The notes beneath the pieces are model-generated. The model had not been told where the DNA came from. It saw nothing but the letters and a program-made list of their open reading frames with translations, and ran no database searches. The position numbers were made by a program, and so were the translations under genes. Shown here one piece after another: positions 1-64,000 of a stretch of DNA of 64,000 nucleotides. The stretch is from Streptomyces sp. Go-475 (GTDB lineage Bacteria > Actinomycetota > Actinomycetes > Streptomycetales > Streptomycetaceae), in contig NZ_CP026121.1 of the NCBI RefSeq assembly GCF_003330845.1, positions 6,243,501 through 6,307,500 of the forward strand. The letters are read 5' to 3'. Every line of letters starts with the position of its first letter. Positions within the stretch are counted from its first letter, which is position 1.

Positions 1-90
1 CAGGGGAGCGCCACAGCGCTGAGAGTGCGGCACCCGGCCGCAGACCCTCCGAACCTGGCCCAGGTCATTCTGGGTAGGGAGATCGGTCAC
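1..90 (+). ncRNA. TPP (thiamine pyrophosphate) riboswitch
   Basis: The conserved THI-box pieces are present in order: GGGGAGC near position 4, GCTGAGAGTGCGG near 18-30, GACCCTCCGAACCTGG near 43-58 and CTGGGTAGGGAG near 70-81. Known TPP aptamers contain a CTGAGA loop, an ACCCTT-GAACCTG strand and a closing GGGTAGGGA strand. The 5' strand of P1 may begin just before the window. A strong hairpin and then a thiamine-type ABC importer follow, so it most likely switches importer expression off when TPP is abundant. Confidence 0.93.
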
Positions 91-105
91 CACTCGAGCT
101 GTTGC

Positions 106-140
106 GCCCTGCCCGGGACCCCGGAAGTCCCGGGCAGGGC
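106..140 (+). terminator. Riboswitch expression-platform hairpin
   Basis: Perfect 14-bp arms (106-119 and 127-140, GCCCTGCCCGGGAC and its complement) enclose a 7-nt loop between the aptamer and the ribosome binding site AGGAGG (163-168). No real U-tract follows, as is common for streptomycete terminators. It is read as the terminator of the riboswitch; no clean competing antiterminator was identified by eye. Confidence 0.7.
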
Positions 141-174
141 CGCGTCTTCTCCTGGTCACTCCAGGAGGAATCCA

Positions 175-1260
175 GTGAGCATCAACATCAGGCGGCTGAC
201 GGCGGTGGCCGTCGGGCTCGGCATGGTCGGCACGCTGGCCGCGTGCGGGTCGTCCGACGGCTCCCAGGGGGCCGGCGACTCCAAGACCGTGACGCTCGTC
301 AGCCACGACTCGTGGGCCGCGTCCAAGGACGTCATCGCGGCCTTCGAGAAGCAGTCCGGCTACAAGGTCCGGGTCCTCAAGGACGGCGACGCCGGGCAGG
401 CCGTGAACAAGGCCATCCTGACCAAGGACAACCCGCAGGGCGACGTCTTCTTCGGCGTCGACAACACGCTGCTGTCCCGCGCCCTCGACAACGGACTGTT
501 CCAGCCGTACGAGGCGAAGGGGTCGGAGCGGATCAAGGCCGCGTACCGGGTCGACCAGGAGCAGCACCGCGTCACGCCCATCGACACCGGCGACATCTGC
601 GTCAACTACGACAAGAAGTACTTCGCCGACCACAAGCTGGAGCCGCCGCGGAGCTTCGACGACCTGGTGAAGCCGCAGTACAAGAACCTGCTCGTGACCG
701 AGAACGCCTCCGCGTCCTCGCCCGGCCTCGGTTTCCTGCTCGGCACCGCCGCGAAGTACGGGGACGACGGCTGGGCGGGCTACTGGAAGAGGCTCAAGGC
801 CAACGGCGTGAAGGTCGTCGACGGCTGGGAGCAGGCCTACAACGAGGAGTTCTCCGGCTCGGCCGGCGGGAAGAAGGCCAAGGGCGACCGGCCGCTCGTC
901 GTGTCGTACGCCTCCTCGCCGCCCGCCGAGGTCGTCTTCGCCGACCCGAAGCCGGCCACGGCCCCGACCGGGGTCGCCGAGGGCACCTGCTTCCGGCAGG
1001 TCGAGTACGCGGGGCTGCTCAGCAACGCCAAGAACGCCAAGGGTGGCAAGGCCCTCCTCGACTTCCTCGTCAGCGAGAGGTTCCAGCAGGACATGCCGCT
1101 CAACATGTTCGTGTACCCGGTGACCGAGGGCGCCCAGGTGCCGCCGGAGTTCGTGAAGTACGGGCCGCAGGCGAAGGACCCCGAGACCATGGACCCGGCG
1201 AAGATCGCCGACCACCGTGACCAGTGGGTCAAGTCGTGGACCTCACTCGTACTGAAGTAG
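175..1260 (+). CDS. thiB: Thiamine ABC transporter substrate-binding lipoprotein
   Basis: Periplasmic-type binding protein that would capture thiamine, or a thiamine precursor, outside the membrane. The GTG at 175 is preferred over the upstream in-frame ATG at 25: AGGAGG lies 7 bases before it and translation then begins with a lipoprotein signal (basic INIRRL, hydrophobic stretch, lipobox LAAC). The upstream start would run through the riboswitch. The mature part, about 340 residues, resembles the TbpA/ThiB branch of iron/thiamine binding proteins, including the GVDNTLLSRALDNGLF region. It is the first gene of a three-gene set with a fused permease and an ATPase. The TPP riboswitch upstream is the main support for a thiamine substrate; the exact ligand is inferred. 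Confidence 0.88.
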   Translation: MSINIRRLTAVAVGLGMVGTLAACGSSDGSQGAGDSKTVTLVSHDSWAASKDVIAAFEKQSGYKVRVLKDGDAGQAVNKAILTKDNPQGDVFFGVDNTLLSRALDNGLFQPYEAKGSERIKAAYRVDQEQHRVTPIDTGDICVNYDKKYFADHKLEPPRSFDDLVKPQYKNLLVTENASASSPGLGFLLGTAAKYGDDGWAGYWKRLKANGVKVVDGWEQAYNEEFSGSAGGKKAKGDRPLVVSYASSPPAEVVFADPKPATAPTGVAEGTCFRQVEYAGLLSNAKNAKGGKALLDFLVSERFQQDMPLNMFVYPVTEGAQVPPEFVKYGPQAKDPETMDPAKIADHRDQWVKSWTSLVLK

Positions 1261-2900
1261 CCCTCCGGAGGCGGGGCGCGGCGGCGCGGTTCGGTCTGCT
1301 GGCCGTGCCCGTCGCGTTCTTCGGGGTCTTCTTCGCCTATCCGGTCGCCGCGATCGTCGCGCGCGGCCTGAAGGCCGACGGGGCCTGGCACCTCGGGCGG
1401 ATCGGGGAGGTGCTGGCGCAGTCCGACGTCCGGCACGTCCTGTGGTTCACCACCTGGCAGGCGCTCGTCTCCACCGCGCTCACGCTGCTGGTCGCGCTGC
1501 CCGGCGCGTATGTCTTCGCGCGCCTGGACTTCCCCGGCAAACACGTGCTGCGGGCGGTCGTGACCGTGCCGTTCGTGCTGCCGACGGTCGTCGTCGGTAC
1601 GGCGTTCCTGGCGCTGGTCGGGCGCGGCGGGCTGCTCGACGAGCTGTGGGGCGTGCGGCTGGACACCACGGTGTGGGCGATCCTGCTCGCGCACGTCTTC
1701 TTCAACTACGCGGTCGTCGTGCGGACCGTCGGCGGGCTCTGGGCGCAGCTCGACCCGCGGCAGGAGGAGGCCGCGCGGATGCTCGGCGCGTCGCCCCTGA
1801 AGGCCTGGCGGCAGGTCACGCTCCCGGCCCTCGCGCCCGCGGTGGCCGCCGCCGCGCTGATGGTGTTCCTGTTCACCTTCACCTCCTTCGGCGTCGTCCA
1901 GATCCTCGGCGGGCCCACCTTCTCGACCCTGGAAGTGGAGATCTACCGGCAGACGTCCGAGATCTTCGACCTGTCCACGGCGGCCGTGCTGACGCTGGTC
2001 CAGTTCGTCGCGGTGGGGGCGGTCCTCGCCCTGCACGCCTGGACCGTGCGGCGGCGGGAGACGGCGCTGCGGCTGGTGGACGCCGCCGGGACCGCGCGCC
2101 GGCCGCGCGGCGCCGGGCAGGGGGCGCTGCTGGGCGGGGTCCTGGCCACCGTGGTCGTGCTGCTCCTGCTGCCGCCGGCCGTGCTGGTGCAGCGGTCCCT
2201 GGCCGCGCCCGGCTTCGGCTACTACCGGGCGCTCACCAGCGACGACGGGGGAGTGTTCCTGGTCCCGCCGATCGAGGCGGTCGGCAACTCCCTGTCGTAC
2301 GCCGTCGCCGCCACGGCCATCGCCGTGGTGATCGGCTCGCTCGCCGCCGTCGCGCTCACCCGCCGGGACGCCGGGCGGTTCGTGCGCGGCTTCGACGCGC
2401 TGCTGATGCTGCCGCTCGGGGTGTCCGCGGTGACCGTCGGCTTCGGGTTCCTGATCGCCCTCGACGAACCGCCGCTGGACCTGAGGTCCTCCTGGATCCT
2501 CGTGCCGCTCGCGCAGGCGCTGGTCGGGGTGCCGTTCGTCGTCCGGACGATGCTGCCCGTGCTGCGGGCGGTGGACGCGCGGCTGCGGGAGGCGGCCTCG
2601 GTGCTGGGCGCCTCGCCGTGGCGGGTGTGGCGGGAGGTGGACCTGCCGATGGTGCGGCGGGCGCTGCTGATCGCCGCCGGGTTCGCCTTCGCCGTGTCGC
2701 TCGGGGAGTTCGGAGCGACGGTGTTCATCGCGCGGCCCGACAACCCGACGCTGCCGGTGGCCGTGGCCCGGCTGCTGGGGCGGCCCGGCGACCTCAACTA
2801 CGGGCAGGCGATGGCCCTGTCGACGATTCTGATGGTGGTGTGCGCCGTGGCCCTGCTGGTGCTGGAGCGGCTGCGCACGGACCGGACCGGGGAGTTCTAG
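1224..2900 (+). CDS. thiP: Thiamine ABC transporter permease (fused double domain)
   Basis: Membrane permease of about 558 residues with two homologous BPD_transp_1 halves in one chain, as in ThiP and the iron permeases. Each half carries an EAA loop: one near EEAARMLGASPLKAWRQVTLP, the second near REAASVLGASPWRVWREVDLP. About twelve hydrophobic segments can be seen. The GTG at 1224 overlaps the end of thiB by 37 bases, and a second GTG at 1236 is also possible; neither has a convincing Shine-Dalgarno, so coupled translation is likely. The stop is immediately followed by the ATPase start. Confidence 0.88.
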   Translation: MGQVVDLTRTEVALRRRGAAARFGLLAVPVAFFGVFFAYPVAAIVARGLKADGAWHLGRIGEVLAQSDVRHVLWFTTWQALVSTALTLLVALPGAYVFARLDFPGKHVLRAVVTVPFVLPTVVVGTAFLALVGRGGLLDELWGVRLDTTVWAILLAHVFFNYAVVVRTVGGLWAQLDPRQEEAARMLGASPLKAWRQVTLPALAPAVAAAALMVFLFTFTSFGVVQILGGPTFSTLEVEIYRQTSEIFDLSTAAVLTLVQFVAVGAVLALHAWTVRRRETALRLVDAAGTARRPRGAGQGALLGGVLATVVVLLLLPPAVLVQRSLAAPGFGYYRALTSDDGGVFLVPPIEAVGNSLSYAVAATAIAVVIGSLAAVALTRRDAGRFVRGFDALLMLPLGVSAVTVGFGFLIALDEPPLDLRSSWILVPLAQALVGVPFVVRTMLPVLRAVDARLREAASVLGASPWRVWREVDLPMVRRALLIAAGFAFAVSLGEFGATVFIARPDNPTLPVAVARLLGRPGDLNYGQAMALSTILMVVCAVALLVLERLRTDRTGEF

Positions 2901-3920
2901 ATGCTGCTGAGCCTGGAGGGCGCGACGGTCCGTTTCGGTGGGCGGGCCGTGCTGGACGCCGTCGACCTGGAGGTCGCCGAGCACGAGGTCGTGTGCGTGC
3001 TCGGGCCCAGCGGCAGCGGCAAGTCGACCCTGCTGCGCGCGGTGGCGGGGCTGCAGCCGCTCGACTCCGGGCGGGTCTCGCTCGACGGCCGCGACCAGGC
3101 GGGCGTGCCCGCGCACCGGCGGGGCGTCGGGCTGATGTTCCAGGACCACCAGCTGTTCCCGCAGCGGGACGTGGGCGGCAACGTGGCCTTCGGGCTGCGC
3201 ATGCACGGGGCGCAGAAGCGGCAACAGGCCGAGCGCGTCCGGGAGTTGCTGGATCTCGTCGGGCTGCCGGGTGCGGCTCGCCGGGCCGTCGCGGCGCTGT
3301 CCGGAGGAGAGCAGCAGCGGGTCGCGCTGGCCCGGGCCCTGGCGCCGAGCCCCCGGCTGCTGATGCTGGACGAGCCGCTGGGCCAGCTCGACCGGTCGCT
3401 CCGGGAGCGGCTGGTCGTCGAACTCAAGGAGCTGTTCGGCCGGTTGGGCACGACCGTGCTCGCCGTGACCCACGACCAGGGCGAGGCCTTCGCGCTGGCC
3501 GACCGGGTCGTGGTGATGCGGGACGGGCGGATCGCCCAGTCCGGTACGCCCCTTGAGGTGTGGCAGCGGCCCGCCGACGCGTTCGTGGCCCGCTTCCTGG
3601 GCTTCGAGAACGTCGTCGAGGCGACCGTCGGGGCGGAGGCGGCGGACACGCCGTGGGGCAAGGTGCCCGTGCCGGAGGGGGCCCCGCAGGGCACGCGGAC
3701 CCTGCTCGTCCGGCCCGCCGGGGTGCGCCTGGTGCCCGACGGCACCGGCCTGCGCTGCACGGTGGCCGCGCGCACCTTCAGGGGCACCCATGTCGCCGTC
3801 CACCTCCAGCCCGGGGACGCCCCGCGCCTGGAGGCGGCGTGTGCGCTGCGGGCGGCGCCCGAGGTGGGGGACGAGGTCGGGGTGGAGTTCGACGCGACCG
3901 AAATCGTGGTGCTCGACTGA
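2901..3920 (+). CDS. thiQ: Thiamine ABC transporter ATP-binding protein
   Basis: ATPase that would power the ThiBP importer from the cytoplasmic face. Walker A is GPSGSGKST, the signature LSGGEQQRVALARALA, Walker B LLMLDEP, and the switch histidine lies in AVTHDQ. At 339 residues it is longer than the compact ThiQ of enterobacteria (about 230) and has a C-terminal TOBE-like regulatory region from about residue 230. ATG 2901 directly abuts the permease stop, with GGGGAG inside the end of thiP as ribosome binding site. No other ATPase is nearby, so assignment to this importer is secure, while specificity rests on the riboswitch. Confidence 0.87.
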   Translation: MLLSLEGATVRFGGRAVLDAVDLEVAEHEVVCVLGPSGSGKSTLLRAVAGLQPLDSGRVSLDGRDQAGVPAHRRGVGLMFQDHQLFPQRDVGGNVAFGLRMHGAQKRQQAERVRELLDLVGLPGAARRAVAALSGGEQQRVALARALAPSPRLLMLDEPLGQLDRSLRERLVVELKELFGRLGTTVLAVTHDQGEAFALADRVVVMRDGRIAQSGTPLEVWQRPADAFVARFLGFENVVEATVGAEAADTPWGKVPVPEGAPQGTRTLLVRPAGVRLVPDGTGLRCTVAARTFRGTHVAVHLQPGDAPRLEAACALRAAPEVGDEVGVEFDATEIVVLD

Positions 3921-3944
3921 TCGTCGGCAGCCTAAGGTGCGGGC

Positions 3945-4742
3945 ATGACTCGGCTCGCACACGATCGCTACTGCGACGAAATCGCCCATCAGGTAGGCCT
4001 GTTGAGGTCGGTGGTGACCTCCGGCGCCGATCTGTCCGGCACGGTGCCGACGTGCCCGGACTGGTCGCTGGAGGACCTGGTCCGGCACCTGGGCGGTGCC
4101 CTGCGCTGGGTGGAGCTCATCGTGCGGACCCGGGCCCAGGAGGAGGTGCCCGAGGAGGGGGTGCCGGGCTTCGCCGGGCCGGAGGCGCGGGGTGACGCCG
4201 CCGCCCTGGACGCATGGCTGGCGGAGAGCGGTGAGCAGGTCGTCGCCGCACTGCGGGAGGCCGGGCCGGACACCGGCGTGTGGAGCTGGGCGGGGGACCT
4301 CAGCTGCGGATTCTGGGCCCGCCGGGTGACGCACGAGATCACCGTGCACCGCGCCGACGCCGCACTCGCCGCCGGGCTGCCCTACGACGTCGCGCCCGAG
4401 GTGGCCGCCGACGCGATCGACGAGTGGCTGCAGATCGTGGAGTACGTGCAGCGGACCGCGCCGGACGACGCGGTGCGGGAACTGCGCGGCCCGGTCCGCA
4501 GCATCCATCTGCACGCCACCGACGCCCGGCCCGAGCTTGACGCGGAGTGGCTGATAGAGCTGACCGAGGACGGTGTCTCCTGGCGCCGGGGGCATGAGAA
4601 GGCCACGGTCGCCCTGCGCGGACCGCTCACCTCCGTGCTGCTCGCGTTCTACCGCCGACTGCCGCTGGACGCGGAGGAGTTGGAGGTCCTGGGCGACCGG
4701 AAGCTGCTGGAGTTCTGGCTGGAACGGGCGACGTTCGGCTGA
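3945..4742 (+). CDS. Maleylpyruvate isomerase family mycothiol-dependent protein
   Basis: A 265-residue protein of the MDMPI/DinB-like superfamily. The N-terminal helical bundle has the characteristic CPDWSLEDLVRHLGGALRWVE region with a metal-site-type histidine, and a smaller C-terminal SCP2-like domain follows from about residue 170. In actinobacteria such proteins are annotated as mycothiol-dependent enzymes (isomerases or S-transferases), usually of unknown substrate. The ATG at 3945 follows AAGGTG and starts 24 bases after thiQ, so it may be read through from the transporter operon, but nothing ties it to thiamine. Family assignment is good; the reaction is unknown. Confidence 0.78.
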   Translation: MTRLAHDRYCDEIAHQVGLLRSVVTSGADLSGTVPTCPDWSLEDLVRHLGGALRWVELIVRTRAQEEVPEEGVPGFAGPEARGDAAALDAWLAESGEQVVAALREAGPDTGVWSWAGDLSCGFWARRVTHEITVHRADAALAAGLPYDVAPEVAADAIDEWLQIVEYVQRTAPDDAVRELRGPVRSIHLHATDARPELDAEWLIELTEDGVSWRRGHEKATVALRGPLTSVLLAFYRRLPLDAEELEVLGDRKLLEFWLERATFG

Positions 4743-4804
4743 GCCGGGAAGCCGCCATCTGTCTCGTGGCCCGGTGGAGCTGTCTCCTGGCCGGGCGGAG
4801 ACGG

Positions 4805-4843
4805 GACGTGGCCCGCCCCCTGGTGCGGGGGACGGGCCACGTC
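4805..4843. terminator. Bidirectional terminator between convergent genes
   Basis: GACGTGGCCCG (4805-4815) pairs with CGGGCCACGTC (4833-4843), extended inside by C and G runs. It sits between the convergent ends at 4742 and 4859 and can serve both strands. Confidence 0.75.
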
Positions 4844-4858
4844 TTGGTCGGCGGAGCG

Positions 4859-5572
4859 TCAGCTGTCGCTCTTCGCGCCGCGGCGGCGCATGCCGAAGAA
4901 CACCGCACCGCCACCGACGACGACCAGGGCCGCCGCGATGCCGGCGATGATGCCGGTGTTGGAGTTGGCACCGGTCTCGGCGAGGTTCGAGTCACCGGCC
5001 GCCGGGGCGGGCGCGTTCCCCGCCGGCGTGGTGCTCTCGCTCTCCGACGGCGTCGGAGCCGGGGTGCCGGTGTCCTCGGCCGGCTTCGACGGGGAGGCCG
5101 ACGGGGTCGGCGTGGCCGGCGGAGTCGACGCCGGGGGCTCCTCCTCCTTCTTGCAGGCCGTGGCCGGGGTGACGAGGTTCGGCTTGATGTCCTCGTCGAC
5201 GTACGGAGTGGCCTTGACGTGGATGCGGTACTCCGCGTTCGGCTTCCACTCCTCGGCGAAGGTGATGGTGGTGCCCTCGCGCGAGCCCTTGACGACCTGC
5301 TCGCCGACCTTCTTGGCGTCGGCGCCGTTGTTCTGCAGGTACACGGTGACCGTGGCCGGGACGCCGGCGGGGTCCACGTCGGTGACGGTGATGACGCCCT
5401 TGTCGCCGTCGCACTTCGCCTCGGCGGAGAACTCGTTGATGTTGCAGGCGAGCGCGTTGCCGGCGGCACCGAGCGCGAGCGCGGCCGACGCCGAGGCGAC
5501 ACCGAGGACGCGCAGGGAACGAGCGACGGTACGGCGCGAGGCCGTACGGCGGGATACGGACAGAACTGCCAC
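4859..5572 (-). CDS. LAETG-motif cell-wall-anchored surface protein
   Basis: Secreted 237-residue protein. A long signal peptide occupies about residues 14-42 and ends near NALA. The mature part is an approximately 120-residue beta-type domain containing cysteines, then a Pro/Thr/Ser-rich linker at about 140-190. The C-terminus carries LAETG (197-201), a hydrophobic helix and the basic tail RRRGAK. LAXTG is the sorting motif recognised by the class E sortases that also anchor chaplins, so attachment to peptidoglycan is expected. The GTG at 5572 has AAAGGA upstream. A strong promoter lies 80-110 bases further up. The function of the exposed domain is not recognised. Confidence 0.8.
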
Positions 5573-5653
5573 GTTTGTCCTTTACAGGATGCGTAATGCG
5601 GGGGGTTGGAGGCAGTGTTGACGGAACATCAGCACTACCGGGAGGCTCACAGG

Positions 5654-5681
5654 TCTATAAGCGCCGCATAAGTAGTGTCAA
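5654..5681 (-). promoter_or_regulatory. Housekeeping-type promoter of the LAETG gene
   Basis: On the minus strand TTGACA (complement at 5676-5681) is followed after 16 bases by TATAGA (complement at 5654-5659), a near-consensus vegetative promoter. Just upstream of the -35 lie the palindromes GCATATGC (5683-5690) and GCAAG-CA-CTTGC (5696-5707), possible operators. Confidence 0.65.
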
Positions 5682-5719
5682 CGCATATGCAGGGTGCAAG
5701 CACTTGCTTTGCCAGCTTA

Positions 5720-6841
5720 TTAACCGCCGAGACGTTTCAACGCCTCGGGTGCCTTCTCGATCCGGTCGACCAGCGCGATCCGCGCCTCCATCGACCGCCC
5801 CTCGGCCAGCGACCGCAGCAGCGGCCACGCCGGCAGCTTCTCCGTCCAGTGCGCCCGGTCCACGAGCACCATGGGCGTCGGCTCGCCGCGCGACTCGTAG
5901 TAGTTGGGCGTCGCGTTGTCGAAGATCTCCTGTACGGTCCCGGCGGCGCCCGGCAGGAACACCACACCCGCGTTCGACCGGGCCAGCAGGCCGTCCTCGC
6001 GGGTGGCGTTGGCGAAGTACTTGGCGATGTGGGACGCGAAGGCGTTCGGCGGCTCGTGGCCGTAGAACCAGGTCGGGATGCCGACGGAACGGCCGCCCTG
6101 CGGCCAGCGGCCGCGTATCTCGAAGGCGGCCGTCGCCCACTGGGTGATCGACGGGGTGAACCGCGGTGCCTTGGCGAGCAGTTCGAGGGACTCGGTGAGC
6201 ATGTCCTCGCCGAACGGGGCGGCGTACGCGCCGAGGTTCGCCGCCTCCATCGCGCCCGGGCCGCCTCCGGTGGCGACCGTGAAACCGGCCCGGGCCAGCT
6301 CGCGTCCGAGCCGGGCGGCACCGGCGTACTCCTGCGTGCCGCGGGCCATCGCGTGGCCGCCCATCACGCCCACCACCCGGGCGCCGGACAGGAGTTCGTC
6401 GAGGGCGTCGGAGACGGAGTCGTCGTGGACCGAGCGCAGCATGGAGGCGTAGATGTCCCGGTCCGCCTTCGTGCGCTGGAACCAGGCGTACGCCTGGGCG
6501 TCGGCGGTGGCCTCGTAGCCGTCCGCCAGCGACGCGAACAGCTCGTCCGGCGTGTAGACATGGCCGCGGTACGGGTCGAAGGGCAGGTCCGGGACCGGCG
6601 GGAAGACCAGGGCGCCGTCGGCGCGGATCTTCGCGGCCGCGTCCTCGCGCATCGCGCAGCCGAGGAAGACCGCGCCCGCGGTGTCCGTGCCGAGCAGTTC
6701 ACGCGTACGGTCCGTCAGGTCGACGGCCTGGACGCGGTAGCCGGCGAGTGTGCCGCGTGCCGAGACGGTGGCGTCGAACTCCTCGAGCGTCTCGATCTCA
6801 CGGTCGTCGTGGTGGGCCGCATGGGCGGGCATCGTCTGCAC
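5720..6841 (-). CDS. LOG family Rossmann-fold nucleotide-binding protein
   Basis: A 373-residue protein with the LOG/lysine-decarboxylase-like fold in its C-terminal two thirds: GGGPGAMEAAN near residue 210 and the PGGxGT-type loop here written LPGAAGTVQE near 310. LOG proteins release free cytokinin bases from nucleotide monophosphates or bind nucleotides. This longer form has an N-terminal extension of about 130 residues, so cytokinin activity should not be assumed. The second glycine of PGGxGT is replaced by alanine. GTG 6841 is taken as start; the ATG three codons on (6832) is an alternative. The stop is TAA. Confidence 0.75.
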   Translation of the reverse strand: MQTMPAHAAHHDDREIETLEEFDATVSARGTLAGYRVQAVDLTDRTRELLGTDTAGAVFLGCAMREDAAAKIRADGALVFPPVPDLPFDPYRGHVYTPDELFASLADGYEATADAQAYAWFQRTKADRDIYASMLRSVHDDSVSDALDELLSGARVVGVMGGHAMARGTQEYAGAARLGRELARAGFTVATGGGPGAMEAANLGAYAAPFGEDMLTESLELLAKAPRFTPSITQWATAAFEIRGRWPQGGRSVGIPTWFYGHEPPNAFASHIAKYFANATREDGLLARSNAGVVFLPGAAGTVQEIFDNATPNYYESRGEPTPMVLVDRAHWTEKLPAWPLLRSLAEGRSMEARIALVDRIEKAPEALKRLGG

Positions 6842-6866
6842 CCGCCCATGCTGGCACAGCCACGTC

Positions 6867-7274
6867 TCAGCCTTCGATGGCCGACGGGTCCATCCACACG
6901 ACCTCGAAGGTGTGGCCGTCCGGGTCGTCGAAGGAGCGGCCGTACATGAAGCCGTGGTCCTGGGTCTCGCCGCTGACGGAGCCGCCCGCAGCGACCGCCT
7001 TCTCGACCAGTTCGTCGACCTTCTCGCGGCTCTCGGCGCTCAGCGCGATCAGCACCTCGCTGGTCCGCTTCGGGTCCGCGATCTCCTTCTTGGTGAACTG
7101 GGCGTACTTCTCCTTCGTGAGCACCATCACGACGATGGTGTCGCTGATCACGACCGAGGCGGCCGTGTCGTCGCTGAACTGCTCGTTGATCGAGTAGCCG
7201 AGCTCCGTGAAGAACTTCTTGGAGGCGTCGAGGTCGTTGACGCACAGGTTCACGAAGATCATCTGCTGGTACAT
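6867..7274 (-). CDS. VOC family (glyoxalase-like) protein
   Basis: Small 135-residue protein with the paired beta-alpha-beta-beta-beta units of the vicinal oxygen chelate superfamily. It starts MYQQMIFVNLCVNDLDAS and ends with the family strand DPDGHTFEVVWMD, whose Glu is the usual metal ligand. It resembles lactoylglutathione-lyase-like proteins of unassigned substrate. The ATG at 7274 is preferred to the in-frame start at 7340 because GGGAGA lies 7 bases upstream and the earlier residues are low complexity. It stands alone between the ABC pair and the LOG gene. Confidence 0.78.
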   Translation of the reverse strand: MYQQMIFVNLCVNDLDASKKFFTELGYSINEQFSDDTAASVVISDTIVVMVLTKEKYAQFTKKEIADPKRTSEVLIALSAESREKVDELVEKAVAAGGSVSGETQDHGFMYGRSFDDPDGHTFEVVWMDPSAIEG

Positions 7275-7342
7275 GCGGGTCTCTCCCATCGGGTCCGTGT
7301 CGTTACGCGGGGATAGACCGGGGTACGGAGCGGAACTCATCG

Positions 7343-7367
7343 CCGTTCGAAGATTTTTTTCGTACGG
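7343..7367. promoter_or_regulatory. Inverted repeat upstream of the VOC gene
   Basis: CCGTTCGAA (7343-7351) and TTCGTACGG (7359-7367) form near-perfect 9-base arms round a T-rich centre, in the gap between the ABC permease stop and the VOC gene. It could be an operator or part of a terminator; no factor is recognised. Confidence 0.4.
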
Positions 7368-7415
7368 ATTTTCCCGACGGCTGCCAGCGGGCTTACGGCA
7401 CGCTTCCGGTGGGCT

Positions 7416-9392
7416 TCAGCGGGCCAGCGGCAGGGCCGCCAGCTCGGCGACCGTCAGGGTGAGCGGGCCGAACAGGGCGAGCAGGGCGCCCGCGCGCAGG
7501 GCGGCGGCGCCGCGCAGCATCGTCGCGGGCGCGCCGAGGCGCAGCAGCGCGGCGGTGGTGTCGGCGCGGGCCTGCCGGGTCTCGACGGCGGCCGTGAGGA
7601 GTGTGCCCACGGTGCAGCCGGTCACGAGGAGCACGCCGAGGGTGGTGAGCGGGCCGAGCGACAGTCCGTCCGGGGCGTGCAGCAGCGCCATGGCCCACGC
7701 GGCCGACAGGACCGCGCTGACGACGCCCAGGGGGCGGCCGATGCGGCCGGCCTCGGCCATGAGGATGCGGCCGGCCAGCAGCCGCAGGGCACCGGGGCGG
7801 GCCGACTGGAGCAGGCGTCCGCACAGGTGCGTCAGGCCCGGGCCCGCCAGGGCCAGGCCGACGGCGGCCAGCGCCCAGCCGGCCAGGACGCCGGGGGAGG
7901 CGCCGGAGAAGGTGAGGTCGGGGGCGGTCGGGGCGGTGCGGCTCGTGTAGGTCTCCACGGCGAGGCCCGCGGCCAGGAGGGTGATGCCCCAGGGGAGACC
8001 GGTGGGGGCAGCGGTGGGGGAACCGCCGGTCCCGGGCGGGTCCGGCAGCGCCGCCGCGAGGGCGTCGGGGCCGTCGGCGCCGCGCGTTGCGGCCGGGGAG
8101 GGGGCAGCGGCGGGGCTGTCGGCGCCGCGCGCTGCGGTCGCGGACGGTGCGGACCGCTGGGCGGGAGTCCCGTCGGGGCGGGGCGCGTTCACCGGGTCCG
8201 GTGCCTGTGCGTTCCGGGCGGTGTTCAGCTGGTCCGGTGCCTGCGGGTGCGGGGCGAGGTGGGCGGTGTTCAGCGGGTGTCGGGCGGGGGCGCCGTCGGG
8301 GGTGCCGGGGCCGGATGTCGCCGGGTGCCGGGCCGGGGCGTCCTCGGAGTCGCCGGGGTCGGATGTCGCGGGGTGCCGGGCCGGGTCGCTGTCGGGGGTG
8401 CCGGGGCCGGTCGCCGCCGTCTGCCGGGCGGGATCACCGTCGGGCCGGGCGGCGTCCCCGGGGGCCGGCGCGGCCGGGTGGCGGGTCGGGTCGCCGTACG
8501 GGATCACCGCGCTCACCGCGTCGCGTGCCGCGGGGTCCGCGAGCGCGCTCACCGTACCGGCGGAGATGCTGCCGCTGCCGGGGGCAGAACCGGTGCCGTC
8601 GCCGGAGCCAGAACGGGAGCCGTCGCCGGAGGCAGAACCGGCGCCGGTGCCAGAGACAGCACCGGAACCGGCGGCGGTCGGCGCCGACGCCCCTTCGCCC
8701 GTGCGGGCCTGCGGCGGGCTGCCCTGCGGCGCGGAGTCGGTGGAGTGGCCGGGCGTGGGCCGGACGATCTGCCGTCCGAACCTGCCGTACGCCCCGAAGG
8801 TCTCGCGCTTGCTCTCACGGCGGTACGCGCCGAAGCGGCCGTACATCCCGGGCGTCCGGGGCGTCCGGGGCGCCGGTCCCGCCTCCCTCGGCCGCAGCGC
8901 CAGCGCCACGGCCGCCGACGCGCCGAAGGGCACGATCCCGAGCAGCGTCAGGGTGCCCGCCAGCGGCAGCGGCTGGCCGGAGGCGAGGGGCCCGGCGGCC
9001 GCCCCGTCGAACGGCAGGCCCGACAGATCGCCCCGCAGATGCAGGAAGACGAGCAGGGCCAGCATCGAGCCGAGCGTGCAGGACAGGGCCGTCGTCGCCG
9101 CCGAGACGACCATCAGCCGCAGCGGGCCGAGGCCGATCGCGGAGAGGCCGGGCCGGGGTTTCGTGGCGGGGTCGGTGCGTGCCACGGCGACGGCGAAGTA
9201 GATCGTGGCGGCCAGCGGGGCCGCGCACCACGCCAGGCGCATCAGGGACTCGCCGGTGGCGCCGGGGTGGCCGAGGGCGTGGCCCAGGGCGCACAGCAAC
9301 AGGAAGCTCGTGCCCGCCGAGGCCGCCGCGACCAGGAGGCGGCGCAGCTGGACGGCGGGGTGGGCGCCGCGGGTCAGACGGAGAGCGAGCAC
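7416..9392 (-). CDS. ABC transporter permease with long low-complexity loop
   Basis: Membrane protein of 658 residues, partner of the ATPase encoded just upstream on the same strand. Hydrophobic segments occur near residues 18-40, 52-72, 92-118 and 143-167, then from about 467 onwards (467-482, 503-520, 553-572, 583-602, 630-655). Between about 170 and 467 lies a Pro/Ala/Gly/Ser-rich stretch with YGRFG motifs near its start and repeated DPARHP/APARHP units. The GTG at 9392 has GGAAGG upstream and overlaps the ATPase stop (9374) by 19 bases, so the pair is translationally coupled. The layout suggests an exporter or MacB/FtsX-like complex; the substrate is unknown. Confidence 0.75.
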   Translation of the reverse strand: MLALRLTRGAHPAVQLRRLLVAAASAGTSFLLLCALGHALGHPGATGESLMRLAWCAAPLAATIYFAVAVARTDPATKPRPGLSAIGLGPLRLMVVSAATTALSCTLGSMLALLVFLHLRGDLSGLPFDGAAAGPLASGQPLPLAGTLTLLGIVPFGASAAVALALRPREAGPAPRTPRTPGMYGRFGAYRRESKRETFGAYGRFGRQIVRPTPGHSTDSAPQGSPPQARTGEGASAPTAAGSGAVSGTGAGSASGDGSRSGSGDGTGSAPGSGSISAGTVSALADPAARDAVSAVIPYGDPTRHPAAPAPGDAARPDGDPARQTAATGPGTPDSDPARHPATSDPGDSEDAPARHPATSGPGTPDGAPARHPLNTAHLAPHPQAPDQLNTARNAQAPDPVNAPRPDGTPAQRSAPSATAARGADSPAAAPSPAATRGADGPDALAAALPDPPGTGGSPTAAPTGLPWGITLLAAGLAVETYTSRTAPTAPDLTFSGASPGVLAGWALAAVGLALAGPGLTHLCGRLLQSARPGALRLLAGRILMAEAGRIGRPLGVVSAVLSAAWAMALLHAPDGLSLGPLTTLGVLLVTGCTVGTLLTAAVETRQARADTTAALLRLGAPATMLRGAAALRAGALLALFGPLTLTVAELAALPLAR

Positions 9393-10123
9393 GCGGCCCG
9401 GCCTTCCGGCTCGGCGGTCTCGGCGACCGGCGGCAGGTGCACCGTCTGCACGCGGCGCCCGTCGAGCAGCGACACCGTGCGGTCGGCGAGCGTCGCGGTG
9501 TCGGGGTCGTGGGTGGCCAGGACGACGGTGATGCCGTGGGAGCGGGCCGCCGTGGTGAGGGTGCGCAGGACGTGGGCGCGGTCGGCGCGGTGCAGCGGGG
9601 CCGTGGGCTCGTCCGCGAACAGCACCGAGGGGGCGGGGGCGAGGGCGCGGGCGATGCAGACCCGCTGGCGCTCGGCCTGGACCAGCTGGTGCGGGCGCTT
9701 GCGGGCACCGTCGCCGATGTCGAGGCGCTCCAGCCACTCCAGGGCGGCGGTCTTCGCGCGGCGCCGGCTGGTGCCGCGCAGCATCAGCGGCAGGGCGGTG
9801 TTCTCCCAGGCGTTGAGCTCCGGCACCAGGGACGGGGCCGGGTCGATCCAGCCGAAGCGGTCGCGGCGCAGCCGCTCCCGGGTGAGCGGGCCCATGGTGT
9901 GCACGGGCACGCTGTTGAACCAGACCTCTCCGCGCCGGACGGGCACCAGGCCGGACAGGCACCGCAGCAGGGTCGTCTTGCCGCTGCCGCGCGGGCCGCT
10001 GACGGCGAGGATCTCGCCCTCCCGGACGCCGAGCGAGACTCCGCAGAGCGCGGGGGAGCCGTCGTCGTGCTGGAAGTGCAGGGCGCGTGCCCAGAGCACG
10101 TCGTCGTCAGGCTGGGCCTCCAT
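9374..10123 (-). CDS. ABC transporter ATP-binding protein with degenerate signature
   Basis: ATPase of 249 residues. Walker A is GPRGSGKTT near residue 43, Walker B SVLFADEPTA, and the switch region VVLATHD. The ABC signature, normally LSGGQ, is replaced by LVQAERQR, which should weaken ATP hydrolysis at that composite site unless partner contacts compensate. Its domain order resembles the MacB/LolD subgroup, normally paired with FtsX-like permeases. ATG 10123 starts MEAQPDD. The permease gene begins inside its 3' end. No adjacent regulator or substrate gene indicates what is moved. Confidence 0.8.
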   Translation of the reverse strand: MEAQPDDDVLWARALHFQHDDGSPALCGVSLGVREGEILAVSGPRGSGKTTLLRCLSGLVPVRRGEVWFNSVPVHTMGPLTRERLRRDRFGWIDPAPSLVPELNAWENTALPLMLRGTSRRRAKTAALEWLERLDIGDGARKRPHQLVQAERQRVCIARALAPAPSVLFADEPTAPLHRADRAHVLRTLTTAARSHGITVVLATHDPDTATLADRTVSLLDGRRVQTVHLPPVAETAEPEGRAACSLSV

Positions 10124-10320
10124 GGGCGTACACCTCGGTTCAGATCCGTAGTTCCCGTGCCATCCCCCGTGCGGCGGAACGAAGGCAGGGCCGATCGGTC
10201 ACTGGGCACGCTAGGCACAGGGCGGCGGGACGCCGGACAGCACGCGGCCCCGGGCCGCCGTTTCTCACTCGAACGGGCGGCACCGGGGCCGGTGTTGATC
10301 ATCCAGGCAGACGATCGGAG

Positions 10321-10337
10321 CGACGCGGGGGGCGTCG
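10321..10337 (-). terminator. Possible terminator after the aminotransferase
   Basis: A short hairpin (CGACGC, 5-nt loop, GCGTCG) lies 26 bases beyond the aminotransferase stop. It is weak. The rest of the 10124-10362 gap is GC-rich and shows no gene. Confidence 0.3.
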
Positions 10338-10362
10338 GCGGTCGTCGGCGGGCGTCGACGGG

Positions 10363-11724
10363 TCAGAGCTTCGTCCACGCCTCCGACAGCGTGGCCCGCA
10401 GGATCTGCTCGATCTCGTCGAACGTCGACTGGTCCGAGATCAGCGGCGGGGCGAGCTGCACGACCGGGTCGCCGCGGTCGTCGGCCCGGCAGTACAGGCC
10501 GTTCTCGTACAGCTTCTTGGAGAGGAAGCCGTACAGGACGCGCTCGGTCTCGTCGGCGTCGAAGGACTCCTTGGTGGCCTTGTCCTTGACGAGTTCGATG
10601 CCGTAGAAGAAGCCGTTGCCGCGGACGTCGCCGACGATCGGCAGGTCGTGGAGCTTCTCCAGGGTGGCGCGGAACGCGCCCTCGTTGTCCAGGACGTGCT
10701 GGTTGAGGTTCTCGCGCTCGAACAGGTCGAGGTTGGCCAGGCCGACGGCGGCGGAGACCGGGTGGCCGCCGAAGGTGTAGCCGTGCAGGAAGGTGTTGTC
10801 GCCCTTGTAGAACGGCTCGGCCAGACGGTCGGAGATGATGCACGCGCCGATCGGGGAGTAGCCCGAGGTCATGCCCTTGGCGCAGGTGATCATGTCCGGC
10901 ACGTAGTCGAACTTGTCGCAGGCGAAGTACGTGCCCAGGCGGCCGAAGGCGCAGATGACCTCGTCGGAGACGAGCAGCACGTCGTGCCGGTCGCAGATCT
11001 CGCGCACCCGCTGGAAGTAGCCGGGCGGGGGCGGGAAGCAGCCGCCCGCGTTCTGCACGGGCTCCAGGAAGACCGCGGCGACCGTGTCCGGGCCCTCGAA
11101 GAGGATCTGCTGCTCGATCTGGTCGGCGGCCCAGCGGCCGAAGGCCTCCGGGTCGTCGCCGAAGAGCGGGGCGCGGTAGATGTTGGTGTTCGGGACCTTG
11201 TGCGCGCCCGGCACCAGCGGCTCGAAGGGTGCCTTCAGCCCCGGCAGGCCGGTGATGGACAGGGCGCCCTGCGGGGTGCCGTGGTAGGCGACCGCGCGGG
11301 ATATGACCTTGTGCTTGGTGGGCTTGCCGACCAGCTTGAAGTACTGCTTGGCGAGCTTCCAGGCGGTCTCGACCGCCTCGCCGCCACCGGTGGTGAAGAA
11401 GACCTTGTTCAGATCGCCCGGCGCGTGGTGGGCCAGGCGCTCGGCCAGCTCCACGGCCTTGGGGTGGGCGTACGACCACACGGGGAAGAACGCCAGCTCC
11501 TGCGCCTGCTTGAAGGCGGTCTCGGCCAGCTCGACGCGGCCGTGCCCGGCCTGCACCACGAACAGGCCGGCGAGGCCGTCCAGGTAGCGCTTGCCCTGGT
11601 CGTCGTAGATGTACGTGCCCTCGCCCCGGACGATGGTGGGGACGGGGGCCTTCTCGTACGACGACATGCGCGTGAAGTGCATCCACAGGTGGTCGTACGC
11701 GGACTGGGAGAGGTCCTTGCTCAC
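10363..11724 (-). CDS. Class III aminotransferase, probably polyamine/diamine pathway
   Basis: PLP enzyme of 453 residues, fold type I omega-aminotransferase. The cofactor lysine lies in MITCAKGMTSGYSPIG, the Asp contacting the pyridine nitrogen in VSDEVICAFGR, and the phosphate-site TFGGHPV is present. The homology is to putrescine/beta-alanine-pyruvate type transaminases. The gene lies 19 bases downstream of an AsnC/Lrp regulator, with an aminobutyraldehyde dehydrogenase divergent from that regulator. This supports putrescine or cadaverine deamination to the amino-aldehyde. GTG 11724 has GAGGAC upstream. The amine substrate is inferred from context. Confidence 0.85.
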   Translation of the reverse strand: MSKDLSQSAYDHLWMHFTRMSSYEKAPVPTIVRGEGTYIYDDQGKRYLDGLAGLFVVQAGHGRVELAETAFKQAQELAFFPVWSYAHPKAVELAERLAHHAPGDLNKVFFTTGGGEAVETAWKLAKQYFKLVGKPTKHKVISRAVAYHGTPQGALSITGLPGLKAPFEPLVPGAHKVPNTNIYRAPLFGDDPEAFGRWAADQIEQQILFEGPDTVAAVFLEPVQNAGGCFPPPPGYFQRVREICDRHDVLLVSDEVICAFGRLGTYFACDKFDYVPDMITCAKGMTSGYSPIGACIISDRLAEPFYKGDNTFLHGYTFGGHPVSAAVGLANLDLFERENLNQHVLDNEGAFRATLEKLHDLPIVGDVRGNGFFYGIELVKDKATKESFDADETERVLYGFLSKKLYENGLYCRADDRGDPVVQLAPPLISDQSTFDEIEQILRATLSEAWTKL

Positions 11725-11743
11725 GGCTATCGGGTCCTCACGG

Positions 11744-12283
11744 TTATCGGGTTCCCCACATGTAGGTCTGCTTCTTGAGCTTCAGGTAGACGAAGCTCTC
11801 GGTGGAGCGCACTCCTGGGACGGCCCGGATGCGTTTGTTGATGACGTCCAGGAGGTGGTCGTCGTCCTCGCAGACGATCTCCACCATCAGGTCGAAGGAG
11901 CCCGCGGTCATCACCACGTACTCGCACTCGGACATGGCCGTCAGCGCGTCGGCGACCGACTCCACGTCGCCCTCGACGTTCACGCCGACCATCGCCTGTC
12001 TGCGGAAGCCCACGGTGAGCGGGTCCGTGACGGCGACGATCTGCATCACGCCCTGGTCGAGCAGCTTCTGGACGCGCTGGCGCACGGCCGCCTCGGACAG
12101 GCCCACGGCCTTGCCGATGGCGGCGTACGGCCGGCGGCCGTCCTCTTGGAGCTGCTCGATGATGGCGAGGGAGACGGCGTCCAGCTGGGGCGAGCTGCCG
12201 TTCCTGGACTCTCGGGAGGGCTCGCGGTGCTCCCGCGAGCCCTTCTGGTCTGCGCTTCGACTGGCCACGAGGTCACTGTGCAC
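11744..12283 (-). CDS. AsnC/Lrp family regulator (EpuRI-like)
   Basis: Transcription factor of 179 residues: an AsnC-type HTH (LDAVSLAIIEQLQEDGRRPY through AVRQRVQKLL) and a C-terminal RAM ligand-binding domain ending YLKLKKQTYMWGTR. It is placed between a polyamine-type aminotransferase (same strand) and a divergent aldehyde dehydrogenase. In S. coelicolor an AsnC-type regulator at the equivalent locus (EpuRI, from memory SCO5656) controls polyamine utilisation genes, so the same role is inferred. Starts are uncertain: GTG 12283 is taken, while TTG 12304 and GTG 12268 are in frame; none has an ideal ribosome binding site. Confidence 0.82.
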   Translation of the reverse strand: MHSDLVASRSADQKGSREHREPSRESRNGSSPQLDAVSLAIIEQLQEDGRRPYAAIGKAVGLSEAAVRQRVQKLLDQGVMQIVAVTDPLTVGFRRQAMVGVNVEGDVESVADALTAMSECEYVVMTAGSFDLMVEIVCEDDDHLLDVINKRIRAVPGVRSTESFVYLKLKKQTYMWGTR

Positions 12284-12318
12284 GAGGTCTCGACACTTCC
12301 GCAAGCCTCGATCGATGA

Positions 12319-12357
12319 AATCCGTTGTTTGGATCGCCTACTCCTGCGGATTCCGCA
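12319..12357. promoter_or_regulatory. Candidate operator region between AsnC regulator and aldehyde dehydrogenase
   Basis: Two elements stand out. AATCCGTTGTT (12319-12329) read on the other strand is AACAACGGATT, closely matching AACAACGGAAT in front of the second aldehyde dehydrogenase (20211-20221). TGCGGA-T-TCCGCA (12345-12357) is a perfect 6-base-arm palindrome. Both lie upstream of the promoter at 12379-12406, where an AsnC-type activator or repressor would bind. Confidence 0.45.
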
Positions 12358-12378
12358 TGAACGACGGGAGTGGGGGTG

Positions 12379-12406
12379 TTGAAAACGTGGACCGGCCGAC
12401 TAGGGT
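12379..12406 (+). promoter_or_regulatory. Promoter of the aminobutyraldehyde dehydrogenase gene
   Basis: TTGAAA (12379-12384), 16-base spacer, TAGGGT (12401-12406). It would start transcription about 35 bases before the GTG at 12448. Confidence 0.6.
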
Positions 12407-12447
12407 GGGTGTCTCAAGTACTGGACATCCGAACTGGAGGGCCGGCA

Positions 12448-13887
12448 GTGAGCACCGAGCTGCGTCGTCTGCGCAACTACATCGGCGGTGAGTTCCGGGA
12501 CGCCGCCGACGGACGGACCACCGAGGTGGTCAATCCCGCGACGGGCGAGGCGTACGCGACCGCTCCGCTGTCCGGGCAGGCGGACGTGGACGCCGCGATG
12601 GCGGCGGCCGCCGAGGCCTTCCCCGGCTGGCGCGACACCACGCCCGCCGAGCGTCAGAAGGCCCTGCTGAAGATCGCGGACGCCTTCGAGGAGCGCGCCG
12701 AGGAGCTGATCGCGGCCGAGGTGGAGAACACGGGCAAGCCGGTCGGGCTGACCCGCTCCGAGGAGATCCCGCCGATGGTCGACCAGATCCGCTTCTTCGC
12801 GGGTGCGGCGCGGATGCTGGAGGGCCGCTCGGCCGGTGAGTACATGGAGGGCCTGACCTCCATCGTCCGCCGGGAGCCGGTCGGCGTCTGCGCGCAGGTC
12901 GCGCCGTGGAACTACCCGATGATGATGGCCGTGTGGAAGTTCGCCCCGGCGATCGCGGCGGGCAACACGGTCGTGCTGAAGCCGTCCGACACCACCCCGG
13001 CCTCCACGGTCCTGATCGCGGAGATCCTCGGCGGGATCCTGCCGAAGGGCGTCTTCAACGTCATCTGCGGCGACCGTGAGACCGGTCGCATGATGGTCGA
13101 GCACGAGATCCCGGCGATGGCCTCCATCACCGGCTCGGTGCGGGCGGGCATCCAGGTCGCCGAGTCCGCCTCCAAGGACGTCAAGCGCGTCCACCTGGAG
13201 CTGGGCGGCAAGGCCCCGGTCGTGGTCTTCGAGGACACCGACATCGCCAAGGCCGTCGAGGACATCTCCGTCGCGGGCTACTTCAACGCCGGCCAGGACT
13301 GCACGGCCGCCACGCGCGTGCTCGTGCACGAGTCCATCCACGACGAGTTCGTCTCCGCCCTGTCGAAGGCCGCCGCCGAGACGAAGACCGGGCAGCCGGA
13401 CGACGAGGACGTGCTGTACGGGCCGCTCAACAACCCCAACCAGCTCAAGCAGGTCGAGGGCTTCATCGGCCGGCTGCCCGCGCACGCGCGCGTGGAGACC
13501 GGCGGCAAGCGGGTCGGCGACAAGGGCTACTTCTACGCGCCGACCGTCGTCTCGGGCCTGAAGCAGGACGACGAGATCATCCAGAAGGAGGTCTTCGGCC
13601 CGGTCATCACCGTGCAGTCCTTCACCGACGAGGACCAGGCCGTGGAGTGGGCCAACGGCGTGGAGTACGCGCTCGCCTCCTCGGTGTGGACCAAGGACCA
13701 CGGCCGCGCCATGCGGATGTCCAAGAAGCTCGACTTCGGCTGCGTGTGGATCAACACGCACATCCCGCTGGTCGCGGAGATGCCCCACGGCGGCTTCAAG
13801 AAGTCCGGCTACGGCAAGGACCTGTCGGCGTACGGCTTCGACGACTACACGCGCATCAAGCACGTGATGACGTCGCTGGACGCGTAG
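12448..13887 (+). CDS. Gamma-aminobutyraldehyde dehydrogenase-type aldehyde dehydrogenase
   Basis: NAD(P)-dependent dehydrogenase of 479 residues that would oxidise 4-aminobutanal (from putrescine) to GABA. Visible family marks are APWNYP and KPSDTTPAS for the cofactor and LELGGKAP with the general-base Glu. The catalytic Cys lies in FNAGQDCTAATR, and HGGFKKSGYGKDLS stands near the C-terminus. The sequence style matches PatD/betaine-aldehyde dehydrogenases. GTG 12448 is chosen because GGAGG lies 7 bases before it; the longer in-frame start at 12370 lacks a site and would precede the likely transcription start. It is divergent from the AsnC regulator and aminotransferase. Confidence 0.88.
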   Translation: MSTELRRLRNYIGGEFRDAADGRTTEVVNPATGEAYATAPLSGQADVDAAMAAAAEAFPGWRDTTPAERQKALLKIADAFEERAEELIAAEVENTGKPVGLTRSEEIPPMVDQIRFFAGAARMLEGRSAGEYMEGLTSIVRREPVGVCAQVAPWNYPMMMAVWKFAPAIAAGNTVVLKPSDTTPASTVLIAEILGGILPKGVFNVICGDRETGRMMVEHEIPAMASITGSVRAGIQVAESASKDVKRVHLELGGKAPVVVFEDTDIAKAVEDISVAGYFNAGQDCTAATRVLVHESIHDEFVSALSKAAAETKTGQPDDEDVLYGPLNNPNQLKQVEGFIGRLPAHARVETGGKRVGDKGYFYAPTVVSGLKQDDEIIQKEVFGPVITVQSFTDEDQAVEWANGVEYALASSVWTKDHGRAMRMSKKLDFGCVWINTHIPLVAEMPHGGFKKSGYGKDLSAYGFDDYTRIKHVMTSLDA

Positions 13888-13905
13888 CCCCCCCGTACGG
13901 CCGAG

Positions 13906-13938
13906 CGGCCCCGGACGGTTCCTCTCCGTCCGGGGCCG
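13906..13938 (+). terminator. Terminator after aldehyde dehydrogenase
   Basis: Perfect 13-bp arms (CGGCCCCGGACGG and complement) with a 7-nt loop, 19 bases after the stop at 13887. Confidence 0.8.
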
Positions 13939-13948
13939 TTCCCGCATG

Positions 13949-13990
13949 CCGGGGCGTCCGAGACGGACCCCGGGGCGTCCGAGACGGACC
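13949..13990. repeat. Perfect 21-bp tandem duplication
   Basis: Two identical head-to-tail 21-base copies (13949-13969, 13970-13990), each containing GGGGCGTCCGAGACGG. They end 7 bases before the palindrome and promoter of the next gene. Confidence 0.9.
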
Positions 13991-13997
13991 CCTGTTT

Positions 13998-14025
13998 TTG
14001 AACATGTTCAATTGCGGCGTAGAGT
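13998..14025 (+). promoter_or_regulatory. Promoter with overlapping 14-bp palindromic operator, leaderless start
   Basis: TTGAACATGTTCAA (13998-14011) is a perfect palindrome. Its first six bases form a -35 (TTGAAC), followed by 16 bases and TAGAGT (14020-14025) as -10. Transcription would begin at or next to the ATG at 14033, so the mRNA appears leaderless. A repressor on the palindrome would block the -35 directly. Confidence 0.65.
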
Positions 14026-14032
14026 GCGCCTC

Positions 14033-14557
14033 ATGAGCGACAGAGCCGCCCTGCTCAAGGGCATCCGTGCGTGGCTGGTCTTCTTCGTGGTGTGTCTGGT
14101 GCTCAGTGGCGCCACGGCCTTTCCCCTGGTCCACGAACTGCGGTGGACCGAGGACCTGCTGCGGGCACTGTCCGTCGGCGACCACCTGCCCGGCCTGACG
14201 GAGTGGATCGGGCGGGTGCGCGCCGGCCTCGACCGGGCGGACGCCGAGTACCCCTTCCTCCTGTACGGCACGGACTGGCTGGCCTTCGCGCACCTGGTGA
14301 TCGCGGTCGCCTTCTACGGGCCTTACCGCGACCCGGTCCGCAACATCTGGGTCGTCGAGTTCGGGATGATCGCCTGCGCCGGCATCATCCCCCTCGCCCT
14401 GATCTGCGGACCGATCCGCGGCATCCCCTTCTGGTGGTCGGTGATCGACATGGCCTTCGGCGTGCTCGGGGTGATCCCGCTGTACGTCGTCCGGCGGCGG
14501 ATCAAGCGGCTGGAGGCGCTGACCGCGCCGGTGGCCGTCCCGGTGCCGGGCGTCTGA
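14033..14557 (+). CDS. Small polytopic membrane protein of unknown function
   Basis: A 174-residue protein with about four membrane segments near residues 12-32, 82-98, 107-128 and 133-150. Between the first two lies a roughly 45-residue stretch that reads WTEDLLRALSVGDHLPGLTE. I do not recognise a characterised family; similar short proteins are common in actinobacteria, often beside TetR regulators, but none is adjacent here. The ATG at 14033 lacks a Shine-Dalgarno, which fits the leaderless promoter just upstream. The palindrome over the -35 implies a dedicated repressor encoded elsewhere. Confidence 0.75.
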   Translation: MSDRAALLKGIRAWLVFFVVCLVLSGATAFPLVHELRWTEDLLRALSVGDHLPGLTEWIGRVRAGLDRADAEYPFLLYGTDWLAFAHLVIAVAFYGPYRDPVRNIWVVEFGMIACAGIIPLALICGPIRGIPFWWSVIDMAFGVLGVIPLYVVRRRIKRLEALTAPVAVPVPGV

Positions 14558-14651
14558 GGAAAAACTGTTATCCCGAGAACCTTCACGCCGTCTCCCCGCA
14601 TGTGATCCCCGACATGGCGAGGACCCCGGTACCGGCTGAGAGGGTGCGTGC

Positions 14652-14675
14652 GGAACATCAGTGAACCCAGGCGTC
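14652..14675 (+). promoter_or_regulatory. ECF-type promoter in front of the fused sigma factor
   Basis: GGAAC (14652-14656), 15 bases, CGTC (14672-14675) match the general ECF sigma consensus. Transcription would start near 14682, just before the GTG at 14687, suggesting autoregulation by the sigma factor encoded downstream. Inferred from spacing only. Confidence 0.45.
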
Positions 14676-14686
14676 GAGAGGGCACC

Positions 14687-16324
14687 GTGGACAGTCAGCA
14701 CTGGCGCGCCGTCATCACGGCGGCGCAGTCCGGCGACCGGCAGGCGCTGGACGAGCTGGTCGCGGGCTGGCTGCCGCTGGTCTACAACATCGTGGGCCGG
14801 GCCCTGAACGGCCACGCCGACGTCGACGACGTCGTCCAGGAGACCATGCTGCGCGCGGTCGGCAACCTCGGCTCGCTGCGCGACCCGGACAGCTTCCGGT
14901 CCTGGCTGGTGGCGATCGCCATGCGGCAGATCCGGGACCGGGCCCGGCGCCGGACGGCGGATCGGCTTCAGGAGGCACCGGCCGCCGACTTCGCCGAACT
15001 GACCGTGCTGCGGCTCCAGCTGGAGGGGCAGCGGCGCGAGGTCGCCGAGGCGGTGCGGTGGCTGGACGACGAGGACCGGCAGCTGCTGTCGCTGTGGTGG
15101 CTGGAGGTCGCCGGCGAACTGACCCGGCGCGAGCTGGCGGACGCCGTCGGCATCACCCGGCAGCACGCCGCCGTGCGCGTCCAGCGGATGAAGGAGCGCC
15201 TGGAGACCTCCCGCGGCATCGTCCGCGCCCTGGACGGCGCCTGCCCCGACCTGCGCGAGCTGACCGGCCGCTGGGACGGCAGGCCCGACTCGGTGTGGCG
15301 CAAGCGGCTCGCCCGGCACATCCGCGGCTGCGGCTACTGCGGCGACACCCGCGAGTCCGTCGTACCGGCGGAACGCCTCCTCGTCGGCATCGCCCTGGTC
15401 CCGCTGCCGGCCGGGTTCACACTGTCGCTCGCCTTCGGCGGGAAGACGGCCGCGGCCGCCACGTCCGCCGGCTGGTCCGCCAAGCTGCTGGGCGCGCTCA
15501 CCAAGCCGGCCGTCGCGATGACGGCGGGCGCGACGATCGTCGCGGGCGGCGCCTACGTCGTCACCCAGCCGCCGGACGCCCCGCCGCCCCGGGCCGCGGT
15601 CACCCCCACGGCGACGGCCACCACCCCCGGACCGCCATCGCCCTCCGCGCCGCCCAGCGCCGAGCCCTCGCCGTCGCCGTCCACGAAGGCCGACCTCTAC
15701 GGCACGGTCGTCGACGCCGTCGACCGCGCCCCCGCCCCGGACGCCCGGCCCGCCGCGCTGCCGCGCCGCCCCGAGTCCGGCCTCACCAGCACCGGCGGAC
15801 CGAAGGCGGTCATGCAGCACCGCGGCGACAGCGTGACGTTCACCGGGCAGGGCTATGTCCTGGTCCGCTGGCAGATCTCGCCGAAGTCCCGGCCGGGCGC
15901 GCTGGTCATGCCCAGCTGGACCGGCCTGAAGGGCAAGCTGTTCCACGTGGCGTCCGGCGGCTGGCGCCGGATGGACGATCCGCTGCCCGGCGCCCCGAAC
16001 GGCTACGCCACCGGCATGGGCGGCCCGGACATCGGCTGGGCCGTCCTGCCGCCCGGCACCCAGCAGATGTGGCAGAACGAGTACTTCTACCTCGACGGCA
16101 CCGTCACCCTCACCCAGAACGAACGGGGCTGCGACTACGGCCTCGCCGTCTTCCCGTCGAGCTGGGAGGCCGTGGACAAGGACATCAACGAAGGTCCCGA
16201 CCAGGGCGCGATCCGCTACGGCCTCGTCCGCGACACCGGCACGGACAGCGCGCCGGTGCCGCAGTACGTCACGCGCGCGACCCCGGCCGATCCGGCGACG
16301 GTGCCGCAGCGCTCGCGCGTGTAG
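14687..16324 (+). CDS. ECF-like sigma factor fused to zinc anti-sigma-like, transmembrane and extracytoplasmic domains
   Basis: 545-residue fusion. Residues 1-95 are sigma region 2 (VDDVVQETMLRAVGNL) and about 115-175 region 4 (ELADAVGITRQHAAVRVQRM). Next is a ZAS-like motif: C186, H211, C215, C218, with the RsrA-like spacing H-x3-C-x2-C. A hydrophobic region (230-252) and a clearer membrane segment (274-293) follow. A Pro/Ser/Thr linker then leads to an outside domain of about 200 residues. Such a protein could sense at the surface and hold its own sigma domain at the membrane. GTG 14687 (GAGAGGG upstream) is preferred over GTG 14648 because the predicted transcript starts after the latter. 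Its 3' end overlaps the convergent GDPD gene by 56 bases. Confidence 0.82.
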   Translation: MDSQHWRAVITAAQSGDRQALDELVAGWLPLVYNIVGRALNGHADVDDVVQETMLRAVGNLGSLRDPDSFRSWLVAIAMRQIRDRARRRTADRLQEAPAADFAELTVLRLQLEGQRREVAEAVRWLDDEDRQLLSLWWLEVAGELTRRELADAVGITRQHAAVRVQRMKERLETSRGIVRALDGACPDLRELTGRWDGRPDSVWRKRLARHIRGCGYCGDTRESVVPAERLLVGIALVPLPAGFTLSLAFGGKTAAAATSAGWSAKLLGALTKPAVAMTAGATIVAGGAYVVTQPPDAPPPRAAVTPTATATTPGPPSPSAPPSAEPSPSPSTKADLYGTVVDAVDRAPAPDARPAALPRRPESGLTSTGGPKAVMQHRGDSVTFTGQGYVLVRWQISPKSRPGALVMPSWTGLKGKLFHVASGGWRRMDDPLPGAPNGYATGMGGPDIGWAVLPPGTQQMWQNEYFYLDGTVTLTQNERGCDYGLAVFPSSWEAVDKDINEGPDQGAIRYGLVRDTGTDSAPVPQYVTRATPADPATVPQRSRV

Positions 16325-17033
16325 CGCACAGCACGTCGACGCGGTTGGTCGTGATCGAGTCCACCCCCGCGGCCAGCAGACGCCGCATGGAGCGGCGCGT
16401 GTCGGGGGTCCAGACCGACAGCAGGTAGCCGTCGGCGTGGACCCGGTCGGCGAGCGGCCGGTCCACCAGGGAGAAGCGGTAGTTCAGCCAGCGCGGGCGG
16501 ATCGCCTCCAGCAGCACGGGCCGCGGCGGCGCCAGCGTCGTCCAGGTGAGGGCGATCTCGGCGTCCGGGTCCGCCGCGCGCACGGCGAGCATGGCGTCGG
16601 CGCCCGCGCAGTAGTAGACGCGGTCCGCCGCCGAGGCCTCCCCGACGGCGTCCATGACCCGGCGCACCGCCCGCACGTCGGGCGAGCCGGGCAGGTCGAT
16701 CATCACCCGGTGCCCGTCGGTCGCGGCCAGCGCCTCCGTCAGGGTCGGCACCCCGCCGCCGGTCAGCCCGCGCACCTCGTCGTAGGAGAGCGCGAGCACC
16801 GGCCGCTCGTGCTCCCAGAGCCGCTTGAGCGTCGCGTCGTGCAGCAGCACCGGCACGCCGTCCCGGGTGAGCCGTACGTCGATCTCCACCGCGTCCGCGC
16901 CCCGGCCGAGCGCGGACCTGAGCGAGGCCACGGTGTTCTCCCGGACGCGGTAGGGGTCGCCCCGGTGGGCCACGGCGGTCACGGCCCGCGCGGGACGCCG
17001 TGCCTGTCCGGGGCGCTGTGCGGAGGACGTCAC
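16269..17033 (-). CDS. Glycerophosphodiester phosphodiesterase family protein
   Basis: A 254-residue TIM-barrel GDPD. VAHRGDPYRVRENT gives the catalytic His-Arg and a metal Glu, and EIDVRLTRDGVPVLLHD gives the second metal site and the second His. The C-terminal VDSITTNRVDVL is the usual closing strand. It would hydrolyse glycerophosphodiesters to glycerol-3-phosphate and an alcohol. No signal peptide is seen, so a cytoplasmic location is likely. The start GTG overlaps the stop of the deaminase by four bases (GTGA), so the two are translationally coupled. Confidence 0.85.
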   Translation of the reverse strand: MTSSAQRPGQARRPARAVTAVAHRGDPYRVRENTVASLRSALGRGADAVEIDVRLTRDGVPVLLHDATLKRLWEHERPVLALSYDEVRGLTGGGVPTLTEALAATDGHRVMIDLPGSPDVRAVRRVMDAVGEASAADRVYYCAGADAMLAVRAADPDAEIALTWTTLAPPRPVLLEAIRPRWLNYRFSLVDRPLADRVHADGYLLSVWTPDTRRSMRRLLAAGVDSITTNRVDVLCATRASAAAPSPDRPGSRA

Positions 17034-18091
17034 CGGTCGAGCCACCCCGCGGTGTACGTGTCGATCTCGCCCTTGATCCTGGTCTTGCCGGCGTCGTCCA
17101 GGAAGGACACCTCGACGGCGTTCTTCGCCAGGTCGGCCAGGCCCCGCTCGTCGAGGCCGAGGAGCCGGGCGGCGACCGCGTACTCGTTCTCCAGGTCGGT
17201 GCCGAACATCGGCGGGTCGTCGGAGTTGATCGTGACGACGACCCCGGCCCGCACGAACTCCTTGATCGGGTGCTCGTCGAGGGTGCGGACCGCGCGCGTG
17301 GCGATGTTGGAGGTCGGGCACACCTCCAGCGGGATCCGGTGCTCGGCGAGGTGCGCGAGCAGCTTCGGGTCCTGCGCGGAGCTGGTGCCGTGCCCGATGC
17401 GCTCGGCCCGCAGGTGCGTCAGCGCGTCCCAGACGGTCTCCGGGCCGGTGGTCTCGCCGGCGTGCGGCACGGAGTGCAGCCCGGCCGCGATCGCCCGGTC
17501 GAAGTAGGGCTTGAACTGCGGCCGGGGCACGCCGACCTCCGGACCGCCCAGCCCGAAGGAGACCAGGCCCTCCGGGCGCAGCCGGTCGTCGGTGGCGAGC
17601 CGGGTCGTCTCCTCGGCGGCCTCCAGGCCGGCCTCGCCGGGGATGTCGAAGCACCAGCGCAGCACCGTCCCGAACTCGGCCTCGGCCGCCTTGCGGGCGT
17701 CCTCGATCGCGTCCATGAAGGCCCGCTCGTCGATGCCGCGACGCGTGGACGAGAACGGCGTGATGGTCAGCTCGGCGTACCGCACCTGCTGCCGGGCCAG
17801 GTCCCGGGCCACCTCGTAGGTCAGCAGCCGGACGTCCTCCGGGGTGCGGATCAGGTCGACGACGGACAGGTACACGTCGATGAAGTGCGCGAAGTCGGTG
17901 AACGTGAAGTAGTCGACCAGGGCCGCGGGGTCGGCCGGCACCTTCGAGTCGGGGTGCCGGGCGGCCAGCTCGGACACGATCCGGGGGGAGGCGGAGCCCA
18001 CGTGGTGCACGTGCAGTTCGGCCTTGGGCAGTCCGGCGATGAACGCCTTCAGGTCGCGCGGGGCCTGAGGGTCGACGAGATGCTCGGTCAA
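17030..18091 (-). CDS. Adenosine deaminase family protein, candidate aminodeoxyfutalosine deaminase
   Basis: A 353-residue amidohydrolase of the adenosine deaminase family. Metal-site HxH lies in KAELHVHHVGSAS, the third His in HSVPHAGETTGPETVW with the catalytic Glu, and the final Asp in INSDDPPMFGT. Classical enzymes read HVHLEG(T/S) in the first motif; this one reads HVHHVGSAS. ADA-like enzymes of this branch in Streptomyces and relatives deaminate 6-aminodeoxyfutalosine in menaquinone synthesis, so that role is at least as likely as adenosine salvage. TTG 18091 is chosen because GGGGAGGAA lies just upstream; the longer frame to 18499 is low complexity. Confidence 0.8.
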   Translation of the reverse strand: MTEHLVDPQAPRDLKAFIAGLPKAELHVHHVGSASPRIVSELAARHPDSKVPADPAALVDYFTFTDFAHFIDVYLSVVDLIRTPEDVRLLTYEVARDLARQQVRYAELTITPFSSTRRGIDERAFMDAIEDARKAAEAEFGTVLRWCFDIPGEAGLEAAEETTRLATDDRLRPEGLVSFGLGGPEVGVPRPQFKPYFDRAIAAGLHSVPHAGETTGPETVWDALTHLRAERIGHGTSSAQDPKLLAHLAEHRIPLEVCPTSNIATRAVRTLDEHPIKEFVRAGVVVTINSDDPPMFGTDLENEYAVAARLLGLDERGLADLAKNAVEVSFLDDAGKTRIKGEIDTYTAGWLDR

Positions 18092-18305
18092 GGGTTCCTC
18101 CCCGGAACGGCGCCCCGGCCGGAGCGTGGCTCGGGCGGGCGCGGGTGATCGGCTGATCGATGACTCGGGCTTCATCCTAGGCCGTGGTGCGGCGCCCCCC
18201 AGGGGCGCGGGGAACCGCGCGACCGGCCCCCGCGCACCCGCACTGCGACCCGCGTCGCAGCGCCCCGTAGCATGGCGGCACGATCGACCCAGGGGGGATG
18301 CACAG

Positions 18306-18953
18306 ATGACGGACCCGACGCAGCCCGGCGCAGGCGGCGGCCACGACCCGTGGGCGCCCCCGGAGAACAAGCCGTCGCTCGACAAGGACCAGCCGCCCAC
18401 CCAAGGGCCGCCGTCCTCCGTGCACGACCAGGCCACGGTCACCTCGATGCCGAGCGCGGGCTTCACCCCGCCCACCGGCACGCCCCAGTTCGACGGCACG
18501 GGCGCCGGGGCGGTCCCACCCCCGCCGGTCGCCCCCGGCGGCTACGGCTACCCCGGCTACCCCCAGGGCGGGACCGGCTACCAGGCCGGGGCCGGCTACG
18601 GCTGGCCCGGTATGCAGCCGGCCCCGCAGAACGGCATGGGCATAGCGGCGATGGTGCTCGGCATCATCTCCTGCACGCTGTTCTGCCTCTACGGCGTGGT
18701 CTCCCTGGTCACCGGCATCCTCGCCGTCGTCTTCGGCATCAAGGGCCGCAAGCGCGCCGAGGCCGGGGTGGCCACGAACCACGGCCAGGCCCAGGCGGGT
18801 CTGATCATGGGCATCATCGGGATCATCCTCGGCATCACCGTGATCGTCCTGATCGCGGTCGGCATCACGGCCGCCATCAACAGCGACGACTCGTACGACA
18901 GCGACCCCTACGGCGCCCACGCCCCGATCGCCACCGCCCCGTACCACCGCTGA
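18306..18953 (+). CDS. DUF4190 membrane protein
   Basis: A 215-residue protein. The N-terminal 110 residues are a Pro/Gly/Tyr-rich disordered tail with PGYPQGG-like repeats. A DUF4190 unit with two hydrophobic helices follows (about 112-140 and 158-185) and the tail is short and acidic. Function is unknown. ATG 18306 follows a GGGGGGA site. It forms a tandem pair with the next gene, which has the same architecture, pointing to local duplication. Confidence 0.8.
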   Translation: MTDPTQPGAGGGHDPWAPPENKPSLDKDQPPTQGPPSSVHDQATVTSMPSAGFTPPTGTPQFDGTGAGAVPPPPVAPGGYGYPGYPQGGTGYQAGAGYGWPGMQPAPQNGMGIAAMVLGIISCTLFCLYGVVSLVTGILAVVFGIKGRKRAEAGVATNHGQAQAGLIMGIIGIILGITVIVLIAVGITAAINSDDSYDSDPYGAHAPIATAPYHR

Positions 18954-19021
18954 AACTCCCGTACAACGGGGCGAACTTGGCCACTACGATTCCCTGGTCT
19001 GACAACGAGGGGAGATCGTCC

Positions 19022-19471
19022 ATGTCCAACACCAGTCCCGCGCCCGGTGGGTTCGGGCCGCCGTCCCAGCCCCCGCAGCAGCCGGCTCCCGGCTACGGCT
19101 ACCCGCAGCAGTCCGGCCCGGGCTACGGCTACCCCCAGGGCGGCCCGGGCTACCCGGCCGCGCCGCCCGCGGGCTACCCCCAGGCCCCCGGCTACGGGAT
19201 GCCTCCGCAGCCGAGCAACGGCATGGGAACCACGGGGCTGGTGCTGGGCATCATCGGCGTGGTGTGCAGCGTGACCTTCCTGCTGTGGTTCTTCGGCGTG
19301 GTCCTGGGCATCCTGGCGATCATCTTCGGCGCCATCGGCCGCGGCAAGGCCACCAACAAGGGCGCGGCGACCGCCGGCCTGGTCTGCGGCATCATCGCCA
19401 CCGTGATCCTGCCGCTGCTGGGCTTCCTGCTGTTCGCCAGCATCATGGGTGGGCTCGGCGCGGCTGCCTGA
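19022..19471 (+). CDS. DUF4190 membrane protein, paralogue of the preceding gene
   Basis: A 149-residue protein with a Tyr/Gly/Pro/Gln-rich N-terminus (PGYGYPQ units) of about 65 residues and two hydrophobic helices (about 70-98 and 117-143). GAGGGGAG precedes the ATG. The intergenic stretch from the upstream paralogue is 68 bases. It is shorter than its neighbour but has the same plan. Function unknown; the tail may bind other envelope proteins. Confidence 0.8.
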   Translation: MSNTSPAPGGFGPPSQPPQQPAPGYGYPQQSGPGYGYPQGGPGYPAAPPAGYPQAPGYGMPPQPSNGMGTTGLVLGIIGVVCSVTFLLWFFGVVLGILAIIFGAIGRGKATNKGAATAGLVCGIIATVILPLLGFLLFASIMGGLGAAA

Positions 19472-19476
19472 GCGAA

Positions 19477-19521
19477 GCCCCACGGAGGGGCCGGTTCCGG
19501 GGGCCGGCCCTTCCGTGGGGC
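19477..19521. terminator. Terminator between DUF4190 gene and NADAR gene
   Basis: 18-base arms with one mismatch (GCCCCACGGAGGGGCCGG and the strand at 19504-19521), placed between convergent coding ends at 19471 and 19545. Confidence 0.8.
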
Positions 19522-19544
19522 GGTCCCGGGGGCCGGCCCCTCGC

Positions 19545-20114
19545 TCACGTCCTGCGCAGCCGCTCCCGCGCCTCCATCAGCGCGAACCCCAGCAGGTTCG
19601 GCCCCCGCCACCGCTCCGGGTCCCTGGCCGCCTCGTCGCCCGCGGCCAGCCCGATGCCCCACACGCGGTCCACGGGGCTCGCCTCGACCAGCACGCGGTC
19701 GCCGGTGTTCAGCAGGAACTCCCGCAGGTCCGGATGGGCGCCGAACTTGTGGAGGGAACCCTCCACGACGATCCGGAACCGCTCCCGCGCCCATATCGCC
19801 TCGTCGAACCCGCGTACCAGCCGCCCGGCCTTCTTCGCCGCGGCGGGAGGCCCGGCCGCCAGCACGGCACGCTCGGCCGCCGCGTCCTCGAAGAGCCGGG
19901 CCTTGCCGGCCATCATCCAGTGCTCGGCCGTCGCGTACTCCACGCCGTCCACCGTGAACGGCGACGGCCACCACTGGCTCAGACAGCTCGGCCCGATCCG
20001 GCCGTCGGGCCGCGGCCGGTGCCCCCAGAAGTGCAGATACTCGACCTTGGCGCCGGCGCGGACCGCCCTGATCAGGGCCTCCCGCGAACCGACCGCCCCC
20101 GTGATCTTCTCCAT
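19545..20114 (-). CDS. NADAR family protein
   Basis: A 189-residue protein of the NADAR/YbiA family. It carries YLHFWGHRP, the core TAEHWMMAGKARLF, and RGFDEAIWARERFRIV followed by DRVWGIGL with the catalytic-type acidic and Trp residues. Family members are N-glycosidases acting on riboflavin intermediates or reverse ADP-ribosylation of guanine, so either detoxification or repair is possible. ATG 20114 fits the usual family N-terminus, though no ribosome binding site is visible; the in-frame GTG at 20144 has a better purine stretch and is the alternative. Confidence 0.8.
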   Translation of the reverse strand: MEKITGAVGSREALIRAVRAGAKVEYLHFWGHRPRPDGRIGPSCLSQWWPSPFTVDGVEYATAEHWMMAGKARLFEDAAAERAVLAAGPPAAAKKAGRLVRGFDEAIWARERFRIVVEGSLHKFGAHPDLREFLLNTGDRVLVEASPVDRVWGIGLAAGDEAARDPERWRGPNLLGFALMEARERLRRT

Positions 20115-20209
20115 GCGGGCGAGTCTGGCACGCACCACTGACACAGCGTCCCGCCCTTTCCCGGCGGACTCGCCACCTGGTCGACAGATTCCGTCGCGTA
20201 ACCAAAAAT

Positions 20210-20253
20210 CAACAACGGAATCCCTTGTTGGAGTCCCATCCCTCTGTCAGGAT
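20210..20253 (+). promoter_or_regulatory. Promoter and operator of the aldehyde dehydrogenase-polyamine transport operon
   Basis: TTGTTG (20225-20230), 17 bases, CAGGAT (20248-20253) form a plausible promoter. The -35 is the right arm of CAACAA-N9-TTGTTG (20210-20230). This includes AACAACGGAAT, shared with the AsnC-regulated promoter at 12319-12329. Confidence 0.55.
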
Positions 20254-20314
20254 CGGCACTCAAATCGAGCCTGAGCCACGCCGGCCCCCTCGCGGGGACA
20301 CGGAGGAGAGCGAC

Positions 20315-21850
20315 ATGCACAACCCGGGTACCGCCACCCCGGACCGATTCCCGGCCGAGGAGTGCTTCCAGGAGGGCGCGCAGTACATCGCGGGACGCCT
20401 GACCAGGGGCACCTCCGGCCGTACGCACGCGGTCGTCGACCCGGCGTCGCGCGAGGAGGTCCTGCGCTACGAGCTCGCGGGCGCGGCCGACGTCGACCGG
20501 GCCGTCGCCGCCGCCCGCGAGGCCTTCCCCGGCTGGGCGGGGACCACGCCCGGCGAGCGGTCCGACGCCCTGCACCGGTTCGCCGCGGTCCTGGCCGACC
20601 GGGCCGAGGACTTCGCCCGCGCCGAGTCGCTCCAGTGCGGCAAGCCGCTGAAGCTGAGCCGGGAGTTCGACGTCCCGGGCACCGTCGACAACACCGCCTT
20701 CTTCGCCGGAGCCGCACGGCTGCTGCAGGGGCAGTCCGCCGGTGAGTACTCCGGCGACCACACCTCGTACGTCCGGCGCGAGCCCATCGGGGTCGTCGGG
20801 TCGATCGCGCCCTGGAACTACCCCCTCCAGATGGCCGCCTGGAAGATCCTCCCGGCGATCGCCGCGGGCAACACCATCGTCCTGAAGCCCGCCGAGCTCA
20901 CCCCGCTGACCTCGCTGCTCTTCGGGCAGGCGGCCACGGACGCCGGGATCCCGGACGGCGTGATCAACATCGTCACCGGCACCGGCAAGGAGGCCGGGGA
21001 ACACCTCGTCGGCCACCCCGACGTGGCCATGACCTCCTTCACCGGCTCCACCGCCGTCGGCAAGCGCGTCGCCGAGGTCGCCACCGCCACCGTCAAGCGC
21101 CTGCACCTGGAGCTCGGCGGCAAGGCGCCGTTCGTGGTCTTCGACGACGCCGACCTTGAGGCCGCCGCCCACGGCGCGGTCGCGGGCGCGCTCATCAACA
21201 CCGGGCAGGACTGCACGGCCGCCACGCGCGCGTACGTGCAGCGGCCGCTGTACGAGGAGTTCGTGGCGCGGACCGCCGCGCTCATGGAGACCGTCCGGCT
21301 CGGCGACCCCTTCGCCGCCGGGACCGACCTCGGGCCGCTGATCTCGCACGTCCAGCGCGACCGGGTCGCCGGTTTCGTCGACCGGGCGCGGGCCTACGCG
21401 CGCGTGGTGACCGGCGGTGAGGCACCCGGGGGTGAACTCGCCCAGGGCGCCTACTACCGTCCCACCCTGATCGCCGACGCGCCGCAGGACAGCGAGGTCG
21501 TGCAGTCCGAGATCTTCGGGCCGGTCCTGGTCGTGCTGCCGTTCGACACCGACGACGAGGGGATCGCGCTCGCCAACGACACCCCGTACGGGCTGGCCGC
21601 CTCCGCCTGGAGCCGGGACGTGTACCGGGCCAACCGGGCCACGCGCGAGATCAAGGCCGGCTGCGTATGGGTCAACGACCACATCCCGATCATCAGCGAG
21701 ATGCCGCACGGCGGCTACCGGTCCTCCGGCTACGGCAAAGACATGTCAACGTACTCGTTCGAGGAGTACACCCAGATCAAGCACGTCATGTTCGACAACA
21801 CCGCGGTGGCCGCGAAGGACTGGCACCGCACCGTCTTCGGGGACCGCTAG
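20315..21850 (+). CDS. Aldehyde dehydrogenase of the polyamine operon
   Basis: NAD(P)-dependent enzyme of 511 residues in the betaine/aminobutyraldehyde dehydrogenase group. It has APWNYPLQM and KPAELTPL for the cofactor, LELGGKAP with the general-base Glu, the catalytic Cys in INTGQDCTAATR, and the C-terminal HGGYRSSGYGKDMS. It is clearly paralogous to the dehydrogenase at 12448. GGAGGAG lies 4 bases before ATG 20315. Being first in an operon with a polyamine importer and an FAD oxidase, it probably oxidises the amino-aldehyde released by that oxidase. Confidence 0.87.
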   Translation: MHNPGTATPDRFPAEECFQEGAQYIAGRLTRGTSGRTHAVVDPASREEVLRYELAGAADVDRAVAAAREAFPGWAGTTPGERSDALHRFAAVLADRAEDFARAESLQCGKPLKLSREFDVPGTVDNTAFFAGAARLLQGQSAGEYSGDHTSYVRREPIGVVGSIAPWNYPLQMAAWKILPAIAAGNTIVLKPAELTPLTSLLFGQAATDAGIPDGVINIVTGTGKEAGEHLVGHPDVAMTSFTGSTAVGKRVAEVATATVKRLHLELGGKAPFVVFDDADLEAAAHGAVAGALINTGQDCTAATRAYVQRPLYEEFVARTAALMETVRLGDPFAAGTDLGPLISHVQRDRVAGFVDRARAYARVVTGGEAPGGELAQGAYYRPTLIADAPQDSEVVQSEIFGPVLVVLPFDTDDEGIALANDTPYGLAASAWSRDVYRANRATREIKAGCVWVNDHIPIISEMPHGGYRSSGYGKDMSTYSFEEYTQIKHVMFDNTAVAAKDWHRTVFGDR

Positions 21851-21905
21851 CCGTATCAGGCCGCCTGACCAGCGGCCGCCCACCCTCCGAAAGGGCACCA
21901 CGCGC

Positions 21906-23153
21906 ATGGAGCAGTACGAGCCCGACCGCCTCTCCCCGGCCCAAGTGGCCGCCCGGCGGCGCAGCTTCACCAACGGCAGGGCCGCCCTCACCCGGCGGTC
22001 CCTGCTGCGCGCCTCCGCGGGCGGCGCGCTCGCCGTCGGCGGTCTCGGGAGCTTGAGCGCCTGCGGCATCCCGGCGGCCGGTCAGTCGCAGGGCGGCGTC
22101 TCCGCAGAGGACCGCTCGGCCAAGGAGAAGACCGTGAACTTCTCCAACTGGACCGAGTACATGGACGTCGACGACAGCGGCAAGCACCACCCGACGCTGG
22201 AGCAGTTCACCAGGCGCACCGGCATCAAGGTCAGGTACACCGAGGACATCAACGACAACAACGAGTTCTTCGGCAAGATCAAGCCGCAGCTCGCCGCGGG
22301 CCAGGACACCGGCCGCGACCTGATCGTCCTCACCGACTGGCTGGCCGGGCGGCTCATCCGCCTCGGCTGGGTGCAGAAGCTCGACCCCTCCAACCTGCCG
22401 CACGCCTACGCCAACCTGTCCGCCCAGTTCCGCAGCCCCGACTGGGATCCGGGCCGCGCCTACTCGTACGTCTGGCAGGGCATCTCCACCGTCATCGCGT
22501 ACAACAAGAAGGCCCTCGACGGCGTCGAGGTGAAGTCGATATCCGACCTGCTCGACAACCCCAAGCTGAAGGGGCGCGTCGGCTTCCTGTCGGAGATGCG
22601 CGACAGCGTCGGGATGACGCTGCTCGACATGGGCAAGGACCCGGCGAAGTTCACGGCCGACGACTACGACGCGGCCATCGCCCGCCTGCAGAAGGCCGTC
22701 GACAAGGGCCAGATCCGCCGCTTCACCGGCAACGACTACACCTCGGACCTGACCAGCGGCGACTTCGCGGCCTGCGTCGCCTGGGCCGGGGACGTCGTCC
22801 AGCTCAAGGCGGACAGCCCCGACATCGACTTCCTCATCCCCGACAGCGGCTACATGACGTCCACGGACAACCTGCTGATCCCCAACAAGGCCCGGCACAA
22901 GACGAACGCCGAGCGGCTCATCGACTTCTACTACGAGCCGAAGCCCGCCGCCGAACTCGCCGCGTACATCAACTACGTGTGCCCCGTCGACGGCGTGAAG
23001 GCCGAGCTGGCGAAGATCGACGAGGACGCGGCGAACAACCCGCTGATCATCCCCGACAAGGCCATGGCGGCCAAGTCCCACGCCTTCCGCTCGCTGAGCT
23101 CGAAGGAAGAGACCGAGTTCGAAGAGAAGTTCGCGAAGCTGACGGGGGCGTGA
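21906..23153 (+). CDS. potD: Polyamine ABC transporter substrate-binding lipoprotein
   Basis: A 415-residue PotD/PotF-type binding protein. The Tat signal TRRSLLRASAGGALAVGG is followed by a lipobox (LSAC), so it is exported folded and lipid-anchored. The mature domain begins NFSNWTEYMDVDD, the first strand of spermidine/putrescine binders, and includes EDINDNNEFF and the C-terminal YINYVCPVDGV region. It lies between the aldehyde dehydrogenase (55-base gap) and the ATPase gene, which overlaps its stop. Which polyamine it binds cannot be read. Confidence 0.9.
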   Translation: MEQYEPDRLSPAQVAARRRSFTNGRAALTRRSLLRASAGGALAVGGLGSLSACGIPAAGQSQGGVSAEDRSAKEKTVNFSNWTEYMDVDDSGKHHPTLEQFTRRTGIKVRYTEDINDNNEFFGKIKPQLAAGQDTGRDLIVLTDWLAGRLIRLGWVQKLDPSNLPHAYANLSAQFRSPDWDPGRAYSYVWQGISTVIAYNKKALDGVEVKSISDLLDNPKLKGRVGFLSEMRDSVGMTLLDMGKDPAKFTADDYDAAIARLQKAVDKGQIRRFTGNDYTSDLTSGDFAACVAWAGDVVQLKADSPDIDFLIPDSGYMTSTDNLLIPNKARHKTNAERLIDFYYEPKPAAELAAYINYVCPVDGVKAELAKIDEDAANNPLIIPDKAMAAKSHAFRSLSSKEETEFEEKFAKLTGA

Positions 23154-24322
23154 CCACCATGACGAACACCACCGACCAGGGCGGCGACGTCCGCCTCACG
23201 GGCATAGCCAAGACCTACGGCGCCTTCACCGCCGTCCACCCGCTCGACCTGACCGTCCCGCAGGGCTCCTTCTTCGCCCTGCTCGGCGCCTCCGGCTGCG
23301 GCAAGACCACCACCCTGCGCATGATCGCCGGGCTGGAGGAACCGTCCGCCGGCAGCGTCTTCCTGGGCGACCAGGACGTGACGGCCCTCCCGCCGTACAA
23401 GCGGCCGGTGAACACCGTCTTCCAGTCCTACGCCCTCTTCCCGCACCTCGACATCTTCGAGAACGTCGCCTTCGGCCTGCGCCGGCGCGGCCTGAAGTCG
23501 GTGAAGAAGCAGGTCGACGAGATGCTCGACCTCGTCCAGCTCGGCGAGCAGGCCCGCAAGAAGCCGCACCAGCTCTCCGGCGGCCAGCAGCAGCGCGTCG
23601 CCGTGGCCCGCGCGCTGATCAACCACCCCAAGGTGCTCCTGCTCGACGAGCCGCTCGGCGCCCTCGACCTGAAGCTGCGCCGCCAGATGCAGCTGGAGCT
23701 CAAGCGCATCCAGACCGAGGTCGGCATCACCTTCATCCACGTCACGCACGACCAGGAGGAGGCCATGACCATGGCCGACACGGTCGCCGTGATGAACGCG
23801 GGCCGCGTCGAGCAGCTCGGCTCCCCGGCCGACCTGTACGAGAACCCGCGCACCACCTTCGTCGCCAACTTCCTCGGCACGTCGAACTTCATCGAGGCCG
23901 AGGTCGACTCCAGCAGCGGCGAGGACATCGTGCTGAAGGCGGGCGGCGGCAAGCTCGTGATGCCCGAGGCGCGCTGTTCGGCGCCCACGAGCACCGGCGG
24001 CAAGGTGCTGGTCGGCGTCCGCCCGGAGAAGATCTCCCTCACTCACGCGGACGACGCCGGCGAGATCCCGGCGGGCCGCAACCGCATCACCGGCCGGATC
24101 GCGGACTCCAGCTTCATCGGCGTCTCGACGCAGTACGTCGTCGACAGCCCCGTCTGCTCCGACTTCGAGGTCTACGCCCAGAACATCGACCGCGACCCGC
24201 GGCTCGTGCCCGGCGCCGAGGTCGTCCTGCACTGGAACCCGGCCCACACCTTCGGCCTGGACGCCGCCCAGTCCGTGTTCGACGGGACAGAGGGCTCCGC
24301 CGGAGTGGAAGAGGCGGCCTGA
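23150..24322 (+). CDS. potA: Polyamine ABC transporter ATP-binding protein
   Basis: A 390-residue PotA-type ATPase: Walker [11 protein letters not shown]-loop [10 protein letters not shown], signature [15 protein letters not shown], Walker [12 protein letters not shown], and switch [14 protein letters not shown] domain is at about 290-375. GTG 23150 overlaps the potD stop (GTGA). ATG 23159, three codons on, is equally possible and better spaced from the GGGGG stretch. It supplies energy for the PotBC permeases. Confidence 0.9.
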
Positions 24323-25251
24323 TGTCGACACTCACCGAGGCGCCACCGCCGCTCGCACCGGACGCAACCGGGCCGAAGCCCCCGAAGCGCCGGGGCCGGC
24401 TGACCCCGTACTGGCTGCTGCTGCCCGGCATCCTCTGGCTGCTGCTGTTCTTCGCGCTGCCGATGATCTACCAGGCCTCCACGTCCGTGCAGACGGGCTC
24501 CCTGGAGACGGGCTACAAGGTCACCTGGCACTTCGCCACCTACTGGGACGCGCTGTCGGCGTACTGGCCGCAGTTCGTCCGCTCGGTGCTCTACGCGGGC
24601 ACGGCGACGATCCTGTGCCTGCTGCTGGGCTACCCGCTGGCGTATCTGATCGCCTTCCGGGCGGGCCGCTGGCGGAACCTGATCATGATCCTGGTGATCG
24701 CGCCGTTCTTCACCAGCTTCCTGATCCGCACCCTGGCCTGGAAGACGATCCTCGCGGACGGCGGCCCGGTCGTCGGCGCGCTCGACACGCTGCACGTCCT
24801 GGACGTCACCAACTGGCTCGGCTGGACCGCAGGCGACCGCGTCCTCGCGACGCCGCTCGCGGTGGTGTGCGGCCTGACGTACAACTTCCTGCCGTTCATG
24901 ATCCTGCCGCTCTACACCTCGCTGGAGCGCATCGACGGCCGGCTGCACGAGGCGGCGGGGGACCTGTACGCCCGCCCCTGGACGACGTTCCGCAAGGTGA
25001 CCTTCCCGCTGTCGATGCCCGGTGTCGTCTCCGGCACGCTGCTGACCTTCATCCCGGCGGCCGGTGACTACGTCAACGCCGATCTGCTCGGCTCCACGGA
25101 CACCCGCATGGTCGGCAACGTCATCCAGACGCAATTCCTCAGAGTGCTCGACTATCCGACGGCCGCGGCACTCTCCTTCATCCTCATGGCGGCCATCCTC
25201 CTCATGGTCACCCTCTACATCCGCAGGTCCGGGACGGAGGATCTGGTCTGA
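24322..25251 (+). CDS. potB: Polyamine ABC transporter permease 1
   Basis: A 309-residue inner-membrane permease with about six helices and an EAA loop around LHEAAGDLYARPWTTFRKVTFP. It resembles PotB/PotH. The ATG shares one base with the potA stop (TGATG), so the two are coupled. It ends directly against the next permease start. Confidence 0.9.
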   Translation: MSTLTEAPPPLAPDATGPKPPKRRGRLTPYWLLLPGILWLLLFFALPMIYQASTSVQTGSLETGYKVTWHFATYWDALSAYWPQFVRSVLYAGTATILCLLLGYPLAYLIAFRAGRWRNLIMILVIAPFFTSFLIRTLAWKTILADGGPVVGALDTLHVLDVTNWLGWTAGDRVLATPLAVVCGLTYNFLPFMILPLYTSLERIDGRLHEAAGDLYARPWTTFRKVTFPLSMPGVVSGTLLTFIPAAGDYVNADLLGSTDTRMVGNVIQTQFLRVLDYPTAAALSFILMAAILLMVTLYIRRSGTEDLV

Positions 25252-26052
25252 ATGCCCTTCGTCAACTGGCTCAAGAGAAATCTCGTCGTCATCGCGGGAC
25301 TGCTGACGCTCGCCTATCTGCTGCTGCCGAACATCGTCGTGACGGTGTTCTCCTTCAACAAACCGAAGGGGCGCTTCAACTACGAGTGGCAGCAGTTCTC
25401 CCTGGACGCGTGGAAAGACCCCTGCGGGGTCTCCGACCTGTGCGGCTCGCTGTCGGTCAGCCTCCAGATCGCGTTCTGGGCGACCCTCGGCGCCACCCTG
25501 CTGGGCACCCTGATCGCCTTCGCCCTGGTCCGCTACCGGTTCCGCGCCCGCGGCGCCGTGAACTCGCTGATCTTCCTGCCGATGGCGATGCCCGAGGTCG
25601 TCATGGCCGCCTCGCTGCTCACCCTGTTCCTCAACATGGGCGCACAGCTCGGTTTCTGGACGATCCTCATCGCGCACATCATGTTCTGCCTGAGTTTCGT
25701 GGTCACGGCCGTGAAAGCACGCGTGATGTCGATGGACCCGAAACTGGAGGAGGCGGCACGGGACCTGTACGCGGGCCCGTTCCAGACGTTCCTCCGCGTC
25801 ACCCTGCCGATAGCCGCCCCGGGAATCGCGGCGGGCGCGCTGCTCGCCTTCGCGCTCTCCTTCGACGACTTCATCATCACCAATTTCAACGCGGGCTCGA
25901 CCGTCACCTTCCCCATGTTCGTCTGGGGCTCGGCACAGCGCGGAACGCCCGTCCAGATCAATGTCATCGGCACGGCCATGTTCGTCGTCGCCGTCCTGTT
26001 CGTCCTCGTTTCCATGGCCGTCGGCAATCGCCGCAACAGACACAAGGCATAA
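25252..26052 (+). CDS. potC: Polyamine ABC transporter permease 2
   Basis: A 266-residue permease with six helices and the EAA loop LEEAARDLYAGPFQTFLRVTLP. PotC/PotI hallmarks include SFDDFIITNF near residue 203. The ATG follows the potB stop with no gap. It forms the importer core with PotB. Confidence 0.9.
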   Translation: MPFVNWLKRNLVVIAGLLTLAYLLLPNIVVTVFSFNKPKGRFNYEWQQFSLDAWKDPCGVSDLCGSLSVSLQIAFWATLGATLLGTLIAFALVRYRFRARGAVNSLIFLPMAMPEVVMAASLLTLFLNMGAQLGFWTILIAHIMFCLSFVVTAVKARVMSMDPKLEEAARDLYAGPFQTFLRVTLPIAAPGIAAGALLAFALSFDDFIITNFNAGSTVTFPMFVWGSAQRGTPVQINVIGTAMFVVAVLFVLVSMAVGNRRNRHKA

Positions 26053-26070
26053 CCGTAGGGAGTTGACATC

Positions 26071-27489
26071 ATGGCCCCGAGCGCCATGAATCAGTGGATC
26101 CGATCGCTTTCCGACGCCCAGCCGGTCCCGTACTGGCTGGACGACCCCGGCCGGCCCCGCCCCGAGCCCGCCCTCACCACCTCCGAGACCTGCGACCTGC
26201 TGGTCGTCGGCGGCGGCTACAGCGGACTGTGGACGGCGCTGGCCGCCAAGGAGCGCGACCCGCGGCGGGACGTGGTGCTGGTGGAGGGCCGCGAGGTGGG
26301 CTGGGCCGCCTCGGGCCGCAACGGCGGGTTCTGCGCCGCCTCCCTCACCCACGGCCTGCCCAACGGCCTCGCCCGCTGGCCGGACGAGATCCACACGCTC
26401 CAGGAGCTGGGCGCCGGCAACCTCGACGCGATCGAGGCGGCCGTCGCCCGGCACTCCATCGACTGCGACTTCGAACGCACCGGCGAGATCGACGTCGCCA
26501 CCGAGCCGTACCAGGCGTGGGAACTGCGTGACTGGCACGAGGAGATGTCCCGCCGCGGCCTCGCCGACGGCGTCGAGTACCTGGACGCCGACGCCGTACG
26601 GGAACAGGTGAACTCACCCACCTTCCAGGCGGGCCTGTGGGACCGCAGGGGCGTCGCCATGCTGCACCCGGCGAAGCTCGCGTGGGGCCTGAAGCGGGCG
26701 TGCGTGGAACTGGGCGTGCGCGTCTACGAGCACACCCCCGCGCTGAACCTGAAGCCCTACGGCGCCGGCATGGCCGTACGCACCCCCTACGGCCGGGTCC
26801 GCGCCCGCCGGGTCGCCCTCGGCACCAACATCTTCCCCAACCTGGTCAGACGCGTCCGCTCCTACACCGTCCCCGTCTACGACTACGCCCTCATGACCGA
26901 GCCGCTCACCGCCGATCAACTGGCCTCGATCGGCTGGAAGAACCGCCAGGGCCTCGGCGACAGCGCCAACCAGTTCCACTACTTCCGCCTCTCCGCCGAC
27001 AACCGGATCCTCTGGGGCGGCTACGACGCGATCTACCCCTACGGCGGCCGCGTGCGCGCCGAGTACGACGACCGCCCCGAGACCTACGCCAAGCTCGCCG
27101 GGCACTTCTTCACCTGCTTCCCGCAGTTGGAGGGCGTCCGCTTCTCCCACGCCTGGGGCGGCGCGATCGACACCTGCTCCCGCTTCTCGGCGTTCTTCGG
27201 CACCGCCCACCAGGGCAGGGTGGCCTACGCGGCCGGCTACACGGGGCTCGGCGTCGGCGCCACCCGGTTCGGCGCCGAGGTGATGCTGGACCTGCTGGCG
27301 GGGGAGCGCACCGAGCGGACCGAACTGGAGATGGTCCGCAGGAAGCCGCTGCCGTTCCCGCCCGAGCCGTTCGCCTGGACGGGCATCGCCCTCACCAAGT
27401 GGTCCCTGGCGAGGGCCGACGCACAGGGCGGACGCCGCAACCTGTGGCTGCGGACGATGGACCGGCTGGGGCTGGGCTTCGACAGCTGA
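26071..27489 (+). CDS. FAD-dependent oxidoreductase, gamma-glutamylpolyamine oxidase-like
   Basis: A 472-residue DAO-type flavoprotein. The dinucleotide-binding motif VVGGGYSGLWTALAA starts near residue 45, GWAASGRNGGFCAAS is typical of PuuB, and the C-terminal AYAAGYTGLGVGATRFGAE closes the FAD site. PuuB-type enzymes oxidise gamma-glutamyl-putrescine to an aldehyde plus ammonia and peroxide. Placement after aldehyde dehydrogenase and the Pot importer supports a polyamine role. GGGAG stands 10 bases before ATG 26071. The glutamyl-polyamine synthetase needed to make its substrate is not in the window. Confidence 0.85.
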   Translation: MAPSAMNQWIRSLSDAQPVPYWLDDPGRPRPEPALTTSETCDLLVVGGGYSGLWTALAAKERDPRRDVVLVEGREVGWAASGRNGGFCAASLTHGLPNGLARWPDEIHTLQELGAGNLDAIEAAVARHSIDCDFERTGEIDVATEPYQAWELRDWHEEMSRRGLADGVEYLDADAVREQVNSPTFQAGLWDRRGVAMLHPAKLAWGLKRACVELGVRVYEHTPALNLKPYGAGMAVRTPYGRVRARRVALGTNIFPNLVRRVRSYTVPVYDYALMTEPLTADQLASIGWKNRQGLGDSANQFHYFRLSADNRILWGGYDAIYPYGGRVRAEYDDRPETYAKLAGHFFTCFPQLEGVRFSHAWGGAIDTCSRFSAFFGTAHQGRVAYAAGYTGLGVGATRFGAEVMLDLLAGERTERTELEMVRRKPLPFPPEPFAWTGIALTKWSLARADAQGGRRNLWLRTMDRLGLGFDS

Positions 27490-27552
27490 GCCGGTGGGAT
27501 GTGAGCCGGTTCACTCCAACGAGGAGCCGGAAGCCGCGTAATGACGGCGAGA

Positions 27553-27625
27553 GACCCCCTTCTCCCTCGTGACGCCCTCGGGACGCGCCGCGCGTCCACG
27601 AGATCTATTGAGAGAGAAGGGGGTC
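27553..27625. other. Nested inverted repeat covering the ribosome binding site of the next gene
   Basis: 16-base outer arms (27553-27568 and 27610-27625, 15 of 16 paired, core GACCCCCTTCTC/GAGAAGGGGGTC) enclose a second perfect hairpin of 8-base arms (27581-27597, GGACGCGC and complement). The right outer arm contains the AGAAGGGGG ribosome binding site of the gene at 27632. It may be the terminator of the pot operon, a translation-blocking RNA, or both. Confidence 0.7.
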
Positions 27626-27631
27626 CTCCCG

Positions 27632-28087
27632 ATGACCGGTGCGAAGACGGCCGTCGAGTGGCTCGCATCCGTCGCACCCGACCCCGAGGCCTGCCGCTGG
27701 GAATGGGAGCGCAACCCGCTCGGGGTGGCGCTGCTGCCCGCGGGCAGCGCCTGGGACGTGCTCATCCTGCCCGGCGAACTCGGCTACGCCACGCTCGACG
27801 TGCTGAGCCGCGTCCTCGACCAGCCGGGGCCCGTGCTCGTCGACTTCGGCGACGCGCGCATGGGCTTCTTCGTACCGCCGGGCACCGCGGCCCGCTGGCT
27901 CGGCACGGGCATCCGCACCGCCGGCGCGGGCACCTGGATCGTCGTGCCGTACCCGGGCCGTTCCTCACCCGGCGGCGTCCGCTGGCTGGTCCCCCCGGAC
28001 GGCACGGGCACGCTGACGGACCCGGCGCTGCTGGAACTGGCAATGCACGAGGCGGCGGCGGGGCTGGCCACCGAGCACGACGATTAG
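27632..28087 (+). CDS. Hypothetical protein, 151 residues
   Basis: No family recognised with confidence. The protein is soluble, begins MTGAKTAVEWLASVAPDPEA and has a Trp-rich start. GVALLPAGSAWDVLILPGEL and TWIVVPYPGR suggest a small alpha/beta domain, remotely like actinobacterial proteins labelled bifunctional primase/polymerase, but no catalytic motif is visible. The ATG at 27632 sits 8 bases after a purine-rich site buried in a large hairpin, so translation is probably controlled by RNA folding. It is convergent with the PAP2 gene, with only three bases between stops. Confidence 0.7.
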   Translation: MTGAKTAVEWLASVAPDPEACRWEWERNPLGVALLPAGSAWDVLILPGELGYATLDVLSRVLDQPGPVLVDFGDARMGFFVPPGTAARWLGTGIRTAGAGTWIVVPYPGRSSPGGVRWLVPPDGTGTLTDPALLELAMHEAAAGLATEHDD

Positions 28088-28090
28088 GCC

Positions 28091-28774
28091 CTACCGGGGC
28101 TGCTCGGGCGGCCCCGTCCGCCGCAGGAACAGCCACAGCGACGACAGCAGCACCGCGCACAGACACCAGCTCGCCACCACGTCCAGCGGCCAGTGGTAAC
28201 CGCGGCGGACCAGGCCGTAGCTGACACCGAGCACCAGCACGGCGCAGACGGCGACCAGCGCGCGGCGGGCCAGGGCCGTGCGGAGCCCGGGGAGCAGGAG
28301 CAGGGTCGCGGAGCCGTAGGCGATGGCGGCCGTGGCGGTGTGGCCCGAGGGGTAGTAGCCGGTGCCGGGCGGGACGACCGGGGTGCCCGGGCGGTCCGTG
28401 AGTTCCTTGAGCGGGATGACCAGCGCCGGGACCAGGGCCATGAGCAGGGCCGCGGCGGCCACCGGCAGCCACCAGCGGACGCCGCCGGCGCGGCGGGCGC
28501 GTACGGCGACGTACCCGAGGGCGACGGCCAGGACCGGGACCGCGACCTGGACGTTCCCGAGGTCGGCGAGGAGTTCGGACGCGCGGTCGGGGGCGACGAG
28601 GTCGCGGCTGACGCGTTCGTCGAGCCGGATCAGCGGGCCGTCGGCGACGACCTGCCAGGTGATCAGGGCGAAGAGCAGGGCGGGGAGGCCGAACAGGAGG
28701 GTCAGGAGGCCCGGGTGTGTTCTCCTGCCCCGCGTGGGGGACGTGGCGCGCTCCTGGTTCGCGGGGATCGGCAT
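28091..28774 (-). CDS. PAP2 superfamily membrane phosphatase
   Basis: A 227-residue integral membrane phosphatase with about six helices. The three active-site blocks are KELTDRPG, PSGHTATAA and SYGLVRRGYHWPLDVV, matching the KxxxxRP, PSGH and SRxxxxxHxxxD pattern; Ser-Arg of the third block is here SYG...RRGYH. Likely substrates are lipid or polyprenyl phosphates at the outer face. ATG 28774 is chosen; a longer frame to 28918 is Arg-rich and improbable. The start lacks a clear ribosome binding site. Confidence 0.82.
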   Translation of the reverse strand: MPIPANQERATSPTRGRRTHPGLLTLLFGLPALLFALITWQVVADGPLIRLDERVSRDLVAPDRASELLADLGNVQVAVPVLAVALGYVAVRARRAGGVRWWLPVAAAALLMALVPALVIPLKELTDRPGTPVVPPGTGYYPSGHTATAAIAYGSATLLLLPGLRTALARRALVAVCAVLVLGVSYGLVRRGYHWPLDVVASWCLCAVLLSSLWLFLRRTGPPEQPR

Positions 28775-28830
28775 GGGGCACAGCTTGGCACGAGCACAGA
28801 CGCCCACTCGCGGCCCCCTCGGAGGATCAC

Positions 28831-30585
28831 GTGAACCAGCCGGCGAACGACGACGGCCTCTTCGAACACTGCCCGTGGCTCTTCGCCGCGCAGGCGTCCG
28901 ACGGGCAGCGCGCGGCACAGGAGCAGTGGCAGCGGCGGCTGCTCGCGGGGCCGGGGCCGGTGCGGCTCGGGGCGGACTGCTTCGTCGCGGAGACGGCGGC
29001 CGTGCACCCGGACGTCCTGCACCTGGGCGACCGTTCCTACATCGCGGCGCACGCCTATGTCACCGGCGACATACGCACCGGCGCCGACTGCACGATCAAC
29101 CCGTTCACGGTGGTTCGCGGGACCGTCACCCTGGGGGACGGGGTGCGCGTCGGCGCCCACACCTCCCTGCTCGGCTTCAACCACGGGACCGCGCCCGACC
29201 TGCCGGTCCACCGGCAGCCCGTCACCAGCCGCGGGATCACGGTCGGCGACGACGTGTGGATCGGCTCGCACGTGGTGGTGCTGGACGGCGTGACGATCGG
29301 GGACCACTGCGTGGTCGGGGCGGGAGCGGTGGTGACGAAGGACCTGCCGGCGTGGACGGTGGCGGCGGGAAATCCGGCCCGTCGCATCCGGGACCGGCGG
29401 GAGACGGGGGGTGAGGGGCCAAGCCCTGCCCACGTCCTCGGCACGTCCCACCCCGGTCCGCGCGCCAGCGCGGACCGGCGTCCCGCCCTCGCTGCTCTCG
29501 CCGAGGAACTCGCCGCGTTCGCAGGAACCGCCCGGGCCCAGGCCCCCGACCTGCTCGACCGCTGCCGGCAACCGGGCACCGGCCACTACGTCGACCGGCC
29601 CGGTGTCCAGCCGACCGTGCGGGCCCACTGCGACGCCGTCGAGATCGCCGACCTGCTGCTCCGGGACGTGCCGCCCCGACTGTCCGCCGCCGAGCACGTG
29701 GAGCGGCTGCGGGCTTTGCAGGACCCCGCCACCGGGCTGGTCCCCGAGTACGGCGCGGCGCCGCCGCTCCCCGGCCCGGCCGGGCTGCCGGACGACGACG
29801 GTGCCGCGGCCTACCACGTGCTGTGCGTGGGCTACGCGCTCGACCTGCTCGGCAGTTCCTTCGCCCACCCGGTCCACGCGGTGCGCGGCACGACCGCGGA
29901 CCGGCTGGTCCGGCACCTGGCCGCACTGCCCTGGCGCGACCGCGCCTGGCACGCCGGGGCCTGGGTCGACTCCTGGGCCACCGCCGCGCACTGGAACCTG
30001 CGCCTCGGAGCGGAGGCGGCCGCGCCCGGCGCGCTGGAGGCACTGTTCGGCTGGCTGCACACCCACGCCGATCCCTGGACCGGCCTGTGGGGCTCGCCCA
30101 CGCCCGAGGCCGGACGCCTGCAGATGGTCAACGGCTACTACCGGCTCACCCGCGGCTCCTTCGCCCAGTTCGGCCTGCCCGTGCCGTACGCGGAGCGCGC
30201 GATCGACACCGTCCTGGACCACGCCCGCGACCCCCGCCACTTCGCCCCGGGCCGCGAGAACGCCTGCAACGTCCTGGACGTGATCCACCCCCTGTGGCTC
30301 TGCGCCCGGCAGACCGGCCACCGCTCCGAGGAGGCCCGGGCCTGGGCGGCGGACCGGCTCACCGCCGCCCTGCGCCGCTGGCACCCCGGCCGCGGCTTCG
30401 CCTTCGGCCCCACCCCCGACGGCAGCGGCCCCGGCCGCGAACCCGGCCTCCAGGGCACGGAGATGTGGCTCGCCATCATCTGGCTGCTCGCGGACGTGCT
30501 CGGCCTCGCCGACGTCCTGGGCTACCGCCCCCGCGGCATCCACCGCCCGGGACCGGCCCCGGCCGCCGCCGCGAAACCGTCCTGA
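28831..30585 (+). CDS. Hexapeptide O-acetyltransferase fused to an alpha/alpha-toroid-like domain
   Basis: 584-residue two-domain protein. Residues about 40-195 form a left-handed beta helix: repeated hexapeptides, the GFNHGT loop carrying the catalytic-type His, and VGDDVWIGSHVVVLDGVTIG, typical of maltose/galactoside acetyltransferases. A linker rich in Pro/Arg follows. Residues about 225-575 are helical repeats with WHAGAWVDSWATAAHWN and LQGTEMWLAIIW, resembling terpene-cyclase or glycoside-hydrolase (alpha/alpha)6 barrels; no defined activity can be named. GTG 28831 follows GGAGGA. Probably it acetylates a sugar or glycan that the second domain binds or processes. Confidence 0.75.
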   Translation: MNQPANDDGLFEHCPWLFAAQASDGQRAAQEQWQRRLLAGPGPVRLGADCFVAETAAVHPDVLHLGDRSYIAAHAYVTGDIRTGADCTINPFTVVRGTVTLGDGVRVGAHTSLLGFNHGTAPDLPVHRQPVTSRGITVGDDVWIGSHVVVLDGVTIGDHCVVGAGAVVTKDLPAWTVAAGNPARRIRDRRETGGEGPSPAHVLGTSHPGPRASADRRPALAALAEELAAFAGTARAQAPDLLDRCRQPGTGHYVDRPGVQPTVRAHCDAVEIADLLLRDVPPRLSAAEHVERLRALQDPATGLVPEYGAAPPLPGPAGLPDDDGAAAYHVLCVGYALDLLGSSFAHPVHAVRGTTADRLVRHLAALPWRDRAWHAGAWVDSWATAAHWNLRLGAEAAAPGALEALFGWLHTHADPWTGLWGSPTPEAGRLQMVNGYYRLTRGSFAQFGLPVPYAERAIDTVLDHARDPRHFAPGRENACNVLDVIHPLWLCARQTGHRSEEARAWAADRLTAALRRWHPGRGFAFGPTPDGSGPGREPGLQGTEMWLAIIWLLADVLGLADVLGYRPRGIHRPGPAPAAAAKPS

Positions 30586-30592
30586 CCCGGGC

Positions 30593-30922
30593 TCACGGAA
30601 TGGCCTCGATCCGTTCCAGATTCTTTTCGCCCCATTCCCCGAGCGGTGCCATCGCGGCATTGAGGGAACGGCCGAATTCCGTCAGCGAGTACTCCACCTT
30701 CGGCGGAACCTGCTGGTGCACCTCGCGGTGCACCAGACCGCTGTTCTCCATCTCCCGCAGCTGAAGGATGAGCATCCGTTCGCTGATTCCGGCCACCTCG
30801 CGCCGCAACTCGCCGAAGCGCAAAGGCCCTTCCCCCAGCGAGAACAGAATCAGGCCCTTCCACTTTCCGCCCATCACGGCTATGGCGGCATCCAGCCCGC
30901 AGGTGAACGTACGCTTCGCCAT
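30593..30922 (-). CDS. HxlR family transcriptional regulator
   Basis: A 109-residue winged-helix regulator: CGLDAAIAVMGGKWKGLILF, then RFGELRREVAGISERMLILQLREME (recognition helix) and the wing VPPKVEYSLTEFG. The single Cys near residue 8 is the position used for redox or aldehyde sensing in HxlR/YodB-type proteins. ATG 30922 has GGGGAGGG upstream; the longer in-frame reading is spurious. It is divergent from the imine-reductase-like gene, which it probably represses. Confidence 0.87.
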   Translation of the reverse strand: MAKRTFTCGLDAAIAVMGGKWKGLILFSLGEGPLRFGELRREVAGISERMLILQLREMENSGLVHREVHQQVPPKVEYSLTEFGRSLNAAMAPLGEWGEKNLERIEAIP

Positions 30923-30949
30923 CCGGCCCTCCCCACGAACAAAACTGTC

Positions 30950-30974
30950 AGTACCCGAGAAAAATGTAGGTACT
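30950..30974. promoter_or_regulatory. Candidate HxlR operator
   Basis: AGTACC (30950-30955) and GGTACT (30969-30974) are perfect inverted arms 13 bases apart in the divergent gap. GTAC-containing dyads are typical HxlR-family sites, so it likely controls both hxlR and the reductase gene. Confidence 0.6.
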
Positions 30975-31034
30975 TGAGGGAATGTACGCGACCACCCAGC
31001 ATGGACTCCCGTAAAGAGAACAAGGGAGAGAAAC

Positions 31035-31916
31035 ATGGCTGGAGACCACCCCGCACCCGTGACCGTCATAGGACTGGGTTCGATGGGCCGGGCCCTCGCC
31101 GGGGCGTTCCTGGCGGCAGGACACCCGACCACCGTCTGGAACCGCACCCCGGGCCGAGCCGGGCCGCTGGTGGAGAAGGGGGCCGTGCACGCGGAGTCGG
31201 TCGCGGACGCCGTCGCGGCGAGCGGACTGGTCGTCACCTGCCTGACCACCTTCGAGGACACCCGCGCGGCACTGGAACCGGCTGCCGGGGCGTTACGCGG
31301 CCGGGACGTCGTCACCCTGAACAGCGGCTCCCCGTCCGGCGCGCGCGAGACCGCCGCGTGGGCCACCGCGCACGGCGCCCGCCTGCTCGCCGGAGCGGTC
31401 AAGAACGTGCCGGCGGCCGTGGGAGCACCGGACACCCTGCTCTACTACAGCGGCGACCGGTCGGTCTTCGACGCGCACGAGACGACCCTCAGGGCGCTGG
31501 GAGGCGACACCGTCCACCTCGGGGAGGAGTCCGATCTCGCCGCGCTGTACGAGATGGCGGTGGGCGCGATGCTGCTGCCCGCGCTCGTCGGGTTCTTCCA
31601 GGGGGCCGCCGCCGTCCAGGCGCGAGGACTGCGGGCGGAGTCGATGGTGCGCTTCGCCGGCAAGTGGCTCGACATGATCAAGACGCTGCTGCCGGTCTAC
31701 GCCGCGGAGATCGACAGCGGTGACTACGGCGACGCCGCCAGTTCGGTGGACCTCTTCCTCGCGGGCACGGCCCACGACCATGACCTGGCCGAGGAGACGA
31801 ACGTCGACACCGCCTGGCTGGCTCCCCTGCACGACCTGCTGCGGCGGGCGGCCGAGGCGGGCCATGGGCGGCACAGCATCGCGGCACTGACGGAAGTGCT
31901 CAGGAAGGGGGCGTAG
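31035..31916 (+). CDS. NAD(P)-dependent oxidoreductase, imine-reductase-like, with a TTA codon
   Basis: A 293-residue member of the 6-phosphogluconate/beta-hydroxyacid dehydrogenase superfamily. VTVIGLGSMGRALAGAFLAAGH is the Rossmann dinucleotide site and VWNRTPGR the NADPH-type phosphate loop, both usual for imine reductases. The catalytic-helix position lies around LYEMAVGAML (Glu173 rather than the Asp or Tyr seen in studied enzymes). Leu87 is encoded by TTA at 31293-31295, the only in-frame TTA noticed in the window, so expression should depend on bldA tRNA. AGGGAGAG precedes ATG 31035. The physiological imine or acid substrate is unknown. Confidence 0.82.
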   Translation: MAGDHPAPVTVIGLGSMGRALAGAFLAAGHPTTVWNRTPGRAGPLVEKGAVHAESVADAVAASGLVVTCLTTFEDTRAALEPAAGALRGRDVVTLNSGSPSGARETAAWATAHGARLLAGAVKNVPAAVGAPDTLLYYSGDRSVFDAHETTLRALGGDTVHLGEESDLAALYEMAVGAMLLPALVGFFQGAAAVQARGLRAESMVRFAGKWLDMIKTLLPVYAAEIDSGDYGDAASSVDLFLAGTAHDHDLAEETNVDTAWLAPLHDLLRRAAEAGHGRHSIAALTEVLRKGA

Positions 31917-32325
31917 AGGGAGGTCGGCCGCCCCGGAACAGGGGGGGTGGTTCCGAGGCGGCCGTCCGGACCGGAACGTCGCCGCCCCGGGGGGTTTGGG
32001 GCGGGCGACTGTCCGATCGGTGAGGAGATCCAGAGCCTCAGGCTCCGGTTGTGTGCGCGAGGGCACGACCAGGTCGAAGCTGGGGAGGCCCCGGCCTGAT
32101 GTCACCCACAGTCCCCTGTGGGCGGGGTGTATCTCTCATCTGGGTAGAACCTACGACAGGGGCAGGGCGCAGGACAGGCCGCAGGGCCCCCTGTCATCCA
32201 CCTCGCACACCTTCTTCACACGCTCTGCCGCTCGCCGCCCCGGTAGCGGAACCGGAGCGGCTCACCTGCCCCGGCGGCGGCTCGGATGTGCGGGCCGGCG
32301 GGGCAGGGTGCGGGCGGTGACCGGG
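31917..32325. other. 409-base gap rich in hairpins, possible small RNA
   Basis: No gene is seen. Hairpins occur at 31926-31963 (14-base arms, terminator of the reductase gene), 31978-32009, 32105-32122 (CCCACAG-TCCC-CTGTGGG) and 32155-32195 (GACAGGGG/CCCCTGTC). The one at 32263-32310 (CCTGCCCC/GGGGCAGG) is probably the gabT terminator on the minus strand. The density of structure between 32090 and 32200 exceeds what two terminators need. Confidence 0.5.
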
Positions 32326-33660
32326 TCAGATGCGGGAGAAGGCCTGCTCGATGATGTCGAGGCCCTCGTTCAGCAGGTCCTCGCCGATCACCAGCGGGGG
32401 CAGGAAGCGGAGCACGTTGCCGTAGGTGCCACAGGTCAGGACCAGCAGCCCCTCGGCGTGGCAGGCCTTGGCAAGTGCGGCGGTCGCCTCCGGATTGGGC
32501 TCCTTGGTGGCGCGGTCCTTGACCAGTTCGATGGCGATCATCGCGCCGCGTCCACGGACGTCTCCGATGACGTCGAACTTCTCCTGCATGGCGGACAGGC
32601 GCGCCTTCATCACGGCCTCGATGTCCTTCGCCCGGGCGTTGAGGTCGAGCTCCTTCATCGTCTCGATGGCGCCGAGCGCGCCGGCGCAGGCGACCGGGTT
32701 GCCGCCGTAGGTGCCGCCCAGGCCGCCGGCGTGCGCGGCGTCCATGATCTCGGCGCGACCGGTCACGGCCGCCAGCGGCAGACCGCCGGCGATGCCCTTG
32801 GCCGTGGTGATCAGGTCGGGGACGATCCCCTCGTCCTCGCACGCGAACCACTGGCCCGTGCGGCAGAAGCCGGACTGGATCTCGTCGGCGACGAAGACGA
32901 TGCCGTGGTCGGAGGCGAACTTCCGGACGGCGGGCAGGAAGCCCTTGGCCGGCTCGATGAAGCCGCCCTCGCCGAGCACCGGCTCGATGATGATCGCGGC
33001 CACGTTCTCGGCGCCGACCTGCTTGCTGATCTGGTCGATCGCCTGGGCGGCGGCCTCGGGGCCCGCGTTCTCCGGGCCGGTCGGCCAGCGGTAGCCGTAC
33101 GCCACCGGCACGCGGTACACCTCGGGCGCGAACGGCCCGAAGCCGTGCTTGTACGGCATGTTCTTCGCGGTGAGCGCCATCGTCAGGTTGGTCCGCCCGT
33201 GGTACCCGTGGTCGAACACGACGACGGCCTGCCGCTTGGTGTACGCCCGCGCGATCTTCACGGCGTTCTCGACGGCCTCGGCGCCCGAGTTGAACAGCGC
33301 GCTCTTCTTGGCGTGGTCACCGGGGGTCAGCTCGGCGAGCGCCTCGGCGACCTCCACGTACCCCTCGTAGGGCGTGACCATGAAACAGGTGTGGGTGAAG
33401 TCGGCGAGCTGCGCGGACGCCCGCCGTACGACGGCCTCGGCGGAGGCGCCGACGGAGGTCACGGCGATGCCCGAGCCGAAGTCGATGAGCCGGTTGCCGT
33501 CGACGTCCTCGATGATGCCGCCGCCCGCACGCGCCGTGAACACGGGCAGCACCGAGCCCACACCCTGCGCGACCGCGGCGGTGCGGCGGGCCTGCAGCTC
33601 CTGCGACTTCGGTCCGGGGATGGCGGTGACGACGCGACGCTCCTGCGGAAGTGCGGTCAT
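32326..33660 (-). CDS. gabT: 4-aminobutyrate aminotransferase
   Basis: A 444-residue PLP class III transaminase: ALFNSGAEAVENAVKIAR (phosphate and substrate binding), FVADEIQSGFCRTG (Asp to the pyridine ring), the Schiff-base lysine in LITTAKGIAGGLPLAA and GGTYGGNPVAC. This is the GabT pattern, converting GABA and 2-oxoglutarate to succinate semialdehyde and glutamate. ATG 33660 has AGGAG 7 bases upstream. It continues the polyamine route: putrescine to GABA upstream, and a dehydrogenase for the semialdehyde at 37961. The ATPase gene is divergent. Confidence 0.92.
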   Translation of the reverse strand: MTALPQERRVVTAIPGPKSQELQARRTAAVAQGVGSVLPVFTARAGGGIIEDVDGNRLIDFGSGIAVTSVGASAEAVVRRASAQLADFTHTCFMVTPYEGYVEVAEALAELTPGDHAKKSALFNSGAEAVENAVKIARAYTKRQAVVVFDHGYHGRTNLTMALTAKNMPYKHGFGPFAPEVYRVPVAYGYRWPTGPENAGPEAAAQAIDQISKQVGAENVAAIIIEPVLGEGGFIEPAKGFLPAVRKFASDHGIVFVADEIQSGFCRTGQWFACEDEGIVPDLITTAKGIAGGLPLAAVTGRAEIMDAAHAGGLGGTYGGNPVACAGALGAIETMKELDLNARAKDIEAVMKARLSAMQEKFDVIGDVRGRGAMIAIELVKDRATKEPNPEATAALAKACHAEGLLVLTCGTYGNVLRFLPPLVIGEDLLNEGLDIIEQAFSRI

Positions 33661-33838
33661 GCGGGGCTCCTGGGGTGGTGCGGATGGTGAGGCACGGACG
33701 CTTGGCTTCTTTTCTCGCAGGCTAGGGCGGGGAAAGGGGGGTGGGCATGCTCCATGTGGGCGTTGTCGGCGCGGCGGCTTGTCCGGGGTGGACATGGCGG
33801 TCTGGTGGGCTGCTGCCCACGACCCGGCCGTGTAAGCG

Positions 33839-33867
33839 GTGAACTCCCCATGGGAGGGCGTTAGATT
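33839..33867 (+). promoter_or_regulatory. Promoter giving an almost leaderless transcript for the ATPase gene
   Basis: GTGAAC (33839-33844), 17 bases, TAGATT (33862-33867). Transcription would begin at about 33874-33877, at or next to ATG 33877, which has no ribosome binding site. Confidence 0.5.
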
Positions 33868-33876
33868 GGCTCGCTG

Positions 33877-36045
33877 ATGGTGGACGGAGCGGCTGGTCAG
33901 GGGGCAAGGGCGATGGACAGCGACGGGACGCAGGAGGCCCGGGGTACGCACGCGCATCCCGTGCCGCGCCCGGGGGGGCCGCCGGAGGTGCCCGCGATGC
34001 CGCCGATGCCGCCCCGGGCACCGGAGGCGCCCCCGCTGCCGGACGGGTCGGCCTTCCTCGCCTGGCTGCGCGCGCCCCGCCCCGACGCGGCGCCGGGCGT
34101 ATGGCGCTTCGGGCACCGGCCGCGGCCCGCGGAGGAGCCCGAAGCGGTCCCCACCCGGCAGCTGCTGAGCGGGGCGCTGATCGCCTTCCTGGTGGGCTGG
34201 CTGATCTGGTCGCTGCTGCAGAACGGCTACCTCGGCAACTGGTGGTGGGTGCCGTTCGACCTGATCGTCCCCGACGCCTGGCGCGGCGCCGACAGCGATC
34301 TCGGCGAGACCGGCACGTTCCTGGTGTACCGGGGGTACGAGCTGCTCGTCGCCCTGGCGATCATGGTCGGAGTGGCCCGGCTCGGCCGCTGGGGCGAGGT
34401 GTGGCGCCGCTTCGTCGCCCCCCGCTTCCGCAGGACGGAGCCCCAGGCCGCGCAACCGGCCCCCGAGGACGACCCGGCCCAGTGGAACGAGCTCCGCGCC
34501 GCCGGTGCCGCCGACGCCGCCGAGCGGCTCGCCGCCGACGCCCGCTCCGGGCTGATGCGGGACGTCGACCACGCCCGGATCCTCCGCGCCTGGCAGGGTG
34601 TGCGCACCGGACGGCACAGCCTGGCCACCTTCAGCGGTGCGGTGCTCAAGGACGGCGCCGCCGCCTGCCTGCACCCCTCCGGAGAGCGCGACCTGCCCGC
34701 CCGGCTGGCCCGGCACGACCTGGTCACCGGGCAGGTCCGGCTCGGGACCACCGTGGACGACGTCCGCAACCCCTACGCCTACCGCGGGGCCGGGCTGGCC
34801 CTCGGCCCCGACCTGCTCGGCACCTCGCTCGTCGCCGTCGGCCCCGCCGGTTCCGGCAAGACCGGTGCCGTCGTCCGGCCGCTCGCCGAGTCGCTGTGTC
34901 TGCACGCGCTCGCCGGGCGGGCCGCCGTGGTCGTCGTCGGGGCGGCCGGGGCGGGGCTCGGGCCGGCCGACGCGTACGACGTCGTCGTACGGATCGGGAA
35001 CCAGGAGTCCGAGTACGACCTCGACCTCTACGGCGGGACCGCCGATCCGGACGAGGCCGCGTCCGTGCTCGCCGAGGCGCTCGTCGGGGATCTCGCCGAT
35101 CCGCACCCGGGCAGTGACAGCCGCCGGTCCACCACCGTCCTCGCGCAGCTGCTCGGACCGTTCCGGGCCGTCCACGGGCGTTTCCCCTCCGTACCGGAGC
35201 TGCGGCAGCTGCTGGACGGGGCGCCGGGGCCGTTCGCCACGCTGCGGCAGGGCCTGCAGGACGCCGGGCAGGACTCGCTGCTGCGGGAGCTCGACGCCCG
35301 GGAGCGGCAGATGGGGCAGCCGGGTGACGTGGGCGGGGTGCTCGCCGACCGGGTCGCGCTGCTCGACCGGCCCGCGTTCGCCGGGTTCTTCGACACCTCC
35401 GGCCGGTCGCGGCCGTTCACGCTCAAGGCCCTCGACCATCCCGTGCGGGTGCGCATCGACCTGCCCGAGCGCGGGCACGCCGACGCCTCCCGGATGCTGG
35501 CGCGGCTGGTGCTCGCCCAGTTCACGGCGAGTGTCGCCGTACGGGAGGACCGGTCGCTGTTCGCCTGCCTGGTGCTCGACGACGCGACCGGCGTGGTCAC
35601 GCCCGAGTCCGTGCGCGGCATCCAGCGGCTGCGGTCCGGCAACGCCGGAGTCGTCCTGACCCTGCGCACCCTGGACGACGTGGCCCGGCCCCTGCGCGGG
35701 CCGCTGCTCGGGGCCACCGGCTGCCGGATGGCGCTGTCGGGCGTCACGCCCTGGGACGGGCAGGATTTCGCCGAGGTGTGGGGCAAGGAGTGGACCGAGG
35801 CCCGGGACGTCACCGACCGGCAGATCATCGCCGAGACCCCGGCGGGCAAGGCCCTGCACGCGGTGCGGCGGGTGATCACCGGCAAGGCGCCGACCGCGCG
35901 GGCGGTGACCGTGCGGCAGGTCGAGCGGGAGCGCTGGTCCGCGTCCGAGCTGGCGCACGGCGTTCCGGCGGGGCACGCGGTGCTGTCGCTGACCAACGTG
36001 AAGGGAGAGCACGCGCCGCCGCTGCTGGTGGACCTCCGGGGCTGA
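33877..36045 (+). CDS. Membrane-associated ATP/GTP-binding protein, TraD/VirD4-like
   Basis: A 722-residue protein with a Pro-rich N-terminus. Two membrane segments lie near residues 95-116 and 150-172. A large cytoplasmic P-loop domain follows, with Walker A GPAGSGKTG near 327 and a Walker B-type LFACLVLDDATG near 570. The ligand-independent layout recalls TraG/TraD coupling ATPases, but no conjugation genes are near and the protein is a common Streptomyces chromosomal feature. ATG 33877 fits a leaderless promoter; ATG 33913, after AAGGG, is an alternative. Function unknown. Confidence 0.72.
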   Translation: MVDGAAGQGARAMDSDGTQEARGTHAHPVPRPGGPPEVPAMPPMPPRAPEAPPLPDGSAFLAWLRAPRPDAAPGVWRFGHRPRPAEEPEAVPTRQLLSGALIAFLVGWLIWSLLQNGYLGNWWWVPFDLIVPDAWRGADSDLGETGTFLVYRGYELLVALAIMVGVARLGRWGEVWRRFVAPRFRRTEPQAAQPAPEDDPAQWNELRAAGAADAAERLAADARSGLMRDVDHARILRAWQGVRTGRHSLATFSGAVLKDGAAACLHPSGERDLPARLARHDLVTGQVRLGTTVDDVRNPYAYRGAGLALGPDLLGTSLVAVGPAGSGKTGAVVRPLAESLCLHALAGRAAVVVVGAAGAGLGPADAYDVVVRIGNQESEYDLDLYGGTADPDEAASVLAEALVGDLADPHPGSDSRRSTTVLAQLLGPFRAVHGRFPSVPELRQLLDGAPGPFATLRQGLQDAGQDSLLRELDARERQMGQPGDVGGVLADRVALLDRPAFAGFFDTSGRSRPFTLKALDHPVRVRIDLPERGHADASRMLARLVLAQFTASVAVREDRSLFACLVLDDATGVVTPESVRGIQRLRSGNAGVVLTLRTLDDVARPLRGPLLGATGCRMALSGVTPWDGQDFAEVWGKEWTEARDVTDRQIIAETPAGKALHAVRRVITGKAPTARAVTVRQVERERWSASELAHGVPAGHAVLSLTNVKGEHAPPLLVDLRG

Positions 36046-36164
36046 CGGCTTCCCGCCGGTGCGGGTACGCGGGGACCGTACGGTGAGGCAGAATCGTCAC
36101 AGGTCGTTCATACGTGGCGGCCAAAAGACCACAGAGATCACACAGTCCTGACGCAGAAGGCCTC

Positions 36165-37838
36165 ATGCCCCCGACGCTCGCCTCGCTCGTCCACCACTCC
36201 GCGCTGAAACTGACCGTGCGAGCGGGCGCGGACCGCCTCGACGTGCCGGTCCGCTGGGCCCACGTGAGCGAGCTCGCCGACCCCGTGCCCTACATGGAGG
36301 GCGGTGAACTGCTGCTGATCACCGCGCTCAAGCTGGACGCCGAGGACCCGGAGGCCATGCGCCGGTACGTGCGGCGGCTGGCCGGGGCCGGAGTGGTCGG
36401 GCTCGGCTTCGCCGTCGGCGTCAACTACGAGGAGATCCCCAAGGCGCTCGTCGACGCGGCCGAGGAGGAGGGTCTGCCCCTGCTGGAAGTACCGCGCCGC
36501 ACCCCGTTCCTCGCCATCAGCAAGGCCGTGTCCGCGGCGATCGCCGCCGACCAGTACCGGGCCGTCACCGCCGGCTTCGCCGCCCAGCGCGAGCTGACCC
36601 GGCAGGCCCAGACCGGCGGCCCGGAGGGGCTGCTGGCCGCGCTCGCCTCGCAGGTCGACGGCTGGGCGGCGCTGTACGACGCCTCGGGAGCCGTCGTCGC
36701 CACGGCACCGGAGTGGGCGGGGCGGCGGGCCGCGCGGCTCACCGGCGACGTGCAGCGGCTGCGGGAGCGGCCCGCGCCCGCCTCGTCGGTGGTCGGCGGG
36801 CCGGAGAACGAGGACCGCGTCGAACTGCACACCATCGGCACCGGCCGGCGCCCCCGGGCGGCCCTCGCCGTCGGCACGGCCGCCGCCCCGGGCACGGCCG
36901 AGCGGTACGCCGTCCACTCCGCCATCGCGCTGCTGACCCTGACCACGGAACGCTCCCGGTCCCTCCAGGCGGCCGAGCAGCGGATCGGCTCGGCGGTGCT
37001 GCGCATGCTGCTGGCCGGGGAGCCGGACCACGCGCGCGCCGTCGCCGGGGACCTGTACGGCGGGCTGCTGGACGCGCCGTTCCGGATGCTGGTCGCCGAG
37101 CGCGTGCCGGTGTCGGCCTCGGCCGCCCTGGCCCGCGCGGAGTCCGGGACGCCCGCCCGGGCCGCGGACCGGCCTTCGGCCGCCGCGCTCGCCGCGGCCG
37201 ACGTGAACGGCGACCCCCTCGCGGCGCTCGCCGACGTCATGGAGTCCGCGGCGGCCCGGGCGGGCGAGGCCGTGCTGGTCGTGCCGGAGGGGGAGCGGCT
37301 GGTGGTGCTCGCCGCGGACGGCGGCGCCGCCGCGGCGGCCTGCGCCGAGTACGCGGCCGCCCTGGAGACGGCCCGGGCCGGCGTCCGCGAGAAGGTGCCC
37401 GGCGGCGAGGAGGACGAACTGGTCGTGGGCCTGTCGGCACCGGCCGGTCCCATCGCCGCGTCCGCCGCGTACAAACAGGCCGAGCAGGCCCTGTCGGTGG
37501 CCCGGCGGCGCGGGCGCGTCCTGGTGGAGCACGAGCAGATGGCGGCCGGATCCGTACTGCCGCTGCTGGCGGACGACGCGGTACGGGCGTTCGCCGACGG
37601 CATGCTGCGCCCCCTGTACGAGCACGACGCCACGGGCCGCGGCGACCTGGTCGCCTCCCTGCGCGCCTGGCTGTCCAAGCACGGCCAGTGGGACGCGGCG
37701 GCGGCCGACCTCGGCGTCCACCGCCACACGCTCCGCTACCGCATGCGCCGCGTCGAGGAGATCCTCGGCCGCTCCCTGGACGACCCGGACGCCCGGATGG
37801 AACTGTGGCTGGCCCTGAAGGCGACCAACACCGACTAG
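36165..37838 (+). CDS. PucR family transcriptional regulator
   Basis: A 557-residue regulator. The N-terminal PucR domain spans about 5-125 (ADPVPYMEGGELLLITALKL). A central GAF-like/CdaR region carries the Leu and Ala-rich helices. The C-terminal helix-turn-helix (HTH_30) reads DLGVHRHTLRYRMRRVEEILGR at about 510-535. PucR proteins regulate purine, GABA and polyamine catabolism. It is followed directly by a semialdehyde-type dehydrogenase and lies near gabT, so a GABA-related inducer is likely. AGAAGG precedes ATG 36165; the longer frame from 36114 is rejected. Confidence 0.85.
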   Translation: MPPTLASLVHHSALKLTVRAGADRLDVPVRWAHVSELADPVPYMEGGELLLITALKLDAEDPEAMRRYVRRLAGAGVVGLGFAVGVNYEEIPKALVDAAEEEGLPLLEVPRRTPFLAISKAVSAAIAADQYRAVTAGFAAQRELTRQAQTGGPEGLLAALASQVDGWAALYDASGAVVATAPEWAGRRAARLTGDVQRLRERPAPASSVVGGPENEDRVELHTIGTGRRPRAALAVGTAAAPGTAERYAVHSAIALLTLTTERSRSLQAAEQRIGSAVLRMLLAGEPDHARAVAGDLYGGLLDAPFRMLVAERVPVSASAALARAESGTPARAADRPSAAALAAADVNGDPLAALADVMESAAARAGEAVLVVPEGERLVVLAADGGAAAAACAEYAAALETARAGVREKVPGGEEDELVVGLSAPAGPIAASAAYKQAEQALSVARRRGRVLVEHEQMAAGSVLPLLADDAVRAFADGMLRPLYEHDATGRGDLVASLRAWLSKHGQWDAAAADLGVHRHTLRYRMRRVEEILGRSLDDPDARMELWLALKATNTD

Positions 37839-37884
37839 CCAAACCGTAGTGCCCCCGGCCGTCACTGCTACACCCCGGACAAAC

Positions 37885-37950
37885 GCCCTTCGGCCACTCC
37901 GCCCCTACCGTTGGTCCCGTAGCAGTGGATCACCCCCAACGCCGAAGGGC
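37885..37950 (+). promoter_or_regulatory. Long-range inverted repeat overlapping the dehydrogenase ribosome binding site
   Basis: GCCCTTCGGC (37885-37894) and GCCGAAGGGC (37941-37950) are perfect 10-base arms 46 bases apart. The right arm contains the GAAGG ribosome binding site of ATG 37961. It could act as an RNA switch or as paired operator half-sites for the PucR protein. Confidence 0.5.
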
Positions 37951-37960
37951 CGGAACGAAC

Positions 37961-39406
37961 ATGACCTCCACCCACGCCTTCTGGCTCGCCGGCCGCCAGG
38001 CCACCGGCGAGGACACCTTCGACGTCAGCTCCCCGTGGGACGGGCGGCTCGTGGGCACGGTGAGTGTGCCGACGGACGCGCAGGTCGAGGAGGCCGTGGC
38101 CGCCGCGTACGCCGTGCGGGACGAGTTCGCCGCCACCCCGGCCCACGTGCGGGCCGCCGCCCTCGACCACGTCAGCAAGCGCCTGGTCGAGCGCACCGAG
38201 GAGATCGCGCGGCTGATCTCCGCCGAGAACGGCAAGCCGATCAAGTGGGCGCGCGGCGAGGTGGGGCGTGCCGTGTCCGTGTTCCGGTTCGCGGCCGAGG
38301 AGGCCCGGCGGTTCAACGGCGGTGAGGCCCAGCGCCTCGACACCGACCTCGGCGGACAGGGGCGGCTCGCCCTCACGCGCCGCTTCCCCAAGGGCGCCGT
38401 GCTCGGCATCGCGCCCTTCAACTTCCCGCTGAACCTGTGCGCCCACAAGGTCGCCCCGGCCATCGCCGCCGGCGCCCCGATCATCCTGAAGCCGGCCCCG
38501 GCGACCCCGCTGTCCGGCCTGATCATCGGCGAGCTGCTGGCCGAGACCGAGCTGCCCGCGGGTTCCTGGAGCATCCTGCCGGTCGCCAACGACAAGATGC
38601 CCGCCCTGGTGCGGGACGAGCGCCTGCCCGTGATCTCCTTCACCGGCTCCGAGAAGGTCGGCTACGCGATCATGGACTCGGTGCCGCGCAAGCACTGCAC
38701 CCTGGAGCTGGGCGGCAACGGCGCGGCCGTCGTCCTCGCCGACTGGGCGAGCGACGAGGACCTGGACCGGGCGGCGAACCGCATCGCCACCTTCTCCAAC
38801 TACCAGGGCGGCCAGTCCTGCATCTCCGTCCAGCGGGTCATCGCCGACGCCTCCGTCTACGACCGGCTGCTGCCGCGCCTCGTCGCCGCTGTCGAGGCCC
38901 AGGTCACCGGCGACCCGAGCGACGACGCCACCGACGTCGGCCCGCTGGTCAGCGAGGACGCCGCCAAGCGCGTCGAGGCGTGGGTGCAGGAGGCCGTGGA
39001 CGCCGGCGCCCAGCTGCTCACCGGCGGCAAGCGCGACGGCGCCTCCTACGCGCCGACCGTGCTGGCCGAGGTCCCGGCCGACGTGACGATCTCCTGCGAG
39101 GAGGTCTTCGGGCCCGTCCTCACCGTGCAGAAGGCGGACGGCGAGGCCGAGGCCTTCGCCGCCGTCAACGACTCCAAGTACGGCCTCCAGGCGGGCGTGT
39201 TCACCCACGACCTGCAGACCGCCTTCCGCGCCCATCGGGCCCTGGAGGTCGGTGGTGTCGTCATCGGCGACGTGCCGTCCTACCGCGCCGACCAGATGCC
39301 CTACGGCGGCGTCAAGCAGTCCGGCGTGGGGCGCGAGGGCGTGCGGTTCGCCATGGAGGACTACACCTACGAGCGCGTGATGGTCCTCACCGGCATCACC
39401 CTCTAG
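37961..39406 (+). CDS. Aldehyde dehydrogenase, succinate-semialdehyde-type role proposed
   Basis: A 481-residue NAD(P)-dependent dehydrogenase. It shows PFNFPLNLCAHKVAPA and KPAPATPLSG (cofactor), FTGSEKVGY, general base in LELGGNGAA, catalytic Cys in YQGGQSCISVQR, and the end YGGVKQSGVGREG. It is a different subgroup from the two aminobutyraldehyde-type paralogues, closer to lactaldehyde/succinate-semialdehyde enzymes. Beside gabT and a PucR regulator it plausibly completes GABA degradation to succinate. The start ATG 37961 lies within a possible RNA switch. Substrate is inferred. Confidence 0.85.
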   Translation: MTSTHAFWLAGRQATGEDTFDVSSPWDGRLVGTVSVPTDAQVEEAVAAAYAVRDEFAATPAHVRAAALDHVSKRLVERTEEIARLISAENGKPIKWARGEVGRAVSVFRFAAEEARRFNGGEAQRLDTDLGGQGRLALTRRFPKGAVLGIAPFNFPLNLCAHKVAPAIAAGAPIILKPAPATPLSGLIIGELLAETELPAGSWSILPVANDKMPALVRDERLPVISFTGSEKVGYAIMDSVPRKHCTLELGGNGAAVVLADWASDEDLDRAANRIATFSNYQGGQSCISVQRVIADASVYDRLLPRLVAAVEAQVTGDPSDDATDVGPLVSEDAAKRVEAWVQEAVDAGAQLLTGGKRDGASYAPTVLAEVPADVTISCEEVFGPVLTVQKADGEAEAFAAVNDSKYGLQAGVFTHDLQTAFRAHRALEVGGVVIGDVPSYRADQMPYGGVKQSGVGREGVRFAMEDYTYERVMVLTGITL

Positions 39407-39426
39407 CCGCCTCTAGACCCCTCTAG
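39400..39426 (+). repeat. Three CCTCTAG copies at exactly 10-base spacing, stops in all three frames
   Basis: CCTCTAG begins at 39400, 39410 and 39420. The first TAG (39404) ends the dehydrogenase, and the others at 39414 and 39424 fall in the two remaining frames. Confidence 0.9.
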
Positions 39427-39430
39427 CTTA

Positions 39431-39445
39431 TGGGAACCATTTTCA
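39431..39445. promoter_or_regulatory. Zur-like box
   Basis: TGGGAACCATTTTCA matches the streptomycete Zur palindrome TGAAAATGATTTTCA at 11 of 15 positions and lies in a locally AT-rich tract. CATATAG just after it could contain a -10. No gene starts nearby on either strand. Confidence 0.4.
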
Positions 39446-39457
39446 TATAGGCTCTGC

Positions 39458-39499
39458 GAAGAGGCCCGGCACCGATGCCTTCCGGTGCCGGGCCTCTTC
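39458..39499. terminator. Strong bidirectional terminator
   Basis: Perfect 17-bp arms (39458-39474 and 39483-39499) with an 8-nt loop and a following CTTCTTT run. It separates the dehydrogenase from the convergent GH3 gene. Confidence 0.92.
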
Positions 39500-39523
39500 T
39501 TTACGCCGGCCTGCTCCGGACCC

Positions 39524-42361
39524 TCAACCGGAGAAGCCGACGTGCGCGAGCCGCAGCGGGCCGCGCAGCCTGAGATGCACGTCGTGCACGCCCGCGGCGA
39601 CGACGGGCGCGGCGACGGAGACGTAGTCGTACGGGCCCGAGGTGGGTTTCGCGGGCGACAGCACCGCGAGCGCCGGGCCGCCGTCGAGGGACAGCTCGAC
39701 CGAGCCCTCGCCGGCCACCTCCACCGTCACCTCGGTGATGCCGGGCCCGAAGTCGCAGGCGCGGTAGACCAGTTCACCGGATGCCGCGTCCACCGGCGTC
39801 ACCGCGTCGCCCGACACCTTCGTCCGGTCGACGATGTCGATGCCGCGCTGCTCGTCGAAGCCGGCGGCGGCCAGGCCGTTCGCGACGACGGCGCGGGGCA
39901 GGGTGGGCTCGCCGTCGAGCGTGACGGTCGTCCGCAGCCGGACGTCCTCGCTGGAGGCCCCGGCCAGCAGCTCGTACGCCCCGGGCTCGACGCGCCACCG
40001 GTCCTGCGCCACATCCCAGAACGCGAAGGCGGACAGCGGGATCTCGAAGCTCAGCTCGGCCGTCGCGCCCGGGGCGAGGGTGACGCGGCGGTGGTCCAGC
40101 AGTTCCCGGCGCGGACGCGGCACGGACGCCCCGACGGCCCGGCCGTAGAGCTGGGCGACCTCGTCGGCCGTGACCTCACCGGAGTTGGTGACGGAGAAGG
40201 AGACCCGCACCGCCCCGTCCTCGACCCGGGCCGTGAGGCCGCCGTACGTGAACGACGTGTACGACAGGCCGTGTCCGAAGGGGAACAGGGGCGTGCCCTC
40301 GAAGTACAGGTACGTCTGGCGGCCACCGATCACGTCGTAGTCGAGCAGGTCCGGCAGGTCGGCGTCGTCGGCGTACCAGGTCTGCGGCAGACGGCCGGCG
40401 GGGGAGACGTCACCGGCCAGCACGCGGGCCAGGGCGGTGCCGGCCGCCTGGCCGCCGTGCGCGGTCCACAGCACGGCCGCGAGGTCGGCCGGGTCGACGG
40501 CGTACGGGTAGGCCGAGACCAGCGCCAGCACCGTCACCGGGTTCGCCGCCCGGGCGGCCCGCAGCAGCCGCTCCTGCTGCCCGGGCAGCCGCAGGGTCGT
40601 CCGGTCCTCCGTCTCACGGCCGTTGATGTGCGGATCGTTGCCCGCCACGACCACGACCACGTCGGCCGCCGCGGCGGCACGCGCCACCGCCTCCTCGCCC
40701 CGCTCGGTGACGACCAGCTCGAACACCTCGGGATCTTCGTCGGCAACCTTCAGGCCGTCGGCGGAGACACAGACATGGCGACCCGTTCCCAGGTGCTTCA
40801 GGAGGTGCCCGTGTCCGTGCGGTTCCAGGCTGAACGTCTCCTGGACGACCCAGCCGCCCGGCTGGTCCGCGGCGGCGCGGACGTACCCGTCCTCGGCGAC
40901 CGAGAGGTAGCGGCCGTCGGGCGCCCGCAGGGTCAGCACGCCCCCGCCCCAGTCGGCCAGCGCCAGTTCGGTGCCGGTCGCGTCGGTGGTGAGCGCGGGC
41001 AGGTCGGTGCGGCCCGCGAGCAGCGCCGGGTCGAGCGCGCCCTCGGCGCCGCGCACCTCCTCGGCGGCGTCCTCGGCCGCCGGCACGTGCACGAACGCGC
41101 CCGCGGCGGTCTTCAGCCGGACCCGGTCGACGCCCTCCGCGAACTCCACCCGGTCCGCGCCGAACCGCTCGTACAGGCCCTCCAGCGGGGTCGAGCGGTG
41201 CAGGAACGTGCCGCTGTACCAGTCGAGCTTGCACTCGTCGGCGAGCAGCCCGACCACCGCGACACGGGTGTCGGGGGCCAGCGGCAGCACCCCGTCGTTC
41301 TTCAGCAGCACGATCGCCTGCTCGGCGGCCTCCTGCGCGAGGGCGCGGTGCGCCGGGGTGTCGAACTCGCCGGTCGCGTCGTGCGGGTCGTGCTCCGGGT
41401 CGAACTCGCCGAGCCGGAAGCGGACCGAGAGCTGGCGGCGGACGGCCGTGTCGATGTCGGCCTCCGTCAGCAGACCGCGCTCCAGGGCGCCGCGCAGCCG
41501 TCCGGTGATCTGCGAGGAGTCCGTGCCGTGGTCGGTGAAGCTGTCGACGCCCGCCACGAGCGAGGCCGCGATGGCCTCCTCATGGGTGTCGAAGTAGTGC
41601 TCGAAGTCGACCAGGTTGCTCGGCGCGCCCGCGTCCGAGCAGACCAGCAGCTCCTGGTCGGTCCAGGTGCGCAGGTGCTCGGCGAGGAGCGGGGAGACGT
41701 GGTTGGGGCGGCCGTTGACCAGGTTGTACGCCGGCATCACCCCGGCCACCGCGCCCGCCTCGACCGCCGCGCGGAAGGCCTGCAGGTCGTACTCGTGCAG
41801 CACCCGCGGGCGCACCGAGCTCGACGTCGTGGCCCGGTCCGTCTCGTTGTTGTGGGCGAGCCAGTGCTTCAGCACGGGCGCGGTGCGCCAGTAGGTGGGG
41901 TGGTCGCCGCGCAGGCCGTGCGTGTAGGCGGTGGCGATCGCCGAGGTGAGCCTCGGGTCCTCCGCGTAGCCCTCCTCGTTGCGGCCCCACAGCGGGTGGC
42001 GCAGCAGGTTGACGACCGGCGCCCAGACGTTGAGGCCGACCCGGTCGTCCCGGGCGCGCATCGCGCGGACCTCCTTGGACACCGCGTCGCCGACGCGCCG
42101 CACCAGCTCCGGGTTCCAGGTGGCGCCGAGGCCCACCGCCTGCGGGAACATCGTCGCCGGGCCCATCCACGCCACGCCGTGCAGGGCCTCCTGGCCCGTG
42201 CGGAAGGCGGCGACGCCGAGGCGCTCGACGGCGGGTGTGAACTGGTGCAGAAAGGAGATCTTCTCGTCGAGGGTGAGCCGCCCCAGCAGATCGTCGACGC
42301 GCTCCGCGAACGGAAGCTGCGGATCGCGGAACGGTTCGGTGGGCGGCGTGTGTGCGGTCAC
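39524..42361 (-). CDS. GH3 beta-glucosidase with inserted beta-trefoil-like domain and C-terminal CBM6-like module
   Basis: 945-residue enzyme without a signal peptide, so cytoplasmic. The GH3 N-domain has nucleophile D243 in LLVCSDAGA. The GH3 C-domain is interrupted at about residues 412-555 by a fascin/ricin-like insert (LTLRAPDGRYLSVAEDG). A fibronectin III-like domain and a CBM6-like beta sandwich follow. It would remove glucose from imported xyloglucan fragments. GTG 42361 is preferred (GGGAT upstream) to the longer frame at 42439. A LacI-type operator lies 36 bases upstream. Other beta-glycosidic specificity is possible. Confidence 0.85.
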   Translation of the reverse strand: MTAHTPPTEPFRDPQLPFAERVDDLLGRLTLDEKISFLHQFTPAVERLGVAAFRTGQEALHGVAWMGPATMFPQAVGLGATWNPELVRRVGDAVSKEVRAMRARDDRVGLNVWAPVVNLLRHPLWGRNEEGYAEDPRLTSAIATAYTHGLRGDHPTYWRTAPVLKHWLAHNNETDRATTSSSVRPRVLHEYDLQAFRAAVEAGAVAGVMPAYNLVNGRPNHVSPLLAEHLRTWTDQELLVCSDAGAPSNLVDFEHYFDTHEEAIAASLVAGVDSFTDHGTDSSQITGRLRGALERGLLTEADIDTAVRRQLSVRFRLGEFDPEHDPHDATGEFDTPAHRALAQEAAEQAIVLLKNDGVLPLAPDTRVAVVGLLADECKLDWYSGTFLHRSTPLEGLYERFGADRVEFAEGVDRVRLKTAAGAFVHVPAAEDAAEEVRGAEGALDPALLAGRTDLPALTTDATGTELALADWGGGVLTLRAPDGRYLSVAEDGYVRAAADQPGGWVVQETFSLEPHGHGHLLKHLGTGRHVCVSADGLKVADEDPEVFELVVTERGEEAVARAAAAADVVVVVAGNDPHINGRETEDRTTLRLPGQQERLLRAARAANPVTVLALVSAYPYAVDPADLAAVLWTAHGGQAAGTALARVLAGDVSPAGRLPQTWYADDADLPDLLDYDVIGGRQTYLYFEGTPLFPFGHGLSYTSFTYGGLTARVEDGAVRVSFSVTNSGEVTADEVAQLYGRAVGASVPRPRRELLDHRRVTLAPGATAELSFEIPLSAFAFWDVAQDRWRVEPGAYELLAGASSEDVRLRTTVTLDGEPTLPRAVVANGLAAAGFDEQRGIDIVDRTKVSGDAVTPVDAASGELVYRACDFGPGITEVTVEVAGEGSVELSLDGGPALAVLSPAKPTSGPYDYVSVAAPVVAAGVHDVHLRLRGPLRLAHVGFSG

Positions 42362-42396
42362 GTGGGGATCCCTTGCACTGGATCGGCGAGGCGCTT

Positions 42397-42410
42397 TCGA
42401 AGCGCTTCGA
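42397..42410. promoter_or_regulatory. LacI-family operator (GH3 side)
   Basis: Perfect TCGAAGCGCTTCGA, with the typical central CG step of LacI-family sites, 36 bases upstream of the GH3 start. Confidence 0.88.
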
Positions 42411-42556
42411 TGCTGATTCGACGACGGGTCGGGTGTCAAGAGACCGACGCCATCACTTCAAGCGGTGCATGAGGAAAGGTCCCTTCTCGCGCCCGGCAGG
42501 AAGTTTGGGAACGACCCTTGTGCACCCTGGGGCGTTCACTTAACCTCACAGCAACA

Positions 42557-42570
42557 TCGAAGCGCTTCGA
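42557..42570. promoter_or_regulatory. LacI-family operator (transporter side)
   Basis: Second perfect TCGAAGCGCTTCGA, 118 bases upstream of the binding-protein ATG, where it could cover the transporter promoter. Confidence 0.88.
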
Positions 42571-42688
42571 CTACGGGAACCCCGGTTGCATGGGTCGAAG
42601 GCTCGCTTCAGCTCAGCCAGTTCCACTCGAGACACCGCAGCCGACGGCCTCCGCCGGGTGTCCTGGTGCGCCATGAAGGGTTGACGCA

Positions 42689-44377
42689 ATGACGCCGAAC
42701 GCCGCCTCCGCCTCCTCCGGACCGAGCCGGAGAAGCTTCCTCGCCTCCACCGCGGTCGCCACCGCAGCCGTGGCGGGCGGGATGCCGCTGCTCTCCGCCT
42801 GTGGTGGCGGGCAAGAGGGCCAGAAGGAGGGGGCCACGTCGGGCAAGGACGCCGCGAAGATCCTGCCGGCCTACGTCGCGTCGAACGTCGCGACCCCCGA
42901 CATCCCTTCGAAGAACGGCTCGCCCGTCGGCTTCACCAGGGCGATCCCGGCGGCCGAGCTGAAGACCTCGGTGCCGCAGAAGCTCGGCAGCGGCGGCCGA
43001 CTGACCATCATGGCCCCCTACTGGGGCACCCCGCCGAAGGGCGACAACCCCTACTACACGGCCATGAACAAGGCCATCGGCGTGGACATCACCTGGCAGA
43101 ACCAGGACGGCGTCACCTACGACCAGAAGCTCGGCGCGATCCTCGCCTCCAGCGACATCCCCGACGCCGTGGTGGTGCCCGACTGGAACCTGACGGGCCG
43201 GATACCCAGCGCGATCAACGCCAAGTTCGCCGACCTCGGCCCGTACCTGTCCGGCGACAAGGTCAAGGACTACCCGAACCTCGCGGCGGTGCCCACCGAC
43301 GCCTGGCAGCGAGGCATCTTCGGCGGCCAGCTCCGCGCCATCCCGATGCCGAACTCCCGCGTCACCAGCATGGCGACCATGTACCGCAAGGACCTCTTCG
43401 CGAAGAAGGGCTACTCCCTCCCGAAGAGCCCCGACGAGTTCCTGTCCTGGGCCAAGGAGGCGACCGAGCCCAGGGCGAAGCTCTGGGCCTGCGACGACAT
43501 GAAGTGGTCGGCCCTGCAGATCTTCGGTGTCCCGCCGGGCGGCGACAAGGCGCTGTGGTGGAACCTGGAGGACGGCAAGCTCGTCAACCGCATCGAGACC
43601 GAGCAGTACCTGGAAGCCCTGGAGTGGGTGCGCAAGCTCTACGCGGCGAAGGTGGTCCACCCGGACGCCGTGTCGGGCAAGGCGGGCGGCATGGCGGCCA
43701 ACCGCTTCACCGCCGGACAGGTCCTGGTCTACAACAACAACATCTCCGACTGGTGGGGCAAGACCGCCGAACAGCGGACCCAGAACCCCGACTTCGAGAT
43801 GGGCGTGTTCGACATCTTCGGGCCCGACGGCGGTGACCCCACGCTGTGGGCCAGTCAGCCGGGCGGCATGTTCACCTTCGTCAGCAAGAAGGCGAGCAAG
43901 CAGCAGATCAAGGACTTCCTCGCGCTCTGCAACTACTGCGCCGCTCCCTACGGCACCAAGGAGTTCATGCTCACCGCCTACGGCGTCGAGGGCACCGACT
44001 ACACGGTGAAGGGCGGCCTGCCGGTCAAGACGCAGCAGGGCATCAACGAGGTCAGCAGCACCTACGACCTCACGGGCAACCCGGCGCCGTACGTCGCCTA
44101 CCCCGACTTCCCCGACATCACCCGGGGCATCGTCGAGTGGCAGCAGCGCATGGGCGCCTTCACCAAGAAGACCACCTTCTACGGGCTGACCGTCACCGAG
44201 CCCACCCGCTGGGCCAACCTCGCCGACGACTTCGAGCAGCTCGAGGACGACGTCGTGCGCGGCCGCAAGAAGATCAGCGACGTGCAGCAGGCGGTGTCGG
44301 ACTGGAAGAAGAAGGGCGGCGACGACCTGCGCGACTGGTACAAGAAGCTGCTCGACGACAACGGCTCGGCGAACTGA
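42689..44377 (+). CDS. Sugar ABC transporter substrate-binding lipoprotein (Tat)
   Basis: A 562-residue family-1-type solute-binding protein, larger than usual monosaccharide binders (400-450), consistent with a long oligosaccharide. The Tat signal SRRSFLASTAVATAAVAGG precedes the lipobox LSAC. The mature domain contains YDQKLGAILASSDIPD and many Trp residues for sugar stacking. It resembles the LplA/complex-carbohydrate group. AAGGG lies 7 bases before ATG 42689. First gene of the operon controlled by the operator at 42557; xyloglucan oligosaccharides are the inferred ligand. Confidence 0.88.
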   Translation: MTPNAASASSGPSRRSFLASTAVATAAVAGGMPLLSACGGGQEGQKEGATSGKDAAKILPAYVASNVATPDIPSKNGSPVGFTRAIPAAELKTSVPQKLGSGGRLTIMAPYWGTPPKGDNPYYTAMNKAIGVDITWQNQDGVTYDQKLGAILASSDIPDAVVVPDWNLTGRIPSAINAKFADLGPYLSGDKVKDYPNLAAVPTDAWQRGIFGGQLRAIPMPNSRVTSMATMYRKDLFAKKGYSLPKSPDEFLSWAKEATEPRAKLWACDDMKWSALQIFGVPPGGDKALWWNLEDGKLVNRIETEQYLEALEWVRKLYAAKVVHPDAVSGKAGGMAANRFTAGQVLVYNNNISDWWGKTAEQRTQNPDFEMGVFDIFGPDGGDPTLWASQPGGMFTFVSKKASKQQIKDFLALCNYCAAPYGTKEFMLTAYGVEGTDYTVKGGLPVKTQQGINEVSSTYDLTGNPAPYVAYPDFPDITRGIVEWQQRMGAFTKKTTFYGLTVTEPTRWANLADDFEQLEDDVVRGRKKISDVQQAVSDWKKKGGDDLRDWYKKLLDDNGSAN

Positions 44378-44403
44378 TCCGGGGCTCAAGCAAGGAGAAG
44401 GCC

Positions 44404-45444
44404 GTGTCCCACAGCACGGTGCCTCAGGCGACGACCGAGGCGAAGACGCCCGCGAGCACTCCGGCGAAGTCCGGCGGCGGCGCCGGAGACCGGGCCCGCG
44501 GCAGGAAGAACGCGGGAAAACTGAGCCTGAGGCTCAGATTCAGGCGTGACCGCGCGCTGATCTTCATGGTGCTGCCGGCGGTCCTGCTGATCCTGGTCTT
44601 CAACTACATACCGATCCTCGGCAATGTGGTGGCCTTCCAGGACTACGACCCGTACGCCGGCGACAACGGTTTCGTCGCCATCCTCAACAGTCCCTGGATC
44701 GGCTTCGAGCAGTTCGAGCGGATCTTCGCCGACTCGGCCTTCTGGCACGCGGTGCAGAACACCCTGGTGCTGTTCTTCCTGCAACTGGTGCTCTACTTCC
44801 CGATCCCCATCCTGCTCGCGCTGCTCATCAACAGCGTCGTCAGGCCACGGGTCCGGGCGGTCGCCCAGGCGGTCATGTACCTGCCGCACTTCTTCTCCTG
44901 GGTCCTCGTCGTCACCGTCTTCATGCAGATCTTCGGCGGCGCCGGGATCATCGCCCAGACCCTGCGCGCGCACGGCTACGAGGGCTTCGACGTGATGACC
45001 GACCCGGAGGTCTTCAAGTACCTGGTCACGGCCCAGACCGTCTGGAAGGACGCGGGCTGGGGCATCATCGTCTTCCTCGCCGCGCTCTCCTCGGTCTCCA
45101 ACGACCTGTACGAGGCGGCCGCCATGGACGGCGCCGGACGCTGGCGGCGCATCTGGCACATCACGCTGCCCGCCCTGCGCCCGGTGATCGCCCTGCTGCT
45201 CGTGCTGCGCGTCGGCGACGCCCTCACCGTCGGCTTCGAACAACTCCTCCTCCAACGACAAGCCGTGGGTGTCGACGCCTCCGAGGTCCTCGACACCTAC
45301 GTGTGGTGGAACGGCATCCGCAACCAGGACTTCAGCTACGCCGCCGCTGCCGGGCTCGTCAAGGGCGTGGTCGGTCTGGCGCTCGTGCTGATCGCCAACA
45401 AGGTGGCCCATCTCATGGGCGAGCAGGGGGTGTACAAGAAGTGA
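44404..45444 (+). CDS. Sugar ABC transporter permease, LplB-type
   Basis: A 346-residue permease of the CUT1 group. About 50 polar residues come first, then six helices and the EAA loop LYEAAAMDGAGRWRRIWHITLP. GTG 44404 is chosen for the AAGGAGAAGG just upstream. It starts 26 bases after the binding-protein stop and overlaps the second permease by four bases (GTGA). Confidence 0.9.
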   Translation: MSHSTVPQATTEAKTPASTPAKSGGGAGDRARGRKNAGKLSLRLRFRRDRALIFMVLPAVLLILVFNYIPILGNVVAFQDYDPYAGDNGFVAILNSPWIGFEQFERIFADSAFWHAVQNTLVLFFLQLVLYFPIPILLALLINSVVRPRVRAVAQAVMYLPHFFSWVLVVTVFMQIFGGAGIIAQTLRAHGYEGFDVMTDPEVFKYLVTAQTVWKDAGWGIIVFLAALSSVSNDLYEAAAMDGAGRWRRIWHITLPALRPVIALLLVLRVGDALTVGFEQLLLQRQAVGVDASEVLDTYVWWNGIRNQDFSYAAAAGLVKGVVGLALVLIANKVAHLMGEQGVYKK

Positions 45445-46394
45445 CCGCCGTCCTCGACACTCCGCCCGGCGACACGCCGCGGGTCAGGAAACCGAGCCGC
45501 TGGGCCGCCCCGCCCCGCCCCGTCTGGGAGGAGCCGCCCTCCAAGGCCGGGCTGGCCGGCAAGGGCATCGCCCTGACCCTGGCCTGCCTGTCCATCCTCT
45601 TCCCGCTGTGGATCGTCATCGTCACCAGCCTCCAGTCGAAGGAGACCATCGACGAGGCCGGCGGTCTGGTGGTGATCCCCAAGGGCATCACCTTCGTCGC
45701 CTACCAGGAACTCCTCAGCGGCGGCCAGGTCCAGAGAGCCACCCTGGTGAGCATCGGTGTGACCCTGGTCGGCACGCTGTTCAGCATGACGGTGTCGGTG
45801 CTGTGCGCCTACGGCCTGTCGCGCAGCGGCTCGCTCGGCCACCGCTGGATCCTGATGACCCTGCTGGCGACGATGTTCTTCGGGGCCGGTCTCATCCCCA
45901 CCTATCTGCTGGTGCAGGCCCTCGGTCTGACGGACACCTATCTGGCGCTGATCCTGCCCAGTGCCGTGAGCGTCTTCAACATCCTCGTGCTGCGCGCCTT
46001 CTTCATGAACATCTCCCAGGAGCTGATCGACAGCGCCCGCATCGACGGCGCCGGCGACTGGCGGATCCTGTGGAAGATCGTTCTGCCGCTCTCCCGCGCG
46101 GTCCTCGCGGTGATCGCCCTCTTCTACGCCGTGGGCTACTGGAGTGCCTGGTTCAACGCGTCGATCTACCTGAGCGACCAGGACATGATGCCGTTGCAGA
46201 ACGTGATGATCCAGCTGGTGCAGATGCAGCAGCGTCCGGTGGGGCTCCAGGCGCAGATCAACACCGGCCAGCTCTCGCCGCTCGCGATCCAGATGGCGGT
46301 GATGGTGCTGGCCCTGCTGCCCGTGGCCGTCCTCTCCCCGTTCGTCCAGAAGCACTTCAAGAAGGGCATGCTCACCGGCGCCGTCAAGGGCTGA
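45441..46394 (+). CDS. Sugar ABC transporter permease, LplC-type
   Basis: A 317-residue permease with six helices and the loop LIDSARIDGAGDWRILWKIVLP. It has the usual C-terminal QKHFKKGMLTGAVKG of LplC-like proteins. GTG 45441 overlaps the LplB stop. No ATPase follows, so the pair must use an ATPase encoded elsewhere, in Streptomyces usually MsiK (known for several sugar importers). Confidence 0.9.
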   Translation: MTAVLDTPPGDTPRVRKPSRWAAPPRPVWEEPPSKAGLAGKGIALTLACLSILFPLWIVIVTSLQSKETIDEAGGLVVIPKGITFVAYQELLSGGQVQRATLVSIGVTLVGTLFSMTVSVLCAYGLSRSGSLGHRWILMTLLATMFFGAGLIPTYLLVQALGLTDTYLALILPSAVSVFNILVLRAFFMNISQELIDSARIDGAGDWRILWKIVLPLSRAVLAVIALFYAVGYWSAWFNASIYLSDQDMMPLQNVMIQLVQMQQRPVGLQAQINTGQLSPLAIQMAVMVLALLPVAVLSPFVQKHFKKGMLTGAVKG

Positions 46395-46543
46395 CAACGC
46401 CCTCTCCCCGTAGGGCTGTCGACCGTCGTCGTCTGCGGCTGCCTCGTGGTCGACCGCGCCCACGGCGGAGCCGCATATCGAGCAGTGCCCCCCGCCCCTG
46501 AAGTGCGTCTCCCCACCCTTTCTCGTAGATCGAGGTATGTGTC

Positions 46544-48748
46544 ATGCACGCGTCTCGCCTCAGCAGAAGAACCGTCCTCGCCGGGACCGCGGCCGCCGCC
46601 GCGCTCACCACCGTCCCCTTCCTGCCCGGGCGGGCGCACGCCGCCGGATCGGCTGTCTCCGCCGGGCAGGCGTACCGCTGGCGCAACGTCGTCCAGGGCG
46701 GCACCGGCTTCATCACCGGAGTGCTGTTCCACCCCACCGTCCGCGGCCTCGCCTACGCCCGTACCGACATCGGCGGCGCCTACCGCTGGGACGACCGCAC
46801 CAGCCGGTGGATCCCGCTCACCGACCACCTCGGCTGGGACGACTGGAACCTGCTCGGCGTGGAGGCCATGGCCGTCGACCCGGCCCGTCCGAACCGGGTC
46901 TACCTCGCCCTCGGCACCTACGCCCAGTCCTGGGCCGGCAACGGGGCCGTGCTGCGCTCCGAGAACCGCGGGGCCACCTGGAAGCGCACCGACCTCACCG
47001 TGAAGCTCGGGGCCAACGAGGACGGGCGCGGATGCGGTGAGCGGCTGCTCGTCGACCCGCGCGACAGCGACACCCTGTGGCTCGGCACCCGGCACGACGG
47101 GCTGCTCAAGTCGACCGACCGGGGTGCCACCTGGAAAGCAGTGAGCTTCCCGGCCGCGCCCAGCGCCACCGGCCAGGGCGTCACGCTCCTGGTCGCGGCC
47201 GGCCGTACCGTCTACGCCGGCTGGGGCGACTCCGACGGCACGACCGCGAACCTCTACCGCACCGCCGACGGCACCACCTGGGAGGCCGTCCCCGGGCAGC
47301 CCGCGGGCACCGCCGCCAAGGTGCCGATCCGCGCCGCGTACGACCGGCACACCCGCGAGCTGTACGTGACCTACGCCAACGCCCCCGGCCCGAACGGCCA
47401 GTCCGACGGCAGCGTGCACAAGCTGCGCACCAGCAGCGGGAAGTGGACCGAGGTCACACCGGTGAAGCCCGGCGGGACCACGAGCGACGGCGGGACCGAC
47501 TCCTTCGGCTACGGCGGTGTAGCCGTCGACGCCCGCCGCCCGGGCACGCTCGTCGTCTCCACGAACAACCGCTGGGCCGAGATCGACACCGTGTTCCGCT
47601 CCACGAACGGCGGCCGCACCTGGACGTCCCTGAAGGACACGGCCGTCTTCGACGTCTCCGAGACGCCGTTCCTCAAGTGGGGCGGTGACCAGCCCAAGTT
47701 CGGCTGGTGGATCCAGGCCCTCGCCCTCGACCCGTACGACTCGAAGCACGTCGTCTACGGCACGGGCGCGACCCTCTACGGCACCCGCGACCTCAGGCAC
47801 TGGGCGCCGCAGATCCGCGGCCTGGAGGAGGCCTCCATCCGCCAGCTGGTCTCGCCCCCGACCGGTGAGGCGCACCTGCTCAGCGGCTCGGGGGACATCG
47901 GCGTGATGTACCACGAGCGGCTCACGGCGTCGCCCTCGCGCGGCATGGCGTCGAACCCGGTGTTCGGCACGTCGACCGGCCTCTCGCTGGCCGCGGCCAA
48001 GCCCTCGTACGTGGTCCGGGCGGGCTGGGGCGACAACGGCAACGGGGCCTGGTCGAACGACGGCGGCAGGACCTGGGCCCCGTTCAAGACCCAGCCGAGC
48101 ATGGCCAAGAGCGCGCCGGGGCCGATCGCCACCAACACCGACGGCAGCGTGCTGCTGTGGTCCTTCGGCACGAGCAACCCGGGTTTCCGCTCGGCCGACA
48201 ACGGCACCACCTGGTCCGAGGTCTCCTCCTTCCCCAAGGGCGCCGCCCCGGTCGCCGACCCGGTCGACCCGAAGCGCTTCTACGCCTTCGACACCACCAC
48301 CGGCACGCTCTTCGCCAGCACGGACGGCGGACTGACCTTCACCGCGCGGGCCGGCGGCCTGAACTCGGGCGACACCGAGTTCCAGCTCACCGCCGCCCCG
48401 GGCCGCTCCGGCGACCTGTGGCTGAGCCTGAAGGCGAACGGGCTGTACCGCTCGACCGACGGCGGAGCGACCTTCGCCAAGGTCGCCAGCTGCTGGGCCT
48501 CGCACACCCTCGGCTTCGGCAAGGCCGCCGCGGGCGCCTCCTACCCGGCGCTCTACATGGTCGGCGCCACCGAGACCATCACCGCCGTGTACCGCTCGGA
48601 CGACGAGGCGAAGACCTGGGTGCGCGTCAACGACGACCAGCACCAGTGGGGCTGGATCGGCGCCGCCATCACCGGCGACCCGCGTGTGTACGGCCGGGTC
48701 TACATCGCCACCAACGGACGCGGCGTCCAGTACGGGGAGCCCGTCTGA
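46544..48748 (+). CDS. GH74 xyloglucanase, secreted by Tat
   Basis: A 734-residue two-propeller enzyme with repeated BNR/Asp-box-like motifs (STDRGATWK, STNGGRTWTS, SADNGTTWSE, STDGGATF). The Tat signal SRRTVLAGTAAAAALTTV ends near AHA. YARTDIGGAYRWDD near the start of the mature chain is the GH74 hallmark and carries one catalytic Asp. No CBM is attached. GH74 enzymes cut the xyloglucan backbone. GAGG is 7 bases before ATG 46544. Its stop overlaps the GH42 start, so secreted and intracellular steps are co-expressed. Confidence 0.92.
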   Translation: MHASRLSRRTVLAGTAAAAALTTVPFLPGRAHAAGSAVSAGQAYRWRNVVQGGTGFITGVLFHPTVRGLAYARTDIGGAYRWDDRTSRWIPLTDHLGWDDWNLLGVEAMAVDPARPNRVYLALGTYAQSWAGNGAVLRSENRGATWKRTDLTVKLGANEDGRGCGERLLVDPRDSDTLWLGTRHDGLLKSTDRGATWKAVSFPAAPSATGQGVTLLVAAGRTVYAGWGDSDGTTANLYRTADGTTWEAVPGQPAGTAAKVPIRAAYDRHTRELYVTYANAPGPNGQSDGSVHKLRTSSGKWTEVTPVKPGGTTSDGGTDSFGYGGVAVDARRPGTLVVSTNNRWAEIDTVFRSTNGGRTWTSLKDTAVFDVSETPFLKWGGDQPKFGWWIQALALDPYDSKHVVYGTGATLYGTRDLRHWAPQIRGLEEASIRQLVSPPTGEAHLLSGSGDIGVMYHERLTASPSRGMASNPVFGTSTGLSLAAAKPSYVVRAGWGDNGNGAWSNDGGRTWAPFKTQPSMAKSAPGPIATNTDGSVLLWSFGTSNPGFRSADNGTTWSEVSSFPKGAAPVADPVDPKRFYAFDTTTGTLFASTDGGLTFTARAGGLNSGDTEFQLTAAPGRSGDLWLSLKANGLYRSTDGGATFAKVASCWASHTLGFGKAAAGASYPALYMVGATETITAVYRSDDEAKTWVRVNDDQHQWGWIGAAITGDPRVYGRVYIATNGRGVQYGEPV

Positions 48749-50712
48749 TGCCCGGCCTGAGTGATGCGACGAGGGGGCGCCTCCTCTTCGGCGGCGACTA
48801 CAACCCCGAGCAGTGGCCCGAGGAGACCTGGCACGAGGACGTCCGGCTGATGAAGGCCGCCGGCGTCAACTCCGTCACCCTGGGCGTCTTCTCCTGGTCG
48901 ACGCTGGAACCGGAGCCCGGCGCCCGGGTGTTCGGCTGGCTGGACACGCTGATGGACCTGATGCACGACAACGGCATCGGTGTCGTCCTCGCCACCCCCA
49001 CCTCCGCGCCCCCGCCTTGGATGGGCCGGCTGCACCCCGACACCCTGCCCGTCACCGAGGACGGCCGCACCGAGTGGTGGGGCGGCCGGCAGCACTTCTC
49101 CCACTCCAGCGCCACCTACCGGCGCTACGCCGCCGCCATCACCGAGGACCTGGCCGCCCGCTACGGCGGCCACCCGGCCCTCACCATGTGGCACATCAAC
49201 AACGAGTACTGCACCTACGACTACGGCGACGAGGCCGCGGCCGCCTTCCGCCGCTGGCTGCGCGAGAAGTACGGCACCCTCGACGCCCTCAACGAGGCCT
49301 GGGGCACCGCCTTCTGGAGCCAGGGCTACGACACCTGGGACGGCATCCTGCCGCCCCGCCTGCCGCACTACCTGCGCAACCCCGGCCAGGTCCTGGACTT
49401 CCGCCGCTTCACCTCCGACATGCTCCTGGAGTGCTACACCGCCGAGCGGGACATCGTCCGGCGGCACACCCCGCACCTCCCGGTCACCAGCAACTTCATG
49501 CCGCTGTGGTTCGGGCAGGACGCCTGGCGCTGGGCCGAGGAGGAGGACGTCGTCTCCGTCGACCTCTACCCCGACCCGCGCGACCCGCTCGGCGCACAGA
49601 ACGGCGCCCTGGTCCAGGACATGACCCGCTCCCAGGCGCGCGGGCCGTGGATGCTGATGGAGCAGGCGGCCGGGCCGGTCAACTGGCGGGGCGTGAACCA
49701 CCCCAAGCCCCGGGGGATGAACCGGCTGTGGTCGCTGCAGGCCGTGGCCCGGGGCGCCGACGCCGTCTGCTACTTCCAGTGGCGGCAGTCCCGGCAGGGC
49801 GCGGAGAAGTTCCACTCCGGCATGGTCAGCCACGCCGGCGAGGACGGCCGGACGTACCAGGAGGTCAAGCAGCTCGGCGCCGACCTGGCGCGGATCGCCC
49901 CGCAGGTGACCGGACGGCACCTCACCGCGAACATCGCCGTCCTGCACGACTGGCACGCCTGGTGGGCCGGCGCCCACGACGGCCGCCTCTCCAGCCAGGC
50001 GGAGTACCCGGACGTGCTGCGCGCCTGGCACCGCGCCCTGTGGCAGGCGCACCTCACCACCGACTTCGCCCACCCCGAGCACGACCTCACGCCGTACTCG
50101 GTGGTCGTCGTGCCCCAGCTGTACGCCCTCACCGACACGGCGATCGACAACCTCCTCGCCTACGTCCGGCAGGGCGGCACCCTCGTCTGCGGCTTCCTGA
50201 CCGGCGTCGCCGACGAGGACGACCGGGTACGGACCGGCGGCATGGACGCCCGGCTGCGGGAGCTGTTCGGCATCCGCACGCTGCACGAGTGGTGGCCGCT
50301 GGAGGCGGGGGAGACCGCCGTGTGCGAGGGCTTCCGGGGCACCCTGTGGTCCGAGGAGATCGAGCCCGCCGACCCGGACCACACGATCCCCTACAAGGGC
50401 GGCGAACTGGACGGCATGCCCGCCGTCCTGCGCAAGGGCCGCGCCTGGTACCTCTCCACGCTCCCGGAACCCGAGGCGCTGCGCGACCTGCTGGCCCGGA
50501 TCGCCGAGGGCGCGGGCGTCCGGCCGGTGCTGGACGGCCTCCCCGAGCAGGTCGAGGCGGTACGCCGGGGCGAGCTGCTGTTCGTGCTCAACCACGGCCG
50601 CGAGCCGGTGACCGTCGAGGTGCCCGGCACCCACCACGACCTGCTCACGGACACGGCCGTCACCGACCGGGTCACCCTCGGCCGCTACGAGGCGGCGGTG
50701 CTCCGGTCATGA
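48748..50712 (+). CDS. GH42 beta-galactosidase
   Basis: A 654-residue family 42 enzyme. GGDYNPEQWPEETWHEDVRL is the family start, the acid/base is E153 in WHINNEY and the nucleophile E305 in LMEQAAG. Then come the trimerisation and C-terminal beta domains. No signal peptide, so cytoplasmic. It would remove galactose from xyloglucan side chains (L units). ATG 48748 shares one base with the GH74 stop and has GGGGAG upstream. It overlaps the next gene by four bases. Confidence 0.93.
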   Translation: MPGLSDATRGRLLFGGDYNPEQWPEETWHEDVRLMKAAGVNSVTLGVFSWSTLEPEPGARVFGWLDTLMDLMHDNGIGVVLATPTSAPPPWMGRLHPDTLPVTEDGRTEWWGGRQHFSHSSATYRRYAAAITEDLAARYGGHPALTMWHINNEYCTYDYGDEAAAAFRRWLREKYGTLDALNEAWGTAFWSQGYDTWDGILPPRLPHYLRNPGQVLDFRRFTSDMLLECYTAERDIVRRHTPHLPVTSNFMPLWFGQDAWRWAEEEDVVSVDLYPDPRDPLGAQNGALVQDMTRSQARGPWMLMEQAAGPVNWRGVNHPKPRGMNRLWSLQAVARGADAVCYFQWRQSRQGAEKFHSGMVSHAGEDGRTYQEVKQLGADLARIAPQVTGRHLTANIAVLHDWHAWWAGAHDGRLSSQAEYPDVLRAWHRALWQAHLTTDFAHPEHDLTPYSVVVVPQLYALTDTAIDNLLAYVRQGGTLVCGFLTGVADEDDRVRTGGMDARLRELFGIRTLHEWWPLEAGETAVCEGFRGTLWSEEIEPADPDHTIPYKGGELDGMPAVLRKGRAWYLSTLPEPEALRDLLARIAEGAGVRPVLDGLPEQVEAVRRGELLFVLNHGREPVTVEVPGTHHDLLTDTAVTDRVTLGRYEAAVLRS

Positions 50713-52898
50713 CCGCCACCGCACCCGTCCACGGCACCTGGGAACCGCGTCCGGCCGCCCGCTGGGAGGACGCCTTCCTCAGCGGCAACGGCCACCACGG
50801 CGCCCTGGTGTTCGGCGACCCGGACCACGAGCGGGTCATCGTCACGCACCACACCCTGGTGCGGCCCAACGGCCGGGACCCGAGGCCCCCGCAGCTCGCC
50901 GACGCCCTCCCCGCCCTCCAGGACCGCCTCCTGGCGGGCGACCGGACGGCCGCCGAGAGCTTCACGGACGGCCGCCCGCTCCAGTGGGTGCAGCCCTTCC
51001 ACCCCGCCTTCCAGGTCCGGCTGCGCCGGCCGCCGGCCGACTGCCCCGACTACCGGCGTGACGTCGACTTCACCACCGGCGTGGTCAGCGCGACCTGCGC
51101 CGGCTGGACCGGCCGCGTCTTCGTCTCCCGCGCCGACGACGTGATCGTCCACCACCTCACCGGACCCGGCCTCACCCTCGACATCGACCTGGACCACCGG
51201 CTGCCCGGCGCCCCCGCCGGACTGGGCATCGGCCACGGAGCCGTCCTCACCCCCGAGGGCGCCCTGCTCAGCCTGCGCGCCCGCTACCCGGACGACGACC
51301 GGGCCTGCACCGGCGTCACCCAGGTCACCGTCACCGGCGGCACCACCACCCTGGTGCCCCCCGGCGTGCGCGTCGAGGGCGCCCGGTCCGTGCTGGTCCT
51401 CACCCGGGTGCACCGGCACACCGGCGAACTCGACGTGGTCGCCGAGGGCCGGGCCCTGCGCGACCTGCCCCAGGAGTACGACGAGCTCCTCGACCGCCAC
51501 ACCGCCCTGCACCGCACCGCCTACGAACGCGTCACCCTCGACCTCGCCGCCGACCCCGCCGAACGCGCCCTGCCCGGCTCCGAGCTGCTGACCCGGCCGC
51601 GCAGCGCCGCCCTGCTGGAGCGCCTCTTCGCCGCCGGCCGCTACCACCTGCTCTCCGCGAGCGGCCTCTTCCCGCCCCGCCTGACCGGACTGTGGACCGG
51701 CGACTGGAACACCGCCTGGTCGGGCGCCTTCACCAACGACGCCAACCTCAACCTCCAGACGGCCTCCGCCGCTGCCGCCGCCCTCCCCGAGGTCACCGAG
51801 GCCCACGCGAACCTGATCCACCGCCAACTGCCCGACTGGCGCGAGAACGCCCGCGCGATCTTCGGAACGAGGGGCGTCGTCGCCCCCGCCCACACCGACG
51901 GCGAGTCCGGCCACGTGTACCACTACAACCGCGAGTACCCCCTGCACCTGTGGACCGCCGGCGCCGACTGGCTGCTCAAACCGCTCGTCGACCACGACGA
52001 GACCCACGGCACCCGCGACCCGCGCACCGCCGCCGCACTCGCCGAAGTCGCCGTCTTCTACGAGGACTTCCTCACCAGGACGGACGAGCACGGCCACCTC
52101 GTCGTCGTCCCGTCCTACTCACCCGAGAACCGCCCCGCCAACGCGAGCTGGGGCACCCTCGACGCGGCCATGGACCTCTCCGCGGCCCGCCACGCCCTGC
52201 GCACGGCCGCGGCCTACCACCCCGGCCCCGACGCCGACCGCTGGCACGCCCTCGCCGACCGGCTGCCGCCGCACCGGATCAACGAGGACGGGGCCCTGGC
52301 CGAATGGGCCTGGCCGGGCCTGGAGGACTCCTACGACCACCGCCACCTCAGCCACCTCTACGGCGTCTGGCCGCTCGACGAGATCACCCCCTACGACACC
52401 CCCGAGCTCGCGGCCGCCGCCCACCGCGCCCTCGAACTGCGCGGCGCCGAGAACGACTCCGCCCACGGCCACCTGCACCACGCGCTCATCGCGGCCAGGC
52501 TCAGGGACGCCGACCGCGTCGCCCACGCCCTCGGCCAGGTCCTGGACGGCGACTTCTTCCACGCCTCCCTGATGAGCGCCCACTACCCCAAGCGCGACGT
52601 CTACAACGCCGACGCGGCGCACACCCTGCCGGCCGTGCTGATCGAGATGCTCGTGCAGTCCACCCCCGACCGGCTGGTGCTGCTGCCCGCGCTCCCGGCG
52701 GCGTACCCCAGCGGTGCGCTGCGCGGTGTGCGCACCCGGTTCGGGGCCGAGATCGACCTCACCTGGACGCGGGACCGCGCCACCGCGGTCATCAGGCCGG
52801 GCCGCACCCACCGCGTCGAACTCCGGACTTCCTCCGGCGCAGAATCCCTCCACCTGGTCGCCGGAGAAGACCACGTCCTCACCCTGAGGGCGTGGTAG
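50709..52898 (+). CDS. GH95 alpha-L-fucosidase
   Basis: A 729-residue family 95 enzyme. An N-terminal beta-sandwich (EDAFLSGNGHHGALVFG) is followed by an (alpha/alpha)6 barrel with LTGLWTGDWNTAWSGAFTND and HRHLSHLYGVWP, both family signatures. It cuts alpha-1,2-fucose from galactose, the terminal decoration of plant xyloglucan (F units). No signal peptide, so cytoplasmic. ATG 50709 overlaps the GH42 stop (ATGA), and the coupling suggests fucose and galactose are removed together. Confidence 0.92.
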   Translation: MTATAPVHGTWEPRPAARWEDAFLSGNGHHGALVFGDPDHERVIVTHHTLVRPNGRDPRPPQLADALPALQDRLLAGDRTAAESFTDGRPLQWVQPFHPAFQVRLRRPPADCPDYRRDVDFTTGVVSATCAGWTGRVFVSRADDVIVHHLTGPGLTLDIDLDHRLPGAPAGLGIGHGAVLTPEGALLSLRARYPDDDRACTGVTQVTVTGGTTTLVPPGVRVEGARSVLVLTRVHRHTGELDVVAEGRALRDLPQEYDELLDRHTALHRTAYERVTLDLAADPAERALPGSELLTRPRSAALLERLFAAGRYHLLSASGLFPPRLTGLWTGDWNTAWSGAFTNDANLNLQTASAAAAALPEVTEAHANLIHRQLPDWRENARAIFGTRGVVAPAHTDGESGHVYHYNREYPLHLWTAGADWLLKPLVDHDETHGTRDPRTAAALAEVAVFYEDFLTRTDEHGHLVVVPSYSPENRPANASWGTLDAAMDLSAARHALRTAAAYHPGPDADRWHALADRLPPHRINEDGALAEWAWPGLEDSYDHRHLSHLYGVWPLDEITPYDTPELAAAAHRALELRGAENDSAHGHLHHALIAARLRDADRVAHALGQVLDGDFFHASLMSAHYPKRDVYNADAAHTLPAVLIEMLVQSTPDRLVLLPALPAAYPSGALRGVRTRFGAEIDLTWTRDRATAVIRPGRTHRVELRTSSGAESLHLVAGEDHVLTLRAW

Positions 52899-52933
52899 TT
52901 CCCCCCACCCCCCCCACCCATGGAAGGGACACC

Positions 52934-53647
52934 ATGGCATCACGCACGCTGAGCAGGGTCACCAAAGCCCTGCTGGCCCCCGCTCTGGCTCTCGGCGTCA
53001 CCGTCGGCCTCGCCTCCGCCCCCGCCTCCGCCGCGGTCTGGAACTCCTGCGACCAGTGGGGCCAGACCAACCTGAACGGCTACACGCTCTACAACAACAT
53101 CTGGGGCTCCGGCGCCGGCAGCCAGTGCATCTGGGCCAACTCCGGCACCAACTGGGGCGTCTGGGCCAACCACCCCAACACCGGCGGCATCAAGTCCTAC
53201 CCGAACCAGACGAAGGCGATCAACAAGTCGATCACCTCCCTGGGTTCGCTGACCAGCAGCTACAACGTCAGCGTCCCGTCGTCCGGCGCGTACAACACGT
53301 CGTACGACATCTGGGACACGGACCACGACTACGAGATCATGCTCTGGGTCAACAAGACCGGAGCGGTCGGCCCGATCGGCAGCTCGCAGGGCAGCGTCAC
53401 GCTCGGCGGCCACACCTGGAACGTCTTCAAGGGCACCAACGGCGCCAACGAGGTGTTCTCGTTCATCCGCACCTCCAACTCCAACTCCGGCACCGTGAAC
53501 ATCCTGCCGATCCTGAAGTGGATCAAGGACACCAAGAAGTGGATGGGCAACGAGACCATCGGTGACGTGCAGTTCGGCTACGAGATCACCTCGTCGTCCG
53601 GCGGTCTGAACTTCACCACCAACAACCTCACGGTCAGCAGCAGCTGA
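52934..53647 (+). CDS. GH12 secreted endo-glucanase/xyloglucanase
   Basis: A 237-residue family 12 enzyme. The Sec signal peptide ends about ASAA. Nucleophile E134 lies in DYEIMLWV and acid/base E218 in FGYEITSS. No CBM, unlike several streptomycete GH12 cellulases, and the loop is compact. In this context a xyloglucan-active enzyme is likely, but cellulose or mixed-linkage glucan remain possible. GGAAGGGA precedes ATG 52934. It is the last gene of the co-directional set that starts at the transporter, 35 bases after GH95. Confidence 0.92.
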   Translation: MASRTLSRVTKALLAPALALGVTVGLASAPASAAVWNSCDQWGQTNLNGYTLYNNIWGSGAGSQCIWANSGTNWGVWANHPNTGGIKSYPNQTKAINKSITSLGSLTSSYNVSVPSSGAYNTSYDIWDTDHDYEIMLWVNKTGAVGPIGSSQGSVTLGGHTWNVFKGTNGANEVFSFIRTSNSNSGTVNILPILKWIKDTKKWMGNETIGDVQFGYEITSSSGGLNFTTNNLTVSSS

Positions 53648-53674
53648 CCTCCGGGGCCGGGGCCGGGCGTGCCG

Positions 53675-54862
53675 TCAGGCGCGGTCGACCTCGGCCCGCA
53701 GTGCGTTGTACGCGGCGAAGGCCGACTCGACCTCGTCCCGGGTCAGGCCGTAGCGGGCCAGGTCGTACGTGTGCTTGCGGGCGCCCCGGGGGCGGGCCAC
53801 GGCCGCGGGCAGCCGGGCCGCGTCGGCCTCGGTCCAGGGGGCGCCGACGGCCGCGTAGAGCTTCGGGGCGCCCGTCGCGGGGTCGGAGCCGAGCCAGGAG
53901 TACGGGGCGTCCACCACCTGCTCCGCCGGGACGGCGGCCCGGGCCGCGAGACCGCGCGTCATGGCCCGGCTCAGCAGACCCAGCCAGGTGGTGCCGATGC
54001 CGTGCAGATCGAGGGGGCGGGTGCTGACGGCCATGCCGTGCTCGATCAGGCTGCAGAACGACGCCACGACGGTGACCGGGTCGCGGTGGCACCACACGAG
54101 CGTGGCGTCGGGGAAGACCCTCAGCAACGCGTCCAGGTTCTCCAGGTGCATGGGCGACTTCAGCATCCAGCGCCGCCGCGGACGGCCGTACTGCAGCACC
54201 TGGTACACCTGCTTGAGGTACCGGTAGTCGGCGGTGAAGTCCCGCGCGCAGTGCCACGCCAGGTACTCGGGGATGCGGGCCTGGGAGAACGGCATCAGGG
54301 CGTGCGGCAGCGCGAACGTGCACTCCTCGGGACCCTCGGCGGCCATCGCGTGGATGTCGCGGAAGCGCGGCGCGAACAGGTCCGTGCCCTGGACCAGCCG
54401 GCGCCCGGCCGCGACCGCCCTGCGCCGCTGCCGGGGCGGCAACTCCAGGTCGGGGGCGAGCAGTTCCCACAGCAGCGGACAGCGGTGCCCGTCCGAGATC
54501 GACAGCACCGAGTGCGTGACCGTGGTCGCCGTGCGCGGCAGCCCCACGACGAACACCGGCTTCTCGATCGGCTCCCGCTCGATCTCCGGGTGCTCGGCGA
54601 TCAGCCGCCGCACCCGGGCCCGGTTGGCCAGGTGCCGCCGGACGTGCGCCTGCGCGGACTGCCAGCCGACCGGCGTGAGGTTCTCGGCCTTCGCCCACCA
54701 GCCCAGCAGGGACCGGAAACCGTCGGTGAACTCCTGGTCACCCGGCGCCTGACCGGCCTCCACCGCGATGCGGTCGAAGACCCGGCCGGGATTCCGGCGG
54801 GAGCCGAAAGCGGGCCGCAGCAGCAGGTTGGCGGCGGTGAGGGCGAGCGGAGACGAGGACAC
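53675..54862 (-). CDS. Sulfotransferase family protein
   Basis: A 395-residue protein with a 5'-phosphosulfate-binding P-loop (VFVVGLPRTATTVTHSVL) and a 3'-phosphate motif (LVWCHRDPVTVVASFCS). This is the actinobacterial sulfotransferase family near mycobacterial Stf-like proteins. Substrate unknown; no carbohydrate link can be shown. GTG 54862 has only a weak ribosome binding site. A terminator separates it from GH31, so it is probably not part of the xyloglucan transcript despite its position within the block. Confidence 0.8.
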   Translation of the reverse strand: MSSSPLALTAANLLLRPAFGSRRNPGRVFDRIAVEAGQAPGDQEFTDGFRSLLGWWAKAENLTPVGWQSAQAHVRRHLANRARVRRLIAEHPEIEREPIEKPVFVVGLPRTATTVTHSVLSISDGHRCPLLWELLAPDLELPPRQRRRAVAAGRRLVQGTDLFAPRFRDIHAMAAEGPEECTFALPHALMPFSQARIPEYLAWHCARDFTADYRYLKQVYQVLQYGRPRRRWMLKSPMHLENLDALLRVFPDATLVWCHRDPVTVVASFCSLIEHGMAVSTRPLDLHGIGTTWLGLLSRAMTRGLAARAAVPAEQVVDAPYSWLGSDPATGAPKLYAAVGAPWTEADAARLPAAVARPRGARKHTYDLARYGLTRDEVESAFAAYNALRAEVDRA

Positions 54863-54920
54863 GCAGGGAACCTACCGCTTCCAACTCACCTGCGCTGCTG
54901 GGAAGTTGGCCGAAGAAGCG

Positions 54921-54963
54921 GACGGGGTGGCCGGAAGACCTCCATCGAACCGGCCACCCCGTC
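54921..54963 (-). terminator. Terminator after GH31
   Basis: Perfect 14-bp arms (GACGGGGTGGCCGG at 54921-54934 and its complement at 54950-54963), just beyond the GH31 stop at 54972 on the minus strand. Confidence 0.85.
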
Positions 54964-54971
54964 CGGCACGG

Positions 54972-57014
54972 CTACTCCGCTACCGGCAGCCGCGCCCCGT
55001 CCCGCAGGAACAGCGGGATCCGGTCCAGCGGGGCGTCGACCGTCACGGCCTGACCGCCCTCGTACGTCTCGCCCGTCCACGCGTCCGTCCACGTCGCCCC
55101 CGCCGGCAGGTACGCCGTACGGGCCGTGGCGCCGGCCGTCAGCACCGGGGCGACCAGCAGGTCCGGGCCGAACAGGTAGGAGTCGTCGACCGACCAGGCC
55201 GCCTGGTCCCCGGGGAACTCCAGGAACAGCGGCCGCATCACGGGCAGGCCCTCCTCGTGCGCCTCCCGCATGACGCGCAGGACGTACGGCTTGAGCCGCT
55301 CGCGCAGCCGCAGGTACTTCTCCAGGACGGCCCCGGCCTCCTCGCCGTACGACCACACCTCGTTCGGGCCGCCGGTCATCTCCGGGCCCAGCGGCATGCC
55401 CGGGTCGCGGAAGCCGTGCAGGCGCATGAGCGGGGACAGCGCGCCGAACTGGAACCAGCGCACCATCACCTCCCGGTACGCCGGGTCGTCCGGGTCGCCG
55501 CCGTGGAAGCCGCCGATGTCGGTGTTCCACCACGGGATGCCCGACAGGGCCGTGTTGAGCCCGGCCGCGATCTGGCGGCGCAGGGTCGGGAAGTCCGTGC
55601 CGATGTCACCGGACCACAGGGCGGCGCCGTAGCGCTGACTGCCCGCCCAGGCCGAGCGGTTGAGGGTGACGATCTCCTCCTCGCCGGTGGCGAGAAGGCC
55701 CTCGTAGAACGTCCGGGCGTTCTCGGCCGGGTAGATGTTGCCGACCTCCAGGCCCGGGCCCGCCCAGTAGCGCAGGTTCTCCTGGAAGCCCGGCTTCAGC
55801 TCCGGCTCGCAGGCGTCCAGCCAGAACGCCGTGATGCCGTACGGGTCCAGGTAGTTCTCCTTCACCTTCGACCACACGAACTCCCGGGCGTCCGGGTTCG
55901 TGGCGTCGTAGAAGGCGACCTGGACCGTGGAGGCGACCTCCTTGTCGGGCCAGTCGGCGTGCGCCATCGGCCCGTACTGGGTGCCGATGAACCAGCCGCG
56001 CTGCTCCAGGACCGGGTGGTTCTCGCTCAGCGGCGACACCGAGGGCCAGACGCTCACCACCAGCTTGATGCCGAGCTCCTCCAGCTCCCGCACCATCGCC
56101 GCCGGGTCCGGCCACTCCTTCGGGTCGAACTTCCAGTCGCCGAGGTGCGTCCAGTGGAAGAAGTCGCAGACGATCGCCGAGATGGGCAGGCCCCGCCGCT
56201 TGTACTCCCGGGCCACCGCCATCAGTTCGTCCTGGGTGCGGTAGCGCAGCTTGCACTGCCAGAAGCCCGCCGCCCACTGAGGCAGCATCGGCGTCCGGCC
56301 GGTCACCGCGCTGTAGCGGCGCTGGGCGGCGGCCGGGTCGCCCGCCGTGATCCAGTAGTCGATCTGCCGGGCCGAGTCGGCGACCCACCGGGTGCCGTTG
56401 TGCGCCAGCTCCACGCGGCCGATCGCCGGGTTGTTCCACAGCAGCGTGTAGCCCCGGCTGGAGGTCAGCACCGGGATGCCGACCTCGGCGTTGCGCTGGA
56501 CCAGGTCCAGCACCAGGCCCTTCTGGTCGAGCCGCCCGTGCTGGTGCTGGCCGAGGCCGTAGAGCTTCTCGTCGTCGTAGGCGGCGAAGCGCTGCTCCAG
56601 GCGGTGGTGGCCGTTGCCGACGGCCGTGTAGAGGCGGGAGCCGGGCCACCAGAAGTGGGCGCGGTCCTCGGCGAGCAGTTCGGCGGCGTCGTCCGTCCGC
56701 AGGAAGCGGATGAGGCCCTCGGCGTTCACCTCGACGGTGAGCGCGCCGACGGTCAGCCGGCCGCTGCCGTCCTCGATCTTCACCGTGGACGGCGTCGCCG
56801 GCGCCTCGTCGAGCAGGGCGCCCGGCAGCCCTTCGAGGACCGGGCCGCCGAGCCGGGCACGCACCCGGACCGCGTCCGGACCCCACGGCTCGATCCGTAC
56901 GGTCTCCTGGCGGCCGCTCCACTCCAGCGCGCCGCCGCGCTCGCGGAACGTGCCGACCGTGGGGGAGGACTGCGCCAGGCTCACCTGGGGCTGGGTTTCA
57001 GCGGGCTGATTCAC
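54972..57014 (-). CDS. GH31 alpha-xylosidase
   Basis: A 680-residue family 31 enzyme. The N-terminal beta domain is followed by the (beta/alpha)8 barrel with nucleophile Asp in TAFWLDACEPE and acid/base Asp in LWSGDIGT. The YicI-like features CDFFHWTHLGDWKFD and WLDACEPE point to alpha-xylosidase rather than alpha-glucosidase. No signal peptide. It would remove non-reducing-end xylose from imported xyloglucan oligosaccharides, allowing GH3 to act. GTG 57014 has AGGAG 9 bases upstream and lies 91 bases below the lacI stop, probably co-transcribed with lacI. Confidence 0.9.
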   Translation of the reverse strand: MNQPAETQPQVSLAQSSPTVGTFRERGGALEWSGRQETVRIEPWGPDAVRVRARLGGPVLEGLPGALLDEAPATPSTVKIEDGSGRLTVGALTVEVNAEGLIRFLRTDDAAELLAEDRAHFWWPGSRLYTAVGNGHHRLEQRFAAYDDEKLYGLGQHQHGRLDQKGLVLDLVQRNAEVGIPVLTSSRGYTLLWNNPAIGRVELAHNGTRWVADSARQIDYWITAGDPAAAQRRYSAVTGRTPMLPQWAAGFWQCKLRYRTQDELMAVAREYKRRGLPISAIVCDFFHWTHLGDWKFDPKEWPDPAAMVRELEELGIKLVVSVWPSVSPLSENHPVLEQRGWFIGTQYGPMAHADWPDKEVASTVQVAFYDATNPDAREFVWSKVKENYLDPYGITAFWLDACEPELKPGFQENLRYWAGPGLEVGNIYPAENARTFYEGLLATGEEEIVTLNRSAWAGSQRYGAALWSGDIGTDFPTLRRQIAAGLNTALSGIPWWNTDIGGFHGGDPDDPAYREVMVRWFQFGALSPLMRLHGFRDPGMPLGPEMTGGPNEVWSYGEEAGAVLEKYLRLRERLKPYVLRVMREAHEEGLPVMRPLFLEFPGDQAAWSVDDSYLFGPDLLVAPVLTAGATARTAYLPAGATWTDAWTGETYEGGQAVTVDAPLDRIPLFLRDGARLPVAE

Positions 57015-57105
57015 GTGGCGTGCTCCTGTGCTCCTGGAGGAGTGCAGACATGGGGGTGCCCCGAGAGGAGGGGGCGGTGTTCAAGGGGGTGGGGCGGAGG
57101 GGCGC

Positions 57106-58119
57106 CTACGAGCGGCTCGGCGCCGGTCCCGTGCTCGTCCGTACGGTCAGCTCGGGCGCGATCAGCACGACCTCGTCGCGGCCGCGCCCCTCGAGCTTGG
57201 CGACCAGGTGCTCCACCGCGTGCCGGCCCATCTCCTGCGCGGGGATGGCGACCGACGTCAGCCGCACCGAGGCCTGCATCGCGACCTGGTCGGGACAGAT
57301 CGCGACCACCGACATGTCCTCCGGCACGGCCCGGCCCTGCTGCCGCAGCAGCGCGAGCAGCGGCTCGACCGCCGACTCGTTCTGCACGATGATCCCCGAG
57401 GTGTCCGGGCGTTCGTCGAGGATCCGGGCGAGCGTCACCGCCATGGCGTCGTACCCGCCCTCGCACGGCCGGTGCAGCAGCCGCACGCCCAGTTCCCGCG
57501 CGCGGGACCGCAGCCCGTCGAGGGTGCGCTCGGCGAAGCCCGTGTGCCGCTCGTAGACGGCCGGGGCCTCTCCGACGACGGCGATGTCCTGGTGCCCCTG
57601 CTTCGCCAGGTGCTCCACGCACAGCGCGCCCGTCGCCCGGAAGTCCAGGTCGACGCAGGTCAGGCCGGTGGTGTCGGCGGGCAGCCCGATCAGCACCGAC
57701 GGCTGGTCGGTCGCGCGCAGCAGCGGCAGCCGCTCGTCGTCGAGTTCGACGTCCATCAGGATCATCCCGTCGGCGAGCCCGCTGCCCGCGACGCGGCGCA
57801 CCGCGTCCGGCCCCTCCTCGCCGGTGAGCAGCAGCACGTCGTACCCGTGCGTGCGCGCGCAGGTCGCCACCGCGATGGCGATCTCCATCATCACGGGCAC
57901 GTACATGTCCGTGCGCAGTGGGATCATCAGCGCGATGATGTTCGACTTGTTGCTCGCCAGGGCCCGGGCCCCGGCGTTCGGGTGGTACCCGAGCTCGCGG
58001 ATGCTCCGCTCGACCCGCTGCCGGGTGGTCGCGGAGATGGACCGCTTGCCGCTGAGGACATAGCTCACCGTGCTCGCCGAGACTCCGGCGTGCTGGGCGA
58101 CCTCGGCGAGGGTGACCAT
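57106..58119 (-). CDS. LacI family regulator of the xyloglucan locus
   Basis: A 337-residue repressor. The HTH MVTLAEVAQHAGVSASTVSY and hinge helix NAGARALASNKS are typical of LacI proteins, followed by a two-lobed sugar-binding domain (ADGMILMD, PSVLIGLPAD, GIIVQNESAV). It binds, by inference, the palindrome present beside its own start and upstream of GH3 and the transporter. GGAGAG precedes ATG 58119. GH31 lies downstream in the same orientation. The inducer is likely a xyloglucan-derived oligosaccharide. Confidence 0.88.
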   Translation of the reverse strand: MVTLAEVAQHAGVSASTVSYVLSGKRSISATTRQRVERSIRELGYHPNAGARALASNKSNIIALMIPLRTDMYVPVMMEIAIAVATCARTHGYDVLLLTGEEGPDAVRRVAGSGLADGMILMDVELDDERLPLLRATDQPSVLIGLPADTTGLTCVDLDFRATGALCVEHLAKQGHQDIAVVGEAPAVYERHTGFAERTLDGLRSRARELGVRLLHRPCEGGYDAMAVTLARILDERPDTSGIIVQNESAVEPLLALLRQQGRAVPEDMSVVAICPDQVAMQASVRLTSVAIPAQEMGRHAVEHLVAKLEGRGRDEVVLIAPELTVRTSTGPAPSRS

Positions 58120-58135
58120 CCAGCTCTCCAAGTTT

Positions 58136-58149
58136 GTGAAGCGCTTCGA
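58136..58149. promoter_or_regulatory. LacI-family operator (lacI-proximal, one mismatch)
   Basis: GTGAAGCGCTTCGA: one base differs from the perfect palindrome. It ends 17 bases above the lacI start and is suited to autoregulation. Confidence 0.8.
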
Positions 58150-58224
58150 CAGTGCGCATTGCTGATAACGGCGAGTGAGGGTGGTTCGACAGTAGCTCCA
58201 GCGGTCCTGGGTGTCCATAGGATG

Positions 58225-58238
58225 TCGAAGCGCTTCGA
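58225..58238. promoter_or_regulatory. LacI-family operator (lacI-distal)
   Basis: Perfect TCGAAGCGCTTCGA in the same gap. Its centre is 89 bases from the other site, giving room for DNA looping. Confidence 0.85.
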
Positions 58239-58455
58239 TACCGAATTCCGGCGGCGCGAATCGGTCTCCTGAGGGGCACCTCGATGCAACACCGTCGTCA
58301 GGCGCGCGACAAGTGCCGCGCGCGATCCGCCCCCTTCGGCTGAACGGACGCGCGAGGACTGGTGGGAGCGTCCGGTTTCGGGTACCAACGATCCAGTAGC
58401 ACTGGTCGGTAACGAAACGGTCCTCAATCTCCCTAGTTGCGGCGAGGTGCCCCTC

Positions 58456-60396
58456 ATGTCCGCGTCCACCACCCCCTCTTCCCGTCCCGCCGTCACCGAG
58501 CGGGAGGCCCGTGAGGTGGCGGAGGCCGCCCGGGAACAGCACTGGCGCAAGCCCAGCTTCGCCAAGGAGCTGTTCCTCGGCCGCTTCCGGCTCGACCTCA
58601 TCCACCCCCACCCCGTCCCCGAGGACGAGGCGGCCCAGCGCGGCGAGGAGTTCCTCGCCAAGCTCCGCGACTTCGTCGAGACGAAGGTCGACCCGGCCCT
58701 CATCGAGCGCGAGGCCCGGATCCCCGACGAGGTGATCGACGGGCTGAAGGAGCTCGGCGCCTTCGGCATGAAGATCGGCACCAAGTACGGCGGTCTCGGC
58801 CTCACACAGGTCTACTACAACAAGGCACTCGCCCTGGCCGGCTCCGCCAGCCCCGCGATCGGCGTGCTGCTCTCCGCGCACCAGTCGATCGGCGTGCCCC
58901 AGCCGCTGAAACTGTTCGGCACCGAGGAGCAGCGCGAGCGCTTCCTGCCCCGCTGCGCCCGCACGGACATCAGCGCCTTCCTGCTCACCGAGCCCGACGT
59001 CGGCTCCGACCCGGCCCGCCTCGCCACCACGGCCGTGCCCGACGGCGACGACTACGTCCTCGACGGCGTGAAGCTGTGGACCACCAACGGCGTGGTCGCC
59101 GACCTGCTGGTCGTCATGGCCCGGGTGCCGAAGTCCGAGGGCCACCGGGGCGGCATCACCGCCTTCGTCGTGGAGACGAACTCGCCCGGCGTCACGGTCG
59201 AGAACCGCAACGCCTTCATGGGCCTGCGCGGCATCGAGAACGGCGTCACCCGCTTCCACCAGGTCCGCGTCCCCGCCGCCAACCGCGTCGGCGAGGAGGG
59301 CCAGGGCCTGAAGATCGCCCTGACCACCCTCAACACCGGGCGGCTGTCCCTGCCCGCCTCCTGTGTCGCGGCCGGCAAGTGGTGCCTGAAGATCGCCCGG
59401 GAGTGGTCGGCGGCCCGCGAGCAGTGGGGCAAGCCCGTCGCGCACCACGAGGCGGTCGGCTCCAAGATCTCCTTCATCGCGGCGACCACCTTCGCCCTGG
59501 AGGCCGTGACGGACCTGGCCTCGCAGATGGCCGACGAGGACCGCAACGACATCCGCATCGAAGGCGCCCTCGCCAAGCTGTACGCCTCCGAGATGGCCTG
59601 GACGATGGCCGACGAACTCGTCCAGATCCGCGGCGGCCGCGGCTTCGAGACGGCCGAGTCCCTGCGGGCCCGCGGCGAACGCGGCGTCCCCGCCGAGCAA
59701 CTGCTGCGCGACCTGCGCATCAACCGCATCTTCGAGGGCTCGACGGAGATCATGCACCTCCTCATCGCCCGCGAGGCCGTCGACGCCCACCTCTCGGTCG
59801 CCGGCGACCTCATCGACCCCGAGAAGTCCCTCGGCGACAAGGCCAAGGCGGGCGCCAACGCGGGCGCCTTCTACGCCAAGTGGCTGCCCAAGCTGGTCGC
59901 GGGACCGGGTCAGCTCCCCACCTCCTACGCCGAGTTCAAGCACGGCGTCGACCTCTCCGGGCACCTGCGCTACGTCGAGCGCACCTCCCGCAAGCTCGCC
60001 CGCTCCACGTTCTACGCCATGTCCCGCTGGCAGGGCCGCATGGAGTCCAAGCAGGGCTTCCTCGGCCGGATCGTCGACATCGGCGCCGAGCTGTTCGCCA
60101 TGAGCGCGGCCTGCGTCCGCGCCGAAATGCTGCGCGGCCAGGGTGACCACGGCCGCGAGGCCTACCAGCTCGCCGACGTCTTCTGCCGCCAGGCCCGCAT
60201 CCGGATCGAGGAACTCTTCACCCGCCTGTGGACCAACACCGACGACCTCGACCGCAAGGTGGTCAAGGGCGTCCTGTCCGGCACGTACGAGTGGCTGGAG
60301 CGGGGCATCGTCGACCCGTCGGGCGACGGCCCCTGGATCGCCGACGCGACACCGGGACCGTCCCGGAAGGAGAACGTCCACCGGCCGATCCGGTAA
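58456..60396 (+). CDS. Acyl-CoA dehydrogenase family protein
   Basis: A 646-residue FAD enzyme, longer than the classical form (about 380). It has an N-terminal extension, the core signature FLLTEPDVGSDPARL, LWTTNGVVADLLVV, and the FAD-binding IRGGRGFETAESL plus NRIFEGSTEIM. A C-terminal domain of about 180 residues follows, as in the large FadE/VLCAD-like group. It oxidises an acyl-CoA in fatty acid breakdown; chain length unknown. ATG 58456 is preferred over GTG 58447 because GAGG is better spaced. It is divergent from lacI and probably marks the return to ancestral chromosome. Confidence 0.87.
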   Translation: MSASTTPSSRPAVTEREAREVAEAAREQHWRKPSFAKELFLGRFRLDLIHPHPVPEDEAAQRGEEFLAKLRDFVETKVDPALIEREARIPDEVIDGLKELGAFGMKIGTKYGGLGLTQVYYNKALALAGSASPAIGVLLSAHQSIGVPQPLKLFGTEEQRERFLPRCARTDISAFLLTEPDVGSDPARLATTAVPDGDDYVLDGVKLWTTNGVVADLLVVMARVPKSEGHRGGITAFVVETNSPGVTVENRNAFMGLRGIENGVTRFHQVRVPAANRVGEEGQGLKIALTTLNTGRLSLPASCVAAGKWCLKIAREWSAAREQWGKPVAHHEAVGSKISFIAATTFALEAVTDLASQMADEDRNDIRIEGALAKLYASEMAWTMADELVQIRGGRGFETAESLRARGERGVPAEQLLRDLRINRIFEGSTEIMHLLIAREAVDAHLSVAGDLIDPEKSLGDKAKAGANAGAFYAKWLPKLVAGPGQLPTSYAEFKHGVDLSGHLRYVERTSRKLARSTFYAMSRWQGRMESKQGFLGRIVDIGAELFAMSAACVRAEMLRGQGDHGREAYQLADVFCRQARIRIEELFTRLWTNTDDLDRKVVKGVLSGTYEWLERGIVDPSGDGPWIADATPGPSRKENVHRPIR

Positions 60397-60492
60397 CCCC
60401 GGCCCTCATGGGGGCGTGCGCAGCTGTGGCGCGCGCCCCTTCGAAGGGGATGCGCTGTCCTCACACACGGCCCTTACGGCAACAATGGAGCA

Positions 60493-61749
60493 ATGAGCGA
60501 CAGTCCAACCCCCCTCGCCGACCCGCACCTCGTCTACGACCCCGTAGCGGGCGACGGCCCCAAGGACGTGGTCATCCTCGGCTCCACCGGGTCCATCGGC
60601 ACCCAGGCCATCGACCTCGTGCTGCGCAACCCCGACCGGTTCCGGGTCACCGGCCTCTCCGCCAACGGCGGCCGGGTCGCCCTCCTCGCCGAGCAGGCGT
60701 ACCGGCTCCGGGTCCGCACGGTCGCCGTGGCCCGCGAGGACGTCGTACCGGCCCTGCGCGAGGCGCTCACCGCGCAGTACGGCACCGGCGAGCCGCTCCC
60801 CGAGATCCTCGCCGGCCCGGACGCGGCCACCCAGCTCGCGGCCTCCGACTGCCACACCGTCCTGAACGGCATCACCGGCTCCATCGGCCTCGCCCCGACC
60901 CTCGCCGCCCTGGAGGCGGGCCGCACCCTCGCGCTCGCCAACAAGGAGTCGCTCATCGTGGGCGGCCCGCTGGTCAAGGCCCTCGCCAAGCCCGGGCAGA
61001 TCATCCCGGTCGACTCCGAGCACGCCGCCCTCTTCCAGGCCCTGGCCGCCGGCACCCGCGCCGACGTCCGCAAGCTGGTCGTCACCGCCTCCGGCGGCCC
61101 CTTCCGCGGCCGTACCAAGGAGGAGCTGGCGAACGTCACCGTCGAGGACGCCCTCGCCCACCCCACCTGGGCCATGGGCCCGGTCATCACGATCAACTCC
61201 GCGACCCTCGTCAACAAGGGCCTGGAGGTCATCGAGGCACACCTCCTCTACGACATTCCCTTCGACCGCATTGAGGTGGTCGTGCATCCCCAGTCGTATG
61301 TCCACTCGATGGTTGAGTTCACGGATGGATCGACACTGGCCCAGGCGACCCCGCCCGACATGCGCGGGCCCATCGCCATCGGCCTCGGCTGGCCCGAGCG
61401 CGTCCCCGACGCCGCCCCCACCTTCGACTGGAGCAAGGCCTCGACCTGGGAGTTCTTCCCGCTCGACAACGAGGCCTTCCCGTCGGTGAACCTCGCCCGG
61501 CACGTCGGCGAGCTCGCGGGCACCGCCCCGGCGGTGTTCAATGCGGCCAACGAGGAGTGCGTGGAGGCGTTCCGCCAGGGCGCACTGCCCTTCAACGGGA
61601 TCATGGAGACCGTCACCCGGGTCGTCGAGGAGCACGGCACCCCCCGTACGGGAACCTCACTCACCGTGTCGGACGTCCTCGAAGCGGAGACCTGGGCGCG
61701 GACCCGGGCCCGGGAACTGGCGGCACAGACGGCGGAGGCCCGTGCATGA
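60493..61749 (+). CDS. dxr: 1-deoxy-D-xylulose 5-phosphate reductoisomerase
   Basis: A 418-residue NADPH enzyme of the MEP isoprenoid pathway. [15 protein letters not shown] is the cofactor site, [12 protein letters not shown] and [10 protein letters not shown] hold the metal and substrate region, and [12 protein letters not shown] with DGS follow further on. It converts DXP to MEP. GGAG lies two bases before ATG 60493, a tight spacing, so an alternative start cannot be excluded. A patch at about 61250-61335 uses AT-rich codons unlike the rest. It overlaps the protease gene by four bases (ATGA). Confidence 0.95.
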
Positions 61750-63050
61750 CGACCCTGATGTTCATCCTCGGCATAGGTCTCTTCGTGGTCGGCCTGCTGT
61801 TCTCGATCGCGTGGCACGAGCTGGGGCACCTGTCCACGGCCAAGCTCTTCGGCATCCGCGTGCCGCAGTACATGGTCGGCTTCGGCCCGACGATCTTCTC
61901 GCGCAAGAAGGGCGAGACCGAGTACGGCATCAAGGCCATCCCGTTCGGCGGCTACATCCGCATGATCGGCATGTTCCCGCCGGGCGCCGACGGCCGTCTG
62001 GAGTCCCGCTCCACCTCCCCGTGGCGCGGCATGATCGAGGACGCCCGCTCCGCCGCGTACGAGGAGCTCCGGCCGGGCGACGAGAACCGCATGTTCTACA
62101 CGCGCGCCCCCTGGAAGCGCGTGATCGTCATGTTCGCCGGCCCCTTCATGAACCTGGTGCTGGCGGTGGCGCTGTTCCTCACCGTCCTGATGGGCTTCGG
62201 CATCAGCCAGCAGACCACCACGGTCAGCTCGGTCTCCCAGTGCGTCATCGCGCAGAGCGAGAACCGCGACAAGTGCGAGAAGGGCGACCCGGCCTCCCCG
62301 GCCGCCGCGGCGGGCCTCAAGGCCGGCGACAAGATCGTCTCCTTCAACGGGGTGAAGACCGACGACTGGAACCAGCTGTCGGACCTCATCCGCTCCAGCC
62401 CCGGCAAGGAAGTGCCGATCGTCGTCGAGCGCAAGGGCCAGGACGTCACCCTGCACGCGAAGATCGCCCCCAACATGGTCGCCAAGAAGGACTCCAGCGG
62501 CCAGATCGTCGAGAACCAGTACGTCCGGGCCGGCTTCCTCGGCTTCAGCGCCGCCACGGGCGTGGTCAAACAGGACTTCGGCGAGTCCGTGACCTGGATG
62601 GGCGACCGGATCGGCGAGGCCGTCGACTCCCTCGCCGCCCTCCCCGGCAAGGTCCCGGCCCTGTGGAACGCGGCCTTCGACGGCGCCCCGCGCGAGGCCG
62701 ACTCCCCGATGGGCGTGGTCGGCGCGGCCCGCGTCGGCGGCGAGATCTTCACCCTCGACATCCCGCCCACCCAGCAGCTGGCCATGGCCCTCATGCTGGT
62801 CGCCGGCTTCAACCTCTCCCTGTTCCTGTTCAACATGCTCCCGCTGCTGCCGCTCGACGGCGGCCACATCGCGGGCGCCCTGTGGGAGTCGCTGCGCCGC
62901 AACACGGCCAAGGTGCTTCGCCGGCCTGACCCGGGCCCCTTCGACGTGGCGAAGCTCATGCCCGTCGCCTACGTGGTAGCGGGGATCTTCATCTGCTTCA
63001 CGATCCTGGTGCTGATCGCGGACGTGGTTAACCCGGTGAGAATCTCCTAG
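61746..63050 (+). CDS. RseP/SpoIVFB-type site-2 metalloprotease
   Basis: A 434-residue membrane protease of family M50. H24ELGH28 is in the first helix, and the partner motif [11 protein letters not shown] in a later helix supplies the third zinc ligand. One PDZ domain lies at about 175-270 ([15 protein letters not shown]). Such proteases cut transmembrane anti-sigma factors or signal peptides. It is coupled to dxr by a four-base overlap, and ispG follows; dxr-rseP-ispG is a conserved actinobacterial order. Its substrate is unknown here. Confidence 0.92.
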
Positions 63051-63065
63051 TCATATGGCGTTCGT

Positions 63066-63096
63066 GGCGGCTCGGCATACTTTCTGCCGGGCCGCC
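63066..63096 (+). terminator. Hairpin after the site-2 protease gene
   Basis: GGCGGCTCGGCA (63066-63077) pairs with TGCCGGGCCGCC (63085-63096), with one G-T pair and a 7-nt loop, 16 bases after the stop. Confidence 0.65.
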
Positions 63097-63218
63097 TCCC
63101 ATCGAGTGGCCACGCGGGTGGGATGTGCCCGCGCCGGGGCATGTGCCGTAATCTCGAAGCTCGGAGCCCGCTGCTCACGGGACCGGACCTTGATCCACGA
63201 CTTGGGGTTGCACAGCAG

Positions 63219-64000
63219 ATGACTGCGATTTCTCTCGGCATGCCGTCCGTTCCGACCAAGCTCGCCGAGCGCCGGAAGAGCCGCCAGATCCAGGTCGGGT
63301 CCGTGGCCGTCGGCGGAGACGCCCCCGTCTCGGTGCAGTCGATGACCACCACGCGCACCTCCGACATCGGCGCGACCCTCCAGCAGATCGCCGAACTGAC
63401 CGCCTCCGGCTGCCAGATCGTCCGTGTCGCCTGCCCCACCCAGGACGACGCCGACGCCCTCGCCACGATCGCCCGCAAGTCGCAGATCCCGGTCATCGCC
63501 GACATCCACTTCCAGCCCAAGTACGTCTTCGCCGCGATCGAGGCCGGCTGCGCGGCGGTCCGCGTCAACCCCGGCAACATCAAGCAGTTCGACGACAAGG
63601 TCAAGGAGATCGCCAAGGCGGCCCGCGACCACGGCACCCCGATCCGCATCGGCGTCAACGCCGGCTCCCTCGACAAGCGCCTCCTCCAGAAGTACGGCAA
63701 GGCGACCCCCGAGGCCCTGGTCGAGTCGGCCCTGTGGGAGGCGTCCCTCTTCGAGGAGCACGACTTCCGCGACATCAAGATCTCCGTCAAGCACAACGAC
63801 CCGGTCATCATGATCGAGGCGTACAAGCAGCTCGCCGAGCAGTGCGACTACCCGCTGCACCTCGGCGTCACCGAGGCCGGTCCCGCCTTCCAGGGCACCA
63901 TCAAGTCGGCGGTCGCCTTCGGCGCCCTGCTCTCCCAGGGCATCGGCGACACGATCCGCGTCTCCCTCTCCGCGCCGCCCGCCGAGGAGGTCAAGGTCGG
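63219..64000 (+). CDS. ispG: 4-hydroxy-3-methylbut-2-enyl diphosphate synthase, 5' part
   Basis: Open to the window end: 260 complete codons of a protein normally near 385 residues. It has the IspG/GcpE TIM-barrel start ([20 protein letters not shown]), [39 protein letters not shown] and [18 protein letters not shown]. The Fe-S cysteines lie in the C-terminal part beyond position 64000. It makes HMBDP from MEcPP, using an electron donor. It lies 168 bases downstream of the protease gene in the dxr cluster. Start ATG 63219 has a weak GGGG site. Confidence 0.95.

Follow-up and report, generated by a model that had tools for sequence, protein, structure and literature searches.

Does a block of genes in Streptomyces sp. 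Go-475, at positions 39524..58238 of the 64,000-nucleotide stretch analysed here (the window), serve the use of xyloglucan, and does it do so as a self-contained unit? In primary plant cell walls, xyloglucan is one of the main hemicelluloses, and Streptomyces rank among the main decomposers in soil. A preliminary description had read the block as an apparently complete xyloglucan utilisation locus under one LacI regulator. Our analysis points, with a probability that we put at roughly 0.87, to a core locus for xyloglucan use in Streptomyces, within a system that would comprise cutting, import, debranching, repression by the regulator LacI1, a dispersed operator and an exchanged importer cassette.

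Gene set and predicted substrate

Pfam searches on the locus ORFs confirmed the ten gene families that had been proposed. GH3, GH42, GH95, GH12, GH31, the binding protein, both permeases and LacI each gave a match in place, and for GH74 Pfam returned Sortilin/BNR repeats only, the assignment coming from comparison with PDB sequences. On the minus strand, the GH3 gene with Fn3-like and CBM6 domains was called as ORF 39524-42439; this TTG start precedes an operator, which makes a GTG at 42361 (39524..42361), chosen by inspection, the likelier start. Divergently, on the plus strand, follow the solute-binding lipoprotein SBP (42689..44377, SBP_bac_8) with a Tat-type RR motif and a lipobox on inspection, and the permeases A (44404..45444, start by inspection) and B (45441..46394, proposed start overlapping the stop of A), both BPD_transp_1; these three genes form the importer cassette. 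The strand continues with a GH74 of xyloglucanase type (46544..48748, BNR/Asp-box), a GH42 of β-galactosidase type (48748..50712) and a GH95 of α-L-fucosidase type (50709..52898), the latter two each overlapping the preceding stop, and a NopAA-like GH12 endo-enzyme (52934..53647). By inspection, GH74 carries a Tat-type and GH12 a Sec-type signal, and an N-terminal signal peptide was not seen in GH3, GH42, GH95 or GH31. Back on the minus strand lie GH31, a predicted α-xylosidase of MeXyl31 type (54972..57014), and LacI1 (57106..58119, ATG start by inspection).

From this gene set, secreted GH74 and GH12 would cut xyloglucan into oligosaccharides, which the lipoprotein SBP and its two permeases would import. 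In the cytoplasm, fucose would be removed stepwise by GH95, galactose by GH42, xylose by GH31 and glucose by GH3, the predicted cytoplasmic β-glucosidase of the pathway. No ATPase gene for the importer was found in the locus, and we hence assume a shared one such as MsiK. SBP and permeases clustered with GH31, GH42 and GH3 are the arrangement of a Gram-positive ABC-type xyloglucan locus, with the cytoplasmic placing taken from inspection of N-termini; a SusC/SusD pair, the mark of Bacteroidetes loci, had no match among the locus ORFs scanned with Pfam.

The nearest solved relatives of four enzymes support xyloglucan well as the predicted substrate. GH31 is closest to MeXyl31 (5zn6, 694 bits), followed by 7kmp (355 bits), 6dru, CjXyl31A and BoGH31A, but scores 250 bits on the NCBIfam α-xylosidase model, short of the cut-off of 606. 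GH74 reached about 508 bits with xyloglucanases versus 375 with the reducing-end enzyme 1sqj. GH12 is nearest to NopAA (6sdu, 157 bits), reported to be highly active and to act on xyloglucan exclusively, and GH95 to 7kmq (203 bits) and 4ufc (157 bits). That the xyloglucan is fucosylated we infer from GH95 alone. The nearest PDB sequences of GH3 in phmmer are generic β-xylosidase or β-glucosidase types, with isoprimeverose-producing enzymes ranking lower, and GH3 was therefore discarded as proof of the substrate.

Alternatively, the block could serve a different β-glucan, such as mixed-linkage glucan or cello-oligosaccharides, or a mixed substrate, GH31 and GH95 then acting on side chains of some other polymer. 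GH12, GH3, GH42 and GH95 are indeed broad families, and genes of GH5, GH6 and GH48 adjoin a satellite locus with GH43 and an SBP. However, GH31 and GH74 group with α-xylosidases and xyloglucanases, respectively, the closest relative of GH12 has the reported specificity just mentioned, the genes linked to the same operator elsewhere are a second GH74, a YicI-type α-xylosidase and a GH5-CBM46, and the operator described for the cellulose regulon is a different one, TGGGAGCGCTCCCA (PMC4898821). We consider such a substrate very unlikely. The proposed assignment to xyloglucan hence stands on the relatives and on the operator-linked satellite genes, although GH3 contributes nothing specific to it.

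Several of these relatives, 7kn8 (GH74), 7kmp (GH31) and 7kmq (GH95), presumably come from Xanthomonas, a Gram-negative whose xyloglucan transport and regulation differ from those seen here. A xyloglucan machinery of Xanthomonas is the subject of PMC8245568. A comparable system is the xyloglucan cluster of Ruminiclostridium cellulolyticum (Ravachol et al. 2016, PMC4780118), described with extracellular cutting, import by an SBP and two membrane proteins that have no ATPase linked to them, and cytoplasmic GH42, GH31 and GH3. In that account, however, the cluster holds GH31, GH3 and GH42 only, the extracellular enzymes are cellulosomal, and the regulator is AraC-like and part of a two-component system, in place of LacI. 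The locus of Bacteroides ovatus, as described in PMC4967831, shares the debranching logic of GH31, GH43 and GH3, its GH43 pair serving arabinosyl side chains, but relies on TonB-dependent transport, periplasmic enzymes and GH2 in place of GH42.

A shared operator and a proposed dispersed regulon

The operator TCGAAGCGCTTCGA, a perfect 14-bp palindrome, has three exact copies in the locus and five in the genome. O1 (42397..42410) precedes the proposed GH3 start by about 36 bp, O2 (42557..42570) lies in the promoter region of the SBP operon and O3 (58225..58238) upstream of LacI1; a degenerate copy with two mismatches (58136..58149) lies about 17 bp upstream of LacI1, and another such copy is found at 48269 within GH74. 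Shuffled sequences gave on average 0.29 matches with up to two mismatches, and 0/100 shuffles reached the five of the locus, bearing out the matching operators that had been claimed. A scan for consensus promoters and terminators was uninformative (no promoter-like hit; two terminator-like hits versus a shuffled mean of 4.2). The sites are conserved: two exact operators occur in 63/64 comparable GH3/SBP intergenic regions, and 44 of the 47 comparable loci have one within 300 bp upstream of LacI. The three exceptions (L114, L130 and L139) all belong to the eight variants, among 80 loci, that have GH5 and/or GH43 homologs beside the locus gene set.

We suggest that LacI1 acts as a repressor on the TCGAAGCGCTTCGA copies in its own promoter and in the divergent promoters between GH3 and SBP, and that a xyloglucan-derived sugar would release it. 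A palindromic operator at the promoters of both regulator and targets is the layout of CebR-like regulons. CebR and CelR are likewise described as LacI-family proteins with a 14-bp palindrome of GCGC centre and genome-spread sites at CAZyme genes (PMC4898821, PMC3377646), and a xyloglucanase is counted among the members of one actinobacterial CelR regulon (PMC3377646). CebR, however, is described with cellulose genes and TGGGAGCGCTCCCA (PMC4898821), which is not present in the intergenic sequences of the locus that were inspected. Literature searches found no xyloglucan counterpart of the Streptomyces CebR cellulose regulon. That such a system is much less described in actinobacteria fits these searches of the Streptomyces literature, although the pathway logic is published for Ruminiclostridium (PMC4780118) and a binding protein for Anaerocellum bescii (PMC12710961).

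Genome-wide, 13 sites match with at most one mismatch versus 2 for the reversed pattern. A comparison with other Streptomyces had been proposed, and among 150 genomes of the genus operator and LacI co-occur: an exact operator was found in all 88 genomes with a close LacI match (E<=1e-90, a search that counts paralogs also) versus 4/62 others, shared ancestry meaning that a 2x2 p-value overstates the independence of these genomes. Exact sites numbered 336 in the genomes with LacI and 4 in the others, versus 5 and 17 for the reversed-pattern control.

In the genome of the window itself, unlinked exact operators front a GDSL-type protein with GH74 and lectin domains and a YicI-type α-xylosidase, and a one-mismatch operator fronts a GH5-CBM46 with GH43. 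The promoter stretch around O2 resembles one at the unlinked GH74 locus. The YicI-type protein scores 965 bits with YicI, above the NCBIfam α-xylosidase cut-off, and the satellite GH5 513 bits with 4v2x, its nearest PDB sequence. The satellite GH43 is closest to a β-xylosidase (5z5d, 384 bits) and next to BoGH43A/B (371/326 bits), which belong to the Bacteroides xyloglucan locus (PMC4967831). GH43 is thus absent from the locus, as had been stated, but present at an unlinked site with a one-mismatch operator. Altogether, ten operator-like sites lie outside the locus in this genome, five by xyloglucan-type genes, three in an NRPS/PKS region and two inside other ORFs. In other genomes, 21 of 28 sampled regions outside the LacI1 locus have xyloglucan-type genes or a LacI3-like gene (one of the 21, L155, counting only on a GH3 of 46% identity), four appear unrelated and three front an IlvD/EDD dehydratase. 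These regions were drawn from 15 of the 19 genomes whose operator sites were listed in full, the other four having only sites near LacI1, whose in-locus status was assigned by coordinate only.

We take the locus for the centre of a putative dispersed regulon. Its gene set is present as described, but the same operator occurs at unlinked loci, two of which, the GH5/GH43 and YicI loci, have a LacI paralog of their own with the same recognition segment as LacI1; "complete" and "one LacI regulator" are therefore too simple. We propose that LacI1 and its close paralogs, acting on the same operator, would control these unlinked genes. Conceivably, and only a little less probable than even, several paralogs with different inducers share one operator and LacI1 governs part of the sites only. 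LacI1-4 all have the segment STVSYxLSGKR (x variable), and LacI3 adjoins an exact operator in this genome, as LacI3-like genes do in others, including four regions where YicI is truncated or was not found. Against this weighs that the E<=1e-90 search takes in LacI2- and LacI3-like proteins, in some genomes only those, and does not tell the paralogs apart. For the joint control that we propose, the 14-bp operator allows direct genome-wide prediction of regulon members.

In this genome, the gap between ABC exporter ORFs and an NRPS ORF also contains two one-mismatch operators. Among 295 genomes, two others carry the NRPS gene; one has a single one-mismatch site and the second has none, and near the gene both have the same three-mismatch element. 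We hence do not claim NRPS/PKS as a regulon member.

The importer cassette

SBP and the two permeases co-vary (rho 0.88, 43 loci), a pattern that the other locus genes do not follow. The loci were taken as the best 80 of 218, which favours close relatives. A full set of ten genes, judged on presence and strand, was seen in 42, one of which (L126) has a partial SBP match; the other 38 were excluded because of cut contigs, flank limits or incomplete gene sets. Gene pairs outside the cassette correlate at -0.06 to 0.60, so the other locus genes are loosely coupled as well, and the flanking ALDH and GH31 correlate at only 0.08. The control, the importer of the YicI locus, comprised 8 loci, some near-identical. 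Five cassette types, a count that depends on the chosen clustering cut-off and includes one type weakly supported in the tree (31), are scattered across the backbone tree. The separate history is also seen in pairwise DNA identities. Between the window and the distant locus L086, the three cassette genes are 0.94-0.95 identical, whereas ALDH, GH3, GH74, GH42, GH95, GH12, GH31 and LacI reach 0.84-0.90; with the near relative L067 the order is reversed, at 0.77-0.84 for the cassette and 0.92-0.97 for the same other genes. AU tests, with clades picked after seeing the data and quick LG+G4 trees, reject both merged trees.

The cassette hence looks like a unit that species have exchanged at a fixed site. 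Ancestral duplication with differential loss, or plain fast evolution, might mimic this pattern: mean SBP identity is 0.73 versus 0.90-0.92 for GH31 and LacI, one genome (G101) has two SBP copies, and the types are not fully random on the backbone tree, with 15 changes versus a mean of 20.4 under shuffling, where 1/200 runs gave so few. Yet 70 of the 71 genomes with an SBP at E<=1e-120 have a single copy, and neither the opposite affinities to L086 and L067 nor the rejection of both merged trees agrees with such an origin, which we regard as very unlikely. For exchange between species, we may speculate, at close to even odds, that the importer is a replaceable part of which at least five old types were swapped in place, while enzymes and regulator stayed. 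This would retune uptake to galactosylated, fucosylated or arabinosylated oligosaccharides, or allow escape from a phage or toxin using the surface-exposed SBP. The history of the cassette also raises the question whether uptake, not cutting, is under diversifying selection in polysaccharide use.

Type-diagnostic residues are scattered along the SBP chain. Its sequence had no match in the PDB, and the AF2 model (Foldseek/VIA) has an AlgQ/FusA/NgtS-like fold, compatible with but not specific for xyloglucan oligosaccharide binding. Athe_2052 of Anaerocellum bescii is described in a preprint as a 56-kDa xyloglucan-oligosaccharide binding protein, whose authors place it with AlgQ1, AlgQ2 and FusA and likewise assign GH31 and GH42 to the cytoplasm (PMC12710961). 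That organism has another gene set, and the two binding proteins are alike by fold grouping; the matches listed in our fold comparisons did not include 9PMY, the structure from Anaerocellum, an absence that is uninformative either way.

Pfam also supplied a gene missing from the earlier gene list, a Sulfotransferase_3 on the minus strand between GH12 and GH31 (53675..54862), with a DNA identity of 0.66 to L086. Between it and GH31 lies a strong minus-strand hairpin (54905..54975; -46.1 kcal/mol, z -5.26, equalled by 0/200 shuffles), a possible terminator that has no run of T residues and that the consensus terminator scan did not call. The sulfotransferase is present in 19/42 full loci and was not found at >60% identity in the other 23. 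Because of this patchy occurrence and its separation from GH31 by the hairpin, we rejected it as a pathway member; it is probably an optional passenger.

Gene content and likely substrate

The locus (39524..58238) lies in a genome of 8.57 Mb that forms one contig, with the window at 6243501-6307500, and it is real. All enzyme, transport and regulator families listed in the preliminary description were recovered with Pfam, or for GH74 by PDB comparison instead; one ORF had been missed, a Sulfotransferase_3 gene (53675-54862, minus strand; Pfam) that occurs in 19 of 42 full loci. Genes on the plus strand are tightly packed, and with the starts that we chose, start and stop codons overlap between permeases A and B, GH74 and GH42, and GH42 and GH95. 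From inspection of the N-termini, twin-arginine-type signals are present on GH74 and on the solute-binding protein (SBP), which also has a lipobox, and GH12 has a Sec-type signal; no signal peptide was seen on GH3, GH42, GH95 or GH31. An ATPase domain was not found by Pfam among the locus ORFs scanned. Elsewhere in the window, Rfam matched the Streptomyces sRNA scr5676 (32012-32141, minus strand; 141 bits).

The chemistry of the locus is ordinary. In PDB sequence comparisons, the solved sequence nearest to its GH31 was the alpha-xylosidase MeXyl31 (694 bits), followed in order by 7kmp, 6dru, CjXyl31A and BoGH31A; the GH31 score lies under the cut-off of the NCBIfam alpha-xylosidase model. The best GH74 matches were xyloglucanases (about 508 bits; 375 for the reducing-end enzyme 1sqj), and GH95 was nearest to 7kmq and 4ufc. 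Some of these nearest entries are xyloglucan enzymes. GH3 was uninformative as a substrate indicator in this comparison. The closest relative of GH12 was NopAA (157 bits), an enzyme reported to act on xyloglucan exclusively and with high activity (PMC7303141). In its logic the pathway follows that of Ruminiclostridium cellulolyticum. According to a tomato rhizosphere study, variants of Streptomyces xyloglucanase and alpha-xylosidase are linked to plant loci.

We compared the best 80 of 218 GH74 loci, all 80 from Streptomyces. All ten genes were on the expected strands in 42 of them, and gene order was the same among the matches listed. GH31 relatives at E<=1e-250 were present in 44 of 200 family genomes, covering 7 of 17 genera.

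A palindromic operator that accompanies LacI

The palindrome TCGAAGCGCTTCGA has three exact copies in the locus and five in the whole genome; allowing one mismatch, the genome holds 13 sites vs 2 for the reversed pattern. Among relatives, 63 of 64 GH3/SBP intergenic regions contain two exact operators and the remaining one a single copy. The operator also precedes LacI in 44 of the 47 loci with enough sequence, and the three exceptions all belong to GH5/GH43 variant loci. In a sample of 150 genus genomes, with LacI matches taken at E<=1e-90 and paralogs counted too, an exact operator was found in 88/88 genomes with a match vs 4/62 without (Fisher p 2.9e-37, an optimistic value because genomes share ancestry). 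Exact sites totalled 336 vs 4 in these groups, and 5 vs 17 for the reversed-pattern control. The core 12-mer CGAAGCGCTTCG, searched together with the shorter GAAGCGCTTC, was absent from the literature among the best matches listed. A search made mostly without subscription journals yielded, among the matches listed, no prior description of a Streptomyces xyloglucan locus or its regulator. The regulator, the dispersed layout and the exchangeable importer are apparently undescribed.

The locus as probable core of a dispersed regulon

The preliminary description proposed an apparently complete locus under one LacI regulator. The core gene set stands, but rather than forming a self-contained unit it appears to be the centre of a dispersed regulon that includes several LacI paralogs. 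GH5 and/or GH43 homologs stand beside the locus gene set in 8/80 loci, which supports a single pathway.

Ten own-genome sites with at most one mismatch lie outside the locus. An exact and a one-mismatch site precede genes for a GDSL-type acylhydrolase carrying a ricin-type lectin domain and for a GH74-type protein that also has such domains, in a promoter stretch resembling the SBP promoter of the locus. Another exact site stands before a YicI-type GH31 followed by LacI3 (46% identity to LacI1, the locus regulator at 57106..58119, minus strand). One one-mismatch site separates a GH43 gene from an SBP operon that is followed by LacI2 (62% identity to LacI1); behind this GH43 lie two GH5-CBM_X2-CBM46 genes. 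The closest solved relative of the satellite GH5 is 4v2x, and that of the satellite GH43 is 5z5d, then BoGH43A/B. A further one-mismatch site is near GH36-like and GH43 genes, three sites fall in an NRPS/PKS region and two within other ORFs.

From other genomes, 29 regions were fetched; one was this locus itself, which leaves 28 away from LacI1. Of these, 15/28 had a YicI-type GH31, a LacI3-like gene or both, and 6/28 had GH74, GH5-CBM46, GH43, GH3 or similar genes (L155 weakly). Three (L154, L168, L173) have an exact operator at, or immediately before, the gene of an IlvD/EDD-type dehydratase, perhaps a sugar-acid step; four look unrelated. A pectate lyase gene is near the L168 dehydratase. 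In regions L156, L166, L169 and L171 a LacI3-like gene is kept beside an exact operator, and the adjoining YicI is truncated or was not found; in two of these genomes a full-length YicI is present elsewhere, at a different site (L157, L165).

The ORF called at L026:2717-5470 contains a short stretch of GH42 together with a GH36-like segment, which suggests neighbouring or broken genes. LacI4 (L064:9510-9883; 39% identity to LacI1, with the same recognition segment) lies next to a LamG/CBM protein and a palindrome of related sequence, TCGAACCGGTTCGA. A further GH74-like gene with BNR/Sortilin repeats and CBM2, at L022:3684-9620, adjoins a GH48 with CBM2; no operator-type site was among the matches listed for this stretch. 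A pair of one-mismatch operators, 130 bp apart, separates ABC exporter ORFs from an NRPS ORF at L020:4302-4748 (G000:C1:6885301-6885747 of the own genome), with another at about L020:14983. One other carrier genome had a single one-mismatch site and another had none. A tie between this natural-product cluster and the xyloglucan regulon is possible but unproven.

History of the importer cassette

In 43 full loci, counting that of the window, the SBP and permeases A and B (42689..46394, plus strand) have pairwise identities that correlate among themselves with rho 0.88, and with every other locus gene at rho -0.15 to 0.15; for gene pairs that lie outside the cassette, rho is between -0.06 and 0.60. 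The locus is generally mosaic, and the importer stands out from it by its depth of divergence and its behaviour as a block. SBP identity was under 75% in 15 of the 26 pairs whose GH31 identity exceeds 95%. Against the near relative L067, DNA identity is 0.97 at 42600-42800, falls to 0.70-0.89 across the cassette and the spacer that precedes GH74, and then returns to 0.94. Against the distant L086, it is 0.94-0.95 in the three cassette genes vs 0.84-0.90 in conserved genes outside, and 0.66 in the sulfotransferase.

Explaining the five SBP types obtained at the clustering cut-off used takes 4 changes on the cassette tree vs 15 on the backbone tree; as the shuffled mean is 20.4, their placement on the backbone is not entirely random. 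In AU tests, the backbone clade was rejected by the cassette data (p-AU 8e-7), as was a clade of the window's cassette type by the backbone data (p-AU 4e-53). The cassette types might instead be old duplicates, but a single SBP copy in 70 of the 71 genomes with an SBP match speaks against this. A narrow literature search had nothing relevant on importer exchange among the matches listed. In a small control of 8 loci, the YicI module's own importer varies together with YicI, with rho 0.71-0.88.
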